Below, piece by piece: positions 1 through 64,000 of a DNA stretch of 64,000 bases (the stretch's first letter is position 1; the number at the start of each line of letters is the position of its first letter). The notes under the pieces were generated by a model. The model was not told the DNA's origin and searched no databases. It saw nothing but the letters and a program-made list of their open reading frames with translations. Made by a program: the position numbers and the translations under genes. Origin of the DNA: Dacryopinax spathularia (lineage: Eukaryota > Basidiomycota > Dacrymycetes > Dacrymycetales > Dacrymycetaceae); NCBI GenBank assembly GCA_037974965.1, contig JBBPFI010000014.1:248001-312000 (forward strand), in the 5' to 3' direction.

Positions 1-1180
1 TCCGCTTTCGTGTCCCACCCCGCGCCCAACACGACCTCAGGGGCGCGCATGGCAGGGCTCTGGATCGTATCCGCCCAGTGATCCTCGGTCCAGTTCGCCA
101 CACCCAAATCAACGATCTTGACGTTTATCTCGAGTGGGTGTGTCCCGCTGCCGTTGGTCTCTTTCCGCATGGCGAAGATCGGAAGAGCTTGGGAGACGGA
201 GATGGGGATTGATTCGCCAGAGGGAGATGTGACTGTCTCGCTCTGCGGCTTAAGGACGGAAAGACATTGCTCGATGAAGCGGTTTGAGATTTCGCAGGAG
301 GCGGCGTGTGCTCCTGTGGAGTTCACGTCGGGGCTGGGGAGGGCGATAAGAATGTTATCGGGCTTCACATCTGCCACGGACATGTATCAGCCCAGATGTT
401 CACACAGATGGAGCAGAAAGGACAGGGCGCACCGGTATGCGTAATACCGCAATCCTCGTGCAAGTACTGCAACCCTAGCAAGACCTGCTTCGCAACCTGC
501 TTCACCACCCCGACCGGCAACCGTCCACTCTCGTACCTCCTCCTCACGCGGACTAGGTCTTCGCCCAGCACATCGGTGACTAACACAATATGTTCCCCGT
601 TCGGTCCTTTCAAGCAAAACTCGTCGAGCAAGGTCAGGACGTGTGGGTATCCAGGGTGCGAGGGGTTAGCGGTAGACGCTTTACGCAGGAACGCAGCTTC
701 CGATAGGAGGTCTTCTCGCGGTGCCCATTCGGCCGTAAGGATCTTGAGGGATACGTAGCGGTCTTTCCTGCCAGGAGTAGGTCAGTAGCATATACCTGAG
801 GGATAAGCTGCATATGCATACGATTTGTCCTTTGCTAGCCAGATCGTGCTATACCTCCCCCAACCCAGCTTGCGCACCACGACGTACCGACCTTCCTGGA
901 ACTCGTCCCCTATGTGCACTGGGTGATACCCGCCCTCGCAGTACCGGTCCAAAGGCTCCTCCGAAGCGTACCATGTCTGACGCTTCTGCTGCGACTCGGA
1001 GTGAAGTGCCGCGAGCTGACGCGGAGTAAGCGAGGTGAAGGTGCGCGAGGATCGTGAGTGGATCCGGATTGGTGCGAGGTGTCGAGCAAGTCGAGACAAG
1101 GATTGGGACCGACTTAGAACGAACGTGACAGGGGGACGTTTGGTGCTAGGCGGGAGTCTCGTAATAAGCTTTGCCGCCAT
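1..1180 (-). CDS. SRPK-like serine/threonine protein kinase (3' end outside window)
   Basis: Model: complement(join(<1..370,433..767,822..1180)). The product is a CMGC-group kinase of the SR-protein kinase type. Visible signatures in order are the YCEGGYHPVHIGDEF entry motif before the kinase fold, the glycine loop LGWGRYST, the VAIK-type lysine in VSLKIL, the catalytic loop HTDVKPDNIL and a DLG metal-binding motif followed by an APEVV activation-segment end. The first two introns (54 and 62 nt) join in frame; the second splits the Asp codon of the catalytic loop. The start at 1180 is chosen because it opens the arginine/serine-rich leader; an in-frame upstream ATG at 1312 exists. The leader has almost no acidic residues and could be a targeting sequence (inference). 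A decayed duplicate lies at 7850-9480. Fungal SRPKs phosphorylate RS-type proteins; the substrate here is unknown. Confidence 0.85.
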
Positions 1181-1323
1181 TGCTCGCTGGTCTCGATCCC
1201 AACGATGCTGCTCGCTTGAGAAGAGACGGTTGAGCGACAACCGCGTAGCGACGATCGGTCTGAAACGATCGCCAGTCCTAGGACCCCTACAAGGAATGCA
1301 ATGTGACGTCATTCCATTTTATA

Positions 1324-1739
1324 AGGTTGATCCTATGGGACTAAAGATCCCTTTTTACGCCAAAAATGCCCTTTTGCTGCGGCAAAGGGACTTTTGCTGG
1401 AGCAAAAGCGGGCCTGCTGCAGCAAAAGACGCTCTTGCCGCAGCAAAAGGGCTTTTGCTGCAGCGAGAAGCACCGGTGGCCGTGCACGCTTCTCAGCTTC
1501 TTATCAGGGATCCGAAGCTTCTTTACACAGCTTGCATGCGGGGTCCCTAGATGGGAGCAAAAGGAAGCTAAGAAGCAGCATAGCCCCACATGCTTCCTTG
1601 CTGCAGCAAAAGCTCTTTCGCTGCGGCAAAAGCGTCTTTTGCTGCAGCAGGCCCGCTCAAGCTTCAGCAAAAGTCCCATTTGCTGCAGCAAAGGGCAATT
1701 TTGGCGTGTAAGGGACCTTTTGTCCCATAGGATCAACCA
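1324..1739. mobile_element. 416-bp foldback MITE with TA target duplication
   Basis: Both ends carry an inverted (A/T)GGTTGATCCTATGGGAC terminus, flanked by TA at 1322-1323 and 1740-1741. Inside, each arm holds several degenerate copies of CTGCAGCAAAAG / CTTTTGCTGCAG in opposite orientation, so the whole element can fold into a long hairpin around 1490-1600. The paralogous segment at about 12160-12230 lacks it, which acts as an empty site. It sits about 50 bp beyond the NLR-1 stop codon, so it may be in that 3' UTR. A TA duplication suggests a Tc1/mariner-type mobiliser (inference). Confidence 0.8.
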
Positions 1740-1791
1740 TAATTTTACCACCCCCCTCTTGCAGTACATGTCATGTAGTATCTTTCCTCAC

Positions 1792-4700
1792 TCACAAGTA
1801 GTCTAGAAGCAAAAGCCGCATGAGCCACTTGAGGAAACCGAAATAGAGTCCAACGATCCCGAACAGGGCACCCTCCTCGCGTCCAGGATATCCGATCTTG
1901 CCTTCCTCCACTTCCCCACCACCGTATACGTTGGCCTCCTTCGCATCCTCTTGAGCAGCCTCCTCGATTTGTTCACCCCGGCATTGGCGGATGATGTCTT
2001 TCAGCGTCTTGACCGACTCCCGCAGGTAGGTTGATCGGGGCCAGGCGTCAAGCCGTGGTTGCTGAATTGCTAGTGTCTCCTGAGCTCGGACGAGGGCTTC
2101 TTCAGTCCTTCCAAGGGTAAGCAGGCATTGTGCGATACCTTGACCGAGAGCACCTTGAACGTGTGCACTCCTGGGATACCAGGGTGAAGTGTTCTTATGC
2201 AACCTTCTCATGATAGGCACTGCCGCTTCCGCGCAACTCGTGGTGGTGTAGTCAAGCACAATCTCCCCGGAGGAGGGAAGAAAGAGCGCCTGAACGGCGG
2301 AAAAAAAAAACCATAGATCATCGTGCAGCCGGTTCGATGAAGGAGGCCAAGACCGACACATGACACGTAAGGCTTCGTCCGCCCTCCCAGCCCTCGCCAA
2401 AGCTGCGACGTAGGCATAGTGCAAATGCTCGTCATGTGCTCCATGGGATCCAGATATCCATTTGGCAGACGCATCCGATGTTAAAGACATGACCGCGTCG
2501 AGCCAGCCCCCTTCCATAAGTGTTCTGGCTGCTCTGCAGTAGCTGCATCCCCACTTCTGCTCCCCAGAGTCACAAGTACGGGAGATACCATACTCCTTCC
2601 ATTGAATGTACGGCGATGCGCCGTTTGTGTCCGAGCTGTGGCGTACATCCCATTGCTTCGCTTGTAAGGCACCAACGATCATTAGGTCTGTTGGGGTAGA
2701 GGAGCCGCTGGCCTCGACAGCTGGTTCAAATATGAGCTTGGACTCTTCCCAATATCCATGAGCGGACAAGATCAGGCTGACGGGCTGCATATAGTGAAAC
2801 ACCGTCTCAAACCGCACACGTGCTCTACCCACGCCTGCGAGCATTGACACGATCTCCGAAGCTGCGCAGTCACCCTCAGCCGTATATCCATGGGCCCGAG
2901 CGCTCTCAAGCAGTCGAACAAGAGCGCGAAGGCATTGCTCCTCGCAAAACCCGCCATATTCGTGCAGGGCCATCCAACCCTTCGCTGCACGCTGCCTCGT
3001 CGTATGGTCTCCGCGGCCATAGCGAGAGAGCACATCGAGGCAACGTAGCTCGGGTAGACGTAGGTTCTTCGGTGTTGGACGAGGCAGTGATTGGAACAGC
3101 TCCAGGGCTTCCTCAGCCGCAGCGATAGCTTCTGGTAGCCCACTAACGTCCGAATCGATGAGGTTTTGGTAGGGCAATGCAAGCTTGGCGAAGATGTAAT
3201 AAGCACTGTCCGAGAGACAGTCTGCAAGCCGGTTGCCGTAGACGGCCGGATCTGAGTGATATAGGCGACGGCAGATGGAGAGGGTTTTCTTCATAGTGAC
3301 CTCGGCTTCCGTAAGGTTGTGGTATTGGAGGGAGAGATTCACCGCGTGCGTCTGCAGAGCTCTGGCGCGGATATTGTCAGCCGGCGGTGATCCAGCGTTG
3401 GTCAGCTCTCTGATGAGCTGTTCGCATGCGGAAGAAAGTTGGACTACGATACTGCGGCGATGCGAAACAGTGCCGCGGTCATCAAGGAGTCGCAGGCTGC
3501 CCTCCCGTAACCACCTCGAGAGTCTTTCGAGCAGTTGAGAAGCGTGCTCATCCATGATTGCCATATAGCCCCCATACTGGCCATTGTTCGTTGCCTGAGG
3601 AGTTGTGTCAGTCATTGTTGATGGTATAGATAGGAGGTGTTACCCTGATCCAGCTAAGCAGATCACAAATGGTCGAGACGCGAGATAGCGCGTCCCGAGG
3701 GCCAAACATACAGAAATGAGCAGCCGCCCAGCGCAGGAATCCCACCTTGGAGAATAGAAACGGTACCTTGGGCCCCAGATCGAGCACAGAGCGATTGTGT
3801 TGTTGGACGATATGGGTGATCCAGTAGGCGCAGGCATATCGGAGAGCCTCCTGTAGCGCAATAGGATGTCTTGAAAAATGGCCTGTATACCATGCGTAAA
3901 GCGCTGTGGCGAGCGCCCTGCAGGCAGCCGGCATGCCCTCCTCGTCGTCCTGCTGTGGCGCCACCAGGTCCGGGTGCTGGCTGGGGTTCACGCCGGCCAA
4001 AGCTAGGATGCCAGTGTGGTCCTGGGATAGCTCCTGCGCAAGTAAGCGGAGACAGCCCGATGCCAAGGCGCTGTGGCTACTGGACATAGTAACTCGAAAC
4101 GGAGGGGCCGCTCGGTACCGCACGTAGTCCAAGAAGGAAGAATGAAGGACTTCGACGGATGCTTCACGATCATGAGGCCCACGCAACCATTCGCCGTGAC
4201 CCCCAGCGATGCGCGCTGAGCCCTGTGAATGGCCAAAGTCTGACACTGTGGCCGGATCATCGCCGGCCCATACACTGCCCTCGTCATCAGAGGCAGTCCG
4301 GGATGGCATGCAAGGACCAGCAGAGGAGCCAGATCCGTTTTCGAAGGAAACCGTGGCATCCCTGCGCTGACTCCTGTTCTCGTCATTGTCGCGACCGCCC
4401 TCCTGAACAGAATTACTACAAGAGGAGGCCCGTGTCGGCGAATGAATATACCTCATCCAGGACCAAGGAGCAATCCAAGGCCGCCACCCGAGCCGCACCT
4501 TTGCACGATAACTGATGAGAGATCCAAGGCGATCGAAAATGGCTTCTGGCGCCAGGTCGGGCCGAGAACTGAGATGGCGCATTGCGGAAGTCGACAGATG
4601 ATCTTGAACCGCCGCAAGAAACCCGACGTATAGCTCGTATCCGGCCACAAAATCTTCATCGCCCCAAGGACACATGGAGAGAGCGAAGGCATAAGCCTGG

Positions 4701-6412
4701 TCCATCTGTTCCTCTGCTGAGCCTCGTTCCCTGGTACTCAGCAGCATCTCTATCTGACGATCTGGGTTGATGCAGTTGATGAGGGAGGTGGTGACAACAG
4801 ACGCCCACAGAAATAAATTCCCACTGCGGCTGCACAACATGTCCACCAATAGGTCGTCCTTATAAATGGAGGTGGGAGATAGGCGTTGTTTGAATGCTGG
4901 GTTATCCAGTTGCTGGTGGATGAACACCTCAATATCTGTGTAACTGGTAGCACTTCTGACATCCAAGATTCGCTGCGCAGCAGAGAGCATCGTGCTCGCC
5001 ACAGGCGGGTTTCCGGAGAAGGGTCGGGAGGTCAATATGATTCGTAACCAGGATGGGAGCCTGGACCTTCCTTCTGTGAGAAGGGCGAGGAGTCGCGCAC
5101 CTCCATTTTCGCATTCGTCCAGGCCATCGATCACGACAACTCTACGCGTCGCAGGGGCTGCGCTGGAGTCGAGGGGCCGCACGATGAGCTCGTCGAATTG
5201 CCGTGCGTGTGAGGAAGATAGAAGGCTGCGTTCCGATTCTAGAATGGATCCGACACGAAGCGCGTATGAATGATCCGCTCCCACCAGGTCGTTCACCAGG
5301 GACATAACAAACGTCGATGCACGTGTTCGGTCTTCATATCGCCGATCAAAGAAGAACGAGCTGAGGAGGAGGCCTTCATTGCGCAAACGTTGGGAGATAG
5401 AGTGCGCAATCGCCGTCTTTCCACTGCCCAACGGTCCGGTCAGCCAGTAGATCTGGGCGCTAGGCTCCGTGTTCGGCTTCCGGACCCAGTCCATCATTTC
5501 GTCCAGCAGCCAGCCCCGGGTCCCAGGCATGCAGACCTTCTCCGGGTCCCAGGATGTTCCAGGGACGAGCGGTAAGTTAAGCACCGCGGGAGGCAGTGGG
5601 CCTTGAATCGCTGACTTCCTTGTGAGCACGATAACATGGTGATATCGTAAGCGGTGGGACATACTGCGCATCTGCTCCACGTCTGTCTGCGTCCGCACGA
5701 CAGCCGTCGACATACGGGCAATATCGATGGCCGTACGGCCGTTCATTCTGAACTAGAACACCCGTCAACGAGAGTTCCGTTCCACCAGAGGGCTGTGCTT
5801 ACCGTGAACAGTTCCACTTGTTGATCAAACTTGGCCTTCATGCGTTCAATCTCCTTCCCCTCCGCGGAGCCTAGGGATATCATCGAGCTGAGGCTGCCTT
5901 CCGCATCGACGTGTCGCTTAATCTCCTCCAGCATTTCTTGCAGCGTCCTATGACACTGCGCATCAGCAGAGGGGCGAGTCAGACACCAGCGACGTACTCG
6001 GACATCTTTTCCAACGGTTCGCGAACATCCTCGGTCGTGATACCGGGCCTAGCAACGAGACCGACGATGATGTCCACATGCTCCTTGACATAACCGCTGA
6101 ACTCGGTCCACTCAGCGTGGGCAGCACGAATCATCTATGGTCGCAGGGTATCAACCAGCATATTGGGGAGCCAGGCAGATACACACGACAGACCTGGGAA
6201 ATACCAGCAATCTCCGTCGCCGTGTCCGCAATCCTCGTTTTCACCCCATCAGTTATTGTAGTCACGGTATTATCTATCTTCTTTGACATTTTGCGAGCCC
6301 CAGAAAAGGCCGACATTGTGGTACTCCGGACTGTGCCGGCGATGGACCGCGCGCCAATCGTGTTCTGGCGCTGCAGCGGCGGCGCCGGCTCGTGGTCTTC
6401 ATTCGAAGACAT
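1792..6412 (-). CDS. NLR-1: NACHT-TPR STAND protein, 1452 aa
   Basis: Model: complement(join(1792..3594,3644..5610,5665..5752,5803..5947,5998..6134,6194..6412)). Residues 1-196 form a helical N-terminal domain that looks MLKL/HeLo- or Goodbye-like. The NACHT domain starts near 197, with Walker A GPLGSGKT at 255-262 and Walker B VVVIDGLDE ending near 362. A linker rich in Ser, Asp and Gly follows, then the fungal-NACHT HSSFLDY motif. Exon 6 (853-1452) has TPR-like helical repeats and ends in a hydrophobic helix of about 25 residues. The last intron (3595-3643, 49 nt, phase 0, branch CTGAC) joins NACHT to TPR; without it the two halves look like overlapping separate ORFs. The 54-nt intron at 5611-5664 is stop-free, so its removal is inferred from paralogues. 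STAND proteins of this kind act as signal-triggered oligomerising switches; the trigger is unknown. Confidence 0.88.
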
Positions 6413-7849
6413 CCCTCGTCTTTTTGTGCTCGAGTTGTAGGCAAAGGTCAGGATAAGCGCAGGTGGTGGCTCGAAGTCAAGAGGGGGGGAGTCGCAGGCA
6501 GTAGACGCCTCGCGCATATAACACCCAGTACAGCACCCGCCCGGGAAAGGACCAGATCAGAAAGCGATACGAGCGTGATTGACATTCCGCCGATGTCGGA
6601 AGGTTCGCGAATCCTCTGCATACCGGGGTTGTGGGGCGCCTATTGCTGAGATAGGCTGAGTTTGGGAGGTCGGGCATGCAAGCATGGGAATCGCCCGCGG
6701 GTTTGCCGGTCTCGGTCTTCCCGGTGAAGCACGTCGGACGTACCCGGCACCGCCCAGACTGACAGCGCCTTGTCATTGCCTGACATGCGCTGCTTGTTCG
6801 ATGAAAGCGGTGTATTTGTGGGACCCGGGAGTGTGCGGCGTCTAACGCTCGGCCTGGGCAAGTATGAGTTTGGCAGATGTAGGACGGCGAAATACAATGA
6901 CGCACCGTCCAGCATGCCCACTCCCTCGTCCCTCCACACATCCTACGCTCTCCCTCTGCCCCCGTTTACTCTCTATGCCTCCAGTACCGCTTGCCCCTTT
7001 CGGGTTACAGCGTTCCCAAACCTCGGTATCGCCCAATCACCCGGGAGTGCAGCACTGGACGCGGTTCCAGGACTGTAACAGAGTGGCACAGCGTCGTTTG
7101 CGGTGTTACATGCTGCGGGTTTCCATCCTTATCACTGCTCAACTGATGGTAGGGCTGCCCTCCTTAAAGGGTTGCCCGCGCCAACGCAGGCGGAAGGCGA
7201 GACGCGTTCGCGTGCGGTTGCGTTTCGCCGGGGGACAGGGCGGATGAACGGCATTGCCAATCTGTTGCGTTGAAGAGTTCGAGACGAGGTAGAAGTGTTC
7301 AAGCGTGGCGGTCTTCGTAGATGGAGTTTTCGGGAAGACGTCCGGTAAGGTTGTGCTGGAACTGCGCTCGAACACAGCCTGGTTGGACTTCATCAGACTG
7401 ATAGTGGTGGTTTCATCCTTTGATCACACGTATATGACAAGGTAGGACGGGTGTACAAGCAGCTCTGATCGTTCCTTCTGATGAGCATTGGTGAGGACAG
7501 AGATCCATGACCGTGCGATGAGCAATCCGAGGACCAGGAGTGCCCTGTGCACAAAAATGGCATGGCAAGGGCGGCGATTACGCGTCACTGGTTAACGCCT
7601 ATCAATGAATCCGGAAGCATCGATGTGATGGTTGAAGCGGGCCCTTGGTCTCGTTCGTGCATCCTCTGTCGGGGAGATACTTGTTTCGCCAATGCTCAGA
7701 AGCACCCATTTAATTAGGGCATTCGCTTGGTGATGCGCGGTGACTGGATGAGTGTAGGCTCCGTCCGATCTGTCACGTTCTGGCCAGAGAATGGGATATT
7801 ATTCAGTAGACGAGTATGCGATTGTGGAATCTGTCTACCGCCCAACCTG
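6413..7849. other. NLR-1 upstream region, duplicated upstream of NLR-2
   Basis: No convincing gene. From 6413 to about 7050 this matches the region upstream of NLR-2 (17182-17900) in the same orientation, including blocks around 6507-6640 and 6820-6865. This shows the segmental duplication covers the promoter. I see nothing recognisable from about 7050 to 7850. Confidence 0.6.
6511..6531 (-). promoter_or_regulatory. Conserved TATA-like block upstream of NLR-1
   Basis: Read on the minus strand this is ACTGGGTGTTATATGC, about 105 nt before the NLR-1 start codon. The same block lies at a matching distance upstream of NLR-2. Conservation between the duplicates and the TTATAT core suggest a core promoter. 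This is inference only. Confidence 0.4.
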
Positions 7850-9480
7850 CTCGCCCTCCCTCACCCATTGGTCTCTTCGCCGTCGCTCCTTCTCCGGTTT
7901 GAGTTGGAGCATCGCCCACAAAGAGCTGGAGCATCTGACGAGCCCTTCCGCTGGGAAGATTCTCACTTGCGTCGAGCCTCTTGTCGATGGTAGAGATGAC
8001 TGCAGCTCAGAGCTTTCGGTTCATCTCGTTTCCTCGTCGGTATCCGGCCCGGGCCAAGCGCACGGGTGCCTTGCCGCGAGAGGGTGCTCAACACTTGACG
8101 GACGCGACCGAAGCTTCCCTGCGCACCTCTCAGCCTATGCCATGCTCTCTTGCCTGGCAACATCATCCGATAATGGGCCCCACACCCGCACGCCTCCACG
8201 CCGGATGCTCCTCTTCCTGACGGTACGTCTTAACCCCCCATCCGGGCGAAGAGCCATTCCTCCGTCATACGCTCACAGATGATACACCCCGCACTCCAGA
8301 CATCCGCTTTCGTGTCCCACCCCGCGCCTGATACCACCTCAGGGACGCGCATGGCAAGGTTCTGGATCGTATCCGCTCAATAGTGATCGTTCCATTTCGC
8401 CACGCCCAGATCGACGATCTTGACGTTTATCTCGAGTGGATGGGTCCCGCTGCCGTTGTTTTCTTTGCGCATCGCAAAGATCGGAAGAGCTTGGGAGACG
8501 GAGATGGGAATTGATTCGCCCGAGGGAGATGTGACTGTCTCGCTCTGCGGCTTGAGGACGGAAAGACATTGCTCGATGAAGCGGTTTGAGATTTCTCAGG
8601 ACGCGGCGTGTCCTGCGGTGGAGTTCACATCTGGGCTGGGGAGGGCGATAAGGATGTTATCGGGCTTCACATCTGCCGCGAATATCCGTCATCCCGGCTG
8701 TGACTCAAATGGAGTGGAAGGGCAGGGAGCACCGGTATGCGTAATCCCACAATCCTCGTGCAAGTACTGCAGCCCTAGCAAGACCTGCTTTGCAACCTGC
8801 TTCACCACCACGACGGGCAACCGTCCACTCTCGTACCTCCTCCTTACGCGGACCAGGTCTTCGCCCAGCACATCGGTCACCAGCACGATATGTTCCCCGT
8901 TCGGTCCCTTGAAGCGAAACTCGTCGAGCAAGGTCAGGACGTGTGGGTATCCGGGGTGCGAGGGGTTAGCGGTAGACGCTCTACGCAGGAACGCAGCTTC
9001 CGATAGGAGGTCTTCTCGCGGTGCCCATTCGGCCGTAAGGATCTTGAGCGAGACGTAGCGATCGTTCCTACCAGGAGTAGGTCAATATTGCATCCAAGTA
9101 GGGTACAACGCATATGCGCACGGTTTGTCCTTCGCCAGCCAGATCGTGCTATACCTCTCCCAACCCAGCTTGCGCACCACGACGTACCGACCTTCCTGAA
9201 ACTCGTCCCGTATGTGCACGTGGTGGTAGCCGCCCTCGCAATATCGGTCCAAAGGCTCCTCCGAAGCGTACCATCTCTGACGCTTCTGCTGCGACTCGGA
9301 CTGAAGTGCCGCGAGCTGACGCGGAGTAAGGGAGGTGAAGGCGCGCGAGGGTCGCGAATGGATTCGGATTGATGGGAGGTGTCGAGCAACTCGAGCCCAG
9401 GCCTGCGCCTGACCTAGAAACCACCTGACAGGGGGACGTTTGGTGTTAGGCGGGAGTCTCGTAATAAGCTTTGCCGCCAT
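7850..9480 (-). pseudogene. SRPK-like kinase pseudogene (duplicate of the kinase at 1-1180)
   Basis: It aligns with the first kinase through the leader, lysine loop, catalytic loop HTDVKPDN and DLG motif, and has the same two intron positions. It carries at least two nonsense changes relative to its twin: a Cys codon to TGA just after the ITH(T)DVKPDN exon's AAS segment (near 8599), and a Trp codon to TGA after the DLGVAKWNDHY segment (near 8382). The glycine loop reads LGWERYST where the twin has LGWGRYST. The kinase signature continues to about 8230 (SAGCIICERMTEEWLF), followed by a third stop; a degenerate C-terminal part seems to reach about 7850. The left limit is approximate. Confidence 0.8.
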
Positions 9481-9699
9481 TCCTCGCTGGTCTCGATCCC
9501 AACGATGCTGCTCGCTTGAGAAGAGACGGTTGAGCGACAACCGGGTAGCGACGATCTATGACGGGTTAGGCTGGAACAAAATCCCCGGAGGTATTCTCGT
9601 TCGTCCAAGCACGAATCTCCCCAAGTTCCCCCACATCATCCCACAACATCCCACATCATCCCACACACCCCTTGCTTATCCCTAACTTGCTCGCGAATC

Positions 9700-11648
9700 G
9701 GGCCAATTCCTCAGATACCCTCGACACGTCACCCTATTTCCTCTGCTGCCCTCGATTTTTGAAAATTCCTCGTCTACCCTTGCACCTAGGCTTGCTCTTG
9801 GATCACCAGCTCACGTTGTCTTCATCTGCTCAGCAATGACTTTTGTCTACAAGGCTCAGCTTTTCTCTTCTCTTGATGAGGCGGTCATTGCTTTTACTAT
9901 GCATTCCAACATGCAAGGTGCTTCTCATCGTGTTAAGAAGCGGGACACTCGGCGGCTTGTCCTCACCTGTGATACTGTCGACTGTCTCTTCAAAGCTTCT
10001 GTCACCGCTAAAGAGGATGGTTTTCAAGTCATCACTCTGGTACCCAACCATACCTGCCAGGGTCATGTGAAGAAAGACCACGCTGCATCAAGTCGCTCAG
10101 CCTATGTCATGCATGAGGTAGGGAAGAACCTTGTCATGACTCGAGATGTCACACCACGCATCATCCAAGAGTCGCTTAAGCGCCAAGGCATCAACATCAA
10201 CTACGAAGCAGCTTGGCGTGCTAAACAAAAGCTGCTGGGCAATAGTATCGAGCAACAACGCACCAAATTTCAGAAACTGCCAGGTTATGCCAGCCTCCTC
10301 TGTGCCTGGGATCCCGATGCGACTATCTCTTTTGAGCTCAACTCCGACAACTCCTTCAAATCGCTCTTCATCTGTCCATCTGCTGCCAAAACAGCATGGA
10401 ATTTCCTCTGTCGGTTTGTGGCCATCAATGGTGCTCATACAAAAATGGCCTTCGAGTATGTTCTGCTCCTTGCCACCGCCCACGATGCCGAAGACCAGAT
10501 CGTCAACCTTGCATGGGCTATTGCACCCAAGGAAGATACCGACACCTGGTCACGGTTTCTTCAAAAGCTTCGGGAGGCACTCCCAGGCCTTGACAGCCCC
10601 AACACAGTTCTTATATTGGACCGTCAAAAAGGCTTGCTGAAGGCAGTTGCGACCGAGCTCCCAAACGTGACCAAAGCATCTTGTACCCGGCATCTTCTTG
10701 CAAACACGATCGACAAATTTGGTGTTCGAGTCAAAGACTATGTCTGGAACCTCATATATGCAAAAACCGAGGCAGTCTTCAAGCGTCATCTCACTGAGCT
10801 ATGGGAGAACATTAATCATGCTGCAGCGGAATACATCAATAGCATCGATCACAAGCGTTGGGCTACATATGCCTTCCCCGGGATACGCTTTGGGAAGGTC
10901 ACCTCAAACTCAGTCAAGTCGATGAATGGTGTTTATGTTGCGGTCCGTGCCTTGCCAGCAGTTCAACTCCTTGATTACCTCTGGACCGACCAGATGACAA
11001 AGTTTGCAAAACGTGCATCAGATGGAGCAAGGATGATGGGACCTTTCACACTGACAGCCTTCAACCCCTTCACAACAGAATGCAGTGAAGCCCTCAAACT
11101 CGCTGTTTGGGGATCCAGTGCATTCAACGCAAAAGTGAAATCGACGGTGCATCTTGATGCAAAAGAGTATGAGGTCACTCTTCAACCAGAGATCCGATCC
11201 GGCAGCTACACATGCACCGAGTTCCAAGAATATCTTATCCCCTGTCGGCATGCAATTGCACTCTGCCACCATTCTGGATTGGCACCTGGCAATTTCATCG
11301 GGCTTCATTACACCACTGAAGTCTTTCGTGCCACATACAGCAACCCCTATCCACCTATTCTCCTTTCAGACTTGGAGATTGACCCGAACATCAATGCCCC
11401 TGGACTGAAGCGGAAGCGAGGAAGGCCAGCAACAAAGCGTCTTCAGAAAGGGCAGACAAGAAGGAAGGGCATAATGATGAGAAAGTGTCAAAGATGTGGC
11501 GAGCTTGAGCATCCTCTACATACATGCTAACTTGTCGCCATTGTTGCTTGCCCTGTAATGAATACTTGAGGGCATCCGAGGAATTTGTTGAATTCGAGGG
11601 CATCCGGGGAATTGCTTCAATGCTAAAGGGCATCCGAGGAATTGGCCC
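9700..11648 (+). mobile_element. Mutator-like (MULE) transposon, 1949 bp
   Basis: Ends are GGGCCAATTCCTC at 9700 and its inverse at 11648. Each end has three ~20-bp iterons of the type AATTCCTCGGATGCCCTCGA, spaced about 30 bp apart and pointing inward from both sides (9704-9785 and 11566-11645). Flanking 10-mers CTCGCGAATC (9690-9699) and CCCGTGCATC (11649-11658) match at 7 of 10 positions, as an old MULE target duplication would. It encodes one transposase ORF and has inserted into another inverted-repeat element. Confidence 0.75.
9836..11530 (+). CDS. MULE (MuDR-type) transposase, probably inactive, 564 aa
   Basis: Single uninterrupted ORF. The N-terminus (about 10-90) resembles a MULE DNA-binding region with Cys/His positions (LTCDTVDC, NHTCQGH). 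Residues about 185-320 match the MULE catalytic core: FVAINGAHTK, TDTWSRFL, LDRQKGL, CTRHLLAN and VTSNSVKSMN. The first acidic position, usually DGAH or DAT, is Asn here. The family's TSNxxExxN glutamate is Lys. A SWIM-like segment (TCTEFQEYLIPCRHAIA) follows, then a GRP AT-hook-like basic stretch and a C-terminal CX2CX4HX4C knuckle (CQRCGELEHPLHTC). Cut-and-paste activity therefore looks lost although the frame is open. It could still bind the iterons (inference). Confidence 0.88.
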   Translation: MTFVYKAQLFSSLDEAVIAFTMHSNMQGASHRVKKRDTRRLVLTCDTVDCLFKASVTAKEDGFQVITLVPNHTCQGHVKKDHAASSRSAYVMHEVGKNLVMTRDVTPRIIQESLKRQGININYEAAWRAKQKLLGNSIEQQRTKFQKLPGYASLLCAWDPDATISFELNSDNSFKSLFICPSAAKTAWNFLCRFVAINGAHTKMAFEYVLLLATAHDAEDQIVNLAWAIAPKEDTDTWSRFLQKLREALPGLDSPNTVLILDRQKGLLKAVATELPNVTKASCTRHLLANTIDKFGVRVKDYVWNLIYAKTEAVFKRHLTELWENINHAAAEYINSIDHKRWATYAFPGIRFGKVTSNSVKSMNGVYVAVRALPAVQLLDYLWTDQMTKFAKRASDGARMMGPFTLTAFNPFTTECSEALKLAVWGSSAFNAKVKSTVHLDAKEYEVTLQPEIRSGSYTCTEFQEYLIPCRHAIALCHHSGLAPGNFIGLHYTTEVFRATYSNPYPPILLSDLEIDPNINAPGLKRKRGRPATKRLQKGQTRRKGIMMRKCQRCGELEHPLHTC

Positions 11649-12226
11649 CCCGTGCATCCCAAACGGGCCCATACCATCCCGCACTATCCTAATACTCCCT
11701 GAATGTTCATTATTTCTCCCAGATCAACCCCCGAGCTACCCCACACCAACCCAAATTCTCCCAAATCCTCCCACATTCTCCCATACTCCCCCACACAACT
11801 TTTCTCGTGCCACGGATTTTTTTAGCATTGCCACTGATTTTATCAGACCAATGTTGTGGGAATGTGTGGGAGGACATGGGGAATATTGGGCTGCTGTGGG
11901 AGAACTGTGGGATAGATTGGGAGGGTTTGGGAGGGTTTGGGAGGGTTTGGGAGGGGTTGGGAGGGGTTGGGAGGGTTTGGGAGGGTGTGGGATGTGTGGG
12001 GCCATGTGGGATACTTCAGGACATTCAAGGGAATCTGAGGAGCATTCGGGATAGCGAGTGGTGGAAAGCTTCCGATGCCTTATGCACGGTATTTTGTCCA
12101 GGGACGATCGGTCGGAAACGATCACCAGCCCTTGGACCCCTACGAGGAACGCAAGGTGACGTCATTCCTTTTTCATCATTCCTTCATCACCACTCCGTTG
12201 GTGCACATTCCAGGCAGTATCTATCC

Positions 12227-15200
12227 TCACTCAAGGCCTAAGAACTCTAGAAGCAAAAGTTGCATGATCCACTGGAGAAAACGGAAATACAACCCAACCA
12301 TGAAGAGCAAGGCACCCTCCGGGCGTCGAGGATATCCGATCTCGCCTTTATCCTCTCCTTCTTCCTCTCCTCCATCATCGCCCACATCGGCCTCCCCGGC
12401 CTCGTCTTGCCGATCCTCAGCCTCCCCCTTTCGTTCACCCCGGCATTGGCGGATGATGTCCTTCAATATCTTGACCGACTTCTGAAGATCGATTGATCGG
12501 GGCCAGGCGTCGAGTCGGGGTTGCTGGATTGCCAGGGTCTCCTCGGCTTGGCTCAGCGCTTCTTCGGTCCTTCCGAGAGCAAGCAGGCATTGTGCGATAC
12601 CTTGACCGAGAGCACCTTGAACATGTGTACTCCTGGGGTACCAGGGTGAAGTGTTCTTATCATTCAAGCATGTCATGATAGGCAATGCCGCTTCTGCGCA
12701 ACTCGTGCTGGTGTACTCAAGCACACTCTCCCCGGAGCAGGGAAAAAAGAGGGCCTCACCGGCGACTCTCAAATACTTTGCAGCATCGTCCTGCCACCCC
12801 CAAGAAACAAGAGGCAATGAGCGATTCAGGACACAGAGAGCTTCGTCCGCCCGCCCGGCCCTAGCCAAAGCTGCAACGTGTGCGTAGTGCAAATCCCTGT
12901 GACGTGCTCCACTGGCTTCGGATATCCATTTCTCGGACGCCTTCGATGTTAAAGAGATGACTGCTTCGTACCATCTCCCTTTCATGAGTATGTCGACTGC
13001 GCCACAGTAGCTGTAGAGCTCCAACCACCTCACAGTGTCACAATCGCGCGGGAGATCGTCCTGTTTCCACTGAAGGAACGGCGAGGGGCCGTGTGTTTCC
13101 AAGGTGTGGCATACATCCCATTGCTTCGCTTGTATGGCCCCAACGATCAGTAGGACATCGCGACCCCCCCGCTGAAGAGCTCGTTCAAAGACCAGCTCGG
13201 ATGATTGCCAGTACCCGTGTGCGGACAAGATCAGGCTGATGGGCCCCAGGTAGGGAGGCAACGCCTCATTAGCATCTGAACTGTACCCCTCCATGAGCAA
13301 GGATGAGATTTTGGAAACAGCGAGGTCAGCCTCCATGGTATATCCATGCGCACAAGCGCTCTCAAGTAGTCGAATAAGAGCGCGAAGAGATTGCTGCTCG
13401 CCAAACGGTCCAAACCCGCGATCTTTGTGCAGGGCCATCCAACCGTTCGCTGCACGCTGCCTCTTCGTATGATCACCGCGGCCATGGCGAGAGAGGACAT
13501 CCAGGCACCGTAGCTCGGGTAGACGTACGTTCTTCCATGTTCGTTGAGGTCCAAGATGGAACAGCTCCAGCGCTTCCTCAGCCGCAGCGATAGCTTCTAA
13601 TACCTCTTCTGATGCCTCTCCGGACTGCATGAGTGCTGTGCCCTGGTCGTATGACGCAAGCTTGGCGAAGCAGTAATAAGCACCATCGGAGAGACAATCG
13701 GCAAGCTCGGTAGTGTAGATCTCCGGATCTGAGGAGAGCAGGCCACGGTAGATGGAGAGGGCTTCTGTGAGGGTGACCTCGGCTTCCTTAAACATCCTTG
13801 CGTGGGAGAGATTCACCGCGTGCGTCTGCAGAGCTCTGGCACAAACGTTGTCAGCCGCCGAGCATCCAGCCTTGGTCATGTCTCTGATGAGCTGTTCGCA
13901 AGCGGTAGAAAGTTGGAGCTCGATACTGTTGCGATCCAGAAAGTTAGGTTCTTCAAGGAGTGGCATGCTGCTCTCCCGCAGCCATCTCGATAGTCTCGCG
14001 AGAAGTCGAACAGCCTGCGCATCCATGACGTCCAGATAGCTTCTGGATCCCTCATCGTTCCGCTCCTGAGCAGTTGTATCAGTCATTGTGGAGAGCGTAG
14101 ATAGAAGCTGTTACCCTGAGCCAGCTGAGCAGATCACAAATGGTAGAGGCGTCACCGGGCCAGTCGCCCGGCCCAAACATACAGAAATTAGTAGCCGCCC
14201 AGCGATGAAAGCCCTCCTTGGTTAATAGGAGAGGTACCTCGGGCCCCAGACCGAGCACAGAGCGCTCGTACTGTTGAACGATGTGGGTGATCCACCAGGC
14301 GCAGGCATATCGGAGAGCCTCCTGCAGCGCAATAGGTTGTCTTGAAAAATGACATGCATACCATGCGTCAATCGCTCTGGCTAGCGCCCTGCAGGCAGAC
14401 GGCATGCCCTCATCGTCGTCCTGCCGTGATGCCACCGGGTCCGGGTACTGGCTGGGGTTCACGCCAGCCAAATCTAGGATGCCAGTGTGGTCTCGGGACA
14501 GCTCCTCTGCAAGCAAGCGGAGGCAGCCTGATGCCAAGGCGCTGTGGCTACTGGACATAGTAATTCGGTATGGGGGGGCCGCTCGGTACCGCACGTAGTC
14601 CAAGAAGGAAGAATGAAGGACTTCGACGTATACGGGACCGTCACGAGGCCCACGCACGGATTCATCGCGACCTCCAGCGGTGTGGCCGGAGCCCCATGCA
14701 TCATCGCCTACGTCTGATACTGTGTCTGCATCATCGTCGGTCCACGCACTGTCGTCGTCATCAGAGCCAATCCCGGATGGCATGTAAGAACCAGTGGAGG
14801 AGCCGGATCCGCCTTCGAAGTCCCAAACCGCTGCATCAGTGCGCCGACTGCTGGTCTCGTCATTGTCGTCGTCGTCTTCCTCAACAGAATCACTATAAGA
14901 GGAGGCAGTTGTCTGAAGGACTTCGACGCATACGGTACGATCGAGAGGCCCATGCACCGATTCGTGGTGACCTGCAGAGGTGCGGGCGGAGCCCCGTGCA
15001 TCGCCTACGTCTAACACTGCGCCCGACTCGTCGTCGGCCCACACACTGTCCTCGTCAGCAGAGGCACTCCGGGATGACAAGCGAGAACCAGTAGAGGAGC
15101 CAGACCTGCTTTCGAAGTGAACCGGGGCATCAGTGCGCTGACTCCTGTTGTCGTCATCGTCGTCGCCGTCCTCCTCACCAGGATCACTATAAGAGGAGGG

Positions 15201-17181
15201 GGGGGTGGCAGAATACCTGTTCAACTGTCCAGACACACGGGCCACCCAAGGCAGCGGCGGCTGGTCCATTGGACGAAAACTGATGAGAGACCCGAGGCGA
15301 TCGAAAACGGCTTCTGGAGCCAGATCGGGCCGAGAACCGAGATGGCGCATTGCGGAAGTCGACAGACGAACTTGTAGGGCTCCAAGAAACGCGACGTATA
15401 GCCCGTATCCGGCCACAAAATCTTCATCGCCCCAAGGACACATGGAGAGAGCGGAGGCATACGCCTGATCCATCTGTTCCTCTGCCGAACCTCGTTCGGT
15501 GGTACTCAGCAGCATCTCTATCTGACGATCTGGGTTGATGCAGTCGATGAGGGAGGTGGTGACAACAGACGCCCACAGAAATAAATTCCCACTGCGGTTG
15601 CACAACATGTCCACCAACCGGTCGTCTTTGTAAAAGCAGGTGGGTGATAAGCGTTGTTTGAATGCTGGGTTAGCCAGTTGTTGCCGAACGAACACCTTCA
15701 TGTCCGCATCGTTCGCATCACTTTGGAGATCCAACGTGCTCTGCGTGACACAGCCCATAAAACCGGCGCTGGGCTGCGGGTTCCCGGAGAACGGTCGGGA
15801 GGTTACGATGATCCGCATCCAAGAAGGAAGCTTCGAGCTCCCTTCTGTGAGAAGCGCCAGAAGTCGGGCGCCTCCGTGTTCGCATTCATCCAGACCGTCG
15901 ATCACGACAACACAACGCGTGACACGGGCTACGCCGGGGTTGAGGGGCCGCAGAACGAGCTCATCGAATTGCCGCGCGTGTGAGGAAGACAGTACGCTGC
16001 GTTCGAAATGTAGAATGGATCCAACGCGAAGCGCGTAGGAATGATCCGCTCCAGCGAGATCATTAACCAGTGCTAGAACGAGTCCAGTCGCACGGGTCCG
16101 CTCCTCATGTCGGCGGTCGAAGAAGAACGAGCTGAGGAGGAGGCCTTCATTGCGCAAACGTTGGCAGATGGAGTGCGCAATTGCCGTCTTTCCACTGCCC
16201 AACGGTCCAGTCAGCCAGTAGATCTGGGCGCCAGGCTCCCTGTTCGGCTTCTGGACCCAGTCCATCATTTCGTCCAGCAGCCAGCCCCGGGTCCCAGGCA
16301 TGCAGACCTTCTCCGGATCCCAGGATGTCCCAGGGACAAGAGGCAAATTAAGCACCGCGGGAGGCAGCGGGCCTTGAATCGCTGATCTCCTTGTGAGAAT
16401 GATAACATGGTGATGTCGTAAGTGGTGGAACGTACCGCGCATCTGCTCCACGTCTGTCTGCGTCTGCATGATAGCTGTCGACATACGGGCAATATCGACG
16501 GCCGTACGGCCGTTCATTCTGAACTGGCACACCCGTCAAGGACAGTTCCGTTCCACCAGAGAGTTGGGCTTACCGTGAACAGCTCCAGTTGTTGATCAAA
16601 CTTGGCCTTCATGCGTTCAATCTCCTCCCCCTCAGCCGAGCGTAAAGAGATCATCGAGCTCAGGCTGCCTTCCGCCTCGACGTGTTTCTTGATTTCATCC
16701 AGCATTTCTTTCAGCGTCCTGTGACACTGTGTATCAGCAAAGGCGCGGTTCAGACCCGAGCGACGTACTCGGATAACGTTTCCAGCGGTTCGCGAACATC
16801 CTCGGTCGTGATGCCCGGCCTAGCAACGAGACCGACGATGACGTCCACATGCTCCTTCACATAAGCGCTGAACTCTGTCCATTCTTGGCTGGCCGCACGG
16901 ATCGTCTATGAACAGAGGGTATCAGCAAGCAGATCCAGGCGGGTAGCTACACCATAACACACCTGGGAAATGCCAGCAATCTCCGTCGCCGTATCCGCAA
17001 TCCTCGCTTTCACCCCATCAGTGATTGTTGTCACGGTGTCGTCGATCTTCTTCGACATTTTGCGAGCCCCAGAAAAGGCCGACATCGTCGTACTTCGGAC
17101 TGTGCCGGCGATGGACCGCGCGCCAATCGTGTTCTGGCGCTGCAGCGGCGCGGCAGGCTCGTGCTCTTCAGTGGAAGACAT
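12227..17181 (-). CDS. NLR-2: NACHT-TPR STAND protein with duplicated linker, 1564 aa
   Basis: Model: complement(join(12227..14065,14115..16381,16436..16523,16574..16718,16769..16905,16963..17181)). It is the closest relative of NLR-1: exons 1-4 have identical lengths (219, 137, 145, 88 nt) and introns match one for one. Walker A GPLGSGKT is at 255-262 and Walker B VVVIDGLDE ends near 362. The intron 14066-14114 (49 nt, donor GTAACA, branch CTGAT, acceptor CAG) joins NACHT to the TPR exon in phase 0. The Asp/Ser-rich linker contains a tandem duplication of about 98 codons that NLR-1 lacks. The TPR part is 612 residues and ends in the same hydrophobic helix. The first exon has the RQNTIGARSI motif. 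Role inferred as intracellular sensor or cell-death switch. Confidence 0.88.
14612..15205 (-). repeat. Tandem duplication inside the NLR-2 linker
   Basis: Two units of about 294 bp lie head to tail. Each encodes SSYSD, an acidic run, a Ser/Gly-rich stretch, a D(S)(V/A)WAD-like block and VYVEVL/VCVEVL. The spacing between the two SSYSD codons is 294 nt, a multiple of three, so the frame is kept. NLR-1 has one unit at this place. Confidence 0.8.
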
Positions 17182-19094
17182 CTTTCCTTTCGGGCCCGAG
17201 TTGTAGGCAAGGTCAGGCTAGAGGTTGTAGTACAGGTCGAGGTTCGAAGTCAAGAGGGGGGAGTTGCAGGCAATAGACGCCTTGAGCATATAACACCCAG
17301 TGCAGCACCCGCTCGGGAAAGGACCAGATGAGGAAGCGATACGACCTTGATTGAGATTCCGCCAATGTCGGAAGATTCGCGAATCGTCTGCATACCGGGA
17401 CTGTGCAGCGTCTATTGTTGAGATAGGGAAGCTCTGAGTTTGGGAAGTCGGGCAAGCAAGCAGGGGAATCAAAAGATTCGCGAATTGTCTGGATACCGGG
17501 AGTGTGCGGCGTCTATTGTTGGGACGGGAATTTGGAAGGTCGGGCAGCGAGGAAGGGAATCGCTCGCGGATTTGCCCTTCTCACTTTCCGGACATAGGGC
17601 ATACCCGGTACCGCCCAGACTGACAACGCACAAATCATTGCCTTACGTGCAGTTCTTGTCCGATGAAAGGGGCGCATAAGGAGCATTGCCAGAGCCCGGC
17701 AGTGTGCAGCGTCTAACGCTCGCCCTGGGCAAGTATGAGTACGGTCCTCGTGCAACGATGGACTGGAAGTACGCACCGCCCGGCATTCCCGCTTCCTCGC
17801 GACGCTCCGTATACCGGCCCCGTACTCCTCCGGCCTTACATTCTCTGGCCCTCGAGGCTTGAGTCGCCGTCTCCTTCAGGTTCTAGCGTTCCTGTTGCCC
17901 AGTCGGCCTAGGTGCCTGCCTGGCAGCTGCCACCTCCCCAATGAGCTTGCGAATGCAGAAGAGTGACATTTTGGTATAGTTTCGGCTAGGTACCGTCCTT
18001 GCTCGGATCATGGGGTGTTCCCCTCATTGGTGGCCATTCTGTTGCATACGAGCAGCAAGCGAAAAGTATTGATAGGGCCCGCTTGTGCAGGAACCCTACC
18101 CTGACACCGCTTCTGGTAGCTTTCACTGCGAATCTGCATTATATAAAAGTAGTGGAGGTTACCAGTGAAAGTCGTGGTCAAGAGAGCATGGAACTAGTAT
18201 TTGGTTTGATATCTGTGATTTTGGATGCAAAGTGCTATGAATAAGGCATGGGTCACCAGTCCATTTGTTGATAGTCCATTTGTTGATGGTCCGCGCGCTG
18301 TCCTATTGGATTCCCCATGATGTTTCCGTTGGCGGGTTGGACTGTAGTGAGACCATCGTGCCAGAGCGAGAGGGATAGACTATCAACGCGTGCTCTTGGT
18401 CAAGCAGGACAACCGACTCGGACGAGACAGCAGCCTCTGAGGCATCGTTAACTCTTGACGCATACGCTGAAACCTTCTCATATCGCATCACGTAACGCCG
18501 CGCTCAAGTGAGGATAGCTCACATTCCATACACTGCATGTACCCGGGTTCTCAACCAGCCCAACAGGCTAAATGTCAAACTCTTGCCCGCGCACTCAAGC
18601 TTGCAGACGCTGGCGCTCGAGCCTGTTCGCGCTCGTCCTCTGAAAGAGCTGAAAAGACATGCCGGGTTGTTCAGCCGAGCCGACCGGCTCGGCATAATTC
18701 AGGGCTTTGCTCTTCTTTGAGGTTCACGCGTTGGATGGGCTTGGCGACCAAGCTCGAGCGTGTCGAGGAGGGAGGAAGAAGAGCAACGACGCGAATGAGT
18801 TCGCTGTCGCTGCCCTCACCCCCTTCGCTTCCCTCTCCCTTCACTTTTCTAGTTACCAGCAGACTCGACTGCTTGAGTTACGGCAGGTGCTAGGGTGTCC
18901 AGAAGAGGCGACAGTAGTGGTTCCCCGTACAGTAACCTCCGATCTTATCGCGATTGAGGACGATCATATCCGCGTGGAGATCATCTCCCACTTCCAGCTC
19001 GTCCCTTACCTTCCTCATCACCTTCCCCGCTCCCCCACTTACACTCTGCTTTCGTTCTCTTTCTCTTTCTCCCCTCCTCCAATTCGTCGGCAGG
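17182..19094. other. Intergenic region between NLR-2 and the GH47 gene
   Basis: 17182-17900 is the duplicated NLR upstream region. Within it a block of about 90 bp (ATTCGCGAAT... CATACCGGGA... GTGCGGCGTCTATTGTTG) occurs twice in tandem at about 17390-17560. A TATA-like block equal to that of NLR-1 lies at 17286-17302. At 18253-18290 the phrase GTCCATTTGTTGAT occurs twice. No gene is recognised from 17900 to 19094; the last part is presumably the GH47 promoter. Confidence 0.5.
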
Positions 19095-21096
19095 ATGCGA
19101 TTCCCCCTCGTCCCCGTCCTCCTCACCTTCTTGGCTGCTCTCCTTCAACCCACGGCTGCCCGACGCGTCCAGTACCCAAACCTGCGACACACACCGCTCA
19201 TGCGCGCGCGAGCAGAAGAAGTCAAGCAGACGTTCGTAGAAGCTTTCGAGGACTATCGCCGCTATGCTTGGGGACACGATGAGGTCGCGCCGATAACGCG
19301 GAACTGGACAGACACGCGCAACGGGTGGGGGGCGACGATCGTCGATAGTCTGTCTACTATGCTGGTGCGTCTTCCTATTCTCATCTCCCTACATCCGCAA
19401 GCTGACTTGGCCGCAGGTAATGGGTTTAGACGACCTCTTCGAATCCACCCTGCCGTACCTTGCCTCAATCGACTTCACCCGCCCCAGGGTGTACGGTGCC
19501 GTCTCCGTCTTCGAGACGATCATCCGCTACGTCGGCGGGCTCGTATCCGCCTACGAGCTCTCCGGACAAAAGCATCCCATGTTAATAGACCAAGCGACCA
19601 CCCTTTCCCACAAGCTCGCCTACGCGTGGACCGAAGGCCGATCAGGGAACAACTCGCACGAGCACATGAACATGCCCTACACCTGGCTAGACTTCACGAC
19701 CAACAAGCCTGCCGTTGGCGTCGTCGGGCTCGCTACGGCTGGCACGAACATCCTGGAATTCTACAAGCTGAGCAAGTACTCGGGGAACACAACGTTCTTC
19801 AATCTTGCGAAGAGGGCGATGGGCGCTGTATTGGGTACGACGCAGTTCGCGCCGGGGCTGTATGGCGAGAGCTATAACCCTCAGATGGACGTGGTGGTGT
19901 CGGACAAAGTGAGCTTTGGGGCAAACAGTGATTCTTTCTATGAGGTGCGTCCCCTCCGCCTGCTCCCTTTTCCCGCACTGACGAGCAGTGAAGTACTTGG
20001 TCAAGGTGAGCCATCGAGCGGCACTGGGGAAATGGAGACTGATGATACGGGTAGTACGCGCACATGACGGGCAACGCCGATCCACTATATATGGATACCT
20101 GGCTCGCAGGGGTAGACAGCGCGCTGCACAAGATGCTGTTCAAGAGCACCGTCGGTGACTGGGAATGGCTCAGCGACTGGAGTAACCGAACTGGGCACTC
20201 TTGTGCGTCCCCCTTCCACTCTCTTCCTGCGCATACCCTGACACACGCGCAGACGTCTTCTCCCACCTTGCGTGCTATCTGCCAGGCAACTGGCTCCTCG
20301 GCGCCCGCCTAGCACACAACAGCACCATCTACTCCCACGCCCTGGCCATCGCCGAATCCTGCGCGCACACGTACTCGTCATCCCCGCTGGGCATAGGGCC
20401 CGAAAGCTGGCACTACGTCCCTCAGAACGTCGAGTCCACCCTAGTCGCCCACCCGTACGAAGGCTCCCGCCTCGGACAGATGTACGCCGAGCGCGGCTGG
20501 TGGACCCAGGACTCGAGGTATATCCTGCGCCCGGAGGTAGTGGAAAGCATGTTCTATGCTTGGAGGATCACGGGTGATGAGGTATGGCTCGAGAGGGTTT
20601 GGGCGGCGTTTAAGGCTGTGAAGGAGCATTGTAAGGCTCCGGCGAGCTATGCGAGCTTGGTTACGACGGAGACGGAACGTGCGTCCTTCTGCTCTTGCTG
20701 CTCTGTACCGGTACTGATGGGAACTGCAGATCCGGTGCGGAAAGACGAGTCAGAGGTGCGCACACTCCCCGAATCCCCTGCGCTGGGAATTGGTACTAAC
20801 TTTGTTGGCAGTCATTCTTCTACGCCGAACTAATGAAATACTTCTACCTGACCTTCGCCGACCCCTCCGTCGTCCACCTCGACCGATACACAATAACGAC
20901 CGAAGCCCACCCACTCCTGCTCGAAACTGAGGACTTCAACTACGGCCCCGAGCCGCAGTTCGTCATTACGGCTGATGGACGGCCACCAGCCGGGCATGGC
21001 GGGTGTGGAGGGGAGGGCGGGACGGGGATGGGACAGCTGATGATGCTGATGGACTTTTACGTGCCGGCGCTGGAGAGGTGTGCGGCTGTTCAGTAG
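19095..21096 (+). CDS. Class I alpha-1,2-mannosidase, GH47, 564 aa
   Basis: Model: join(19095..19364,19417..19944,19994..20005,20055..20202,20253..20678,20730..20755,20812..21096). The enzyme trims alpha-1,2-linked mannose from N-glycans in the secretory pathway. Residues 1-22 form a signal peptide or short anchor. GH47 signatures are visible: DSLSTMLVMGLDDLFE, SVFETIIRYVGGL, FGANSDSFYEYLVKY, YILRPEVVESMFYAWR and the C-terminal TTEAHP with the Ca2+-coordinating Thr. Length is near the family norm. Exon 3 is a 12-nt micro-exon (YLVK) forced by the frame: skipping it, or using the upstream CAG acceptor, breaks the SFYEYLVKY motif. Exon 6 is only 26 nt. Whether it acts in ER (ERAD, EDEM/Htm1-like) or Golgi is not settled by sequence. 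Confidence 0.92.
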
Positions 21097-21504
21097 CGCG
21101 CGGCGCCTTAGGCAGCTGGTGGGAGGGCGGAACTGGAGGACGGAGGCATATCATCAAGCATTTGTACACTCATACCGCACTTGAATATACCGGACTTGAG
21201 AGGAGGATGTGACCTTCCATAAGGGACATAGGAGGGATGAGCGTTTCGCATGCATGCCGCCGAGCAAGTCGCCGACCGAGGACGGGCCGAGGTGCTTCCG
21301 TTCTACCGCATGAGGAAGGGGCAAAGATAGACCGGGCATGGGACGACCCATATTCCTGTCGTGTGCCAGCCATTCATCTAGATGAGTCGTCGTTCATGCG
21401 CTGGCGACCTACTCGAGAAACTGTGATCTAAATATGAGATGATATTGCCAAGGGGTGATAATTACGGTTTACAGGTTGCGGACGTTCTATCCACTCCTTG
21501 ATCT

Positions 21505-23442
21505 CTACGCACCATTCGTCAACGGCTTCACCCCCTTATTCACATAAATCCGCGCTTCATACGGCCTCAGCACGTGTTTCTCCGCATTCGGCAGGTTGCT
21601 GATCAACAGTTCCGGTTGGCCCTTAAACGCCGAAGGGACGACGAACGGCTGGTCCTCTTTCGTAAAGTTCAGCAAAACGAGCGCGTTCTCGTCCCCCTTT
21701 CGCTTGATGTACGTCACGGTGGACTCGTTGTCCGGTTCGTGGAGCTCAAACCGGCCGTAGATGAACAGCTGCTTGTAGGCGTGTCGGAGCTTCAGAAGCT
21801 GGCGGTAGAACGCCAGCACCGAGTGGTTGTCCTTCTCCTCAGCGGCGGCGTTGATCTCCTTGTACGAGTCGTTCACGCGCATCCAGGTCTCTTTGGCCGT
21901 CGAGAACCCTCCGTGGGTCGAGTCGTCCCACTGCATCGGCGTGCGGGAATGGTCCCGAGCTGTCATTTGCGCACCGAATATCCCGCACTCGAGCATCTTT
22001 TGGTCATCCTTCGCGAGCCGCCGGAGCTCGCGCATATAGTCGATCGTGTTCAGGTCCTTGTACTCCGTGTCGATGTCCCAGTCTTTGGGGATATTGACCA
22101 TCCCGAGCTCTTCGCCCTGGTAGATGATCGGCGTTCCCGATAGGGTAAGCAAGTAAGTAGCGAGCATCTTCGCGCCCGCCACGCGGTACTTGGGCTCGTC
22201 GCTCGCGTACCTGCTCACCGAGCGGGCCTGGTCGTGGTTCTCCAGGTAGGTGGTGCACCACGCGTCATGCTCGGGGATAGCGAGTTTCTGCGCGTCCTCG
22301 GTGATGGACTTGAATAGCGGCAGCTTCCATTCTCTGTACCACAGCCTCAGCTCGCCACCACCATGGTCCATGCTCGCCAGGTCGAACTGGATGACCATGT
22401 CCAGTTCCTTCTCGTGTCGCCTCACAAAGGGCAGGACATCGTTAATATCAGGCGTGTTGGGACATTCGCCAATCGACACCACATCATACCGCGAAAAACA
22501 CTCGCGGTGCATCTCCTTCAGGAACTCGTGCAGCCGGGGGCCGTTGCTGTAGTACTTGTCTGCGGGCTGCCAGGGCGTGCTGGGGTCAACGACGTCCGCG
22601 TCGGGGAAATCGAGGTACTTGGAGTACATGTTCACCGTGTCGATCCGGAAGCCGTCGACGCCCTTGTCGAGCCAGTAGTTCACCGCCGTCGCGTACACCG
22701 CTTTCCGCACCTCGGGGTTCTCCCAGTTCAGGTCCGGCTGCTGAGGGGCAAAGTAGTGCAGGTAGTACTGTCTCTCTCAGTCAGCCTCATCGTCGAAGTA
22801 GCAAGGAAGTCAGGCGCACCTCCTGCGTATGCTCATCCCACTCCCACACACTGCCCCCAAAGTTGCTCCTCCAGTTATTTGGCGGCACCCGTTTCCCGTC
22901 AACCACTTTCCCAGGTCGCCAGATATACCAGTCCCGCTTCGGGCTGGACTTGCTCGACTTGCTCTCCTGGAACCAGGCGTGCTCGTGCGAGGTATGGTTG
23001 ACGACTAGGTCGAAGATGATCTTCATCCCCCGAGCGTGGGTGCCTTCGATGAGAGCGTCGATGTCGGCTTTGGTACCGTACGGCGCGTGCACGTCCTGGT
23101 AGTCGGAGATATCGTATCCCATATCATATTGCGGGCTGTCGGAGCACATCATACAACCAATCAGCATACGGGCTACCAGGTAGAGGAGGAAGGAGGACGC
23201 ACCTCTTGTAGAAGGGACAGATCCAGATGACGTTCACGCCCAGGTCGCGGATATAGTCCAGCTTGGAGATGATACCCGGTATGTCACCCAGTCCATCGCC
23301 GTTCGAGTCCTTGAAGCTAGCCGGGTAAATCTGCGCATATACGCACCGTCCATCAGCCTAACCCATCCCAGGATGTTTCAATACCACGCACCTGATAGAT
23401 AGCCGCCTCTTTCCACCACTTGGAAACGCTCTCGTCGGCCAT
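21505..23442 (-). CDS. Alpha-glucosidase / oligo-1,6-glucosidase (maltase), GH13, 585 aa
   Basis: Model: complement(join(21505..22767,22820..23135,23203..23330,23392..23442)). It hydrolyses terminal alpha-glucosyl bonds of maltose or isomaltose. Conserved regions: [19 protein letters not shown] near the N-terminus, [16 protein letters not shown] with nucleophile Asp208, SIGE with acid/base Glu266, and YLENHD with Asp344. There is no signal peptide and the length equals yeast maltases/isomaltases, so the protein is probably cytosolic and works on imported disaccharide. The short first exon (17 codons) is supported by a TATA box about 115 nt upstream and by the family start ([15 protein letters not shown]). 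Choosing between maltase and isomaltase specificity would need the residue after the nucleophile motif (Val here, in RIDTVN); Val at that position is typical of isomaltases. Confidence 0.93.
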
Positions 23443-23553
23443 TACCGTCTATTTGTCTATCTCTAAGCAGAGCAGAACGAGAAGGAGAGCGAGAGGAAGA
23501 TGAAGGGCGAAGGATGAGGAAGGGGGGAGTGACCGGAACGGAGTGATGTCCGC

Positions 23554-23559
23554 TTTATA
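23554..23559 (-). promoter_or_regulatory. TATA box of the GH13 gene
   Basis: TATAAA on the minus strand, 112-117 nt before the start codon at 23442. Confidence 0.6.
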
Positions 23560-23586
23560 GACGCCATTGGATTCCAATGCGGGTGT

Positions 23587-23606
23587 GTGGGGCACCGTTA
23601 CCCCAC
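23587..23606. promoter_or_regulatory. Inverted pair of CreA/Mig1-type sites
   Basis: GTGGGG at 23587-23592 and CCCCAC at 23601-23606 both fit the SYGGRG consensus of the fungal carbon-catabolite repressor CreA/Mig1. They lie just upstream of the TATA box of a maltase-type gene, where glucose repression would make sense. Binding is inferred. Confidence 0.4.
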
Positions 23607-24247
23607 TCACTGCTTTGTCCCATTGACCGGCCATACGGTGAACGGAGAAACAGCGGGCGACTGATCCCGAAATCTCGGCGATGGATCGGCGCAGTGGCAA
23701 CAGCACCCGGCGTGGGCCGCTCATCCATCTGGTCTAGACCTGAGCGAAAGGTTTCGACCAGAGGAATGATCAGTCGCTGCAGGCATGCAGATCGCGCACA
23801 GAGGTTGTTGCAGCAAGGCAGAAGTGAGAGGCGTGATGGACCCGGGTACGTTACTGCTGCCCGGAACCTCGATACCGCTGTTTTCGTGCTACCACTGGTG
23901 CACTCGCCTATCTACTCTCTTGTACTGAGATTGAGCGGCTCCCCCGTTCGCCGTTCCGTACCGTGAATTTATCTCTGGTGTCCGAATGTACTCATTCTTA
24001 CCCTCCCATTTGACTGGGAGAGGTGGCGAGCACTCCGAGTTGTAGTTTTAGCGTTACAACGGCGCTTGGCTGCACGCCAACATGTCGCATACACGGTGGT
24101 CACGGCTAACTCGTGTTTGTCTGTTTTCCTAGGATTGAATTGTGATGTTGTACATTGATTGATCAATGCCTCACGAGCCCAAACAGACCGATGCAAGGCA
24201 CATCCCAGAATGCAAAAAGAAAACGATCAAGACGATGCTACTCCATC
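23607..24247. other. Intergenic region upstream of GH13 and downstream of the CDK8-like gene
   Basis: I see no gene, repeat or RNA in this stretch. Confidence 0.4.
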
Positions 24248-25784
<1,537 letters not shown>

Positions 25785-26387
25785 CGTAATGGGCCAGCTG
25801 CCCCGATGGGCCGCTGTGGGCACCAAGAGGAGATGGAGGAGGACTCTACGATGACGTTGGTTGGGGCAAGAAACCGCGCTGGCGGCGTGCAAGCAAATAA
25901 GCGCCCAAAGGTACAGCCACTAACACCTTGCTGCCAACTGACCCGTCCTCGGCCCCTCTGAAGCAACGCTGGCAGCACTTCCCGACCATGCCAGTTGTTT
26001 ATCATACCGACTTCACTCTACATGGCTGGCGCACACAAGAGCATTTCGACGCTATGTCTGTCGACAACCAGCGTACCTCGGTAACGGGATTGTCCTGATA
26101 ATAGCGCCTCCTGGTTCTATCATCAACGCAAACCCGATTTGACTGCCAGCGCGCCCCATTCACCGCCCGTCTTGCTCTTCGCTCTCTGACCGGGAATGCT
26201 CTGCTTCTTTGCACTGCCATCATCATCGAGCAGATCTTGAGGCGAGACGGGATCCCGGGGTGATGTTGTTCTTCAACTCGACGGTCCTGCTGTCGCATCC
26301 TCTTCCCTCTCGTTGTCTTCTTACACGTACGATCACACCCTGCTCACCACTACTGAACGATCGACTGCGAACTAGAGATCTCTGACG
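25785..26387. other. Divergent promoter region between the CDK8-like gene and NLR-3
   Basis: The two genes start back to back here, so both promoters must lie in this 603-bp interval. No clear TATA box or repeat is seen. Confidence 0.4.
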
Positions 26388-29300
26388 ATGTCCGACGATA
26401 ACGAAGAGGCATCTAGCTCTGTCACTCGTCAAACGAAGATTGGCTGGCGCTCGCTCGCTAGCACTGTCCGCACATCCCCCGCTATGTCTGCCCTACGCCG
26501 CGCCAAACGCGTTGCGGACGCGGTGGAGGACGCGTATACCGCCGCTGTAGACGGTGCGAAGACACGTATTGCAGATGCCGCAACCGATCTAGCTGGTATC
26601 TCTCACGTATATCCTGTCACTCTACGCCATAGTGAGGTACTGACGTTCAAGATAGACGCTGGGACAGACGTCGAAGGAATGGGCCGAGTTCGGCGCGTAT
26701 GTCGAGAAGTATTCAAGCCTAGTGCTTGACCTCTTGTCGGCGGGAGATAGCTTGTCCATCCCGGACATCAAGGAGAACCTGATGACGCTCGATAAGTGCG
26801 TGATCCAATATCTTTAACAAGTTGGATGCTGAGTTTGAATGGGGACTAGGACACTGCAGGAATTGCTCAAGGAAGCGCAACGACAGGCCGAGGAAGGGGC
26901 GGTACATCAGCTGATTCACATGGAAGACACTGGGGAGAGGGTCGCAAAGATGAAGGCCAAACTCAACGAGGCACTGGATCTGTTCAACGTGCGTCGTCCT
27001 GACGCAGATATCTGTTAGTGGCTCACCGGTCTCAGTTTACGTTCAATGTGCGGAACACGCTCGACGTCGCTCGTATCTCCAGCGCTGTAAATGAGATTCC
27101 AGCTATGCAGAAGGATATCCAGGATATTCGTGGTGCGCGAAACCCCGTACAGTCGTGGATGCTCCCATCTTGACGGTGAAGTAGCATCGCAAGGTCCGCT
27201 GCCTCGCGTCATAATGGACTTGCCCGTCGTCCCCCGCTCTTCATGGGATCCGGCAAAGGTCTGCATGCCCGGAACGCGCAACTGGATTCTGGATGAAATC
27301 GTAGACTGGACCAAGAAGCCAGATCTACCGCAAGGCGCACAAATCTACTGGCTCACCGGTGTCGCGGGATGCGGCAAGACGACTATTTCGCACTCCGTCA
27401 GCCAACGGTTGCACTCCGCCGGTGTTCTCCTCCACTCATTCTTCTTCGACCGGGGGGAGAAAGATCGTGCGCACGCCTCCGCCTTCGTTCTCTCGCTCGT
27501 CCACTCCTTGGCAGCCGCCGATCGGCAACTCGCTTTTCAAATCGCCTCTGTGCTCGAGAGCGACCGAAATGTACTGTCTTCGTCCGCGGCTCGACAGTTT
27601 CACGACCTGGTGGTCGCGCCATTTCGCTCGAACCAGAGGAAGCCCAAGCAGTTTGTCATCGTCCTCGATGGGCTTGATGAGTGCGAAAAGGAGGGAACGC
27701 AATTGCTCTCTTTGCTGACCGAACATCTCTCGATGCTTCCCCCTTGGTTACGCATGGTGGTCACTTCCCGTCCATTTTCGGGTGAGACGTTGACAGACAT
27801 CAACCACACCCTCATTCTCAGGCGAACCCTCAATCTCAGCGCTACGGAGAACGAGAACGATGTGAAGCTGTTCCTCTCGGAACGCCTGCACCAGATCATG
27901 CGCAGACAGCGCTCATCCGTTGCGTGGCTAGATGACGACGTGCTCGGCCGGCTGCACTGGCGCAGTGGAAATTTGTTTCTTTGGGCATCGGTGGTCACCA
28001 CCTTCCTAGCGCGCGCCACCAACCCAGAGCGACAGATCAAGGCATTGATCGCCGACCCAGGAACTGCATCTGTCGAGGAGCCCATGGACGAAGCGTACGA
28101 GCTCGTGTTATCCAAATGCCCGTGGGACGACGAAGATTTCGTGGCCGGATATCAGTTGTACGTTGGTTTCCTCTTGATGGCCAGAGAGCCGATGTCCATC
28201 GCCACGATACAAGCTCTCTCCACTCGGCCGGATATCGACCCACAAGCGATCTTTAACCCGCTCATTTCTCTGCTGGAGTATGTCGATGCACATGAACACT
28301 ACAAGGTCTCAGGCGAAACCTGGTCTGAAACGGACCACTGTGCCTCGGAGTCTACTGAAGACACGAGGGACACCGATCGGATAGACGGACCTGACAAACC
28401 TGAAGACGGGAGGTCCCCGGAGAAGCCGTTGCACGCGAGTCCACTTGATAGCGCCGCGGAGCCGATACCATCGATGACGGGTGCGGCCGAGCCTCGCGAT
28501 ACACTTACGAACAGATCACCTAACATCGCTTCGCCCGATGTGAGTCCCCAAGAGTTCTCTCATTTGCGGTCTACCGCTCCCACCTCCGCTTCTATACAGC
28601 TCGACCTGGAACGGCCGACAACTGTCACGACGGCACTGCCGCCGCCCATGCAAATCCTGGGCGATGTAGAGGTATGGCCGACGCCGATTTTGAAGGGGTA
28701 CCGCGAGAATTACGTGGTGAAACCTGTCCACACAACATTCCTAGACTACATATGGCATCGAGCAGAGTCCCGATACCGGATCGATGTGGCCAAAGCGCAT
28801 GCAGACATAGCATCGGGCTGCCTTGGCTTGCTCGCGACCGAGCTCGAGGAAGACCACACGGGCATGCTGTCCCTGATGAATGATGTGATGGGCAAGAACC
28901 CTGAGCCTGGCTCACAGTTCTCTCTTGCTTGGCGTTCCGCGGAGCTCCGGCTCAGCCGTCTTCAGGCGTGCAGGGAGTGGCGTGTCTATTTCGAAGCCTA
29001 TCCTAGGTTTTCCAGAGCAGCTATCTCCTATGCCTGTTGGAGATTCCCCGATCATATTCTCCGGTTGGACCTGCCTGCACCGTCCTTGACCGATGCTTTG
29101 GCGCGACAATTTACTACGGACGCATTGCTACATTGGGCTTCACTAGCCTTTTGTTTAGAATGGCAGGTCGCATCAAGTATGAGCTTGCCAGGCGGTAGGC
29201 TCTGCGAAGTGGTGCTATGGCTAGAGGTTAGCACGAAATCTCCAGCAACGCCAGATCATGATCTTAACCAGTCGGCAGAAATATGACACACTTGACCCTG

Positions 29301-31156
29301 ACCCTCTGAGTGACTTGATGGGTGAAGAAGCCGTGAAGGCCTTGGAGATGTTATCCCGGTGGCTTCGAGATCAACGCTTGCTCTTACAGGAAGAACTAAG
29401 GCCATGCGATCGGTTCCAAGAATTCGGCATATGCGCGGAGCTCTCTCGGACGACCGTGGCTCTTTCGCACCGTCTGGCAGAACGAGGACATTCAATAGAA
29501 CCTTGTCTTCTCGCCCAAGTGGTTCAAAATAACGCTGCCAGCATGCCATACGAAGCAAGAGAGCAAAGGTTATTCATGATCGAGGCGGCCATCCGCATCT
29601 ACCGCGCCCTGCGTACGTCCGATCCTACCAAGTACAGTCCTCTCTTGGCGCACTCCTTGTACGAAGCCTCTTTCCTATTCTCCAGCTACGGCGAGCGTTG
29701 TGCTGCTGAGGCGATAGCAGCCGGTCTTGAAGCCTTGGAGTGTTTCGATATAGAAGCCGACGCATCCGATATTGGCAGGTATATGCCCTATCGATTAGAC
29801 GCTCTAGCCCTTCTTGCTGGGCATCACCTCATGGAGGTGAATAAGGCAGACGCTGCCGCCACGGGCATGAAACGGTTCGCTCAATGTAACATCGACTTGT
29901 GGAACGAATATACCACCCTGCGCCTGCGCATATTCTCCATGACGAAAGCCTGTGGCAGTCAGACCCAGGCGCGGGATGCAGCTTGCAGCCTTCTTTGTAC
30001 TTTTCTGCCCTGGACGACGTGGCTGAACAAGACGCTGCAAGCGTGGGCCGTCTCAGGATACAGTCGCCCCTGTGACCTCTTGCAGATCGTCGGCTTGGTG
30101 TTGTTTGCGGCGGGATACCTTCGTGAATCCCAACTGTTGCTATCCAGGGCACTCGATCTCATCAAAACGAATGAACAGTGGCGGTACGCTGTGCGAGAAG
30201 TAAAACGGGTCAAAACTTTGATTGCGCTCTGCGACCGACGAATCAACCAGGCTTCGCTTTCCAGCGTCACTGAACTCGATTTTTTTTCCCAGTTCCGGGG
30301 AGAGCACGTGGACATGACTTGCAATCATGGTTGCACGCTCTCTTGCCAACATCATGATGTGGTGAGGGTGCTCCTGGAAGCTGAATGGTACGCCGAAGTG
30401 CTGGAGTTCACGAGTGAACCGTCCGCACACTGGATTTCAGGGCAGCACACCGAGGCTAGTTGCACTTTGCACCTTTGGCACATCACAGCCCTCAAGGGCG
30501 TCGGTCGATACGGGGATGCGCTGGAGCTTCTGTATACCACTTTAGTACTGATGCCGACCTTCGAGTCCGAGAACGCATTGCCCGTATGTGTATTATCATG
30601 GAAGCTCTTCGAGGTGACGGAATCCGTGCTGATCACTATGGATGAGTACGGCATCCCTTGGGAAAGGTGCTGCAGCCTTCAGAAGATTCTGCGGCTTCTC
30701 AAGTGGATGGTTAGCGATTCCAATTTCGGTAGACAGTCCGTTCCCCATGAAGATATGGGGGAATGGCACGATAGGAGACATGCATCTGTGAGGACATTTC
30801 TTGCGCAAGGCTTGCTCGCAGCGGGAGAGCCAGAGGAGGCAGGAGAGCTGGCTCGTCGCGCTTTGGAGACTCAGCAGAAGCGGCTTGCGGTGTGGCCGCG
30901 CTCAACGATTCTGCAAGAGTCTGTCAAGAAGCTGAAAGCAATCATACGCCAATGCAATCCCCAAGCAGACGAACAGGATGAGTCTGGAACGCCGTTGCCG
31001 TATGGCGAGGACCAAGCCCCAGAGGTAGCACGTGCGGCTGAAGAGGACGAGATAGCTCAGCGCAACCCAGCGAATGCCGCCTTGATCGTGCTGGTAGAGT
31101 GGTACTTTCTTTTCCTGCGTTTTCTTCTCGGTCTCTTCTCTCTCGATTTTATATGA
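26388..31156 (+). CDS. NLR-3: NACHT-TPR STAND protein, 1504 aa
   Basis: Model: join(26388..26606,26656..26795,26850..26988,27036..27132,27185..29226,29279..31156). Six exons match the other three copies in position and phase; exon 1 is again 219 nt. Walker A GVAGCGKT is at 257-264; Walker B VIVLDGLDE follows about 100 residues later. After the NACHT comes VNHT-type beta structure, a Pro/Ser/Glu-rich linker, and HTTFLDYIWHRAESRYRIDV. The intron 29227-29278 (52 nt, donor GTTAGC, branch CTTAAC, acceptor CAG) links NACHT to TPR in phase 0; unspliced, the frame hits a TGA at 29284 and the TPR part appears as a separate ORF. The TPR exon encodes 625 residues ending in a conserved hydrophobic helix. 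NLR-3 and NLR-4 are closer to each other than to NLR-1/2. Confidence 0.88.
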
Positions 31157-31779
31157 GATCGAATGCCTATGCGTATACCGAGAGATACTTGGTAAAGCTA
31201 ACCGGACTATGAAGTTATTCTCGTATCTGTGTACTTAGCCGCTGGACACGGTCCATATCGCTGCATCACTGCCGACCGCGCCAGAAACAAGCGCCGGTCC
31301 CTCGAGTCTCCATCGCTCCCATATCAGCTCCCAAGCTAACGATGAAGATTATATGAATGAGCTTCCTACGTTGTACTTCCCGCAGTCTGTCTGAAAGCAA
31401 ACTGTTGCGTCAACAGCTGATACAATGATCGGTCGCGACTGCATTTGCGGAACGACATCGATCATTGTCATGTCTCGCATTTGTCACCAGCCATCGACCG
31501 GCCACTGCACCGTGCACAATGGTTAGAGACTGTAGTATTGTTGTTTCGGGCGACAGATACTCTTGTCTGAGATGCCTGATCCGGCTACAACTATCCGAAC
31601 GCGACCATACGATGGAGCACTGCATAACTTATATTCCACCGCGGACTTTCTGATCACACACTTCAGCTGTGCTTACTCTGCTGCAGTTCCCCTGCTTGAC
31701 CGTGAAGGATAATCCACAACATCGCACTCTCGACCTCACAGGTCCCGCCCACTACAGCTCTTCCCCATGAAGTCAACTC
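31157..31779. other. Segment duplicated downstream of NLR-4
   Basis: From about 31230 to 31780 this resembles 38560-38594 joined to 39118-39633, the region between NLR-4 and the 341-aa gene. It lacks the 523-bp element present there and so acts as the empty site. No gene is seen. Confidence 0.6.
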
Positions 31780-32523
31780 ATGCGCTACCTTCCCTCTTTA
31801 CTCTCCGCAGGTGACACACGCAAGTCCATTCCACTCTCGCCTTCGAGCTCAAGCATGAACCTCGATTCTGACAGCCCATTGCTCCCTTCATACCCTAACT
31901 TCCCCGCCTCACACTTCCCCTGGTTGCCCATCAAAGGACAACTCCCAAATACGCCGTTGGCATCGCCTGACCTGCCTGTCGATACCGCGCACTTCCTGCC
32001 CCCTCTCGGCGCGCCGCTCCTGGGCACACTCATAGACGCGCGACACTAGTCCTCCTGCTCGCCTCTCATACTCTCCCCTCATCGCTCGCTCGATCCTTAG
32101 GAGACGGAGATGCGAACCACTAGGTGTACTCTCATCTCGCGCCGAGCTACCAACAGGCCATTGGTTGGACGAACGAGCGCCTGAGGGAAGCGGCCGGTTT
32201 CCGGGGGTAGGGAATGGAGGCACGAGCGGAAGAGATATGCGCCGGCCTGATATGGCTTCTTGGTCTGTACTTCCAGCAGCTTTCACAGTAACTTTGACGC
32301 GCCTTACCTGATCTAACTTGGAACCAACGAGTTCTTCCTCATCCGCCAACATACCAGCCCTCACCCGTCGCCTACCTCGCCGACGCTCCACAGGTTCCGA
32401 CGGTCCGCCGACGCACTCCAACTCTTCACTTTTTGTTGTATCCAGAGAAGAGTCTGCAAGCTTCCGGCCATCTCACCTCGTCTCGTCACTGGTCAGCTTC
32501 TTTCCCGAGGGTGCGATGCACTA
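31780..32523 (+). pseudogene. Decayed copy of the 341-aa gene
   Basis: The first 89 codons match the start of the gene at 39634 closely (LSPSSSSMNLDSDSPLLPS, GQLPNTPLASPDLP, GAPLLGTLIDARH) and then hit a TAG where the intact copy reads CACCAGGTC, because of a small deletion. Downstream, matching pieces continue in shifting frames, for example the segment encoding EFFLIRQHIT near 32330 and the PEGTML region near 32510. The right end is approximate. Confidence 0.75.
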
Positions 32524-33674
32524 GAGATAGGCCGGTGACGAAGGTTCGAGGAGTCTTCCGTACTACTGACGCCGGCGCTGCTGGAAGAGGACAATCGGAA
32601 GGGGGTAGGAGTTGTGCGATTTGACGATTAGGAGGAAAGAGTCGGTGCGATATCATGGATTGATAGCGAGACACGCTCCGTGTGTGGGCACTGTTGCACT
32701 CATCTCGAGTGAACACCGTATTCCCTCAGCCAATCAGAGTCCGGCATCTTGAATAAGCGCCCGACTCCACGTGACCCATCAGCTTCCGGTTCACAACCAG
32801 CCAACTTCTCGCTTGGAATTGGCCTCCCCTCTCGAACAGTGAATCTCCACAGCTCCTCTCATCTACATCATGTTCCACACCCCGAGCTTGCGTCAGCATT
32901 CTTATTACTTGCAATACACATCTACGTGTGCAAGACCGGCAGCCTTGGTGTCGCCTTTCAAACCAAAGCAGGGCAGAGCCGCCTCTCAAATGGGAGTTCT
33001 CCGGACCGCTCGATTCTCTCTGTTTCCAGATCAGCAGCATTTCTGCTACCTGTCGATGTTTCCTCTTCAGCATGCTGCGTGCACTGCCTGGCACCATCCT
33101 GCTACTCTTGGCTGACAACTTGGATCTCGAACTTCACCATCGCCAGTGGACCGCGAGACTGAGCATGAAAACAAATACAAGTGGTATCAATCAGCAATCT
33201 GCTTCTTGTCAACATACGGATGCCTGTTGGTAGCAGACATGCAAGAATTGCAGAATGTGTGGTCGGACGATGCTAGCTCCGGGACACGGTTGGGAGCAAA
33301 TGTCACTGCCCTGCGTCTCCGGGAAATCGCATGTCCCGTCAGCGGATTTTGCGCGAGAAAGCAGCAAAGACTTCCATGCAAGAAGTCGTGCGCGAATCCA
33401 CGCGCTCTGCAACCCGTATTTCCGGTTTCTGTACCTCTCTCACACGCTTAAACCGACTTTCCTCTTCCACGTATTGGCCCTATTGCATTCCGGCCGGGAA
33501 AGCGAGGTGAGCAATCCATTTGGTCGAGCGCAGGACTTGCCAAACTCATGCGATTGTTTCTGAACTGCAAGAACTCTCCTAATCCCGAAGTTCGACTGGA
33601 TTCCTCGGGATCTCAACGCCTTGAATATTCCTGCATGTAGCGCACTTACATATCCTCTTGAAACCTGGACCATC
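32524..33674. other. Gap between the pseudogene and NLR-4
   Basis: Short overlapping ORFs in several frames show no recognisable domain or mutual support. I see no gene. The right part should contain the NLR-4 promoter. Confidence 0.35.
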
Positions 33675-33827
33675 ATGCTCCTTATCCTCTCTATCAGCTG
33701 GAGGGCGTCTCCTCTCCTCTCCACTCTGTCTCCTCTCCCCCATCCCTGCGTACCACCTAAAGGCACGAAATCCCAACTTCGACATTCAGACCTTCAACCT
33801 GGTCCATCTCTGCAACGACAGAACACG

Positions 33828-36800
33828 ATGGGAGCACGCACCATCTCCGACTCCATTCGCACCATGCGACCTTTGTCGACGCTTCGTAAGGGCAAGGCGG
33901 CCATCTCCGACGTTTTAGATGGGATAAAGACGAGCGTTGCTAACGGCGCCACGGAGCTCGTCGGTGTCTCGAAGGTGTGTACCCCTATCGCTATAAGATG
34001 TCATCGTGTTGAACTATCTGTAGACCTTGGGCGCGACTTCAAACGAATGGAAAGAGTTCGGAGCTTATGTCCACGAGTACTCGACCCTTGTTCTTAACCT
34101 CTTGGGAACGAAATCCAGCGTGTTCAGCCAGGATATCCAAGAGCCTCTGCAATCGTTGGACACGTGCGTCACCAGTCAGACACCTGATAACGAACGCTCT
34201 GCTGACGAGGTGTACTAGGACGCTACAGGACTTGCTCAAGGAAGCGAAAAGATACGCAGAGGAAGGAATCGCTCAGCGCTTGATTTCTCACGTCGAGAAC
34301 AGCGACGAAAAGGTTCGGCGAATGAAGGCCAAGCTCAATGAGGCCCTGGATCACTTTAATGTGAGTCCTTCGTGGCGTGTACACGAGCTGAATTTGGGAC
34401 TGATCTCTTCCAGTTCACTCTCAACGTGCGGAACATGCTCGACGTTGCTAGTACTGTAAACCACGTCGTTCCATCTATGCAACAGGAGATCAGGGATATC
34501 CGCGGTCCGTAGAACTTTTCACAGCGGTCTTTGCTGCTCGCTTATCGTTCGACAGCATTGCAGGGTACTCTGCCTCGCGCCATAGCAGATCTCCCTATCT
34601 TTCCCCGATCCTCTTGGGATCCAGAGAAGGTCTGCATGCCCGGCACACGCAGTTGGATTCTGGGAGAGATCATGGGCTGGATCCAACTTCCCAACTCGCA
34701 ACACGGCTGCCAGGTTTATTGGCTCACAGGCGTCGCCGGAAGCGGAAAGACGAGGATCGCTCATTCCCTGGGTCAACGGGCACACGATGCCGGTATCCTC
34801 CTCCATTCATTCTTCTTTGACCGGCGCGAGAGAGATCGTACGCTCGCCTCCGCCTTCGTTCTCTCCCTCGCCCGCTCCTTGGCGGCCGCCGATAAACAAC
34901 TCGCGTTCCACATAGCATCTGTGTTGGAAAGCGACCAACAGGTACTGTCTTCATCCGCCGCTAGACAGTTCCATGAACTGGTGGTTGCGCCATATCGTTC
35001 GAAGAAGACCACGTCGAGGCCGTGCGTCATCATTCTTGATGCGCTTGATGAGTGCGAAAAAAAGGGAACGCAGCTCCTTACCTTGCTGATGGAACACATC
35101 TCGATGCTTCCCCTTTGGCTACGCATTGTGATCACTTCGCGTCCATTTTCGAGTGAGAAGTTGGCAGACGTCGACCACACCCTAATTCTCAGACGAACCC
35201 TGAATCTCAGCGCTACGGAGAACGAGAACGATGTGAAGCTGTTCCTCTCGGAACGACTGCACCAGATCATCCGCAGACAACGCTCATCCGTTGCCTGGGT
35301 TGATGACGGCGTTCTCAGGCAGCTGCACGCGCGCAGCGGCAATTTGTTTCTTTGGGCATCAGTGGTCACCACCTTCCTAGCGCGCGCCACCAACCCAGAG
35401 CGACAGATCAACACATTGATCGCTGCCCCAGGAACTGCATCTGTCGAGGAGCCCATGGACGAAGCGTACGAGCTCGTGTTATCCAACTGTCCGTGGGATG
35501 ACGAGGATTTCGTGTCCGGATATCAGTTGTACGTTGGGTTCCTCTTGATGGCTAGAGAGCCGCTGTCCATAGCCACCATGGAGACTCTCTCCATCCGGCC
35601 GGATATCGACCCACAAGCGATCTTTAAACCGCTGATCTCTTTGTTGGAGTATGTCGCTGCGTATCAACACGAGGTGCCAGGAGAGACCTGGTCTGGAACG
35701 GACTCCTCCGCATCCGAGTCTACAGAAGACATGAAGGACACCGACCAGTTGGACGAATCTGATGAGCCTCAAGACGACTCGTCCACGCGGAAGGTGTTGC
35801 TGGCGAGTGCACTTGATTGCACAGAAGCCATGTCGTCTCCGCCTGGCGCCGTCGAGCATTGGGAGAGAGTCAATAGAGGATCTGATCTCGCTTTGCCCGA
35901 TGGGGATGCTGCAGAGTTCCGTCCTTTTCCCTCCAGAAAGCTCGACCTGGAACAGCCATCAACGGTCGCAACGGCAACGCCGCCACCCATGCAAGACGTA
36001 GGTGATGTGGACGTATGGCCGGACCCGATTTCGAAGGAGTACGGCGAGAATTATGCGGTGGAACCCGTCCACACGACATTCCTAGACTACATACGCCATC
36101 GAGCAGATTCCCGATACCGGATCGATGTGGCCAAAGCGAATGGTGACATAGCATTAGGCTCTCTTGGCTTGCTCGCAACTGAGCTTCAGGAAGACCGCAC
36201 CGGCATGCTGTCCCTGATGAATGATGTGATGGGCAAGAGCCCTGAACCTGGCTCGCAGTTCTCCCTTGCTTGGCGTTCTCCGGAGGTACGACTCAGCCGC
36301 GTTCAGGCGTACAGGGAGTGGTGTGTCTATTTCGATGCCCTTCCTCGATCTTCCAGAGCAGCTATTTTTTATGCCTGTTGGAGGTCCTCGGATCACATCC
36401 TCCAGTTGGACCAGTCCGAACTCTGCTTAGCCGATGCTTTGGCGCGACACCTTACTACGGACGCAATGCTACGTTGGGCTTCACTAGCCTTTTGTTTAGA
36501 ATGGCACGTTCATTCAACTCCGCGCTGGCTAGGTGGTGGGCTCTGCGAAGTGGTGCTATGGCTACAGGTTAGCACGAAAGCCCCAGCAGAGTTGGACGAT
36601 GATTTTATCAGTCGTCAGACGTATGAGACGCTGGACCCTGGCCCCTTGAGCGACCTGATGCGTGAAGAAGCTGTCAAGGCGTTGGAGATGATGTCTCGGT
36701 GGCTTCGAGATCAAGGTTTGATATTGCGGCAAGAACTGAGCCTGAGGCCACGCACTTCTATCAGAGAAATCTTCACAAGCGATGCACTCTCTCGGACGAC

Positions 36801-38493
36801 TCTGGCTCTGTGTCATCACCTTGAAGAACGAGGACATATCATAGAACCATGTCTCTTCGCGCAAGTGTTACAAAACAACGCTACTGATAGCACTTATGGA
36901 GAAGAGGGGAAGAGTATGATGGGACGAGCTATCGCCATCTACCGCTTCCTTCGTACGTCCGATCCTGTCAGCTACAGTCCTCTCCTGGCGCACTGCTTGT
37001 ACGAAGCCTCTGTCCTATTCTCCGACTACGGCAAGCCTAATGCTGAGGCAATAGCAGCCGGTCATGAAGCCTTGGAGTGTTTTGATATAGAAGCTGAAGA
37101 CTCCCTCATTGGCAGGTATATGCCCAATCGAATACAATGTCTAGATCTTCTTTTCAAACGCAATCTCATGGAGGTGAATAAGACAGAAGCTGTCGCGACG
37201 GGCATGAAACGATTCATTCGGGGTAATATCGACTCATGGAACGAATATCTTACCCTACGCCTCAGCATCTTCTCCCTGGCGAAAGCGCGCAGCAGACATG
37301 TCCAGGCGCGAGATGCCGCAGGCAGCCTGGCTTCTGCTTTGCTACCCTGCCCGAAGTGGTCAAACAAGGCAATGCAAGGGTGGGATGGCCCACAGCGCTG
37401 TCGCACTTGTGACCTACTGCAAATCGCCGGCTTGGTGTTGTTTGCGGCGGGATACCACAATGAATCCCAGCTGTTGCTCCAGCGTGCGCTCGATGTCGCA
37501 CTGTCTGAGCCGTTGTTTTGGGCTCGGAGAAAAGACGAACAGGTCAAAGCGCTGATCGCACTCTGTGCACGGCGTTTGGACCAGCTTTCACCTTCCGACT
37601 GCGGGATGCAATTCTTTCCCCAATTCCGGGGCAAACAGGTGGATATGTATTGCAGCGGTGGGGCTCCTGAACGGTGTACACATTGTTGTGTAGTGAACTT
37701 GCTCCTGGAAGCTGAATGGTACGACGAAACGCTGGAATACACGAGCGAAGCGTCAGCACGCTGGATTTCAAGGCGCTACACCGAGCCTAACGGCATTGCG
37801 CACTTTCGGCATATCAAAGCCCTCGCAGCGGTCGGGCGCTACGGGGATACGCTGGAGCTTCTATACACAACCTTGGTATTGAAGCCAGCCTTCAAACACC
37901 TGTTCCTTCGCAAAGAATTCGATGAGATGCTCTTCCACGGGACAGAGTCCGTCCTGATAAGCATGGTCGAACGCGATGAGTCTTGGGAGGCGTACGGATG
38001 CAGCATTCAGAAGATCTTGCGGCTTCTGCAATGGATGGTTCACGAGTCCGAGTTCGAACCGCACGGTTTCCTTTCCGATGCAGATAAGGAAGCTTGGTAC
38101 AATAGGAGATATGCGACTGCGAGGACATTTCTTGCGCAAGGTTTGCTGGTGTCTGGAGAGGCAGAAGAGGCAGAAGAGCTTGCTCGTCGCACTTTGGAGA
38201 CTCAGCAAAAGCGGCTTGCGGTGTGGCCGCGGTCGACGATCCTCCAAGAGTCGGTCAAGAAGCTGAAGGAGATCATAAACCGATGCAATCCCGCAGCAGC
38301 CGAACAGGACGAGCCTAGACCGACGGTACCGTATAGCGAGCACAAGGCCGCAAAGGTAGCCCTTGCGGCTGAAGAGGACGAGATTGCGCACCCCTACGCA
38401 GTAACTGCCGCCTTGATCATGCTGGTGGAGTGGTACTTCCTTTTCCTCCGTCTTTTTCTCGATCACTTCTCACTTGAGTATGTAGAGGGCTGA
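33828..38493 (+). CDS. NLR-4: NACHT-TPR STAND protein, about 1468 aa
   Basis: Model: join(33828..33974,34024..34163,34219..34360,34414..34504,34556..36567,36619..38493). Walker A GVAGSGKT is at 232-239; Walker B is VIILDALDE. The last intron (36568-36618, 51 nt, donor GTTAGC, acceptor CAG) is a multiple of three without a stop, so raw translation reads straight from NACHT into TPR. Paralogues show it is normally removed, but retention would simply add 17 residues. The start is uncertain: sequence matching the first 18 residues of NLR-1 continues upstream in frame (GPSLQRQNT) but has no ATG at the homologous place. The nearest ATGs are 33828 and, upstream, 33675 (1519 aa). The C-terminal hydrophobic helix is present. 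Confidence 0.85.
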
Positions 38494-38584
38494 AGGTGTA
38501 TGGGTGGACGCAGAGAAGCTTGCTAAAGCTATCCAGAATTTGAGGTTATTCCCGTGTTTGTGGCTCTCAGCCTTCGGAGAAGGT

Positions 38585-39127
38585 CCTGGCATATGAGCGA
38601 ATGGCCCGGATGACCCCTCCGCCCCGCATAACTGACGCGAATGACCCCGTCGGCGGGAATATGCCTCGGGTGACCCCTCATAAGGGTCTTAAGGGGGGAA
38701 TAAGCGCGTAGCTGCTCTTTTTGGTAAAAGACATCTACATATTCATCGAAACATATAGTATTAAGCTACCCGAAGTCTAGTGGAAAGAGACAAGTTGCTG
38801 GGGAACTTCAAATTGGCTGGGAGCAAAGCATTTTAGTAACATCTTAAGGCTTGATAAGTCAAATATAAAACCTACATACCGGTAACTGTTGCGGAGTAGC
38901 TGACTATGTGGGCTAATTCTCATCTCTTTTTTGTCGCTAATGAAATGTCGGGCCAGAGCTCTTTCTCATCATTTGCTTAATATGTGGTTGCCCTCAAAAA
39001 GCTGTACCTTGAATAGCTAAAGCAACAAGATGAAAATTTAGTCCAACTTAAAGACCCTTATGAAGGGTCATCCGACGCAGTTATGCGGCCTGAAGGGGTC
39101 ATCCGTGTCATTCGCTCCCTGGCATAT
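38585..39127. mobile_element. 523-bp TIR element (MULE-type MITE) with 10-bp target duplication
   Basis: Element 38595-39117, flanked by a perfect duplication CCTGGCATAT (38585-38594 and 39118-39127). Termini are GAGCGAATGGCCCGGATGACCCC and its near-inverse; subterminal CGGATGACCC-type motifs repeat inside both arms, with GCATAACTG and CATAAGGGTCTT also shared. The core is AT-rich and non-coding. The homologous place after NLR-3 is unoccupied. A 9-11 bp duplication and iterated subterminal motifs point to a Mutator-type transposase. Confidence 0.85.
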
Positions 39128-39633
39128 CGCCGCGGCACAGTCGCCAGTGCCGGAAACAAGCGCCCGTCGTCTGGGTCTCAGTCGCTCCCATGTCACTTGC
39201 TGATCAAACGATGAAGGAGGCATCATGAACTTGCTCTACGCCGTACTTCCCGCAGCCTATCTGATTGCAACGTTATCGGTCAACGGCGGATACAATGATC
39301 GGGTGCGACTGCGTTTCCGGAACGACTTCGATCATTGTCATGTCTCGGGCATCCGGCTCCAGCCATCGACCGGCGACTGCATCCGTGCACAATTGCCAGA
39401 GACGGTAATATTGTTGTCTCGGGTGACGGATAATGTTGCTTGAGATGCGTGATCCGGCTATAATTATCCGAACGCGACCATACAATGGAGAATGGCATAT
39501 ATTCCACTCCAAACTTTCTGCGCATACACTGCAACTTTGCTTGCTCTCCTGCAAACCCCCCGCTTGACCGTCAAGGATAAAGTCATTACACCGCACAGTC
39601 CCTCTCAGTTCTCGCATACCACAAGCTCTACTT
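39128..39633. other. Upstream region of the 341-aa gene, shared with the NLR-3 unit
   Basis: Closely resembles about 31290-31780. No separate gene is seen; it should hold the promoter of the downstream gene. Confidence 0.5.
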
Positions 39634-40659
39634 ATGGAAGTCGACTCCTGCGCTACCTTCTCCCTCTTCTCTCACGCTCCTCAGGCCACCCTCGCCGAGG
39701 CCACTCCACTCTCGCCATCGAGCTCAAGCATGAACATCGATTCTGACAGCCCACTGCTTCCATCACACGCTATCTTCCCCGCCTCACATTTCTCCTCCCT
39801 GCCCACCAAAGGACAACTCTCGAATAGTCCGTTGGCGTCGCCCGCCCTACCTTTCGACACCTCACGCCTCCTACCGTCTCTTCGGGCCCCACTCCTCGGC
39901 ACGCTCATAGACGCGCGACACCAGGTCCTCCTGCTCGCCTCCCACGCTCTAGCGTCGCCCAGCGCTCAAGGACTAGGAGGCGGGAACGCGAACCACTATC
40001 TGTACTCCCATCTCGCGCTGAGCTGCCAAGAGGCTTTGGAAAGGGTGAACGAGTGGTTGCGAGAGCCAGACGGTGTGGGCGGTTGGGGAGTGGGCGCACC
40101 AGCGGAAGAGCTGCGCGCAGGCGTTATAAGGCTCCTCGATCTGTACGTCCTCTTCTTTTGGCACTCCTTCCCCGACCTGACCTTAGATGACAGCGAGTTC
40201 TTCCTGATCCGCCAGCATATCACCACTCAGTCTTCACTGACGTCCCCGACCCTTCAGAGGCTCTGGGAGTTCTACGACACCCTCCGGCTCTTCACTTCCC
40301 GCCGTATTCAAAAGAGCACCTGCACACCTCCAGCCATCTCAGCCCGACTCATCATGTCCCTACCCGAGGGTACGATGCTCCACGCGCAAGATACGCCGCT
40401 AACGACCATCCGAGCGCTCGTACACGCTTGTTTGCTCGAGCCGGCGCTGCTGGAGGCGGCCAAGCGGAAAGGACTGGGGGTGTGCGTGAAGGGGTGGGAG
40501 ACTGAGCAGCCTGAGGATGTTGAGCTTGGCTTGAGGCGGCTGGGTCTGGGAGGGCTAGTGAGGGAAGGGAAGGCCGCCGCGAAGGGGCTTGGAGAAGGGG
40601 AAGGGAGGAGGGAGCTAAGCACACCGGGTAGTCCGGTCACGGCGGTCTTCGGGGTCTAG
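39634..40659 (+). CDS. Unknown 341-aa protein
   Basis: An uninterrupted ORF with no domain I recognise. The N-terminal 95 residues are Ser/Pro-rich with low complexity (SPSSSSMN, DSDSPLLPS). Residues about 100-300 look helical, with an aromatic stretch (LLDLYVLFFWHSFPDLTLDDSEFF) and the repeated theme of Leu-rich helices. The C-terminus is Gly/Lys/Glu-rich. There is no signal peptide. The first ATG is used; a second in-frame ATG at 39730 is equally conserved in the decayed duplicate. It is linked to an NLR in both copies of the segment, but only this copy is open, so a functional link with the NLR is not shown. Confidence 0.65.
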   Translation: MEVDSCATFSLFSHAPQATLAEATPLSPSSSSMNIDSDSPLLPSHAIFPASHFSSLPTKGQLSNSPLASPALPFDTSRLLPSLRAPLLGTLIDARHQVLLLASHALASPSAQGLGGGNANHYLYSHLALSCQEALERVNEWLREPDGVGGWGVGAPAEELRAGVIRLLDLYVLFFWHSFPDLTLDDSEFFLIRQHITTQSSLTSPTLQRLWEFYDTLRLFTSRRIQKSTCTPPAISARLIMSLPEGTMLHAQDTPLTTIRALVHACLLEPALLEAAKRKGLGVCVKGWETEQPEDVELGLRRLGLGGLVREGKAAAKGLGEGEGRRELSTPGSPVTAVFGV

Positions 40660-40764
40660 GCGTCTTGCCTTTCTGTCTCTTTTCCTTGGTCGGGCATCAT
40701 GCCTCGAACATTGGGCCCGTAGGCAATATCACTGTACTGGTAGAGCACGAATTACGATGTATTC

Positions 40765-43023
40765 TCACGCCCCGAGCACAAGCTCCACATGCCCAAAGCT
40801 GCCCTCAAACCCTTCCCCTCCAATCGTCAGAGCCGGGGCGGGAAAGCTCATGTTCCCCAACTGCATCCTCTCTCCCCAAATATCCATCAGCGTATTCCAG
40901 TACACCTGCTGCCCGTTGACGACCGCGTACGTGTACTGCTGCGTGGCGTGCACTTCCACTCGTGTGGGGATACCTTGAGGCAGGCTGATGGGCAGTGTGA
41001 AGTACGTGTTGGTGGCGACGTCGACGAATGTCAGGTTTTGAAGGAGGAGCGCAGTGTCTTCTCCCTGGAAGAGGGTGCCTTCGCTCGAAGTGGGCGTGAC
41101 GGTGAACGTGAGCGTATATGGCGGGCCGACGCTCTGCACGCCAGTGTTGAAGGGGCCAGAGGAGGCAAAGTCGTGCGATGTCAGGTCGAGCGAGTATACC
41201 ACGTTCCCGTACTGCGGCTTGACAGCGCGGTTCAGGTTCTGTCCTGGAGCTCGGGCATTCAGGATAGGATAGCTTGCGTTAAACTCCATTGCTGTGAGCT
41301 CGCTCTCACGCACACCGGAACCAGCCCAAGCCTTCTCCCCAAAGATCGCCATACTGCGCGAGAGCTGGAGGTAGACCTCATAAGGATCCGTAGCGTTGTT
41401 CCCCCAATCTTCCCACAGCGCAAAGATCGCGCCTCTCAGACCCGGGTCGCCAGGGTAGGTGTTGTTTGACGCATCGGACGCGCTGAAGATGTTTGGCGCC
41501 CAACCCGTCCCGTCGGGTGCGCCGGACCACAGGAGGGACTCGTTAAGCGAGAGCGGGAACTGGCCGCCGTCGGAGGTCTTCCCGTCTAGGTAGAGGAACG
41601 TCTGCTCGCTGTTGATGATCTTGTACCCCTTCGCGAGTAGCTGCACGGGTATCGTATCACCGGGGAAGTCCCAGTGCTGAATGGTGACGCTGGTGGAGAT
41701 AGAAGAGGTGTTGCTCGGCTCGTACGTGCCCCACGCGCGGATAGCCTTCCCTGACTGGGCGTAGACGTAGTCGGCCATCTCGTTGACGAAAGCGATATAT
41801 TCGTCCGCATACTGCGATGGGTATTCGTCCGCGCCAATCGAGATCTCTGACGAGGTGAACCAGGGCAGGAACTCGTGCCACAGCCCCTGAATAGTCGGGA
41901 TCGTCTCCGGGTACGAGAGGTTCAGCTGGTCAGGATTGCCAGCGAGCATAAGCTCGGGCTTCCACTGGCTGATAGCGAGCGAATGGCCTGGCGTGTCGAT
42001 CTCGGGCACAATAGTAATGCCATGCGCCGCACAGCTCGCTTGCATAGCTTGGAAGTCTGATTGCGTCCAGCTCTCGTTGAGCCGAGGGACGACACCGTAG
42101 TTTGGCGAATCTTCGGCGGGCCGGAAGCGGAAGCCGGAGTAGAGCTCGGGCCAGGACGACGTGTAGAGCCAGTTTGGGTCCCAGAGGTTGTCTGAGGCGT
42201 GAAGGTGGAACTCGTTTAGCTTGAAGAAGGACGCGTAGGTGCAGAGATCCGCTAGAAGAATACGTCACCATTGCACTCTCAGACAAGTGATTGTGGAGCC
42301 AAACGTACACAGAAATGAGGTCTCGAACCAGTGCCGCCCAGCGTCGAGCATGAACCCGCGGACTTCCCATCCCGGAGCATCCCAGCCTGAGCCCGCGGGG
42401 ACAGTCAAGAAGCCGCCGGACGTAGCGCTGAGGATCGCCTGCTGGAGCAGCGTCCGCGTGCCCCACCAGGCGCCAAGCGGGCCAGAGCCTTTGATAGTCG
42501 CTACCGTGCTGCTGACGTCGATCTCGTAGCCTTCTTCTGTTGGCTGGCCATTGTAGAGCGAGTAGTTGCCCGCTCCAAGCGTGAGGTAGATCGCTCCAGC
42601 GCTAAAGCCAATGCGCTCTGAGACGGACACCTCGGACAGCCATCCATATCCTGATACGTCCAAGAGATCTTGTCGGAAGGTATTGGCGTAGTCAAGCAGG
42701 GATGGCGAGCCTGTGTAGGCGTATTGCGGATCGACTAGGACTCGGATATCCGGCGCGATGAGGAATGGAGCTTCCCATGAGGGCTCAAAGCTGGCGATCG
42801 AAGGGATCTGAGCTGCAACGGACGATGCTGAGGGGTGTAGAGCGAGCTCAAGAACCAGAGCCAGTGAGAGGAGGAGGACGATGACCATGGCGAGGAGCAG
42901 CGCGACGGTGGTGGTCCTCCTTGAGCAGTAGGCCGCCTGAGTGCGACGCGGTCGACGGTTGTCGGATGAGCCGCATATCTGGCGGCTTCCATCGAAACTC
43001 CTATGGGCCATGCCAGACCGCAA
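40765..43023 (-). CDS. Beta-hexosaminidase-like GH20 glycosidase, type II membrane protein, 733 aa
   Basis: Model: complement(join(40765..42251,42309..43023)). Residues about 38-62 are a transmembrane segment (VALLLAMVIVLLLSLALVLELAL) after a short basic cytosolic tail, so the enzyme faces the lumen or outside. The GH20b-like N-terminal domain contains GWLSEVSVSERIGFSAGAIYLTL and EEGYEIDV. The catalytic barrel begins WEVRGFMLDAGRHWFE and continues with NEFHLHASDNLW, VPEIDTPGH and SIGADEYP; the last holds the Asp-Glu catalytic pair in a GADE rather than the common GGDE context. The C-terminal part is a beta-rich domain that may bind sugar. The intron donor was taken as GTACGT, which restores SFLSDLCTYASFF. 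The start could also be the ATG at 43011. Likely substrate: beta-linked N-acetylhexosamines of chitin fragments or glycans. Confidence 0.88.
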
Positions 43024-43102
43024 TCATGGCATGTCTTGCATGATTGAATAGGCCGATCTGCACTACTTGCTAGAGAAGAGGGGCGATTGCTGGCAGAAGA
43101 GG

Positions 43103-43664
43103 TCCAAAGATAGGGCGATTTCCTCGGATGCCCTCCGCCAGGGACGAAATTCCCCGGATGCCCTCGACGGGCGGAAATTCCTGCAATGCCCTCGCGCTAA
43201 GTCGGCGTTCTTATATCGAGATTGTAAGCAGACATAAGAATCAATATAGAGAGCTTATGTATAACAATTAACCCAAAGCAAAAGTGCTTGAAATAGGATC
43301 GGATGGGCATTGTGTCCGCTATTAAGCGCCTAAGCCTCTTTCATTTTATCCCCCACTTAATCGCTCTTCAGGCTCGGACTTATTTGAGTGGCCGTGCAAT
43401 AATATGACTCCAAACAAAGACCACTTAGAATCCCCAATCTCGGTTGCTAAGTGGGTATAGGGAGAGTGATAAGCTGTTTTGCCATTTTCAGCCCTATCAT
43501 TTATTCAAAATGAACTTTGTTTAATGACTTTATGTTCGCTTACAACCTCGATATAAGAAGGGCGACTTAGCGCGAGGGCATTGCAGGAATTTCCGCCCGT
43601 CGAGGGCATCCCGGGAATTTCGTCCCTGGCGGAGGGCATCCGAGGAAATCGCCCTCCAAAGATA
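43103..43664. mobile_element. 542-bp MITE of the MULE family, 10-bp target duplication
   Basis: Element 43113-43654, flanked by perfect TCCAAAGATA (43103-43112 and 43655-43664). Terminal inverted repeats of about 135 bp are nearly identical. Each arm carries three iterons, including AATTCCCCGGATGCCCTCGA, identical to one in the right end of the MULE at 9700-11648. The core is AT-rich and non-coding. It sits about 90 bp upstream of the GH20 start codon, so it may alter that promoter. Confidence 0.9.
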
Positions 43665-44049
43665 TCGCGATTACGCGTCAAGTCACGAGGACAGCAACGT
43701 GCCCCAGAAGTTCACCAATACATCGGGAGATAAGTGCAGTCCATGAGTTGACAGAGCAGGCCAATAGCAGGCGTGCTTTCAGATTGTCCGTATGGACAAT
43801 AACGACATCGACAAGGTCTTGCAGGCTGGAAAGCACGGAAGCAGGAGGAAGGTTGTGGACGAGTTGAATATGGAAGCGCGTTGGACAGAAGCGGGAATCT
43901 GATTCCGCCTTCTTCGACCGCGCGCGCGTCTTCGCTTCATCCCGTCACGTGCCTCAACAAAAATCCGCAATCCGCATTCTGACTCGTAAGAACAGAGAAA
44001 TTCGATACATCGATCCGGGTCTTCCTATGATTTCACCAAAACACCCTGA
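43665..44049. other. Gap between the MITE and the MFS gene
   Basis: No gene or repeat seen. It should contain the 3' UTR of the transporter gene and upstream sequence of the GH20 gene displaced by the MITE. Confidence 0.35.
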
Positions 44050-46041
44050 TTAGGCTTCCAACGCCTCAACCTCGCCGTCTTTCTTGATCGCGACTTTTGC
44101 GACCTTTGTGGAAGCCCGAGGAGGCCAGCGCGTCCCGAAGATCTCTTCCAGCTCTTCGAGCGTACGGCCCTGCGTTTCGACGGCAAAGAGCCACCCTAAC
44201 ACAACATTTCAGCACAAATACATAGACGAGCAGAGAAAATGGCGCACAGATGAAAGCCTCGATAAAGTCCCAGCCGAAGAAGATGAACGTGTAGTAATAG
44301 CTGAAGAACCTGATCAGGAGGTGCGTTATGACCCGTGTGGGAGGCAACTCACCGAATATTCGCAAGCGCAATCGGAGTACAGTACAGATTGATGAACGAG
44401 ATTGCGCCGGTAATGAAACCGTTCATGGCCATTCCTTTCGCGCGGGTGGTCGTCTCGAGACATTCTACGGGGTAGAGCGCCTGCAAGGGCGTATACCCAA
44501 TAGCGAAGGATACGCTGAACAGGAAATAGCTGGCCACTGCGGCTCTGCCGACGTTGAGGTTCTTCGTTTCTATTCACGCGTCAGGATGTTCATTTTCAGG
44601 CAAAGGGGGTCTTTACTTACTCTGTTCATCCCACAGTTTCGATAGCCCGGCATTGAGTCCGAGCATGGATCCACATCCCATACTCGCAAGTATCAGCGTC
44701 CAACGACGGGGCATGCGATCCTCCAACGCTGCACCTGTCAGCCCGCAGACACAAGTCACGAGACTGTGAGCCAGGTTAAGGACGAATTGCATGTAACTGT
44801 CGTAGCCGACGGCCGCATAGATCTGATGACGATGATCAGAGGAGGTGGTTCCATGTAAAGACAACGGACTATACCTGAGTGTTGAAGTAACCGAGTCCGT
44901 TGCCTGAGAATTGCCCGAAGATACCCATGAGGATCACCTGCAGACTCCTCCACCGAGCCGAAGAAGTGCGAAAGAGGTCTGAGTAGTCCCACCATCGCTT
45001 GTCGGAGGCATCCAGTCGGATAGATTCGTTAAACTCCTTCCACTCGAGCTTGACAATGGGGTTCTCGGGATCACCGTTCCCATGGAAACGGGCGAGGAAG
45101 GCAAGCGCCTCCGCGTCTCGTCCGTGTGACATCAACCAGCGGGGTGACTCAGGTAGCCAAAGGACGGTGAGGCATACGAGGGTGGACGGCACGCATTGCA
45201 GAAGAAGAGGAAGTCGCCAACTCCAGTCGTTCTGAATACTCTGGGTGCCGAGGACAACCCCTGCAGCAGGTATGGAGCCTAGATACCAGCCACACTTGCG
45301 ACCTTGTTTAGCACGCGAGGCATGACTTGCATGGTTAGGGGCAACTTACGTTATAGAGACCAGTCATACGGCCACGCCACATTGGTGGACAGATCTCAAC
45401 TGCATATGTGGGTGCAGCTGCAACAGCGATAGACACTCCGAAACCGAGAATGAAGCGGCCAGCGAGGAACTGCGGCCGGCTGGGTGCAGTTGCGATGACG
45501 ATAGATCCGACCACGACGAGCAGACAGCCAACGAACATGCCGACGCGACGACCGAAGTAGTCAGCAATTGGTCCAGCGAACCAGGGGCCAGTAATTTGAC
45601 CAATGGTGTCTGAGAGGAGATCAGAACGAGAAAGACGTGACAAGAACCAAGCCTACACATCGAGAAGATGATGCCGGTGGTCGGACCCACAACAGAGTCA
45701 GTAAAGCGACGCTGGTAGTAGGGCATAATGTTGATCCCAGTCATGAGAGAGCCATCGTATCCATTTCTAGATCACTCTGATCAGCTTGCAGATCGCATTT
45801 TGGAGAATTACACGTACGCAGCGGCGCAAAGCACGGCGACAAAGGAACAACCGTAGAGGATGAAAGAATCGCGCGACCTTGGGTTCAGTTTGCCAGCTGC
45901 GGCTGCCTGAGCGAAGTTGACGTTGTGTGCCTTGATAACCTCGACGACATCATCGGAGCCTCCGTCGACGTCGACGCGCTCGAGATGCGCCGGCACGACT
46001 TTCTGATCGTCGTCAAACTCGTTGGATTCGTGAGCCGACAT
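44050..46041 (-). CDS. MFS sugar transporter, 546 aa
   Basis: Model: complement(join(44050..44195,44248..44309,44353..44569,44621..44822,44875..45294,45350..45609,45657..45766,45818..46041)). A 12-helix proton/sugar symporter of the fungal sugar-porter family in the plasma membrane. Visible marks: YDGSLMTGINIMPYY in helix 1, the GPIADYFGRRVG loop, RFILGFGVSIA, the PESPRWLMSHGRDAEAL loop, GQFSGNGLGYFNTQ in helix 7, and the C-terminal FAVETQGRTLEELEEIFG. Eight exons; the 62-nt exon 7 ends at GTGCGC, giving AFIWWLFAVETQG, because other donors break the frame. The hydrophilic N-tail of about 60 residues is Asp/Val-rich. The GNGLGY helix-7 motif suggests a disaccharide or lactose-permease-like subgroup rather than a hexose carrier, but this is only a hint. 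Confidence 0.9.
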
Positions 46042-47033
46042 CTTAGGCGTTCAAGACAACAGCGTCCAGCAGAGAAGCCAGGAACGAAGCAGATTTACTC
46101 GGAATGCATTTGCCGTATTTGTACTGCTGGACGCAAACATTCGTTCCCCCATGCTTCCTAGCTGTGTCGGAGGACCGGCACGGGCCTAGCTGGCGCTGTC
46201 CGGACATCCTCCACTTCATGTCGCAGCCTGCTACTAGGCTTCGCCATTGATTTGCATCAAGGTAAAATTGACAGTACCGGGCCAGGAAGCAAGGTAATCC
46301 TGGATGGTCAGCAGTAAACCACATGACGAGACATTTCCGTATTTGGAGCCCCACGGGGATGTTGGCCGTGCCGGAAGTTGTCGTGATATCAAGAGTCACT
46401 TGACGGAAGAAGATTGTATCTGTCCGGCAGCCGTGCGAGCCGCACCTTGTAGATCGTCATTTCTTTGGTGGTATAACGAAATGGAGGTCGTGCCGGTGGC
46501 CGGGGTGGTGGTTGAGTGCCTTGAGACAGAACGTCCCAACAGTCGCTCTGATGCTGGATGGTGGCGGTGCAAGTATTCCGCCTTGGCGTCCGATTGGACG
46601 ATGCCAAGCAAGCGTGGGTACGCAACTTGGCTCAGTGGAGGCCCGATGCAGAAATGGTCTACATTCTATTTCACAATGGCTGACCACTCATAAGAGAGGA
46701 CATGTTCGGTCCGAGACTGGCAATTGCTGTCAATACAAAAATAACCTCCAGTGAGCGGTCAAAGAAGAAATCCTTGACGTTGACCCCTGTGTTTTGTGGC
46801 TTGGCAAGCAGGGGTCCAATGACGACGGTGCTTGGCAGGACGGACGGCAGTCGCGATAGGCAGAATATCACGGTACCTTCAGCAACGAGTCCTTCTTCAA
46901 AGGAGCCAACCCAATTCACGTAGCGCAAGGTTGAGTCGGTATCAAAGTCTGATAATATACACTAGTCTTTCGTCAAGATACAAAGGGATCACTCGATGGA
47001 CAAGGAGGGACGACTGGGGCCTGAGTCCGCTTT
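46042..47033. other. Intergenic region between the MFS gene and P450-A
   Basis: Several short ORFs but no recognisable protein. It holds the MFS promoter and the 3' flank of P450-A. Confidence 0.4.
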
Positions 47034-48878
47034 TCAGATGCCCTCCCTGATCAAGCCGACTGCCCTATCGGATCTCGGCTCGATGTGACAGCGGAACGGC
47101 TTCGGATACCTGGGACGCGAGCCGTCAGCGAAGTCAACTGCTAGAAGAGGGGCAGGACTAACACAATAACACCTCCGCTCGACTCGACTGGGGGTATGAT
47201 GAGCATCCCGTCCTCTCCGATCGCAGGAGAGATCTTCATTGTTGCAAGAATGTTCGAGCACAGAATGAAGAGAGTAGCCATGGCAAGATGTTGCCCTGGG
47301 CATAGTCGCCGGCCAAAACCAAATACAGGACTTCCGAATTCTTGCGTTTGAGCTGTCCTGTAGCCGCGCGGTGCAGGATCCGCACCAAGGAATCGTTCCG
47401 GTCGGAAGACATTGGGATCATCGCCGTATACGCTGTTATCCTGAGCCATGTTCCTACACAACGTAGCTCAGCAAAGCAAGTGCTCCAAAATAATGAATAC
47501 TGACCATATGTTTACGATTACTAACGAGTCCTTCGGAATGCGGTATCCACCATAGACGTCCTCCTCGGTGGCGCGATGCGGGAAACCCATAGGAGCAATG
47601 GGAAGCCAGCGCAGTACTTCTTTAATGAGGGCCGTCACATAAGGAAGCCGTTCTTTGTCAGGGAGTTGCGGTAGTCGGTCTGAGCCCACGACTCGGTCAA
47701 TTTCCTCTCGCGCTTTTTCCTGCACTTCGGGGTAGAGGACCATAGCAAGTGTGAAGGCGCACAAAGCGGAGGCCGATGTGTCTGCTCCGGCTTGGAAGAG
47801 GCTGCCAGCTACACCCATGATGTGTCTCTCGTCTTCGTTGCTCTTCTTGTCCTGCAGCAGCTGAGTCGTTAGGCAAGGCACAGCGGTTCCTACTTCCTAA
47901 TGACTCGTCAAGTCGGGAAGGGCGAAAGTTGGGTACGGTCCCGCACCATTCGTGCCTTGGTAGCGGCGAATGGCTCATCGAACGTCTTGTCAGCCTGAAT
48001 CTTCCATAATCGAACAACCTTCTTGAACCCCATCCCTGGCATCCACTCGGGGATATGCTTGACTATGAAAGGAGGATCAGCATGGGAAGTCGGATACAAT
48101 ATGGGTTTCGCACTGAAAGGGATGTAGTCCAAGAGTAAGCTGGCCGGCGTGAACAGGGTAGAAAATTCATCCATCACAGCTGTGACGGTCGACACGAACG
48201 GATCATTCCGATCTTTGACAGAATGGCCGTATGCAACCATCATGATGACGGCGGCTGCATTTCTATCAGAAGTTCAGGTGTATGCTCAATGTCCCAGGCC
48301 GTACGCACTCTTTGTAATGTTCCAAAAACTTGTCTGGCTGGTCGAGCAGCCTCCGCAATGTCCTCACCGCCTCCCGCTCCTGCAGCTCCTGATACTGCTC
48401 GACACCCACAGCACTCAGGCCTTTGTTTGCAAACCGGCGATATCCACGATGATCCGAGCCCTCTTGGAAGAGCATGGAGCGCTTCCACCCATCCAGCGCG
48501 CCGCCAAGGCTTACAGTCATCCGACCAGAATAGACCGCAGACCGTTTTTCGAGAAGCTCAGACGCAACCTTAAGAGAACCTATCACGAGGTATGGTTTTC
48601 CTAGTACGCTCACATGAACGAGATCACCTGCATACATCGTTAAGAATAAGCGACCGTCGTGAGGCAAGTGTATCAAGCGTACCATGCTTTGAATGCAGGT
48701 CCGAGTAGAAAACCCACTCGTTCTCCCTGGGAAGACCCAGCGCATTGCCGACGAGCGGCAGACCTTTCGGTCCCGGAGGCAGTGGCAGTCGGCTCTTCTT
48801 CGTACACCGGTAAACAGCCAACAATACCCAAGTAAGGGCAACCGCCCCAAGAGCAGGAAGCGTAGCAAGCGGGCACAT
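47034..48878 (-). CDS. Cytochrome P450-A, 512 aa
   Basis: Model: complement(join(47034..47109,47163..47453,47505..47896,47947..48062,48114..48262,48309..48627,48683..48878)). A membrane-anchored microsomal monooxygenase. An N-terminal anchor (about 3-24) is followed by the LPLPPGPKGLPLVGN proline hinge. The I-helix reads AGADTSAS, the ExxR motif is KEVLRW, and the heme loop is FGFGRRLCPGQH with ligand Cys442. The last exon (76 nt) is essential: reading through its intron gives a false stop six codons later. Exon lengths 196-319-149-116-392-291-76 are mirrored in P450-B and P450-C. Substrate unknown. It lies next to a sugar transporter but there is no biosynthetic backbone gene in the window. 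Confidence 0.92.
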
Positions 48879-48953
48879 TGGTGAGGACGTGGGTTATGAT
48901 CGAGCTGTAGTTTGAGCGAGGCGAATGTAGGAAAGAGGGCATCATTCCAGGCA

Positions 48954-48959
48954 TATATA
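48954..48959 (-). promoter_or_regulatory. TATA box of P450-A
   Basis: TATATA, about 76-81 nt upstream of the start codon at 48878. Confidence 0.5.
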
Positions 48960-49364
48960 GGAACTCCAACCCGTTGGCCACGGTGCCAAGCCTTCCGACA
49001 TATGTTGCAGACTCGGCTAACAGCGCCTCAGAAAGCGCCCAAGATGCAGAAAGAAATGAGCTGTTTGCATCGCTGGAACCAAGACAAAGGATTGCCGTCG
49101 CAGATGCGTGTCGTTCACGGCTGAGGAGACGAAACCGAACACATGCGGCAACGGACGCCCAGGGGAGTATCCTGACATGCTGTGGCGGATAAAGCGGCCA
49201 TGAGAGAGAGCACAGTATGGCCGAGCATATTGTATCCTACAGGGCGCGGAAGACGGTCAAGAGCAGCGGTGGGGGAGATTCAACCAAGTTGGTGTGCGGG
49301 CTCGCCGCGGGCGCTCCGACCTCGAGGAGACGCGCGGTTCCGCAAACGGAAGAACCCTGAATGA
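48960..49364. other. Intergenic stretch upstream of P450-A
   Basis: No gene is recognised. It ends at the border of the next inverted-repeat element. Confidence 0.35.
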
Positions 49365-50046
49365 AGAGCGTACCGTGGGCGTGAACTGCCAGGTCTATTC
49401 CGTCGAGCAACGACCCTAGTCCGCGTCAAGCGGGCGAGTTCCATGGCCGCCGCGGCCGCCAGTTCAATTCGTGCGCGGAGTATTTCAATAGTTAAGTACC
49501 CATTGTAGGTTATAATTAGAGGAAATTCAGGTAGTTTTGTCAAATTATGTATTAACTAAGAAACAGATTATACTGGATATGCTAGCTCACACCTCGCTAA
49601 CTTATTGAGAGTGGGAAGAGGGAGCAGGTGAGGAGGGGAGAGGAAGGGGAATGAGGGGGAAGATCCCCATTATGTCGGCTTAGGGTGCTACAAGGCTTAA
49701 TCAAGGAAGTTTATGCTGTCAGGGTTTCTTACCAGGCGACATAATTGCGAGTCTGCGGAGATATTGAAGAACCTCGGCTCCGGCCATTCATCTTTTGCTC
49801 TTTCCAGGAGCACTCTCTGGTCTGTGAACTGACCTTTCTGATAGGTAAAACCGTCCCGATAAAGCGTATATTGACTTTGAATGAAAGTTCTTTCATTTCT
49901 ACCTACAATGGGTACTTCACTAATGAAATACTCCGCGCACGAATTGAACTGGCGGCCGCGGCGGCCATGGAACTCGCCCGCTTGACGCGGACTAGGGTCG
50001 TTGCTCGACGGAATAGACCTGGCAGTTCACGCCCACGGTAAGAGCG
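49365..50046. mobile_element. 670-bp TIR element between P450-A and P450-B
   Basis: Element 49371-50040 with termini TACCGTGGGCGTGAACTGCC. The inverted repeats are near-identical for about 140 bp; I see differences only around CAATAGTTAAG versus CATTAGTGAAG. The 6-bp AGAGCG flanks both ends (49365-49370 and 50041-50046). The core is AT-rich and non-coding. Family unknown: the short flank does not fit the MULE-type elements elsewhere in the window. High arm identity implies a young insertion. Confidence 0.85.
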
Positions 50047-50524
50047 CCCTGAAGTTATCAGGTAACTAAGAAATGTACAGCTTCGATACCGGTTCTGCAC
50101 AGCTCCTCACTGTCCCCTCCACCATCTTCGCATCAATCCTTCTTCTCCCGCGACCCGCGTAAACCACATCAGTCTCGATCACCGTTCACCATTGGATGGT
50201 TCTTGTCGAGAGTAACCATTACCATTAGCAGCCATGTGCCAAGTATCCCACGATTTGAGCGATGAAACATTTTCCCCATTCATTACCATCGACTTTCCAG
50301 AAAGGCACCTCAAGTTGACATGCATAGCATAATCCTCAGCTCTAGTGGGTCATATGTGGCAGTGGGACAGTGGTAGAACAGAGCAGAGAGGTCGACTGGA
50401 TCGCGTGTATGTAGCATGCACACGAGTAAAATACCGGAGGTGTAATTATGCATCGATCACCCGATGACCGTGGGCTTCCATTCCGAAACAGTATTGATCA
50501 TTCGCTCGCGGCAAACCTGAGGGC
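50047..50524. other. Gap between the TIR element and P450-B
   Basis: No gene or repeat seen; presumably the 3' flank of P450-B. Confidence 0.35.
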
Positions 50525-52409
50525 TCATGATAAGGTGTTGATCAGATCTGCCGCTTTCTCCGATCGAGGAGTGATCTGACACTTGAAGCCCGTCGGATGC
50601 CTGCCCTCGAGTCAGTATGGGCGGAAATCAGAATGCATACGCAACGTACACTATAACGCCGCTCGTATACCGTACATCCGGAAGATCACCGTCGATGGGA
50701 GGAGCGATGCTCAACGCAGCGAGAATGTTGGAGCAAAGGATGAAGAGAGAGGGATCCGCAACATGCACGCCTGGACAGACTCTGCGGCCAAAACCGAAAG
50801 CGGGAGAGCCGAACTCCTGCGTGTTGGAGGTGCTGAATCCCATAGGAGCAGGATTGTCGCCGAGGAAGCGTTCGGGTCGGAATTCGTCAACGTCATCTCC
50901 GTAAGTTGCAGTATCGCGAGACATGTGCCTGTGGCTTATGTCAGCCGTGCACTAGTAATGGCAATGCTGAAAGCACGAACCAAATGTTCGTCAGAACGAT
51001 GGTGCCTTCGGGGATCCAATATCCCTCATACTCGTCGTCCTTGATCAAGCGGTGAGGAAGGCCCATCGGTACAACTGGAGCCCATCGTAAGACCTAGCAA
51101 AAGCTAGCTTAGCAGGACCTGGGTGCGCCAAGCCTGGAAGCGTATACCTCTTTAACCAGGGCATTGGTATAGTGCAGGTTTGCCCTGTCGGCGAATGTCG
51201 GCAAACGCTCTCTTCCCACCACGGCATCCAATTCCTGTTGTGCCTTCCGTTGAACCTCAGGATATAGCACCATAGCCATTATGAAACTGGTCAGTGCAGA
51301 GGGAGTCGTATCGGCTCCTCCGCCATATAGAGAACCGACAGCGTTCTTGATGTGCTCTTCTTCGGTATGCTCCTTCTTCGTCTCCAAAAGCTGAGACGTG
51401 ATGGATGGCAGTGACGTACCAGCCATCTGAAGGGCCGCGTGAGTCACAAGCTGTTACATGTGTGGGTCCAATACCGCATACCATGCGCTCTTTGACCAGG
51501 TAGAATGGAACGTTGAACATCTGCTCCGTTCGATCCCGCCATACACTTGCGGTGTGCCGGAATCCTGCGCCTGGAACCCACTTGGGTACACCCTTCACTA
51601 CGAACACTGGGTCAACAGTGGAAGGTCAGATGAAGCGCGGAACTTACGGATTGGCAAGATGTCCACGATCCAGCGCCCCGGGTAGCAGGCGGCAGAGAAA
51701 TTCTCCATTGCGCGGTTTACGGTATACAGGAGGGAGTCCTCTTCTTGCTCCAATTCATAACCATATGCGATTCGCATGATTGTGGAGGCAGCGTTGCTGG
51801 AAGTAGTCAGCTTCGATATCTGGCCGTCATGTTCTAACTCACCCATGAAAGTGCTTGGCAAAATCAGCGGGCTCGCTCATCAATTTCCGCAGCGTCTTGC
51901 GAGCTTCCGCCTCTTGTAATGCGTGCCACTGCTTCATAGCCGTCGCATTCAGTGCTCGATGGGCCGCTTTACGGGCTTCCCTATGGGGTGTTCCTTCCTG
52001 CAGCGCGAGAGAGCGATTGAAATTGCACATCTCGCCACCAAATACGAGGCGCATGCGGCCCGAGTAGATCGTGGAACGCTTCTCCAGTAAGTCGGCGGCG
52101 ATCTTCAGGGAGCTGATGATAAGGAACGGCTTTCCCAGAACGGACAAGTAGATCATGTCGCCTTCGCTACATATCAGTCTCAATCACGGCCGAGGGCCAA
52201 TGACAGGACGCACCATATTGCTTCTGCCATTGGCTATAGACCAGCCAGTCATTCTCAGTCGGCATGTTGGGTGCATTTCCCACGATCGGATAGCCCTTTG
52301 GGCCAGGAGGCAGAGGCCGCCGCCGTCGCCTCGAGAAGCGCCAGGCCAAAAGCGAGAGAAGGAGGACCGCGCACAACAGATTCGCAAGGAGCAACCATCT
52401 GCCAGCCAT
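50525..52409 (-). CDS. Cytochrome P450-B, 508 aa
   Basis: Model: complement(join(50525..50600,50650..50928,50981..51093,51148..51426,51482..51597,51648..51796,51843..52161,52214..52409)). A paralogue of P450-A. It has an N-terminal anchor, RPLPPGPKGYPIVGN hinge, I-helix GGADTTPS, ExxR in KEVLRW and heme loop FGFGRRVCPGVH with Cys442. It has one extra intron (51094-51147) within what is a single 392-nt exon in A and C; the two parts (279+113) still sum to 392. The start at 52409 gives exon 1 the same 196 nt as P450-A; an ATG at 52466 is in frame upstream. The second-exon acceptor (GCGAAG) is non-preferred but is the only one that keeps the frame with the paralogues. The segment 51843-52161 is the most diverged, so the substrate probably differs. 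Confidence 0.88.
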
Positions 52410-52468
52410 TTCCGCAGTAACAAGCGTAAGATTGGAGACGACGGTCGACGAAGAAGCCTGGGACACGG

Positions 52469-52476
52469 CTTATATA
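52469..52476 (-). promoter_or_regulatory. TATA box of P450-B
   Basis: TATATAAG on the minus strand, about 60-67 nt upstream of the start codon at 52409. Confidence 0.5.
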
Positions 52477-54323
52477 CAACACGCAGGCGATCAATGTTAC
52501 CGCCGATGCTGGCGGCCTAAGCGCCCGCTCCACAATCCCAGACCTTCGGAGGACCCCGCGTCTTGGTGATGGCTCGATGCTTCATCAAGAGTGCCCTATC
52601 TTCCTGAAGAAGACCTCCACTGGATGCTGTGGCTTGGGAGAGGCGATGAGCGATGTGCAAGAATTAGCGACCGTTATACTGTTCGGCGGGCGCCGGTCCA
52701 ACTTAAGCTTCTAGAACGCTATGGTCTCTGAGTCAAGCCAAGCAACTGCAACCGACCATTCTGGTGCGCGCCTGCACAGGAACACGCGTCCAGCATGCAA
52801 ACCTCAGAGAGAGCGCCCCGACAAAGTACTAGAAAGAAGACGTCGAAGATCTGGGATGTATGTGGGACAGCGGGCACACAGAAATATGGGACAGCGGAGC
52901 ACGGTCCCTGATGTCCCTGATAAGTATGAAGTTGCTACCTCCGTTGGTATGGTTTGATGACGCGAAGACTGGGGAACAGGCAACTGCACCACCCTTCTGT
53001 CCAATCCCAACACGACCACCTTGACACGTCAACTGGGAGGTATAAGAGGAAGCGGTTCAATCCCTGATCTTGAATCCTTGACGTGGCAGATAGCCGAAGA
53101 AGTGGCAAGAAGAGCGTGGCCGAGAATGCGGAACCGGAGCTCCGTGCAGGGCTCTCGCGACTCCCGTAGTCAGATTTGGCCGCAGAGGATAGGCTACGGT
53201 GCTTTCAAAACGGAGAAGATGAGAATCCGAACTCCGGTATCCTGAAACTCCGTATCCCGACGTTAAGATGGTGTGAATCGGGTAACTCCGGGCAGGACGG
53301 ACGAGATTCTTTATGCGCCACCCTACGTGTTGTTGATGGAGATATATACCTCTCGTTGGGGCCGGCATTCCATCTGCGCCGGAGACTAGAAGGCGTGTGA
53401 ATGCTTCCAGAAGTTTGGGTTCGGAGGAGGCATGTCCAGGCTATCGTGATTCGGACGAAGTTGGACGACGTGGGAGGATACGCCATACTCAACGATCATG
53501 AGATGGTATAGACAGTCCAGCGAGTTCTGACTGGTGGTACGTGGCAGCCATCGATATGTAAAATCTTCAGGGTGATTGTAAGATGGTCGATCGCTAGCGG
53601 ACGCCCTGAGAACGAGAAGCGCTTCAACAGGATTATGTAATGGGATGTACAGCCTCCATCGTGAGAGCCAAATTTAGCTTCTCGACCTTGACTCGGGGTG
53701 GGCGGGCCCGTTGATATCCATTCACTCCACCATCATGCGGCCTGCTTTTCCGAATATCGCCATTACCATAGCAAGTAGCAATTTCAATAATGACTAAGCA
53801 CATGACATTGGGTAGGTGAGCGCCTATTCATCAGCGTCTAAATGTGCTACACGCGACTCGAACCTGAGACGCGTCGGTGGTCCCCCTTCCCTTTCACCCT
53901 GACCGTTTAGGGCGATGACTCTACGCAACACAACATACATGAAACACACCCTCTTGCCCCTACGTATACCTCCATTCACATACCTGCTAGGCGATCAAAA
54001 CGCCCGGGCAACTCTCCACAGCTACACTTACTCCGGATGGAATATGAATTAATTATTGCTTGCAATCTGGGGGGCTGGGCATATCTCCGGGCTGGGCTGG
54101 GCTGTAACAGGAAGATGTAACACTACGTCTTCTCTGTTTCCCAGGCACGTACATATATGCCGGATCAGACGGTCTAGTCTGCTCTCGCATACCCGCCAGC
54201 TCTGCTCGGCACCCCATAGACTTAGACAGTCCGCCTTCCTTGAACTAGTGGACGACCTACAAGCTCATCTGTTTTCGCGGTCTCCCAGCTTGGACCCACA
54301 TTGACGAGTAACGATCTGATCTG
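52477..54323. other. Long region without a recognised gene
   Basis: About 1.8 kb with only short, mutually contradictory ORFs. A tRNA-like T-loop near 53855 failed inspection. The right end contains the promoter of the secreted protein gene. Confidence 0.4.
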
Positions 54324-55522
54324 ATGCGCTCCTGTCTCCTCCTCTCCCTCGCTGCTGCTGCATCCTGCGCTCTTGCGGCTTCTATCCCGCGATATGAGCA
54401 CGCGCACGACCGCGTGCCGCATCGCGCCCAACCGAGCGCCTGGCCACCAAGCATCCTTCATTCTGGCTCTGGCTCCTCCTCCAGCTCGGGCGCCAGCACA
54501 GGCTCAAGCTCAGCCGCAGGCGACCTAACGCTCAACCCTCTCCCCCCACTCGACCCGATCAAGCTCGACCCCCTACCCCCCACGAACGCCGAACGACTCC
54601 GCCGCGGCTTACCGCTCAAGCAGCCCGCTACTGCTACGCGGACCCGGAAGGCCCGGCAGGCAGAAGTGAGCATCAGCCTCCTCTCGAGCAACACAGCACC
54701 TGCAACCAGCGGAGCAGGAGGTGACGGTGGGCTAGGGGGGGAGACGCTACCGGAGCTGAAACATGCGGATGATCTGGTGAAGATCGAGCAGATTGGGGAG
54801 GAGCTCAAGAAGCTTCTGGGGAAGAGGGACGAGCTGCCTCTCATGCCCACCGAGTGCGTGCCTCCACCCCTCCACGCATACGAAGCGTACTCATGCTGAT
54901 TTGTCTCTGCGTCATAGGGAGAAGAGGCAGGGATACGTAGCCCTCTCTGTATGGCCGGACGATAAGACCGCCGGATACTTGTCCTGCACAAGCGAGAAAT
55001 GTGAGGTCGCCCCGCCGACGGCTGTTTCGCGCGCGACGGTATTCTCGTTCTCCCCGACGACCTCGGGGACAGGGCTGGAGCTGTCGTTCGAGGACGGTGG
55101 AGAAGGACATGTGTTGGCTGGGGTGCTCGAGGGTGAGGACACGACGTGAGTCCCTTTCCGCCTCACGCTAGAAGCTTGCGGCTGACAGGAGGAGCAGTAA
55201 CATACCCCTCAAACCCCTCTCCTCCTCTTCCACAGAGGACAGCACAACCGCCCAATCCCACATATTTTCGTACTCCCCCTCCACGAACACTCTCACCTCC
55301 TCTTGGTCGGGCAAAGAGCTCGCCCTCGTCCCCTCTTCCCCCACCTCCTCCCCTTCCGGCTCCTCTTCCAGCAGCCGACCCGGACTGGTGTTCACGACCG
55401 ATATCGAAGCTGCTCGGGAGGCGCGATACCAGAAGACGTCCTCTGCTTCTTCGTTGCTGAGCGGGTTGGGAAAGGGGCCGCTGACGATGCGCTTCGTGAG
55501 ACTTGTGAGGGAGGAGTGGTAG
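54324..55522 (+). CDS. Secreted protein of unknown function, 360 aa
   Basis: Model: join(54324..54853,54918..55145,55198..55522). Residues 1-19 are a clear signal peptide (MRSCLLLSLAAAASCALAA). Residues 45-65 are a Ser/Gly low-complexity stretch; a Pro/Leu-rich segment and a predicted helix with KIEQIGEELKKLLGKR follow. The C-terminal half (from about 178) looks like a beta-rich domain: GYVALSVWPD, AGYLSCTSEKCEV, ATVFSFSPT, HVLAGVLEGED, HIFSYSPSTNTLTSSW, FTTDIEAARRARYQ. It has few cysteines. I do not recognise the family. Frame and phase are consistent over all three exons, and introns have good donors (GTGCGT, GTGAGT). A cell-wall or extracellular role is only a guess from the signal peptide. 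Confidence 0.75.
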
Positions 55523-56177
55523 GCCCCATATAAGCCTCTGAGCGGGAGAGCGCTACGAGTCGGCTGATATTTATCTTGTTCGTTCGTTGTTACGATATTT
55601 TCGATGGAGCGCTTGCGCTATTTTGTTGTATAATGTACGGTGTACGCGGTCCACCCCATAACGAGGTTCTTGACGCATAACATCTCAGACTCTCGTTCGT
55701 CGTCAGTCAGTGCTTCAGCAAACCAGCGAGTCACTCGAGGAGTCGAGCTCGCACTGCTGAAGCAAGCCGTGGCAGACAGATACCGCCTATCACAGATACC
55801 GCCTATCACTAGTTCGAGGAGAGAACAAATATGGTAGATTACAGAACCACCACCACCACACCGTGCCAAGGAGGGTATAACTACAATAAGATTGAGAGCT
55901 GTATATACAAGACAGAAAATATGCGTGCCGGCGGTGTGTTGAGATGAGATGGGATGTGCTGTGTAAGTAAGGGCGATCTATCCGATTAGCCGTAGGAGCC
56001 ATAAGATAACTCTACTCTCCATTTCCCTATCGTTCCTCCTCCTCGCTCGCTCCCTTCCGACGTCCTTCGTCTCTCCTCTCTCCTCCGCGCCCGTCCTCTT
56101 CGCCAGTTCTCTGCGCCCAGGTGCGCCCAGGTGCATTTCTGCGCCGCCTCACAAAGAGACATACGAAGCGAAGTGCC
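55523..56177. other. Convergent 3' flanks of the secreted-protein and carrier genes
   Basis: No gene. A short direct repeat (AGATACCGCCTATCAC, twice) lies at about 55778-55808. Confidence 0.45.
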
Positions 56178-57691
56178 CTAAGGAACCAACCTCGCCACCC
56201 CCTCATAACAAGCAATCATAACCCCACAAGCCGGGGCGATCTTCGCCGTCCTAGGCCCCACACCCGTCCAGAGCGCCCTCGCACCTTCCTCTCTCCAGAT
56301 CCTGCCTATACCCCTCAAGGTGCCCATTTCCAGCGGCAAGCTAGCCGTCTGCCGGCGGGTCTTGAGGACGTCGAATGGGTTGGTGAGGATGCTGGCGGCT
56401 GTGCCGGCTCCGAAGCCGCTGACGAATGCGAGTGGGGCGCCGAGGAGAGGGGGGGGGAGGAGGGGGGCGAGGGAGAGGGTGATGTTGTGTTGCAGTAACC
56501 AGTATACGCCGGAGAATGGCACATCTCGCCACAGACTCGGGGCAAGGCCTCTCCATAACGTCCGTACGCCTTGTTCCGCCACACTTTCTCTCAAACCCGA
56601 GAGAGTGTGCCGCAGTGTGATCCGGTCTGACCCTGGCGGTGGAGCGGCTTGTAAGCGCGTGCGGACGAGCTCGAGCGGTGAGAAGAGGGTCGTTATGAGT
56701 GTGCGGGAGAGGATGCCGGACGTTAGTGGGATTAGGGGGCCTAGTGTGGGCGGGAGGGTGAGCATTAGGTTGGAGTAGGTGAGCATGTAGAGCGTTTGGG
56801 CGGGGACGGACATGAGTCTGCGAATGCGGGAGAGGGGTCAGCGGGAGGTTCTAGACTTTTGGAGAATACGGAAGGATAGCACAGAATGGGAGAATACAAA
56901 TAGGAAGCGCAGATGGCGAAGAGATGCGTGGAGAGCAAGAGCATGAAGGAAAGAGATAGGGAGTTGGACGTACAGCGTCGTCCCCACGCCCTTCCAGAGC
57001 GCCCCGACCCCCTCAGTCCTCGAGATCCTCCACACCCCATCCCAAAACCCCTCCACCCTCGCCGCCTGTCCCCCAACCCCACCGCCTGCACCCTTATGCA
57101 TCATCCCACCACCCCCAACCCTCTCCTCCCCAACCCACCCGACATCCCACGCACAGCTGGCGGTCGTATGTCTCCCCCCTGTCCCCACGCTCGCCAACGA
57201 AAGCGCGAAGCTCGATAACGGGCGGGCGGCATGCGGCGAGAGAGCGCAGGACGAGGGGGTGGGGTTGGGCGTGGGGGGGCAGACGGAGCATGGTCTTGGT
57301 GGGTGGGGGAAGAGCGGGGTGCGGGTGTGTGGGTGTGAGGAGCTGGAGCTGGAACCAGCGGAGGAGGAGGAGGAAGAAGAGGGGGAGGGGGATTGGGTTT
57401 GGAGTCGGGTCTTTATTACGTCGAAGGGCGTCACTGTACGCGCAGAGCATTAGCATCGGTGTCACTCCCATATAGAGAGAAATGGGGAGGAAGGGAGATG
57501 ATGATGACGATGATGAGATAAGAATCGAACGTACTTGTGAGCGAAGTCATCGCTGCCCCCGAAGCGGCCGCAATCGTCCTCGCTCGCATCGACGGCGGCC
57601 GTGGAGGCGGCGGCTCGTCGATCTCTCCGAAAGGAGTGTCGATTGGCGTTGGCTGTGATTGGGACGAGCGGGTGATGGTGAGCGATGTCAT
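56178..57691 (-). CDS. Mitochondrial carrier (SLC25), Mtm1-like, 418 aa
   Basis: Model: complement(join(56178..56817,56974..57433,57535..57691)). Three carrier repeats are marked by TPFDVIKTRLQ, SPLELVRTRLQ and NPFDVLKTRRQ (the PxD/ExxK/R signature). The first repeat has a long Ser/Pro/Gly-rich insertion of about 110 residues after the signature, a trait of the Mtm1/SLC25A39-40 group, which supports mitochondrial manganese/iron and glutathione homeostasis. Assignment to that group is by this architecture and by GVGTTL and GLAPSLWRDVPFS-type motifs. The protein acts in the inner mitochondrial membrane. The second intron is long for this window (156 nt). Start chosen at 57691 because it gives a short N-terminal arm before the first helix. 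Confidence 0.85.
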
Positions 57692-58619
57692 CGTTGCTTT
57701 TCGCTTGTTGGGGTACGTTTGTGGAGAGGCAGGAGCGTGTCGCTGGCGTCGGTGACTACTGTATGACAGATGTCGACGAGCAGCCAGGGAGAGTAAGACA
57801 GCGATGAAGGGTATAACCTCAAACCGCTCTCCAGACAGACGATGATCTGCAGTCCGAGACCAAGGACGACAAGAGAGGTGACCCAAAGGAGGAAGGACCA
57901 AAGTCAAAAGAGGGAGGACCGCATCCGACAGCGACAAACCGATCGAAATAATTATTGCCGCCCCTCTGCCGATCCCGTCCCGCGTCTTCGGCACACTCGG
58001 ACGTCATCCGCTTGGGCGCGGCAGATGGGGACGGAGAGAACTTAGATCCGATTGATCCCGCTTGACCGCAGGAATCACGTGACTGAAGGGTGTTTAGGGC
58101 TCCAGCTTCCCCGCAACAAAGAAGCGCGCGCAGGGAAGCGTCGCGCGCGCTTGACTCCCTCGAGTTCCTCTCCAGCTTCCTTCGAAAGACTTCAGGCTGA
58201 CGCATGACCAACCAAAAAGATGCTCAACCCTGACCGTTCTCTACCTCACGTAATCCTCTCCGGGCTTCGACGTGGGAACACATGCTGAACATGCTGAACA
58301 CGCTGCGAACCCGTGGGCCCGATCAACATGCTTACTAAGGCAACACCCTGAGTGTTGCTTCTTTTTGCGTTTGTTCCTCTTGTTGGCCTGTCGTCCTCCG
58401 CAGCGAAGTGGGAGGTTTGGCCAATGGCTGAAGGGGGATGAGTCTTAAGAAGGGCAGCGAGGCTGTACACGGGGAGAAAAATGGGCATATATGAACACTG
58501 AACGAGGTCGTCCGACCTGCGACTTCCTCCCTTCCGCTCGACCCCCCTCCTCAACATTCCGCCTACCTACCCTGACCAGGCCTACGACCTCCGACCTCTG
58601 ACCCGTTGAGCACTGAACA
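57692..58619. other. Divergent promoter region between the carrier and P450-C
   Basis: No gene. A CATATATG block at 58486-58493 lies about 130 nt upstream of P450-C and may be its TATA element. Confidence 0.4.
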
Positions 58620-60747
58620 ATGTCCTCCTCCCTCCCAATCTTCCCCTCCCTGTTAGCCCTCTCCATCGCCTACCTCCTCTTCATCTTCCTCCGCCCCTCG
58701 AACAACCGGAAAGGCGTCTATCCCCTCCCGCCCGGTCCGAGGGGTTTGCCGGTGCTGGGGAACACGCTTAGTATCCCGCAGGAGAATGAGTGGGTGTTTT
58801 ATTCGGGGCTGCTGGAGCGGTATGGTACGCTGTCTTTTCCTCCTGCTTCCCCTTCTCTTTCCTGTACGCTTTCTGCAACGCTCCCCAGCGGCGTTGCGCA
58901 CTGGTGGACTTGTGACTTGAGAACTTGAGAACTTGTCAACTTGTCAACTTGTCAACTTGTGCAATTGTGAGATCCTGAGGTTGAGCTGACCCCTCACCCC
59001 AGGGCCCCTGATCCACCTCTCAGTCCTCGGCATGCCCTACCTCGTCATAGGCTCCCTGCGCACCGCCTCCGACCTCTTCGAACACCGTTCCTCGCTCTAC
59101 TCCGGCCGTCTAAACCTAAGCATGGGCGGCGCGCTCGACGGCTGGAAGCGCAGCATGCTGCTGCAGGACGGGCCGGCGCATAGGGGGTATAGGAGGTTCG
59201 CGAAGCGCGGCCTAGGGCAAGGGGCCGTGAAGGGGTGGGAGGAGCTGCAGGAGGTGGAGGCGGGGAGGACGTTGCGGAGGGTTCTGGAGGATCCGGGGAG
59301 GTTTGGGGATCATTTTAGGGCGTGAGCTGTCTCTCTCCTCTCTCTACTTCTTCTTCTTCTTCTTCTCTTCTTCTCTTGTTCTCTTATCATCTGGTGTCTC
59401 TCGAGCACCCGTGTCTGAGTGATCAGAGCTGATGTTGGATGTTTGCGACAGGAACGCAGCGGCGGTAATTATGATGGTCGCTTATGGCCACTCCGTCACG
59501 TCGGAGGACGACCCCTACGTGCGCGAAGTCCGGGAAATGATGGACGAGTTCTCTGTGCTTTTTACGCCTGCTAAGCTGTTGTTGGACTATATTCCTTTCA
59601 GTGCGTGTGCTTCTCTTCTTCTTCTTCTCGCCTTGCCGTCCCTGCCGCGTCGTGCTCTTGCTGATACGGAGCGAATACAGTAAAGTACGTCCCGGAATGG
59701 GTGCCGGGCATGGGGTATAAGAAGACTGTGAGGGAGTGGAAGGTCAAAGCGGACCGGACGTTCGACGCGCCATACCAGGCCACCAAGGCGCGCATGGTTC
59801 GCCCCCCGTCGCCCCCATCCCGCTTGTCTGCTTCTAACCCGTAGTGACCAGGCAGCAGGGACAGCCGTACCATGTATGACGACCCAGCTCCTCTCCGAAA
59901 AAAAGGCGGACGAAATCGAGGACCATATTACCGGCGTAGCGGGCACGCTCTTCCAAGCCGGCGCGGACACTTCGGCATCAGCAATGACAGTCTTCGTCCT
60001 CGCCATGGTGCGCTACCCCGACGTCCAAAAACGTGCCCAGGCAGAACTGGACGCCGTCGTCGGCTCAGACAGGTTGCCGTTGTTTGCGGATAAGGAGAGG
60101 CTGCCGTATCTCAATGCGCTCGTGAAGGAGGTGTTGAGGTGGTTCCCGATCGTTCCGCTGGGGTTCCCGCACAGGTGTACGGAAGAGGACGTGTATGAGG
60201 GGTATAGGATCCCCAAGGACTCGCTCATAATCGTCAACATCTGGTGCGTCTCCTCCTTCCCTGCCCTCTCACACTTCACTCGTACTGAATGATTCCACTT
60301 CTCCAGGCACATGGCCCGAGACAAAGAGACCTACGGCCCCGACGCCGACCAGTTCAACCCCTCCCGCTTCCTGGGCCCCGACCCCGCTCCCAGGGGGTTC
60401 AAAACACCCCAAACGACCGAATTTGGCAGCCCGGCATTCGGGTTCGGCCGCCGGCTCTGTCCGGACCAGCATCTCGCCATGGCGACGCTGTTCATTCTTT
60501 GTTCGAGTATATTGGCGACGTTCGATATTTTGCCGGAGGTGGGGGAGGACGGGAGGGCTGTGCTGCCGGAGTTGGAGGCTACGGGAGGGGTCATCGTGTG
60601 AGTGTTTTGGATTTGTTTTTGTATGATGGGGGATACGGGGATTGCTGACTGGGATGGCGGTCCAGGTACCCCAAACCGTTCAAGTGCAGGATCGTGCCGA
60701 GGTCGGAAAAGGCCGTGGCGTTGATCAAGGAGAGTCAGGGGATATAA
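58620..60747 (+). CDS. Cytochrome P450-C, 517 aa
   Basis: Model: join(58620..58824,59003..59321,59452..59600,59681..59796,59852..60243,60307..60597,60666..60747). Exons 2-6 have the same lengths as in P450-A (319, 149, 116, 392, 291 nt), and protein similarity is high throughout, e.g. GGALDGWKRSMLLQ and AAVIMMVAYGHS. Anchor at about 5-24, hinge YPLPPGPRGLPVLGN, I-helix AGADTSAS, ExxR in KEVLRW, heme loop FGFGRRLCPDQH with Cys445. The heme loop has Asp where A and B have Gly after the Cys-Pro; the ligand itself is intact. Two introns are long for this window (178 and 130 nt). It is on the opposite strand and about 6 kb from P450-B, so it arose by dispersed or inverted duplication. Confidence 0.92.
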
Positions 60748-61549
60748 GAGGTGGACTGGACACCGTACACGGGACTCGAAAGAAGCGCACGCGTACATAC
60801 ATACATCTTTCCTTCTCGGCTGGGGTTATATGTGGTTATGCTCGTCTTCGCTGAGGCTTGCAAAGGATCATGTCTTGTACTCCTGAACGCGGGCTATCAA
60901 GCCCGGCCATAATGGTCAGAAGTACGAAGAGGTACCATACGGGAAATGCCGCGCTACACATGCCCATGCCATTCTGCGTGGCAAGGAGAGCGTCAACCCG
61001 GGAGCACCATCAACACCCTGTACACGCACAGACCTCGCCCGACCCACAGCACGGTAGAGTACGGCGTGGTGTCGGACTCGGTCTTTGGAATCCGATGCCT
61101 TCCGCGTGTTTCGGTGTATTTCAGCATGTTCATCCCAGCTCGTCTGGAATGGAAGGGAGGGAGGTACTTATGACGTCCCCCAGGCTCCTGGGGCCCGGCA
61201 TGCGTCTCAGGACACACGCCTGGAATGAGCGCTCATCGCTTGTACCTCGGATTCTGAGAAGGAACAGTGCGCAACATTCCTCATTCCGATCGCCTCTTGG
61301 TCTCGCATTTAATGAGACAACCTAACAGGCCAGGGGAGAGGGGAGTCAGAGACATGAAAGGAACGCTGTTGGGCGAAGCAGTCTACCACCGGATCTGCGG
61401 ATGAGTCCTGGTGGACCAGCGGCGTACGGTACGAACGTAGAGAGATCCAAGAAAATCCTACATTCCTTCCATCTAAATAGTCTACTACAAACGCATTCAT
61501 CTCATCAATCCCTTCCGTCGTCCCGTAAAACGGCAAATAAGAATAAAGA
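60748..61549. other. Convergent 3' flanks of P450-C and the EamA transporter
   Basis: Short ORFs only; no recognisable gene or repeat. Confidence 0.4.
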
Positions 61550-63280
61550 TCATCTCCCTCTCCCTCCTCCAGGGCCACTCCCCGTCCCTGCGGTGGTTGG
61601 GGTCGTGGCTGTTCCCGGAGTACGTGCTGTTCCGGGCGTATCTGGCCCTTCACGCCCTTCTTCTAGATCTTCCTCGTCTATGTCCACATTGACAGGGCCG
61701 CTCTCGCTTGTCCGCACTAGTCTGTATCCTCCTTCTCCCACTCTTTCTCCAGCAGGTGCGGATTTCTCTCTTGGTTTCATTACCTACCCCCCATGCAGTC
61801 AGTCACAGGATACGGGAGATGAAAGGTGAGAGATGAGAAGGCGGGGAAAGGGGAAAGGCAGGGAAAGGAAAGGGAACGTACAGCAGTCCACAACGCACTT
61901 CCTATGATCAACGCACTCCCCACCATAGAGAGCCACTCCGTCTTAACGTGGAAGAAGAGGCGTTCCATTATCAGCGCGAAGATTATCTGTCATTCCAAGT
62001 AGCGATCAGCCTGCTGCTTATGGGAAGCTCTGGGGGAGGGGGAGATGCGTACCTGTGTGTATTGCCCAAGGGCGCCTCGACCTGCGCTTTCGTTCTGGAA
62101 CCCGAGGGTCGTCAACACCTAAGGCCAACCTGTCAGTACGAGAAGATGGCTGACAAGAGCGGCCAAACGCACCTGGGCAAAGAATCCAAACAGCCCTATA
62201 ACGAGCATCCCGGCCATCCATCCCAGCCCCGGCAGCGTCCACTTCTCCTTAAACACCACAGCGCCGATCGAAGCGACCACCGTGCTGTAAAACGAAAAGT
62301 AGACAATACTGTGCATCGCGTGTGCGCGCTTGCCGACGGCACGGATGGCGATTGCGGCTCCTGAGCCGCCTATGACGCCGACGAGGGCGATCCTGGTTAG
62401 GATATCAGCAGGGTATGGGTGGAAAGATTGGGGTGAGGGGCGTACGCTATTGCCCCTAGACGTTGGGCGGCAGTGGGCTCGGCGCGGGACTCGATGGTCG
62501 TATCTGGTAGCTCACCCGTGGTGGAGCTGTGGCCTCCGAAGAGCGCAACAGGGCGGGCGATGAGAATCACTCCCAGGAAGCTGACCACTGAAAGGAAGTC
62601 AGCGGCTGCTGCAGGAGGAGAGATAGGATACGCACAGCCGGCAATCGCATCCCCTCTGGGAAACGGTTCTCTGAGGAATAGCCATGCTAGGAGGGCGATA
62701 CAGGAGGGTGAGAGAAAGGTGATTATCGTCGAATCGGATAGAGATCTTCGCAGACGTCAGCTTCAGACCCAAGCGCTCGGAGCAGGAAGAGGAAGGCGTA
62801 CAGATAGTGTAGGCCATTGTACATCCCAAACAATCCTACGAACCCTACTACACCTCTCACGACGAGCAGACCTCGGACCTCTGGTGGACCGAGGTATGGA
62901 TGGGGGACGCCGGTTCGCACCCTACCCGTTATCAGTATCTGTGCTGGAAGATAGGAAGACGGGGACGCACATCCAGGCTATACTGCACGCGCAGGTTATC
63001 GCCATTCGTATAGCGATCAGCTGAGTGGTCGGAACGGGCTTGTCGAGCGACGCCAGTTTCTTCACCTACAAGCTGTCAGTCAGCACTGGGAATCTAAGAG
63101 GAGGAGTTGAGGGGAACGCACGATAACGTTCATGCAGACAAAGAAGAGCTGCGCGACTGCGATGTATAGCAGTCCGGCATTCCGTTCTGCTAAGTCGAGG
63201 ACATATTGTTTGCCTCTCTCAAGATGCTCTTGGGCCCTTTCTCTGAGGGAGGAGACGGTCTCCTGGACAAGGTCTTTCAT
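61550..63280 (-). CDS. EamA/DMT-family membrane transporter (SLC35G-like), 416 aa
   Basis: Model: complement(join(61550..61783,61882..61986,62053..62118,62173..62392,62446..62587,62636..62745,62802..62921,62971..63065,63122..63280)). About ten transmembrane segments arranged as two EamA repeats: LLYIAVAQLFFVCMNVI, TQLIAIRMAITCACSIAWM, GVVGFVGLFGMYNGLHYLSLSDSTIITFLSP, GVILIARPVALF, ALVGVIGGSGAAIAIR, SIVYFSFYSTVVASIGAVVF, LGWMAGMLVIGLFGFFAQVLTT and the last helices before residue 340. A charged soluble loop (about 20 residues) separates the halves; the C-terminal tail of about 75 residues is Glu/Thr/Gly/Pro-rich and cytosolic. The family exports or moves metabolites; the substrate is unknown. 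Nine exons, each joined in phase; the acceptor GCGAAG of exon 4 restores LSLSDSTII. Confidence 0.85.
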
Positions 63281-64000
63281 GCAGCTGCGTGTGTGCTGGC
63301 TTTGCCGCTTTTCTGTTGCTGGTTGTTGTCTAGAGACTGTTGTTGTTGATGTGATATATACAGATGAGGAAGAGTAGAGTACAACAGCATTTGCTGTGGG
63401 ACAAAGAGGGGAAGAGCGTGCCGGCTCTCAAGGGAAGCGGGCGAGCGAGCAGAAGGGATGAGAACGACGTCTTACGACTGGAATGGGACGGTCCGGGAGT
63501 TGTGGGGAATGTATGGGAGCTGATCACGTGAGATGACGACATCAAGCGCTCATCTCGCTGCACAGATCGAGTTGTTGATTGTCTTTGTTTAACTCCCCGC
63601 ATCTGTGGCTGTAAAATCCGTCCGGCTTAGCTGTCTTCTCCATCAACAAACTAGTGGTGAACAAACTGCTTTAGAGACAGCTGAGGTACGCCGAAGGAGC
63701 TGAAACCGGCTCTGCGGAGCTTGCAGAATCGGGTCGCCGACGCTCATCTTGCAAACCTCCCAAATCAAATCCTTGCCGAGCAGCCGACTTCTTCCCGCCA
63801 TGACATCAACTCAAACCCAGAGAGCCACGCGACTCGCACAAAAAGAACAATAGTATCGAAATCTCAGACTCAAGATGTCCGCGATGACAAGACTTTCACG
63901 TCACTGGCATTCATCCTAGGTACTTACTATGGCATTCATCCTCGGTACTATGACATTCACGAGCTAAATCGGGCAACCTCGTGCGTCACCGATGCTCCTC
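63281..64000. other. Right end of window, no gene recognised
   Basis: Upstream region of the EamA transporter. Near 63905-63960 the phrase GGCATTCATCCTAGGTACT / GGCATTCATCCTCGGTACT is repeated in tandem. Nothing else stands out. Confidence 0.4.

Follow-up and report, generated by a model that had tools for sequence, protein, structure and literature searches.

How did one locus in the genome of the basidiomycete Dacryopinax spathularia come to hold several NLR genes, and what might their products do? The window analysed here, a stretch of 64,000 nucleotides of contig JBBPFI010000014.1 (C14; positions 248,001 to 312,000), contains four such genes, for which a first-pass annotation had given coordinates and a common plan of six exons. 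Both were borne out by splice models, which were assembled by hand from the sequence and represent predicted structures. NLR-1 (1792..6412; exons 6412-6194, 6134-5998, 5947-5803, 5752-5665, 5610-3644 and 3594-1792 of 219/137/145/88/1967/1803 nt; 1452 aa) and NLR-2 (12227..17181; exons 17181-16963, 16905-16769, 16718-16574, 16523-16436, 16381-14115 and 14065-12227 of 219/137/145/88/2267/1839 nt; 1564 aa) are located on the minus strand. NLR-3 (26388..31156; exons 26388-26606, 26656-26795, 26850-26988, 27036-27132, 27185-29226 and 29279-31156 of 219/140/139/97/2042/1878 nt; 1504 aa) and NLR-4 (33675..38493; exons 33675-33974, 34024-34163, 34219-34360, 34414-34504, 34556-36567 and 36619-38493 of 300/140/142/91/2012/1875 nt; 1519 aa) are located on the plus strand. 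All four predicted frames (1452-1564 aa) are open, with no internal stop, and the reported 219-nt first exon was recovered in NLR-1, -2 and -3, exon 1 of NLR-4 measuring 300 nt. The start codon of NLR-4 is uncertain, as a later ATG is possible, and its intron 5 (36568-36618, 51 nt) is in frame and without stops.

Self-BLASTN of the window, then with its left flank added, was used as a dot plot and confirmed the proposal that the genes form two pairs of segmental, in fact tandem, duplications. Unit A (SRPK kinase gene and NLR-1 or NLR-2) is represented by 1766-6928 and 12205-17799 (73-84% identity) and, in its SRPK part, by C14:247770-249256 and 256073-257556 (87% identity), and unit B (NLR-3 or NLR-4 and a passenger gene) by 26653-32618 and 34021-40486 (73-75% identity), with E = 0 for the main repeat blocks of both units. 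The repeats are direct, in the same order and orientation, and in both pairs they run past the coding regions to include the 3' gaps and the second gene; in unit A the similarity also spans the 5' flank and all introns, and in unit B it excludes exon 1 and the 5' flank. The outcome named in advance as speaking against the proposal, a lack of similarity outside the coding regions, was therefore not observed. The earlier estimate of a 6-kb copy unit holds for unit B (6.0 kb) and is too low for unit A (about 6.7-7.2 kb), both taken without later insertions. The suggestion of recent duplication had to be given up: the pairs are not very recent, with dS of about 0.36 and 0.56, four-fold divergences of 25% and 32%, and 12-49% of residues differing between pair copies depending on the part compared. 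Pair A is not a mosaic, as a permutation test of its four-fold divergence gave no significant change point (p 0.21).

Judged by its sequence, pair B cannot be read as a clean copy of the whole gene: exons 1-2 are surely, and exons 3-4 probably, much older than the remainder of the gene. In exons 1-2 of NLR-3 and NLR-4, 23 of 31 four-fold sites differ, a silent-site saturation like that between distant members of the family, and introns 1-4 are near-random (41-65% identity) versus 76% for intron 5. Divergence declines in steps along exons 1 to 5 without a single sharp edge, and a tree of the N-terminal module (N-module) neither joins nor rejects the grouping of NLR-3 with NLR-4 (p-AU 0.487). 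All these observations would fit two old tandem NLRs, with 5' ends dating from about the time of their split from NLR-C, whose NACHT, solenoid and 3' parts were homogenised later by gene conversion. We consider this history possible, though rather improbable, because the younger part also takes in the 3' gap and the NLR-unrelated passenger gene at similar divergence (73-75%) over ~6 kb, and because fewer steps are needed if a duplication began inside the NLR, or if the 5' module was swapped afterwards.

Under the tandem duplication that we prefer, the neighbouring genes were copied together with the NLRs. SRPK-1, whose 5' part lies in the window (1..1180, minus strand; exons 1180-822, 767-433 and 370-...) and which ends left of it at C14:247499, is open and encodes a 521-aa SR-protein kinase with the yeast SR kinase Sky1 and SRPK1 as best PDB matches. 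It is found 3' of NLR-1 on the same minus strand, so that the order noted earlier, with NLR-1 and NLR-2 each downstream of an SRPK, is reversed; moreover, the second copy, SRPK-2 (8073..9556, minus strand), is a pseudogene with gaps and five in-frame stops in the SRPK-1 register, two of them within the well-aligned first 400 codons. NLR-3 and NLR-4 were correctly placed upstream of the same gene, which is open behind NLR-4 (39730..40659, plus strand; 309 aa, no Pfam match) and broken behind NLR-3 (31855..32616, plus strand), with stops within each of three matched pieces. Each pair thus combines one defective neighbour with two intact NLRs, as would fit a passenger, and a functional partnership of the SRPK or of the pair B gene with the NLRs is less likely. 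Mobile elements have inserted into the 3' gaps of three of the four NLRs. A MULE transposase block between SRPK-2 and NLR-2 (9557..12099, plus strand; open frame 9686-11530), with the 7-bp direct repeat GACGATC on either side, is absent from the matching place in unit 1; a MITE-like palindromic element 3' of NLR-1 (1322..1741) is absent from the corresponding position in unit 2; and a terminal-inverted-repeat element 3' of NLR-4 (38595..39117), with the 10-bp flanking direct repeat CCTGGCATAT, is absent from that in unit 3.

The four paralogues reported earlier exist, yet they are not the whole family. On the same contig, 32-53 kb to the left of the window, there are three further relatives, again open and with six exons, which brings the cluster to seven genes, all with open predicted frames of 4.0-4.7 kb coding sequence. 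Genome searches with exon 6 and the N-module found no match elsewhere in the genome. Outside the two young pairs, exon 6 shows 21-30% identity between members. Of the birth-and-death process previously proposed, the births are evident as tandem copies of different ages, including the two young pairs, but no NLR deaths were seen: the seven proteins gave 175 tblastn matches in the 124 kb of C14:188001-312000, none outside the modelled exons, and the only broken genes in this region are passenger genes.

By their NTPase module, the predicted proteins of the cluster classify as NACHT (STAND) NLRs. All seven loci score above the Pfam cut-offs for NPHP3_N (24.8 bits) and NACHT (26.7 bits), with 95-113 and 29-36 bits, respectively, in NLR-1 to -4 (96.8 and 29.8 bits in NLR-1), and all seven aligned proteins contain a P-loop of the GxxGxGK[TS] type. 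In NLR-1 the module is preceded by an N-module and followed by a disordered insert, a TPR-like solenoid and a hydrophobic tail. The N-module, split over four exons, can be called weakly MLKL-like: MLKL_N matches NLR-4 with 20.1 bits (E 4.8e-4) and NLR-3 with 16.9 bits (E 0.0047), both under the Pfam cut-off of 27 bits and similar to scores that unrelated families reach in single N-modules. Of the six N-modules scanned, four were without an MLKL_N match even when E values as high as 1 were allowed, and profile comparison with solved structures in the PDB found nothing significant (best E 0.047). The C-terminal part is best read as a TPR-like solenoid with degenerate repeats. Its exon-6 model predicts 27 helices and no strand (pLDDT 61), and Foldseek retrieved mostly TPR-type proteins (class taken from titles for some, presumed by us for others) at low TM-scores of 0.09-0.31 on the query among the matches listed. 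Pfam TPR models stayed below cut-off in all four exon-6 proteins (TPR_12 in NLR-2, E 3.2e-5), and the self-BLASTN of the window showed no internal DNA repeat in exon 6. For exon 5, the AlphaFold model reached a pLDDT of 35, and PDB profile searches gave nothing usable, the one P-loop match (E 0.0006) being a kinase.

In agreement with the first-pass annotation, the pairs differ in linker and solenoid sequence. Four of the seven NLRs carry in the NOD region an insert called disordered from its composition and absence of alignment. As delimited by alignment, it comprises 116 aa between the NACHT core and an H-S-S-F-L-D-Y motif in NLR-1 (4157..4504, minus strand), 215 aa in NLR-2 (14628..15272, minus strand), 144 aa in NLR-3 (28285..28716, plus strand) and 134 aa in NLR-4 (35656..36057, plus strand). 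The NLR-2 insert has grown by internal tandem duplication (14614-14905 and 14914-15199, 80% identity). The comparison of dN/dS that had been proposed showed that the solenoid changes faster than NACHT (omega 0.42-0.77 vs 0.25-0.26). Positive selection is not demonstrated, as the solenoid stays below 1 and the pair A insert, with omega up to 1.14, has a bootstrap range that spans 1 (0.70-1.98). Omega exceeds 1 in 32 of 277 overlapping windows in pair A and 5 of 283 in pair B, but these windows were chosen post hoc and are no test of selection.

A three-part plan of helical bundle, STAND switch and superhelical sensor, like the one proposed here, is known from plant CC-NLRs such as ZAR1, and a ZAR1 chain was the second, not significant, match to the N-module profile (E 0.34); the plant proteins combine LRR with NB-ARC, whereas the cluster combines a TPR-like solenoid with NACHT. 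Another group in this genome, the NACHT-WD40 NLRs of contig C11, shares the NPHP3_N/NACHT module at 26-29% identity, but five of the six ORFs scanned have WD40 repeats (the sixth reads as a retroelement), and their long ORFs end in different, less hydrophobic sequence. The BaMLKL NLRs, in which basidiomycotal MLKL_NTD-like N-termini are joined to NOD domains (accessible part of PMC9815663), resemble the cluster, whose presumably helical N-module with weak MLKL_N similarity likewise stands ahead of NACHT; with MLKL_N scores under cut-off the cluster is a candidate member of this class, and it adds a TPR-like solenoid, a disordered NOD insert and a shared hydrophobic C-terminus, none of which was met in that part of the source. 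Fungal NACHT-TPR NLRs, as described in the accessible part of PMC4986451, likewise show NACHT with a TPR-like solenoid, expansion of paralogues and N-terminal domains whose history can differ from that of the NOD, although the repeats in the cluster are degenerate and exon 6 shows no internal DNA repeats. The accessible parts of these sources already describe basidiomycete NLRs with an MLKL-like N-terminus as well as birth-and-death evolution among fungal NLRs (PMC9815663, PMC4986451), and Agaricomycetes are NLR-rich, with 72 hits per species (PMC4986451). The seven NLRs are a single-locus family and a well-formed case of a type of fungal immune gene that is already known.

Taken as a whole, the locus is in our view probably best explained by a seven-gene, single-locus family that expanded through tandem duplication, the youngest events giving NLR-1/NLR-2 with a 3' SRPK and NLR-3/NLR-4 with a 3' passenger lacking a Pfam match; afterwards, mobile elements entered three of the four 3' gaps and one passenger copy per pair decayed, while every NLR was kept open. 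The C-terminal solenoid may sense a non-self or altered-self ligand, upon which NACHT would exchange nucleotide and presumably oligomerise, and the clustered N-terminal helical modules might turn against a membrane, with damage to the cell or its death as the result, in the manner of HeLo, MLKL and plant CC domains. STAND regulators without a role in defence or non-self recognition, acting for example in development or signalling, would agree with a solenoid omega below 1 and with the lack of an internal DNA repeat in exon 6, in contrast to many fast-evolving fungal NLRs, whose repeats are highly conserved (accessible part of PMC4986451); we regard them as unlikely, since a local tandem cluster whose NLRs are kept while passengers die, a weakly MLKL-like N-module and a solenoid faster than the switch form the pattern to be expected of non-self receptors. 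An assembly artefact placing the two haplotypes of a dikaryon side by side, suggested by copies that are adjacent and similar, is very unlikely given their silent-site and residue differences, their private insertions, and their position in a single 1.06-Mb contig, where genes of other kinds separate the pairs.

The least ordinary features of this family of receptors are the disordered insert and a hydrophobic, aromatic-rich C-terminus of 26 residues. The latter aligns without gaps at a conserved position in six of the seven proteins (1795..1872, minus strand, in NLR-1; 31076..31153, plus strand, in NLR-3; the same element at the 3' ends of NLR-2 and NLR-4) and is absent from NLR-A, the outermost member. 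It follows a hydrophilic, mostly acidic linker and ends in L-x-[YF]-[ILV] and at most three further residues. On the Kyte-Doolittle scale the six tails peak at 1.36-2.16, on both sides of the value of about 1.6 commonly taken as the transmembrane threshold, which does not establish a spanning helix. Tentatively, the tail could be a second membrane element that docks the resting receptor, the N-terminal bundle hitting the same membrane on activation, with the N-module (exons 1-2 or 1-4) a cassette separable from switch and sensor. Outside subscription papers we found no membrane tail on fungal NLRs in the literature, a weak indication that none has been described; the main text of PMC9815663 nowhere uses the word 'transmembrane'.

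The compact cluster, with two pairs copied in tandem, insertions private to single copies and passengers that have died, documents cleanly and in a natural setting the way in which genes for fungal receptors are duplicated and retained. To our knowledge, there is hardly any NLR of the Agaricomycetes with a known ligand or output, and the tail, if it binds membranes, would change the picture of resting fungal NLRs.

Hand-built splice models following conserved GT-AG boundaries in this 29.2-Mb, 24-contig genome gave an open six-exon frame for each of the four NACHT genes in the window (C14:248001-312000), namely NLR-1 (6412-1792, minus strand, 1452 aa), NLR-2 (17181-12227, minus strand, 1564 aa), NLR-3 (26388-31156, plus strand, 1504 aa) and NLR-4 (33675-38493, plus strand, 1519 aa, with an uncertain start). 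Their introns measure 47-59 nt; such shortness, like the type of NLR, would be in keeping with an Agaricomycete. Intron 5 of NLR-4 (36568-36618, 51 nt) is in frame and free of stops, so that exons 5 and 6 form a single open frame of 1326 aa; a protein retaining this intron, 17 residues longer, is possible. All four proteins consist of an N-module encoded by exons 1-4 (196-224 aa), a NACHT core (367-370 aa), an insert that looks disordered (116-215 aa), a part beginning near the motif H-[ST]-[ST]-F-L-D-Y, and a helical solenoid, encoded by exon 6, whose end is hydrophobic.

Self-BLASTN of the window and its left flank revealed two direct tandem pairs. The units of NLR-1 and NLR-2 (pair A; C14:247770-254928 and C14:256073-265799) span an SRPK gene, the gap and the entire NLR, to which some 0.5 kb of the 5' flank is added; those of NLR-3 and NLR-4 (pair B; C14:274653-280618 and C14:282021-288486) extend from NLR exon 2 to the end of a 3' gene. 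Minus inserted elements, the units measure approximately 6.7-7.2 kb and 6.0 kb, respectively. The first-pass annotation, which described four six-exon paralogues arranged as two segmentally duplicated pairs, is thus borne out, the repeats covering a gap and a second gene besides the NLR. Unrelated genes lie between the pairs (18936-25078: GH47 mannosidase, alpha-amylase and a protein kinase matched in its C-terminal half). Three of the four 3' gaps carry an element that has no counterpart at the matching place in the other unit of the pair. Behind NLR-1 this is a palindromic MITE-like element, behind NLR-2 a block that contains an open MULE transposase frame, and behind NLR-4 a TIR element flanked by a 10-bp direct repeat; all three are most likely younger than the duplications. 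Self-BLASTN also found TIR elements at 43112-43657 (126-bp repeats, 95%; ends 74-75% like 11568-11651 within the MULE block) and 49371-50040 (140 bp, 99%). Cytochrome P450-like frames at 48266-49027 (17.6 bits, below cut-off) and 59732-60292 (113.6 bits) lie within an inverted repeat pair (47503-48595 and 60245-59035, 66-69%) and are possibly a second duplicated gene family.

Three further NLRs without internal stops, each of six exons, lie to the left on the same contig: NLR-A (C14:199336-195089, minus strand, 1332 aa), NLR-B (C14:204142-208548, plus strand, 1377 aa) and NLR-C (C14:211349-215813, plus strand, 1400 aa), with inserts of 7 (practically none), 50 and 47 aa. The NACHT/NPHP3_N module scored above cut-off in all seven proteins; exon 6 identity is 61-62% inside the pairs and 21-30% in other comparisons. 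Among the best candidates scored, exon 6 queries from both pairs and the NLR-C N-module had no match outside C14:195-287 kb, and an exon 5 query also reached distant NACHT exons on contig C11 (26-29% identity). The genome holds at least 21 NACHT matches (7 on C14, 6 on C11, 8 on C8), and a long ORF with WD40 repeats was found in five of the six C11 regions scanned. The sixth (C11:1042001-1051000), unlike these, has a NACHT exon with several short frames and one retroelement frame behind it; it may be a broken NLR, in which case it would count as a death outside this cluster. Within the cluster, the proposed birth-and-death history stands for the births, as tandem copies; NLR deaths were not found in C14:188001-312000 (124 kb), where the seven proteins gave 175 tblastn matches, all of them within modelled exons. 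The region also contains many repeats (C14:218-247 kb, 65-86% identity) and a Ty3-type retrotransposon (C14:238617-244681) with open gag and pol-type frames (RT, RNase H, integrase, chromodomain), which probably inserted recently since its two flanking 326-bp direct repeats are 99% identical.

Among the co-duplicated passenger genes, SRPK-1 is an open three-exon SR-protein kinase of 521 aa whose best solved relatives are Sky1 and SRPK1. Its copy SRPK-2, read in the SRPK-1 register, is interrupted by five in-frame stops, two of them within the well-aligned first 400 codons, beyond which it is gapped. Over these codons silent-site difference exceeds replacement-site difference (pS 0.205, pN 0.068), and SRPK-2 thus probably died late. 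SRPK-related matches at C1:2438142-2454340 and C8:388794-404992 agree in score and spacing, in opposite orientation, which suggests that these contigs have a segment of about 16 kb in common. The gene 3' of NLR-4 is open (309 aa) and without a Pfam match, its copy 3' of NLR-3 is broken, and a search for a third copy found none. Each pair has therefore lost one passenger with both NLRs open, which argues that selection retained the NLR copies rather than the passengers.

The two pairs differ in their divergence. In pair A (dS 0.36, dN 0.18; introns 71-86% identical) 143 of 571 four-fold sites differ, and no change point is significant (p = 0.21). In pair B (dS 0.56, dN 0.23) 157 of 491 differ, and here the divergence changes strongly (p = 0.001, the lowest value that 1000 permutations allow): 23/31 in exons 1-2, 9/19 in exons 3-4, 12/31 in codons 1-80 of exon 5 and 113/410 in the remainder. 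Introns 1-4 are 41-65% and intron 5 is 76% identical; the N-modules of NLR-3 and NLR-4 share 51% and their NACHT cores 78% identity, and the N-modules of NLR-3 and NLR-C share 49%. The 5' module of pair B therefore has a longer separate history. A module swap, a partial duplication that was joined to exons of greater age, or a 3' part homogenised afterwards would each fit these sequence patterns; an AU test did not reject the two N-modules as sisters (p = 0.487) and cannot choose among these histories.

By simple pairwise counting, omega is 0.21-0.26 for N-module and NACHT (pair B N-module dS being saturated at 1.76), and in three solenoid parts 0.74, 0.77 and 0.48 (pair A) and 0.46, 0.61 and 0.42 (pair B). 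In the suggested comparison, the TPR-like sensor evolves at approximately 1.6 to 3 times the rate of the switch, which does not prove adaptive evolution. For the insert, omega is 1.14 (0.70-1.98) in pair A and 0.62 (0.40-1.06) in pair B. Exon 6 is predicted to be all-helical (27 helices, pLDDT 61, pTM 0.53), and its Foldseek matches include OGT, LGN and APC/C chains, with low TM-scores on query (0.09-0.31) among the 50 matches listed.

At the opposite end, NLR-4 and NLR-3 matched MLKL_N with 20.1 and 16.9 bits, both below the cut-off of 27; the other four N-modules scanned had no match, NLR-2 being left out because it is 88% identical to NLR-1. A published study describes MLKL_NTD-like N-termini of basidiomycete NLRs under the name BaMLKL; they have a core of four helices plus an additional helix at the N-terminal side, and certain of them score just under assignment thresholds (PMC9815663).

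The last 26 residues, followed by 0-3 more, align without gaps in six of the seven proteins, with a mean cross-group identity of 32% (about 26% for exon 6 otherwise). Their similarity score was higher than in any of 10,000 within-tail shuffles, whether or not sisters were shuffled jointly; as the register was set by eye, NLR-A excluded and composition only preserved, this figure shows that residue order is conserved, not that the tail has a function. Among 19-residue stretches the tail ranks first for hydrophobicity in five of the six proteins and second in NLR-B (peaks 1.36-2.16); NLR-A, without a tail, reaches -0.12. Since one or two residues of the peak stretch are charged (counted by eye), a helix that docks or packs and one that spans are equally likely. 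Structure prediction gives a low-confidence helix behind a low-confidence linker. A membrane role for the tail is possible, though less likely than not.

By analogy with the relatives HeLo/HET-S, MLKL and ZAR1, for which such a mechanism is reported (in part in PMC10197012), the solenoid of the cluster NLRs would sense a ligand, the NACHT would switch and oligomerise, and the N-module would attack a membrane. Tandem copies in which the solenoid changes fast and the switch slowly are consistent with sensed targets that diversify under one output. The cluster belongs to an already known type of NLR, and its value lies in a clean duplication record and a conserved tail.
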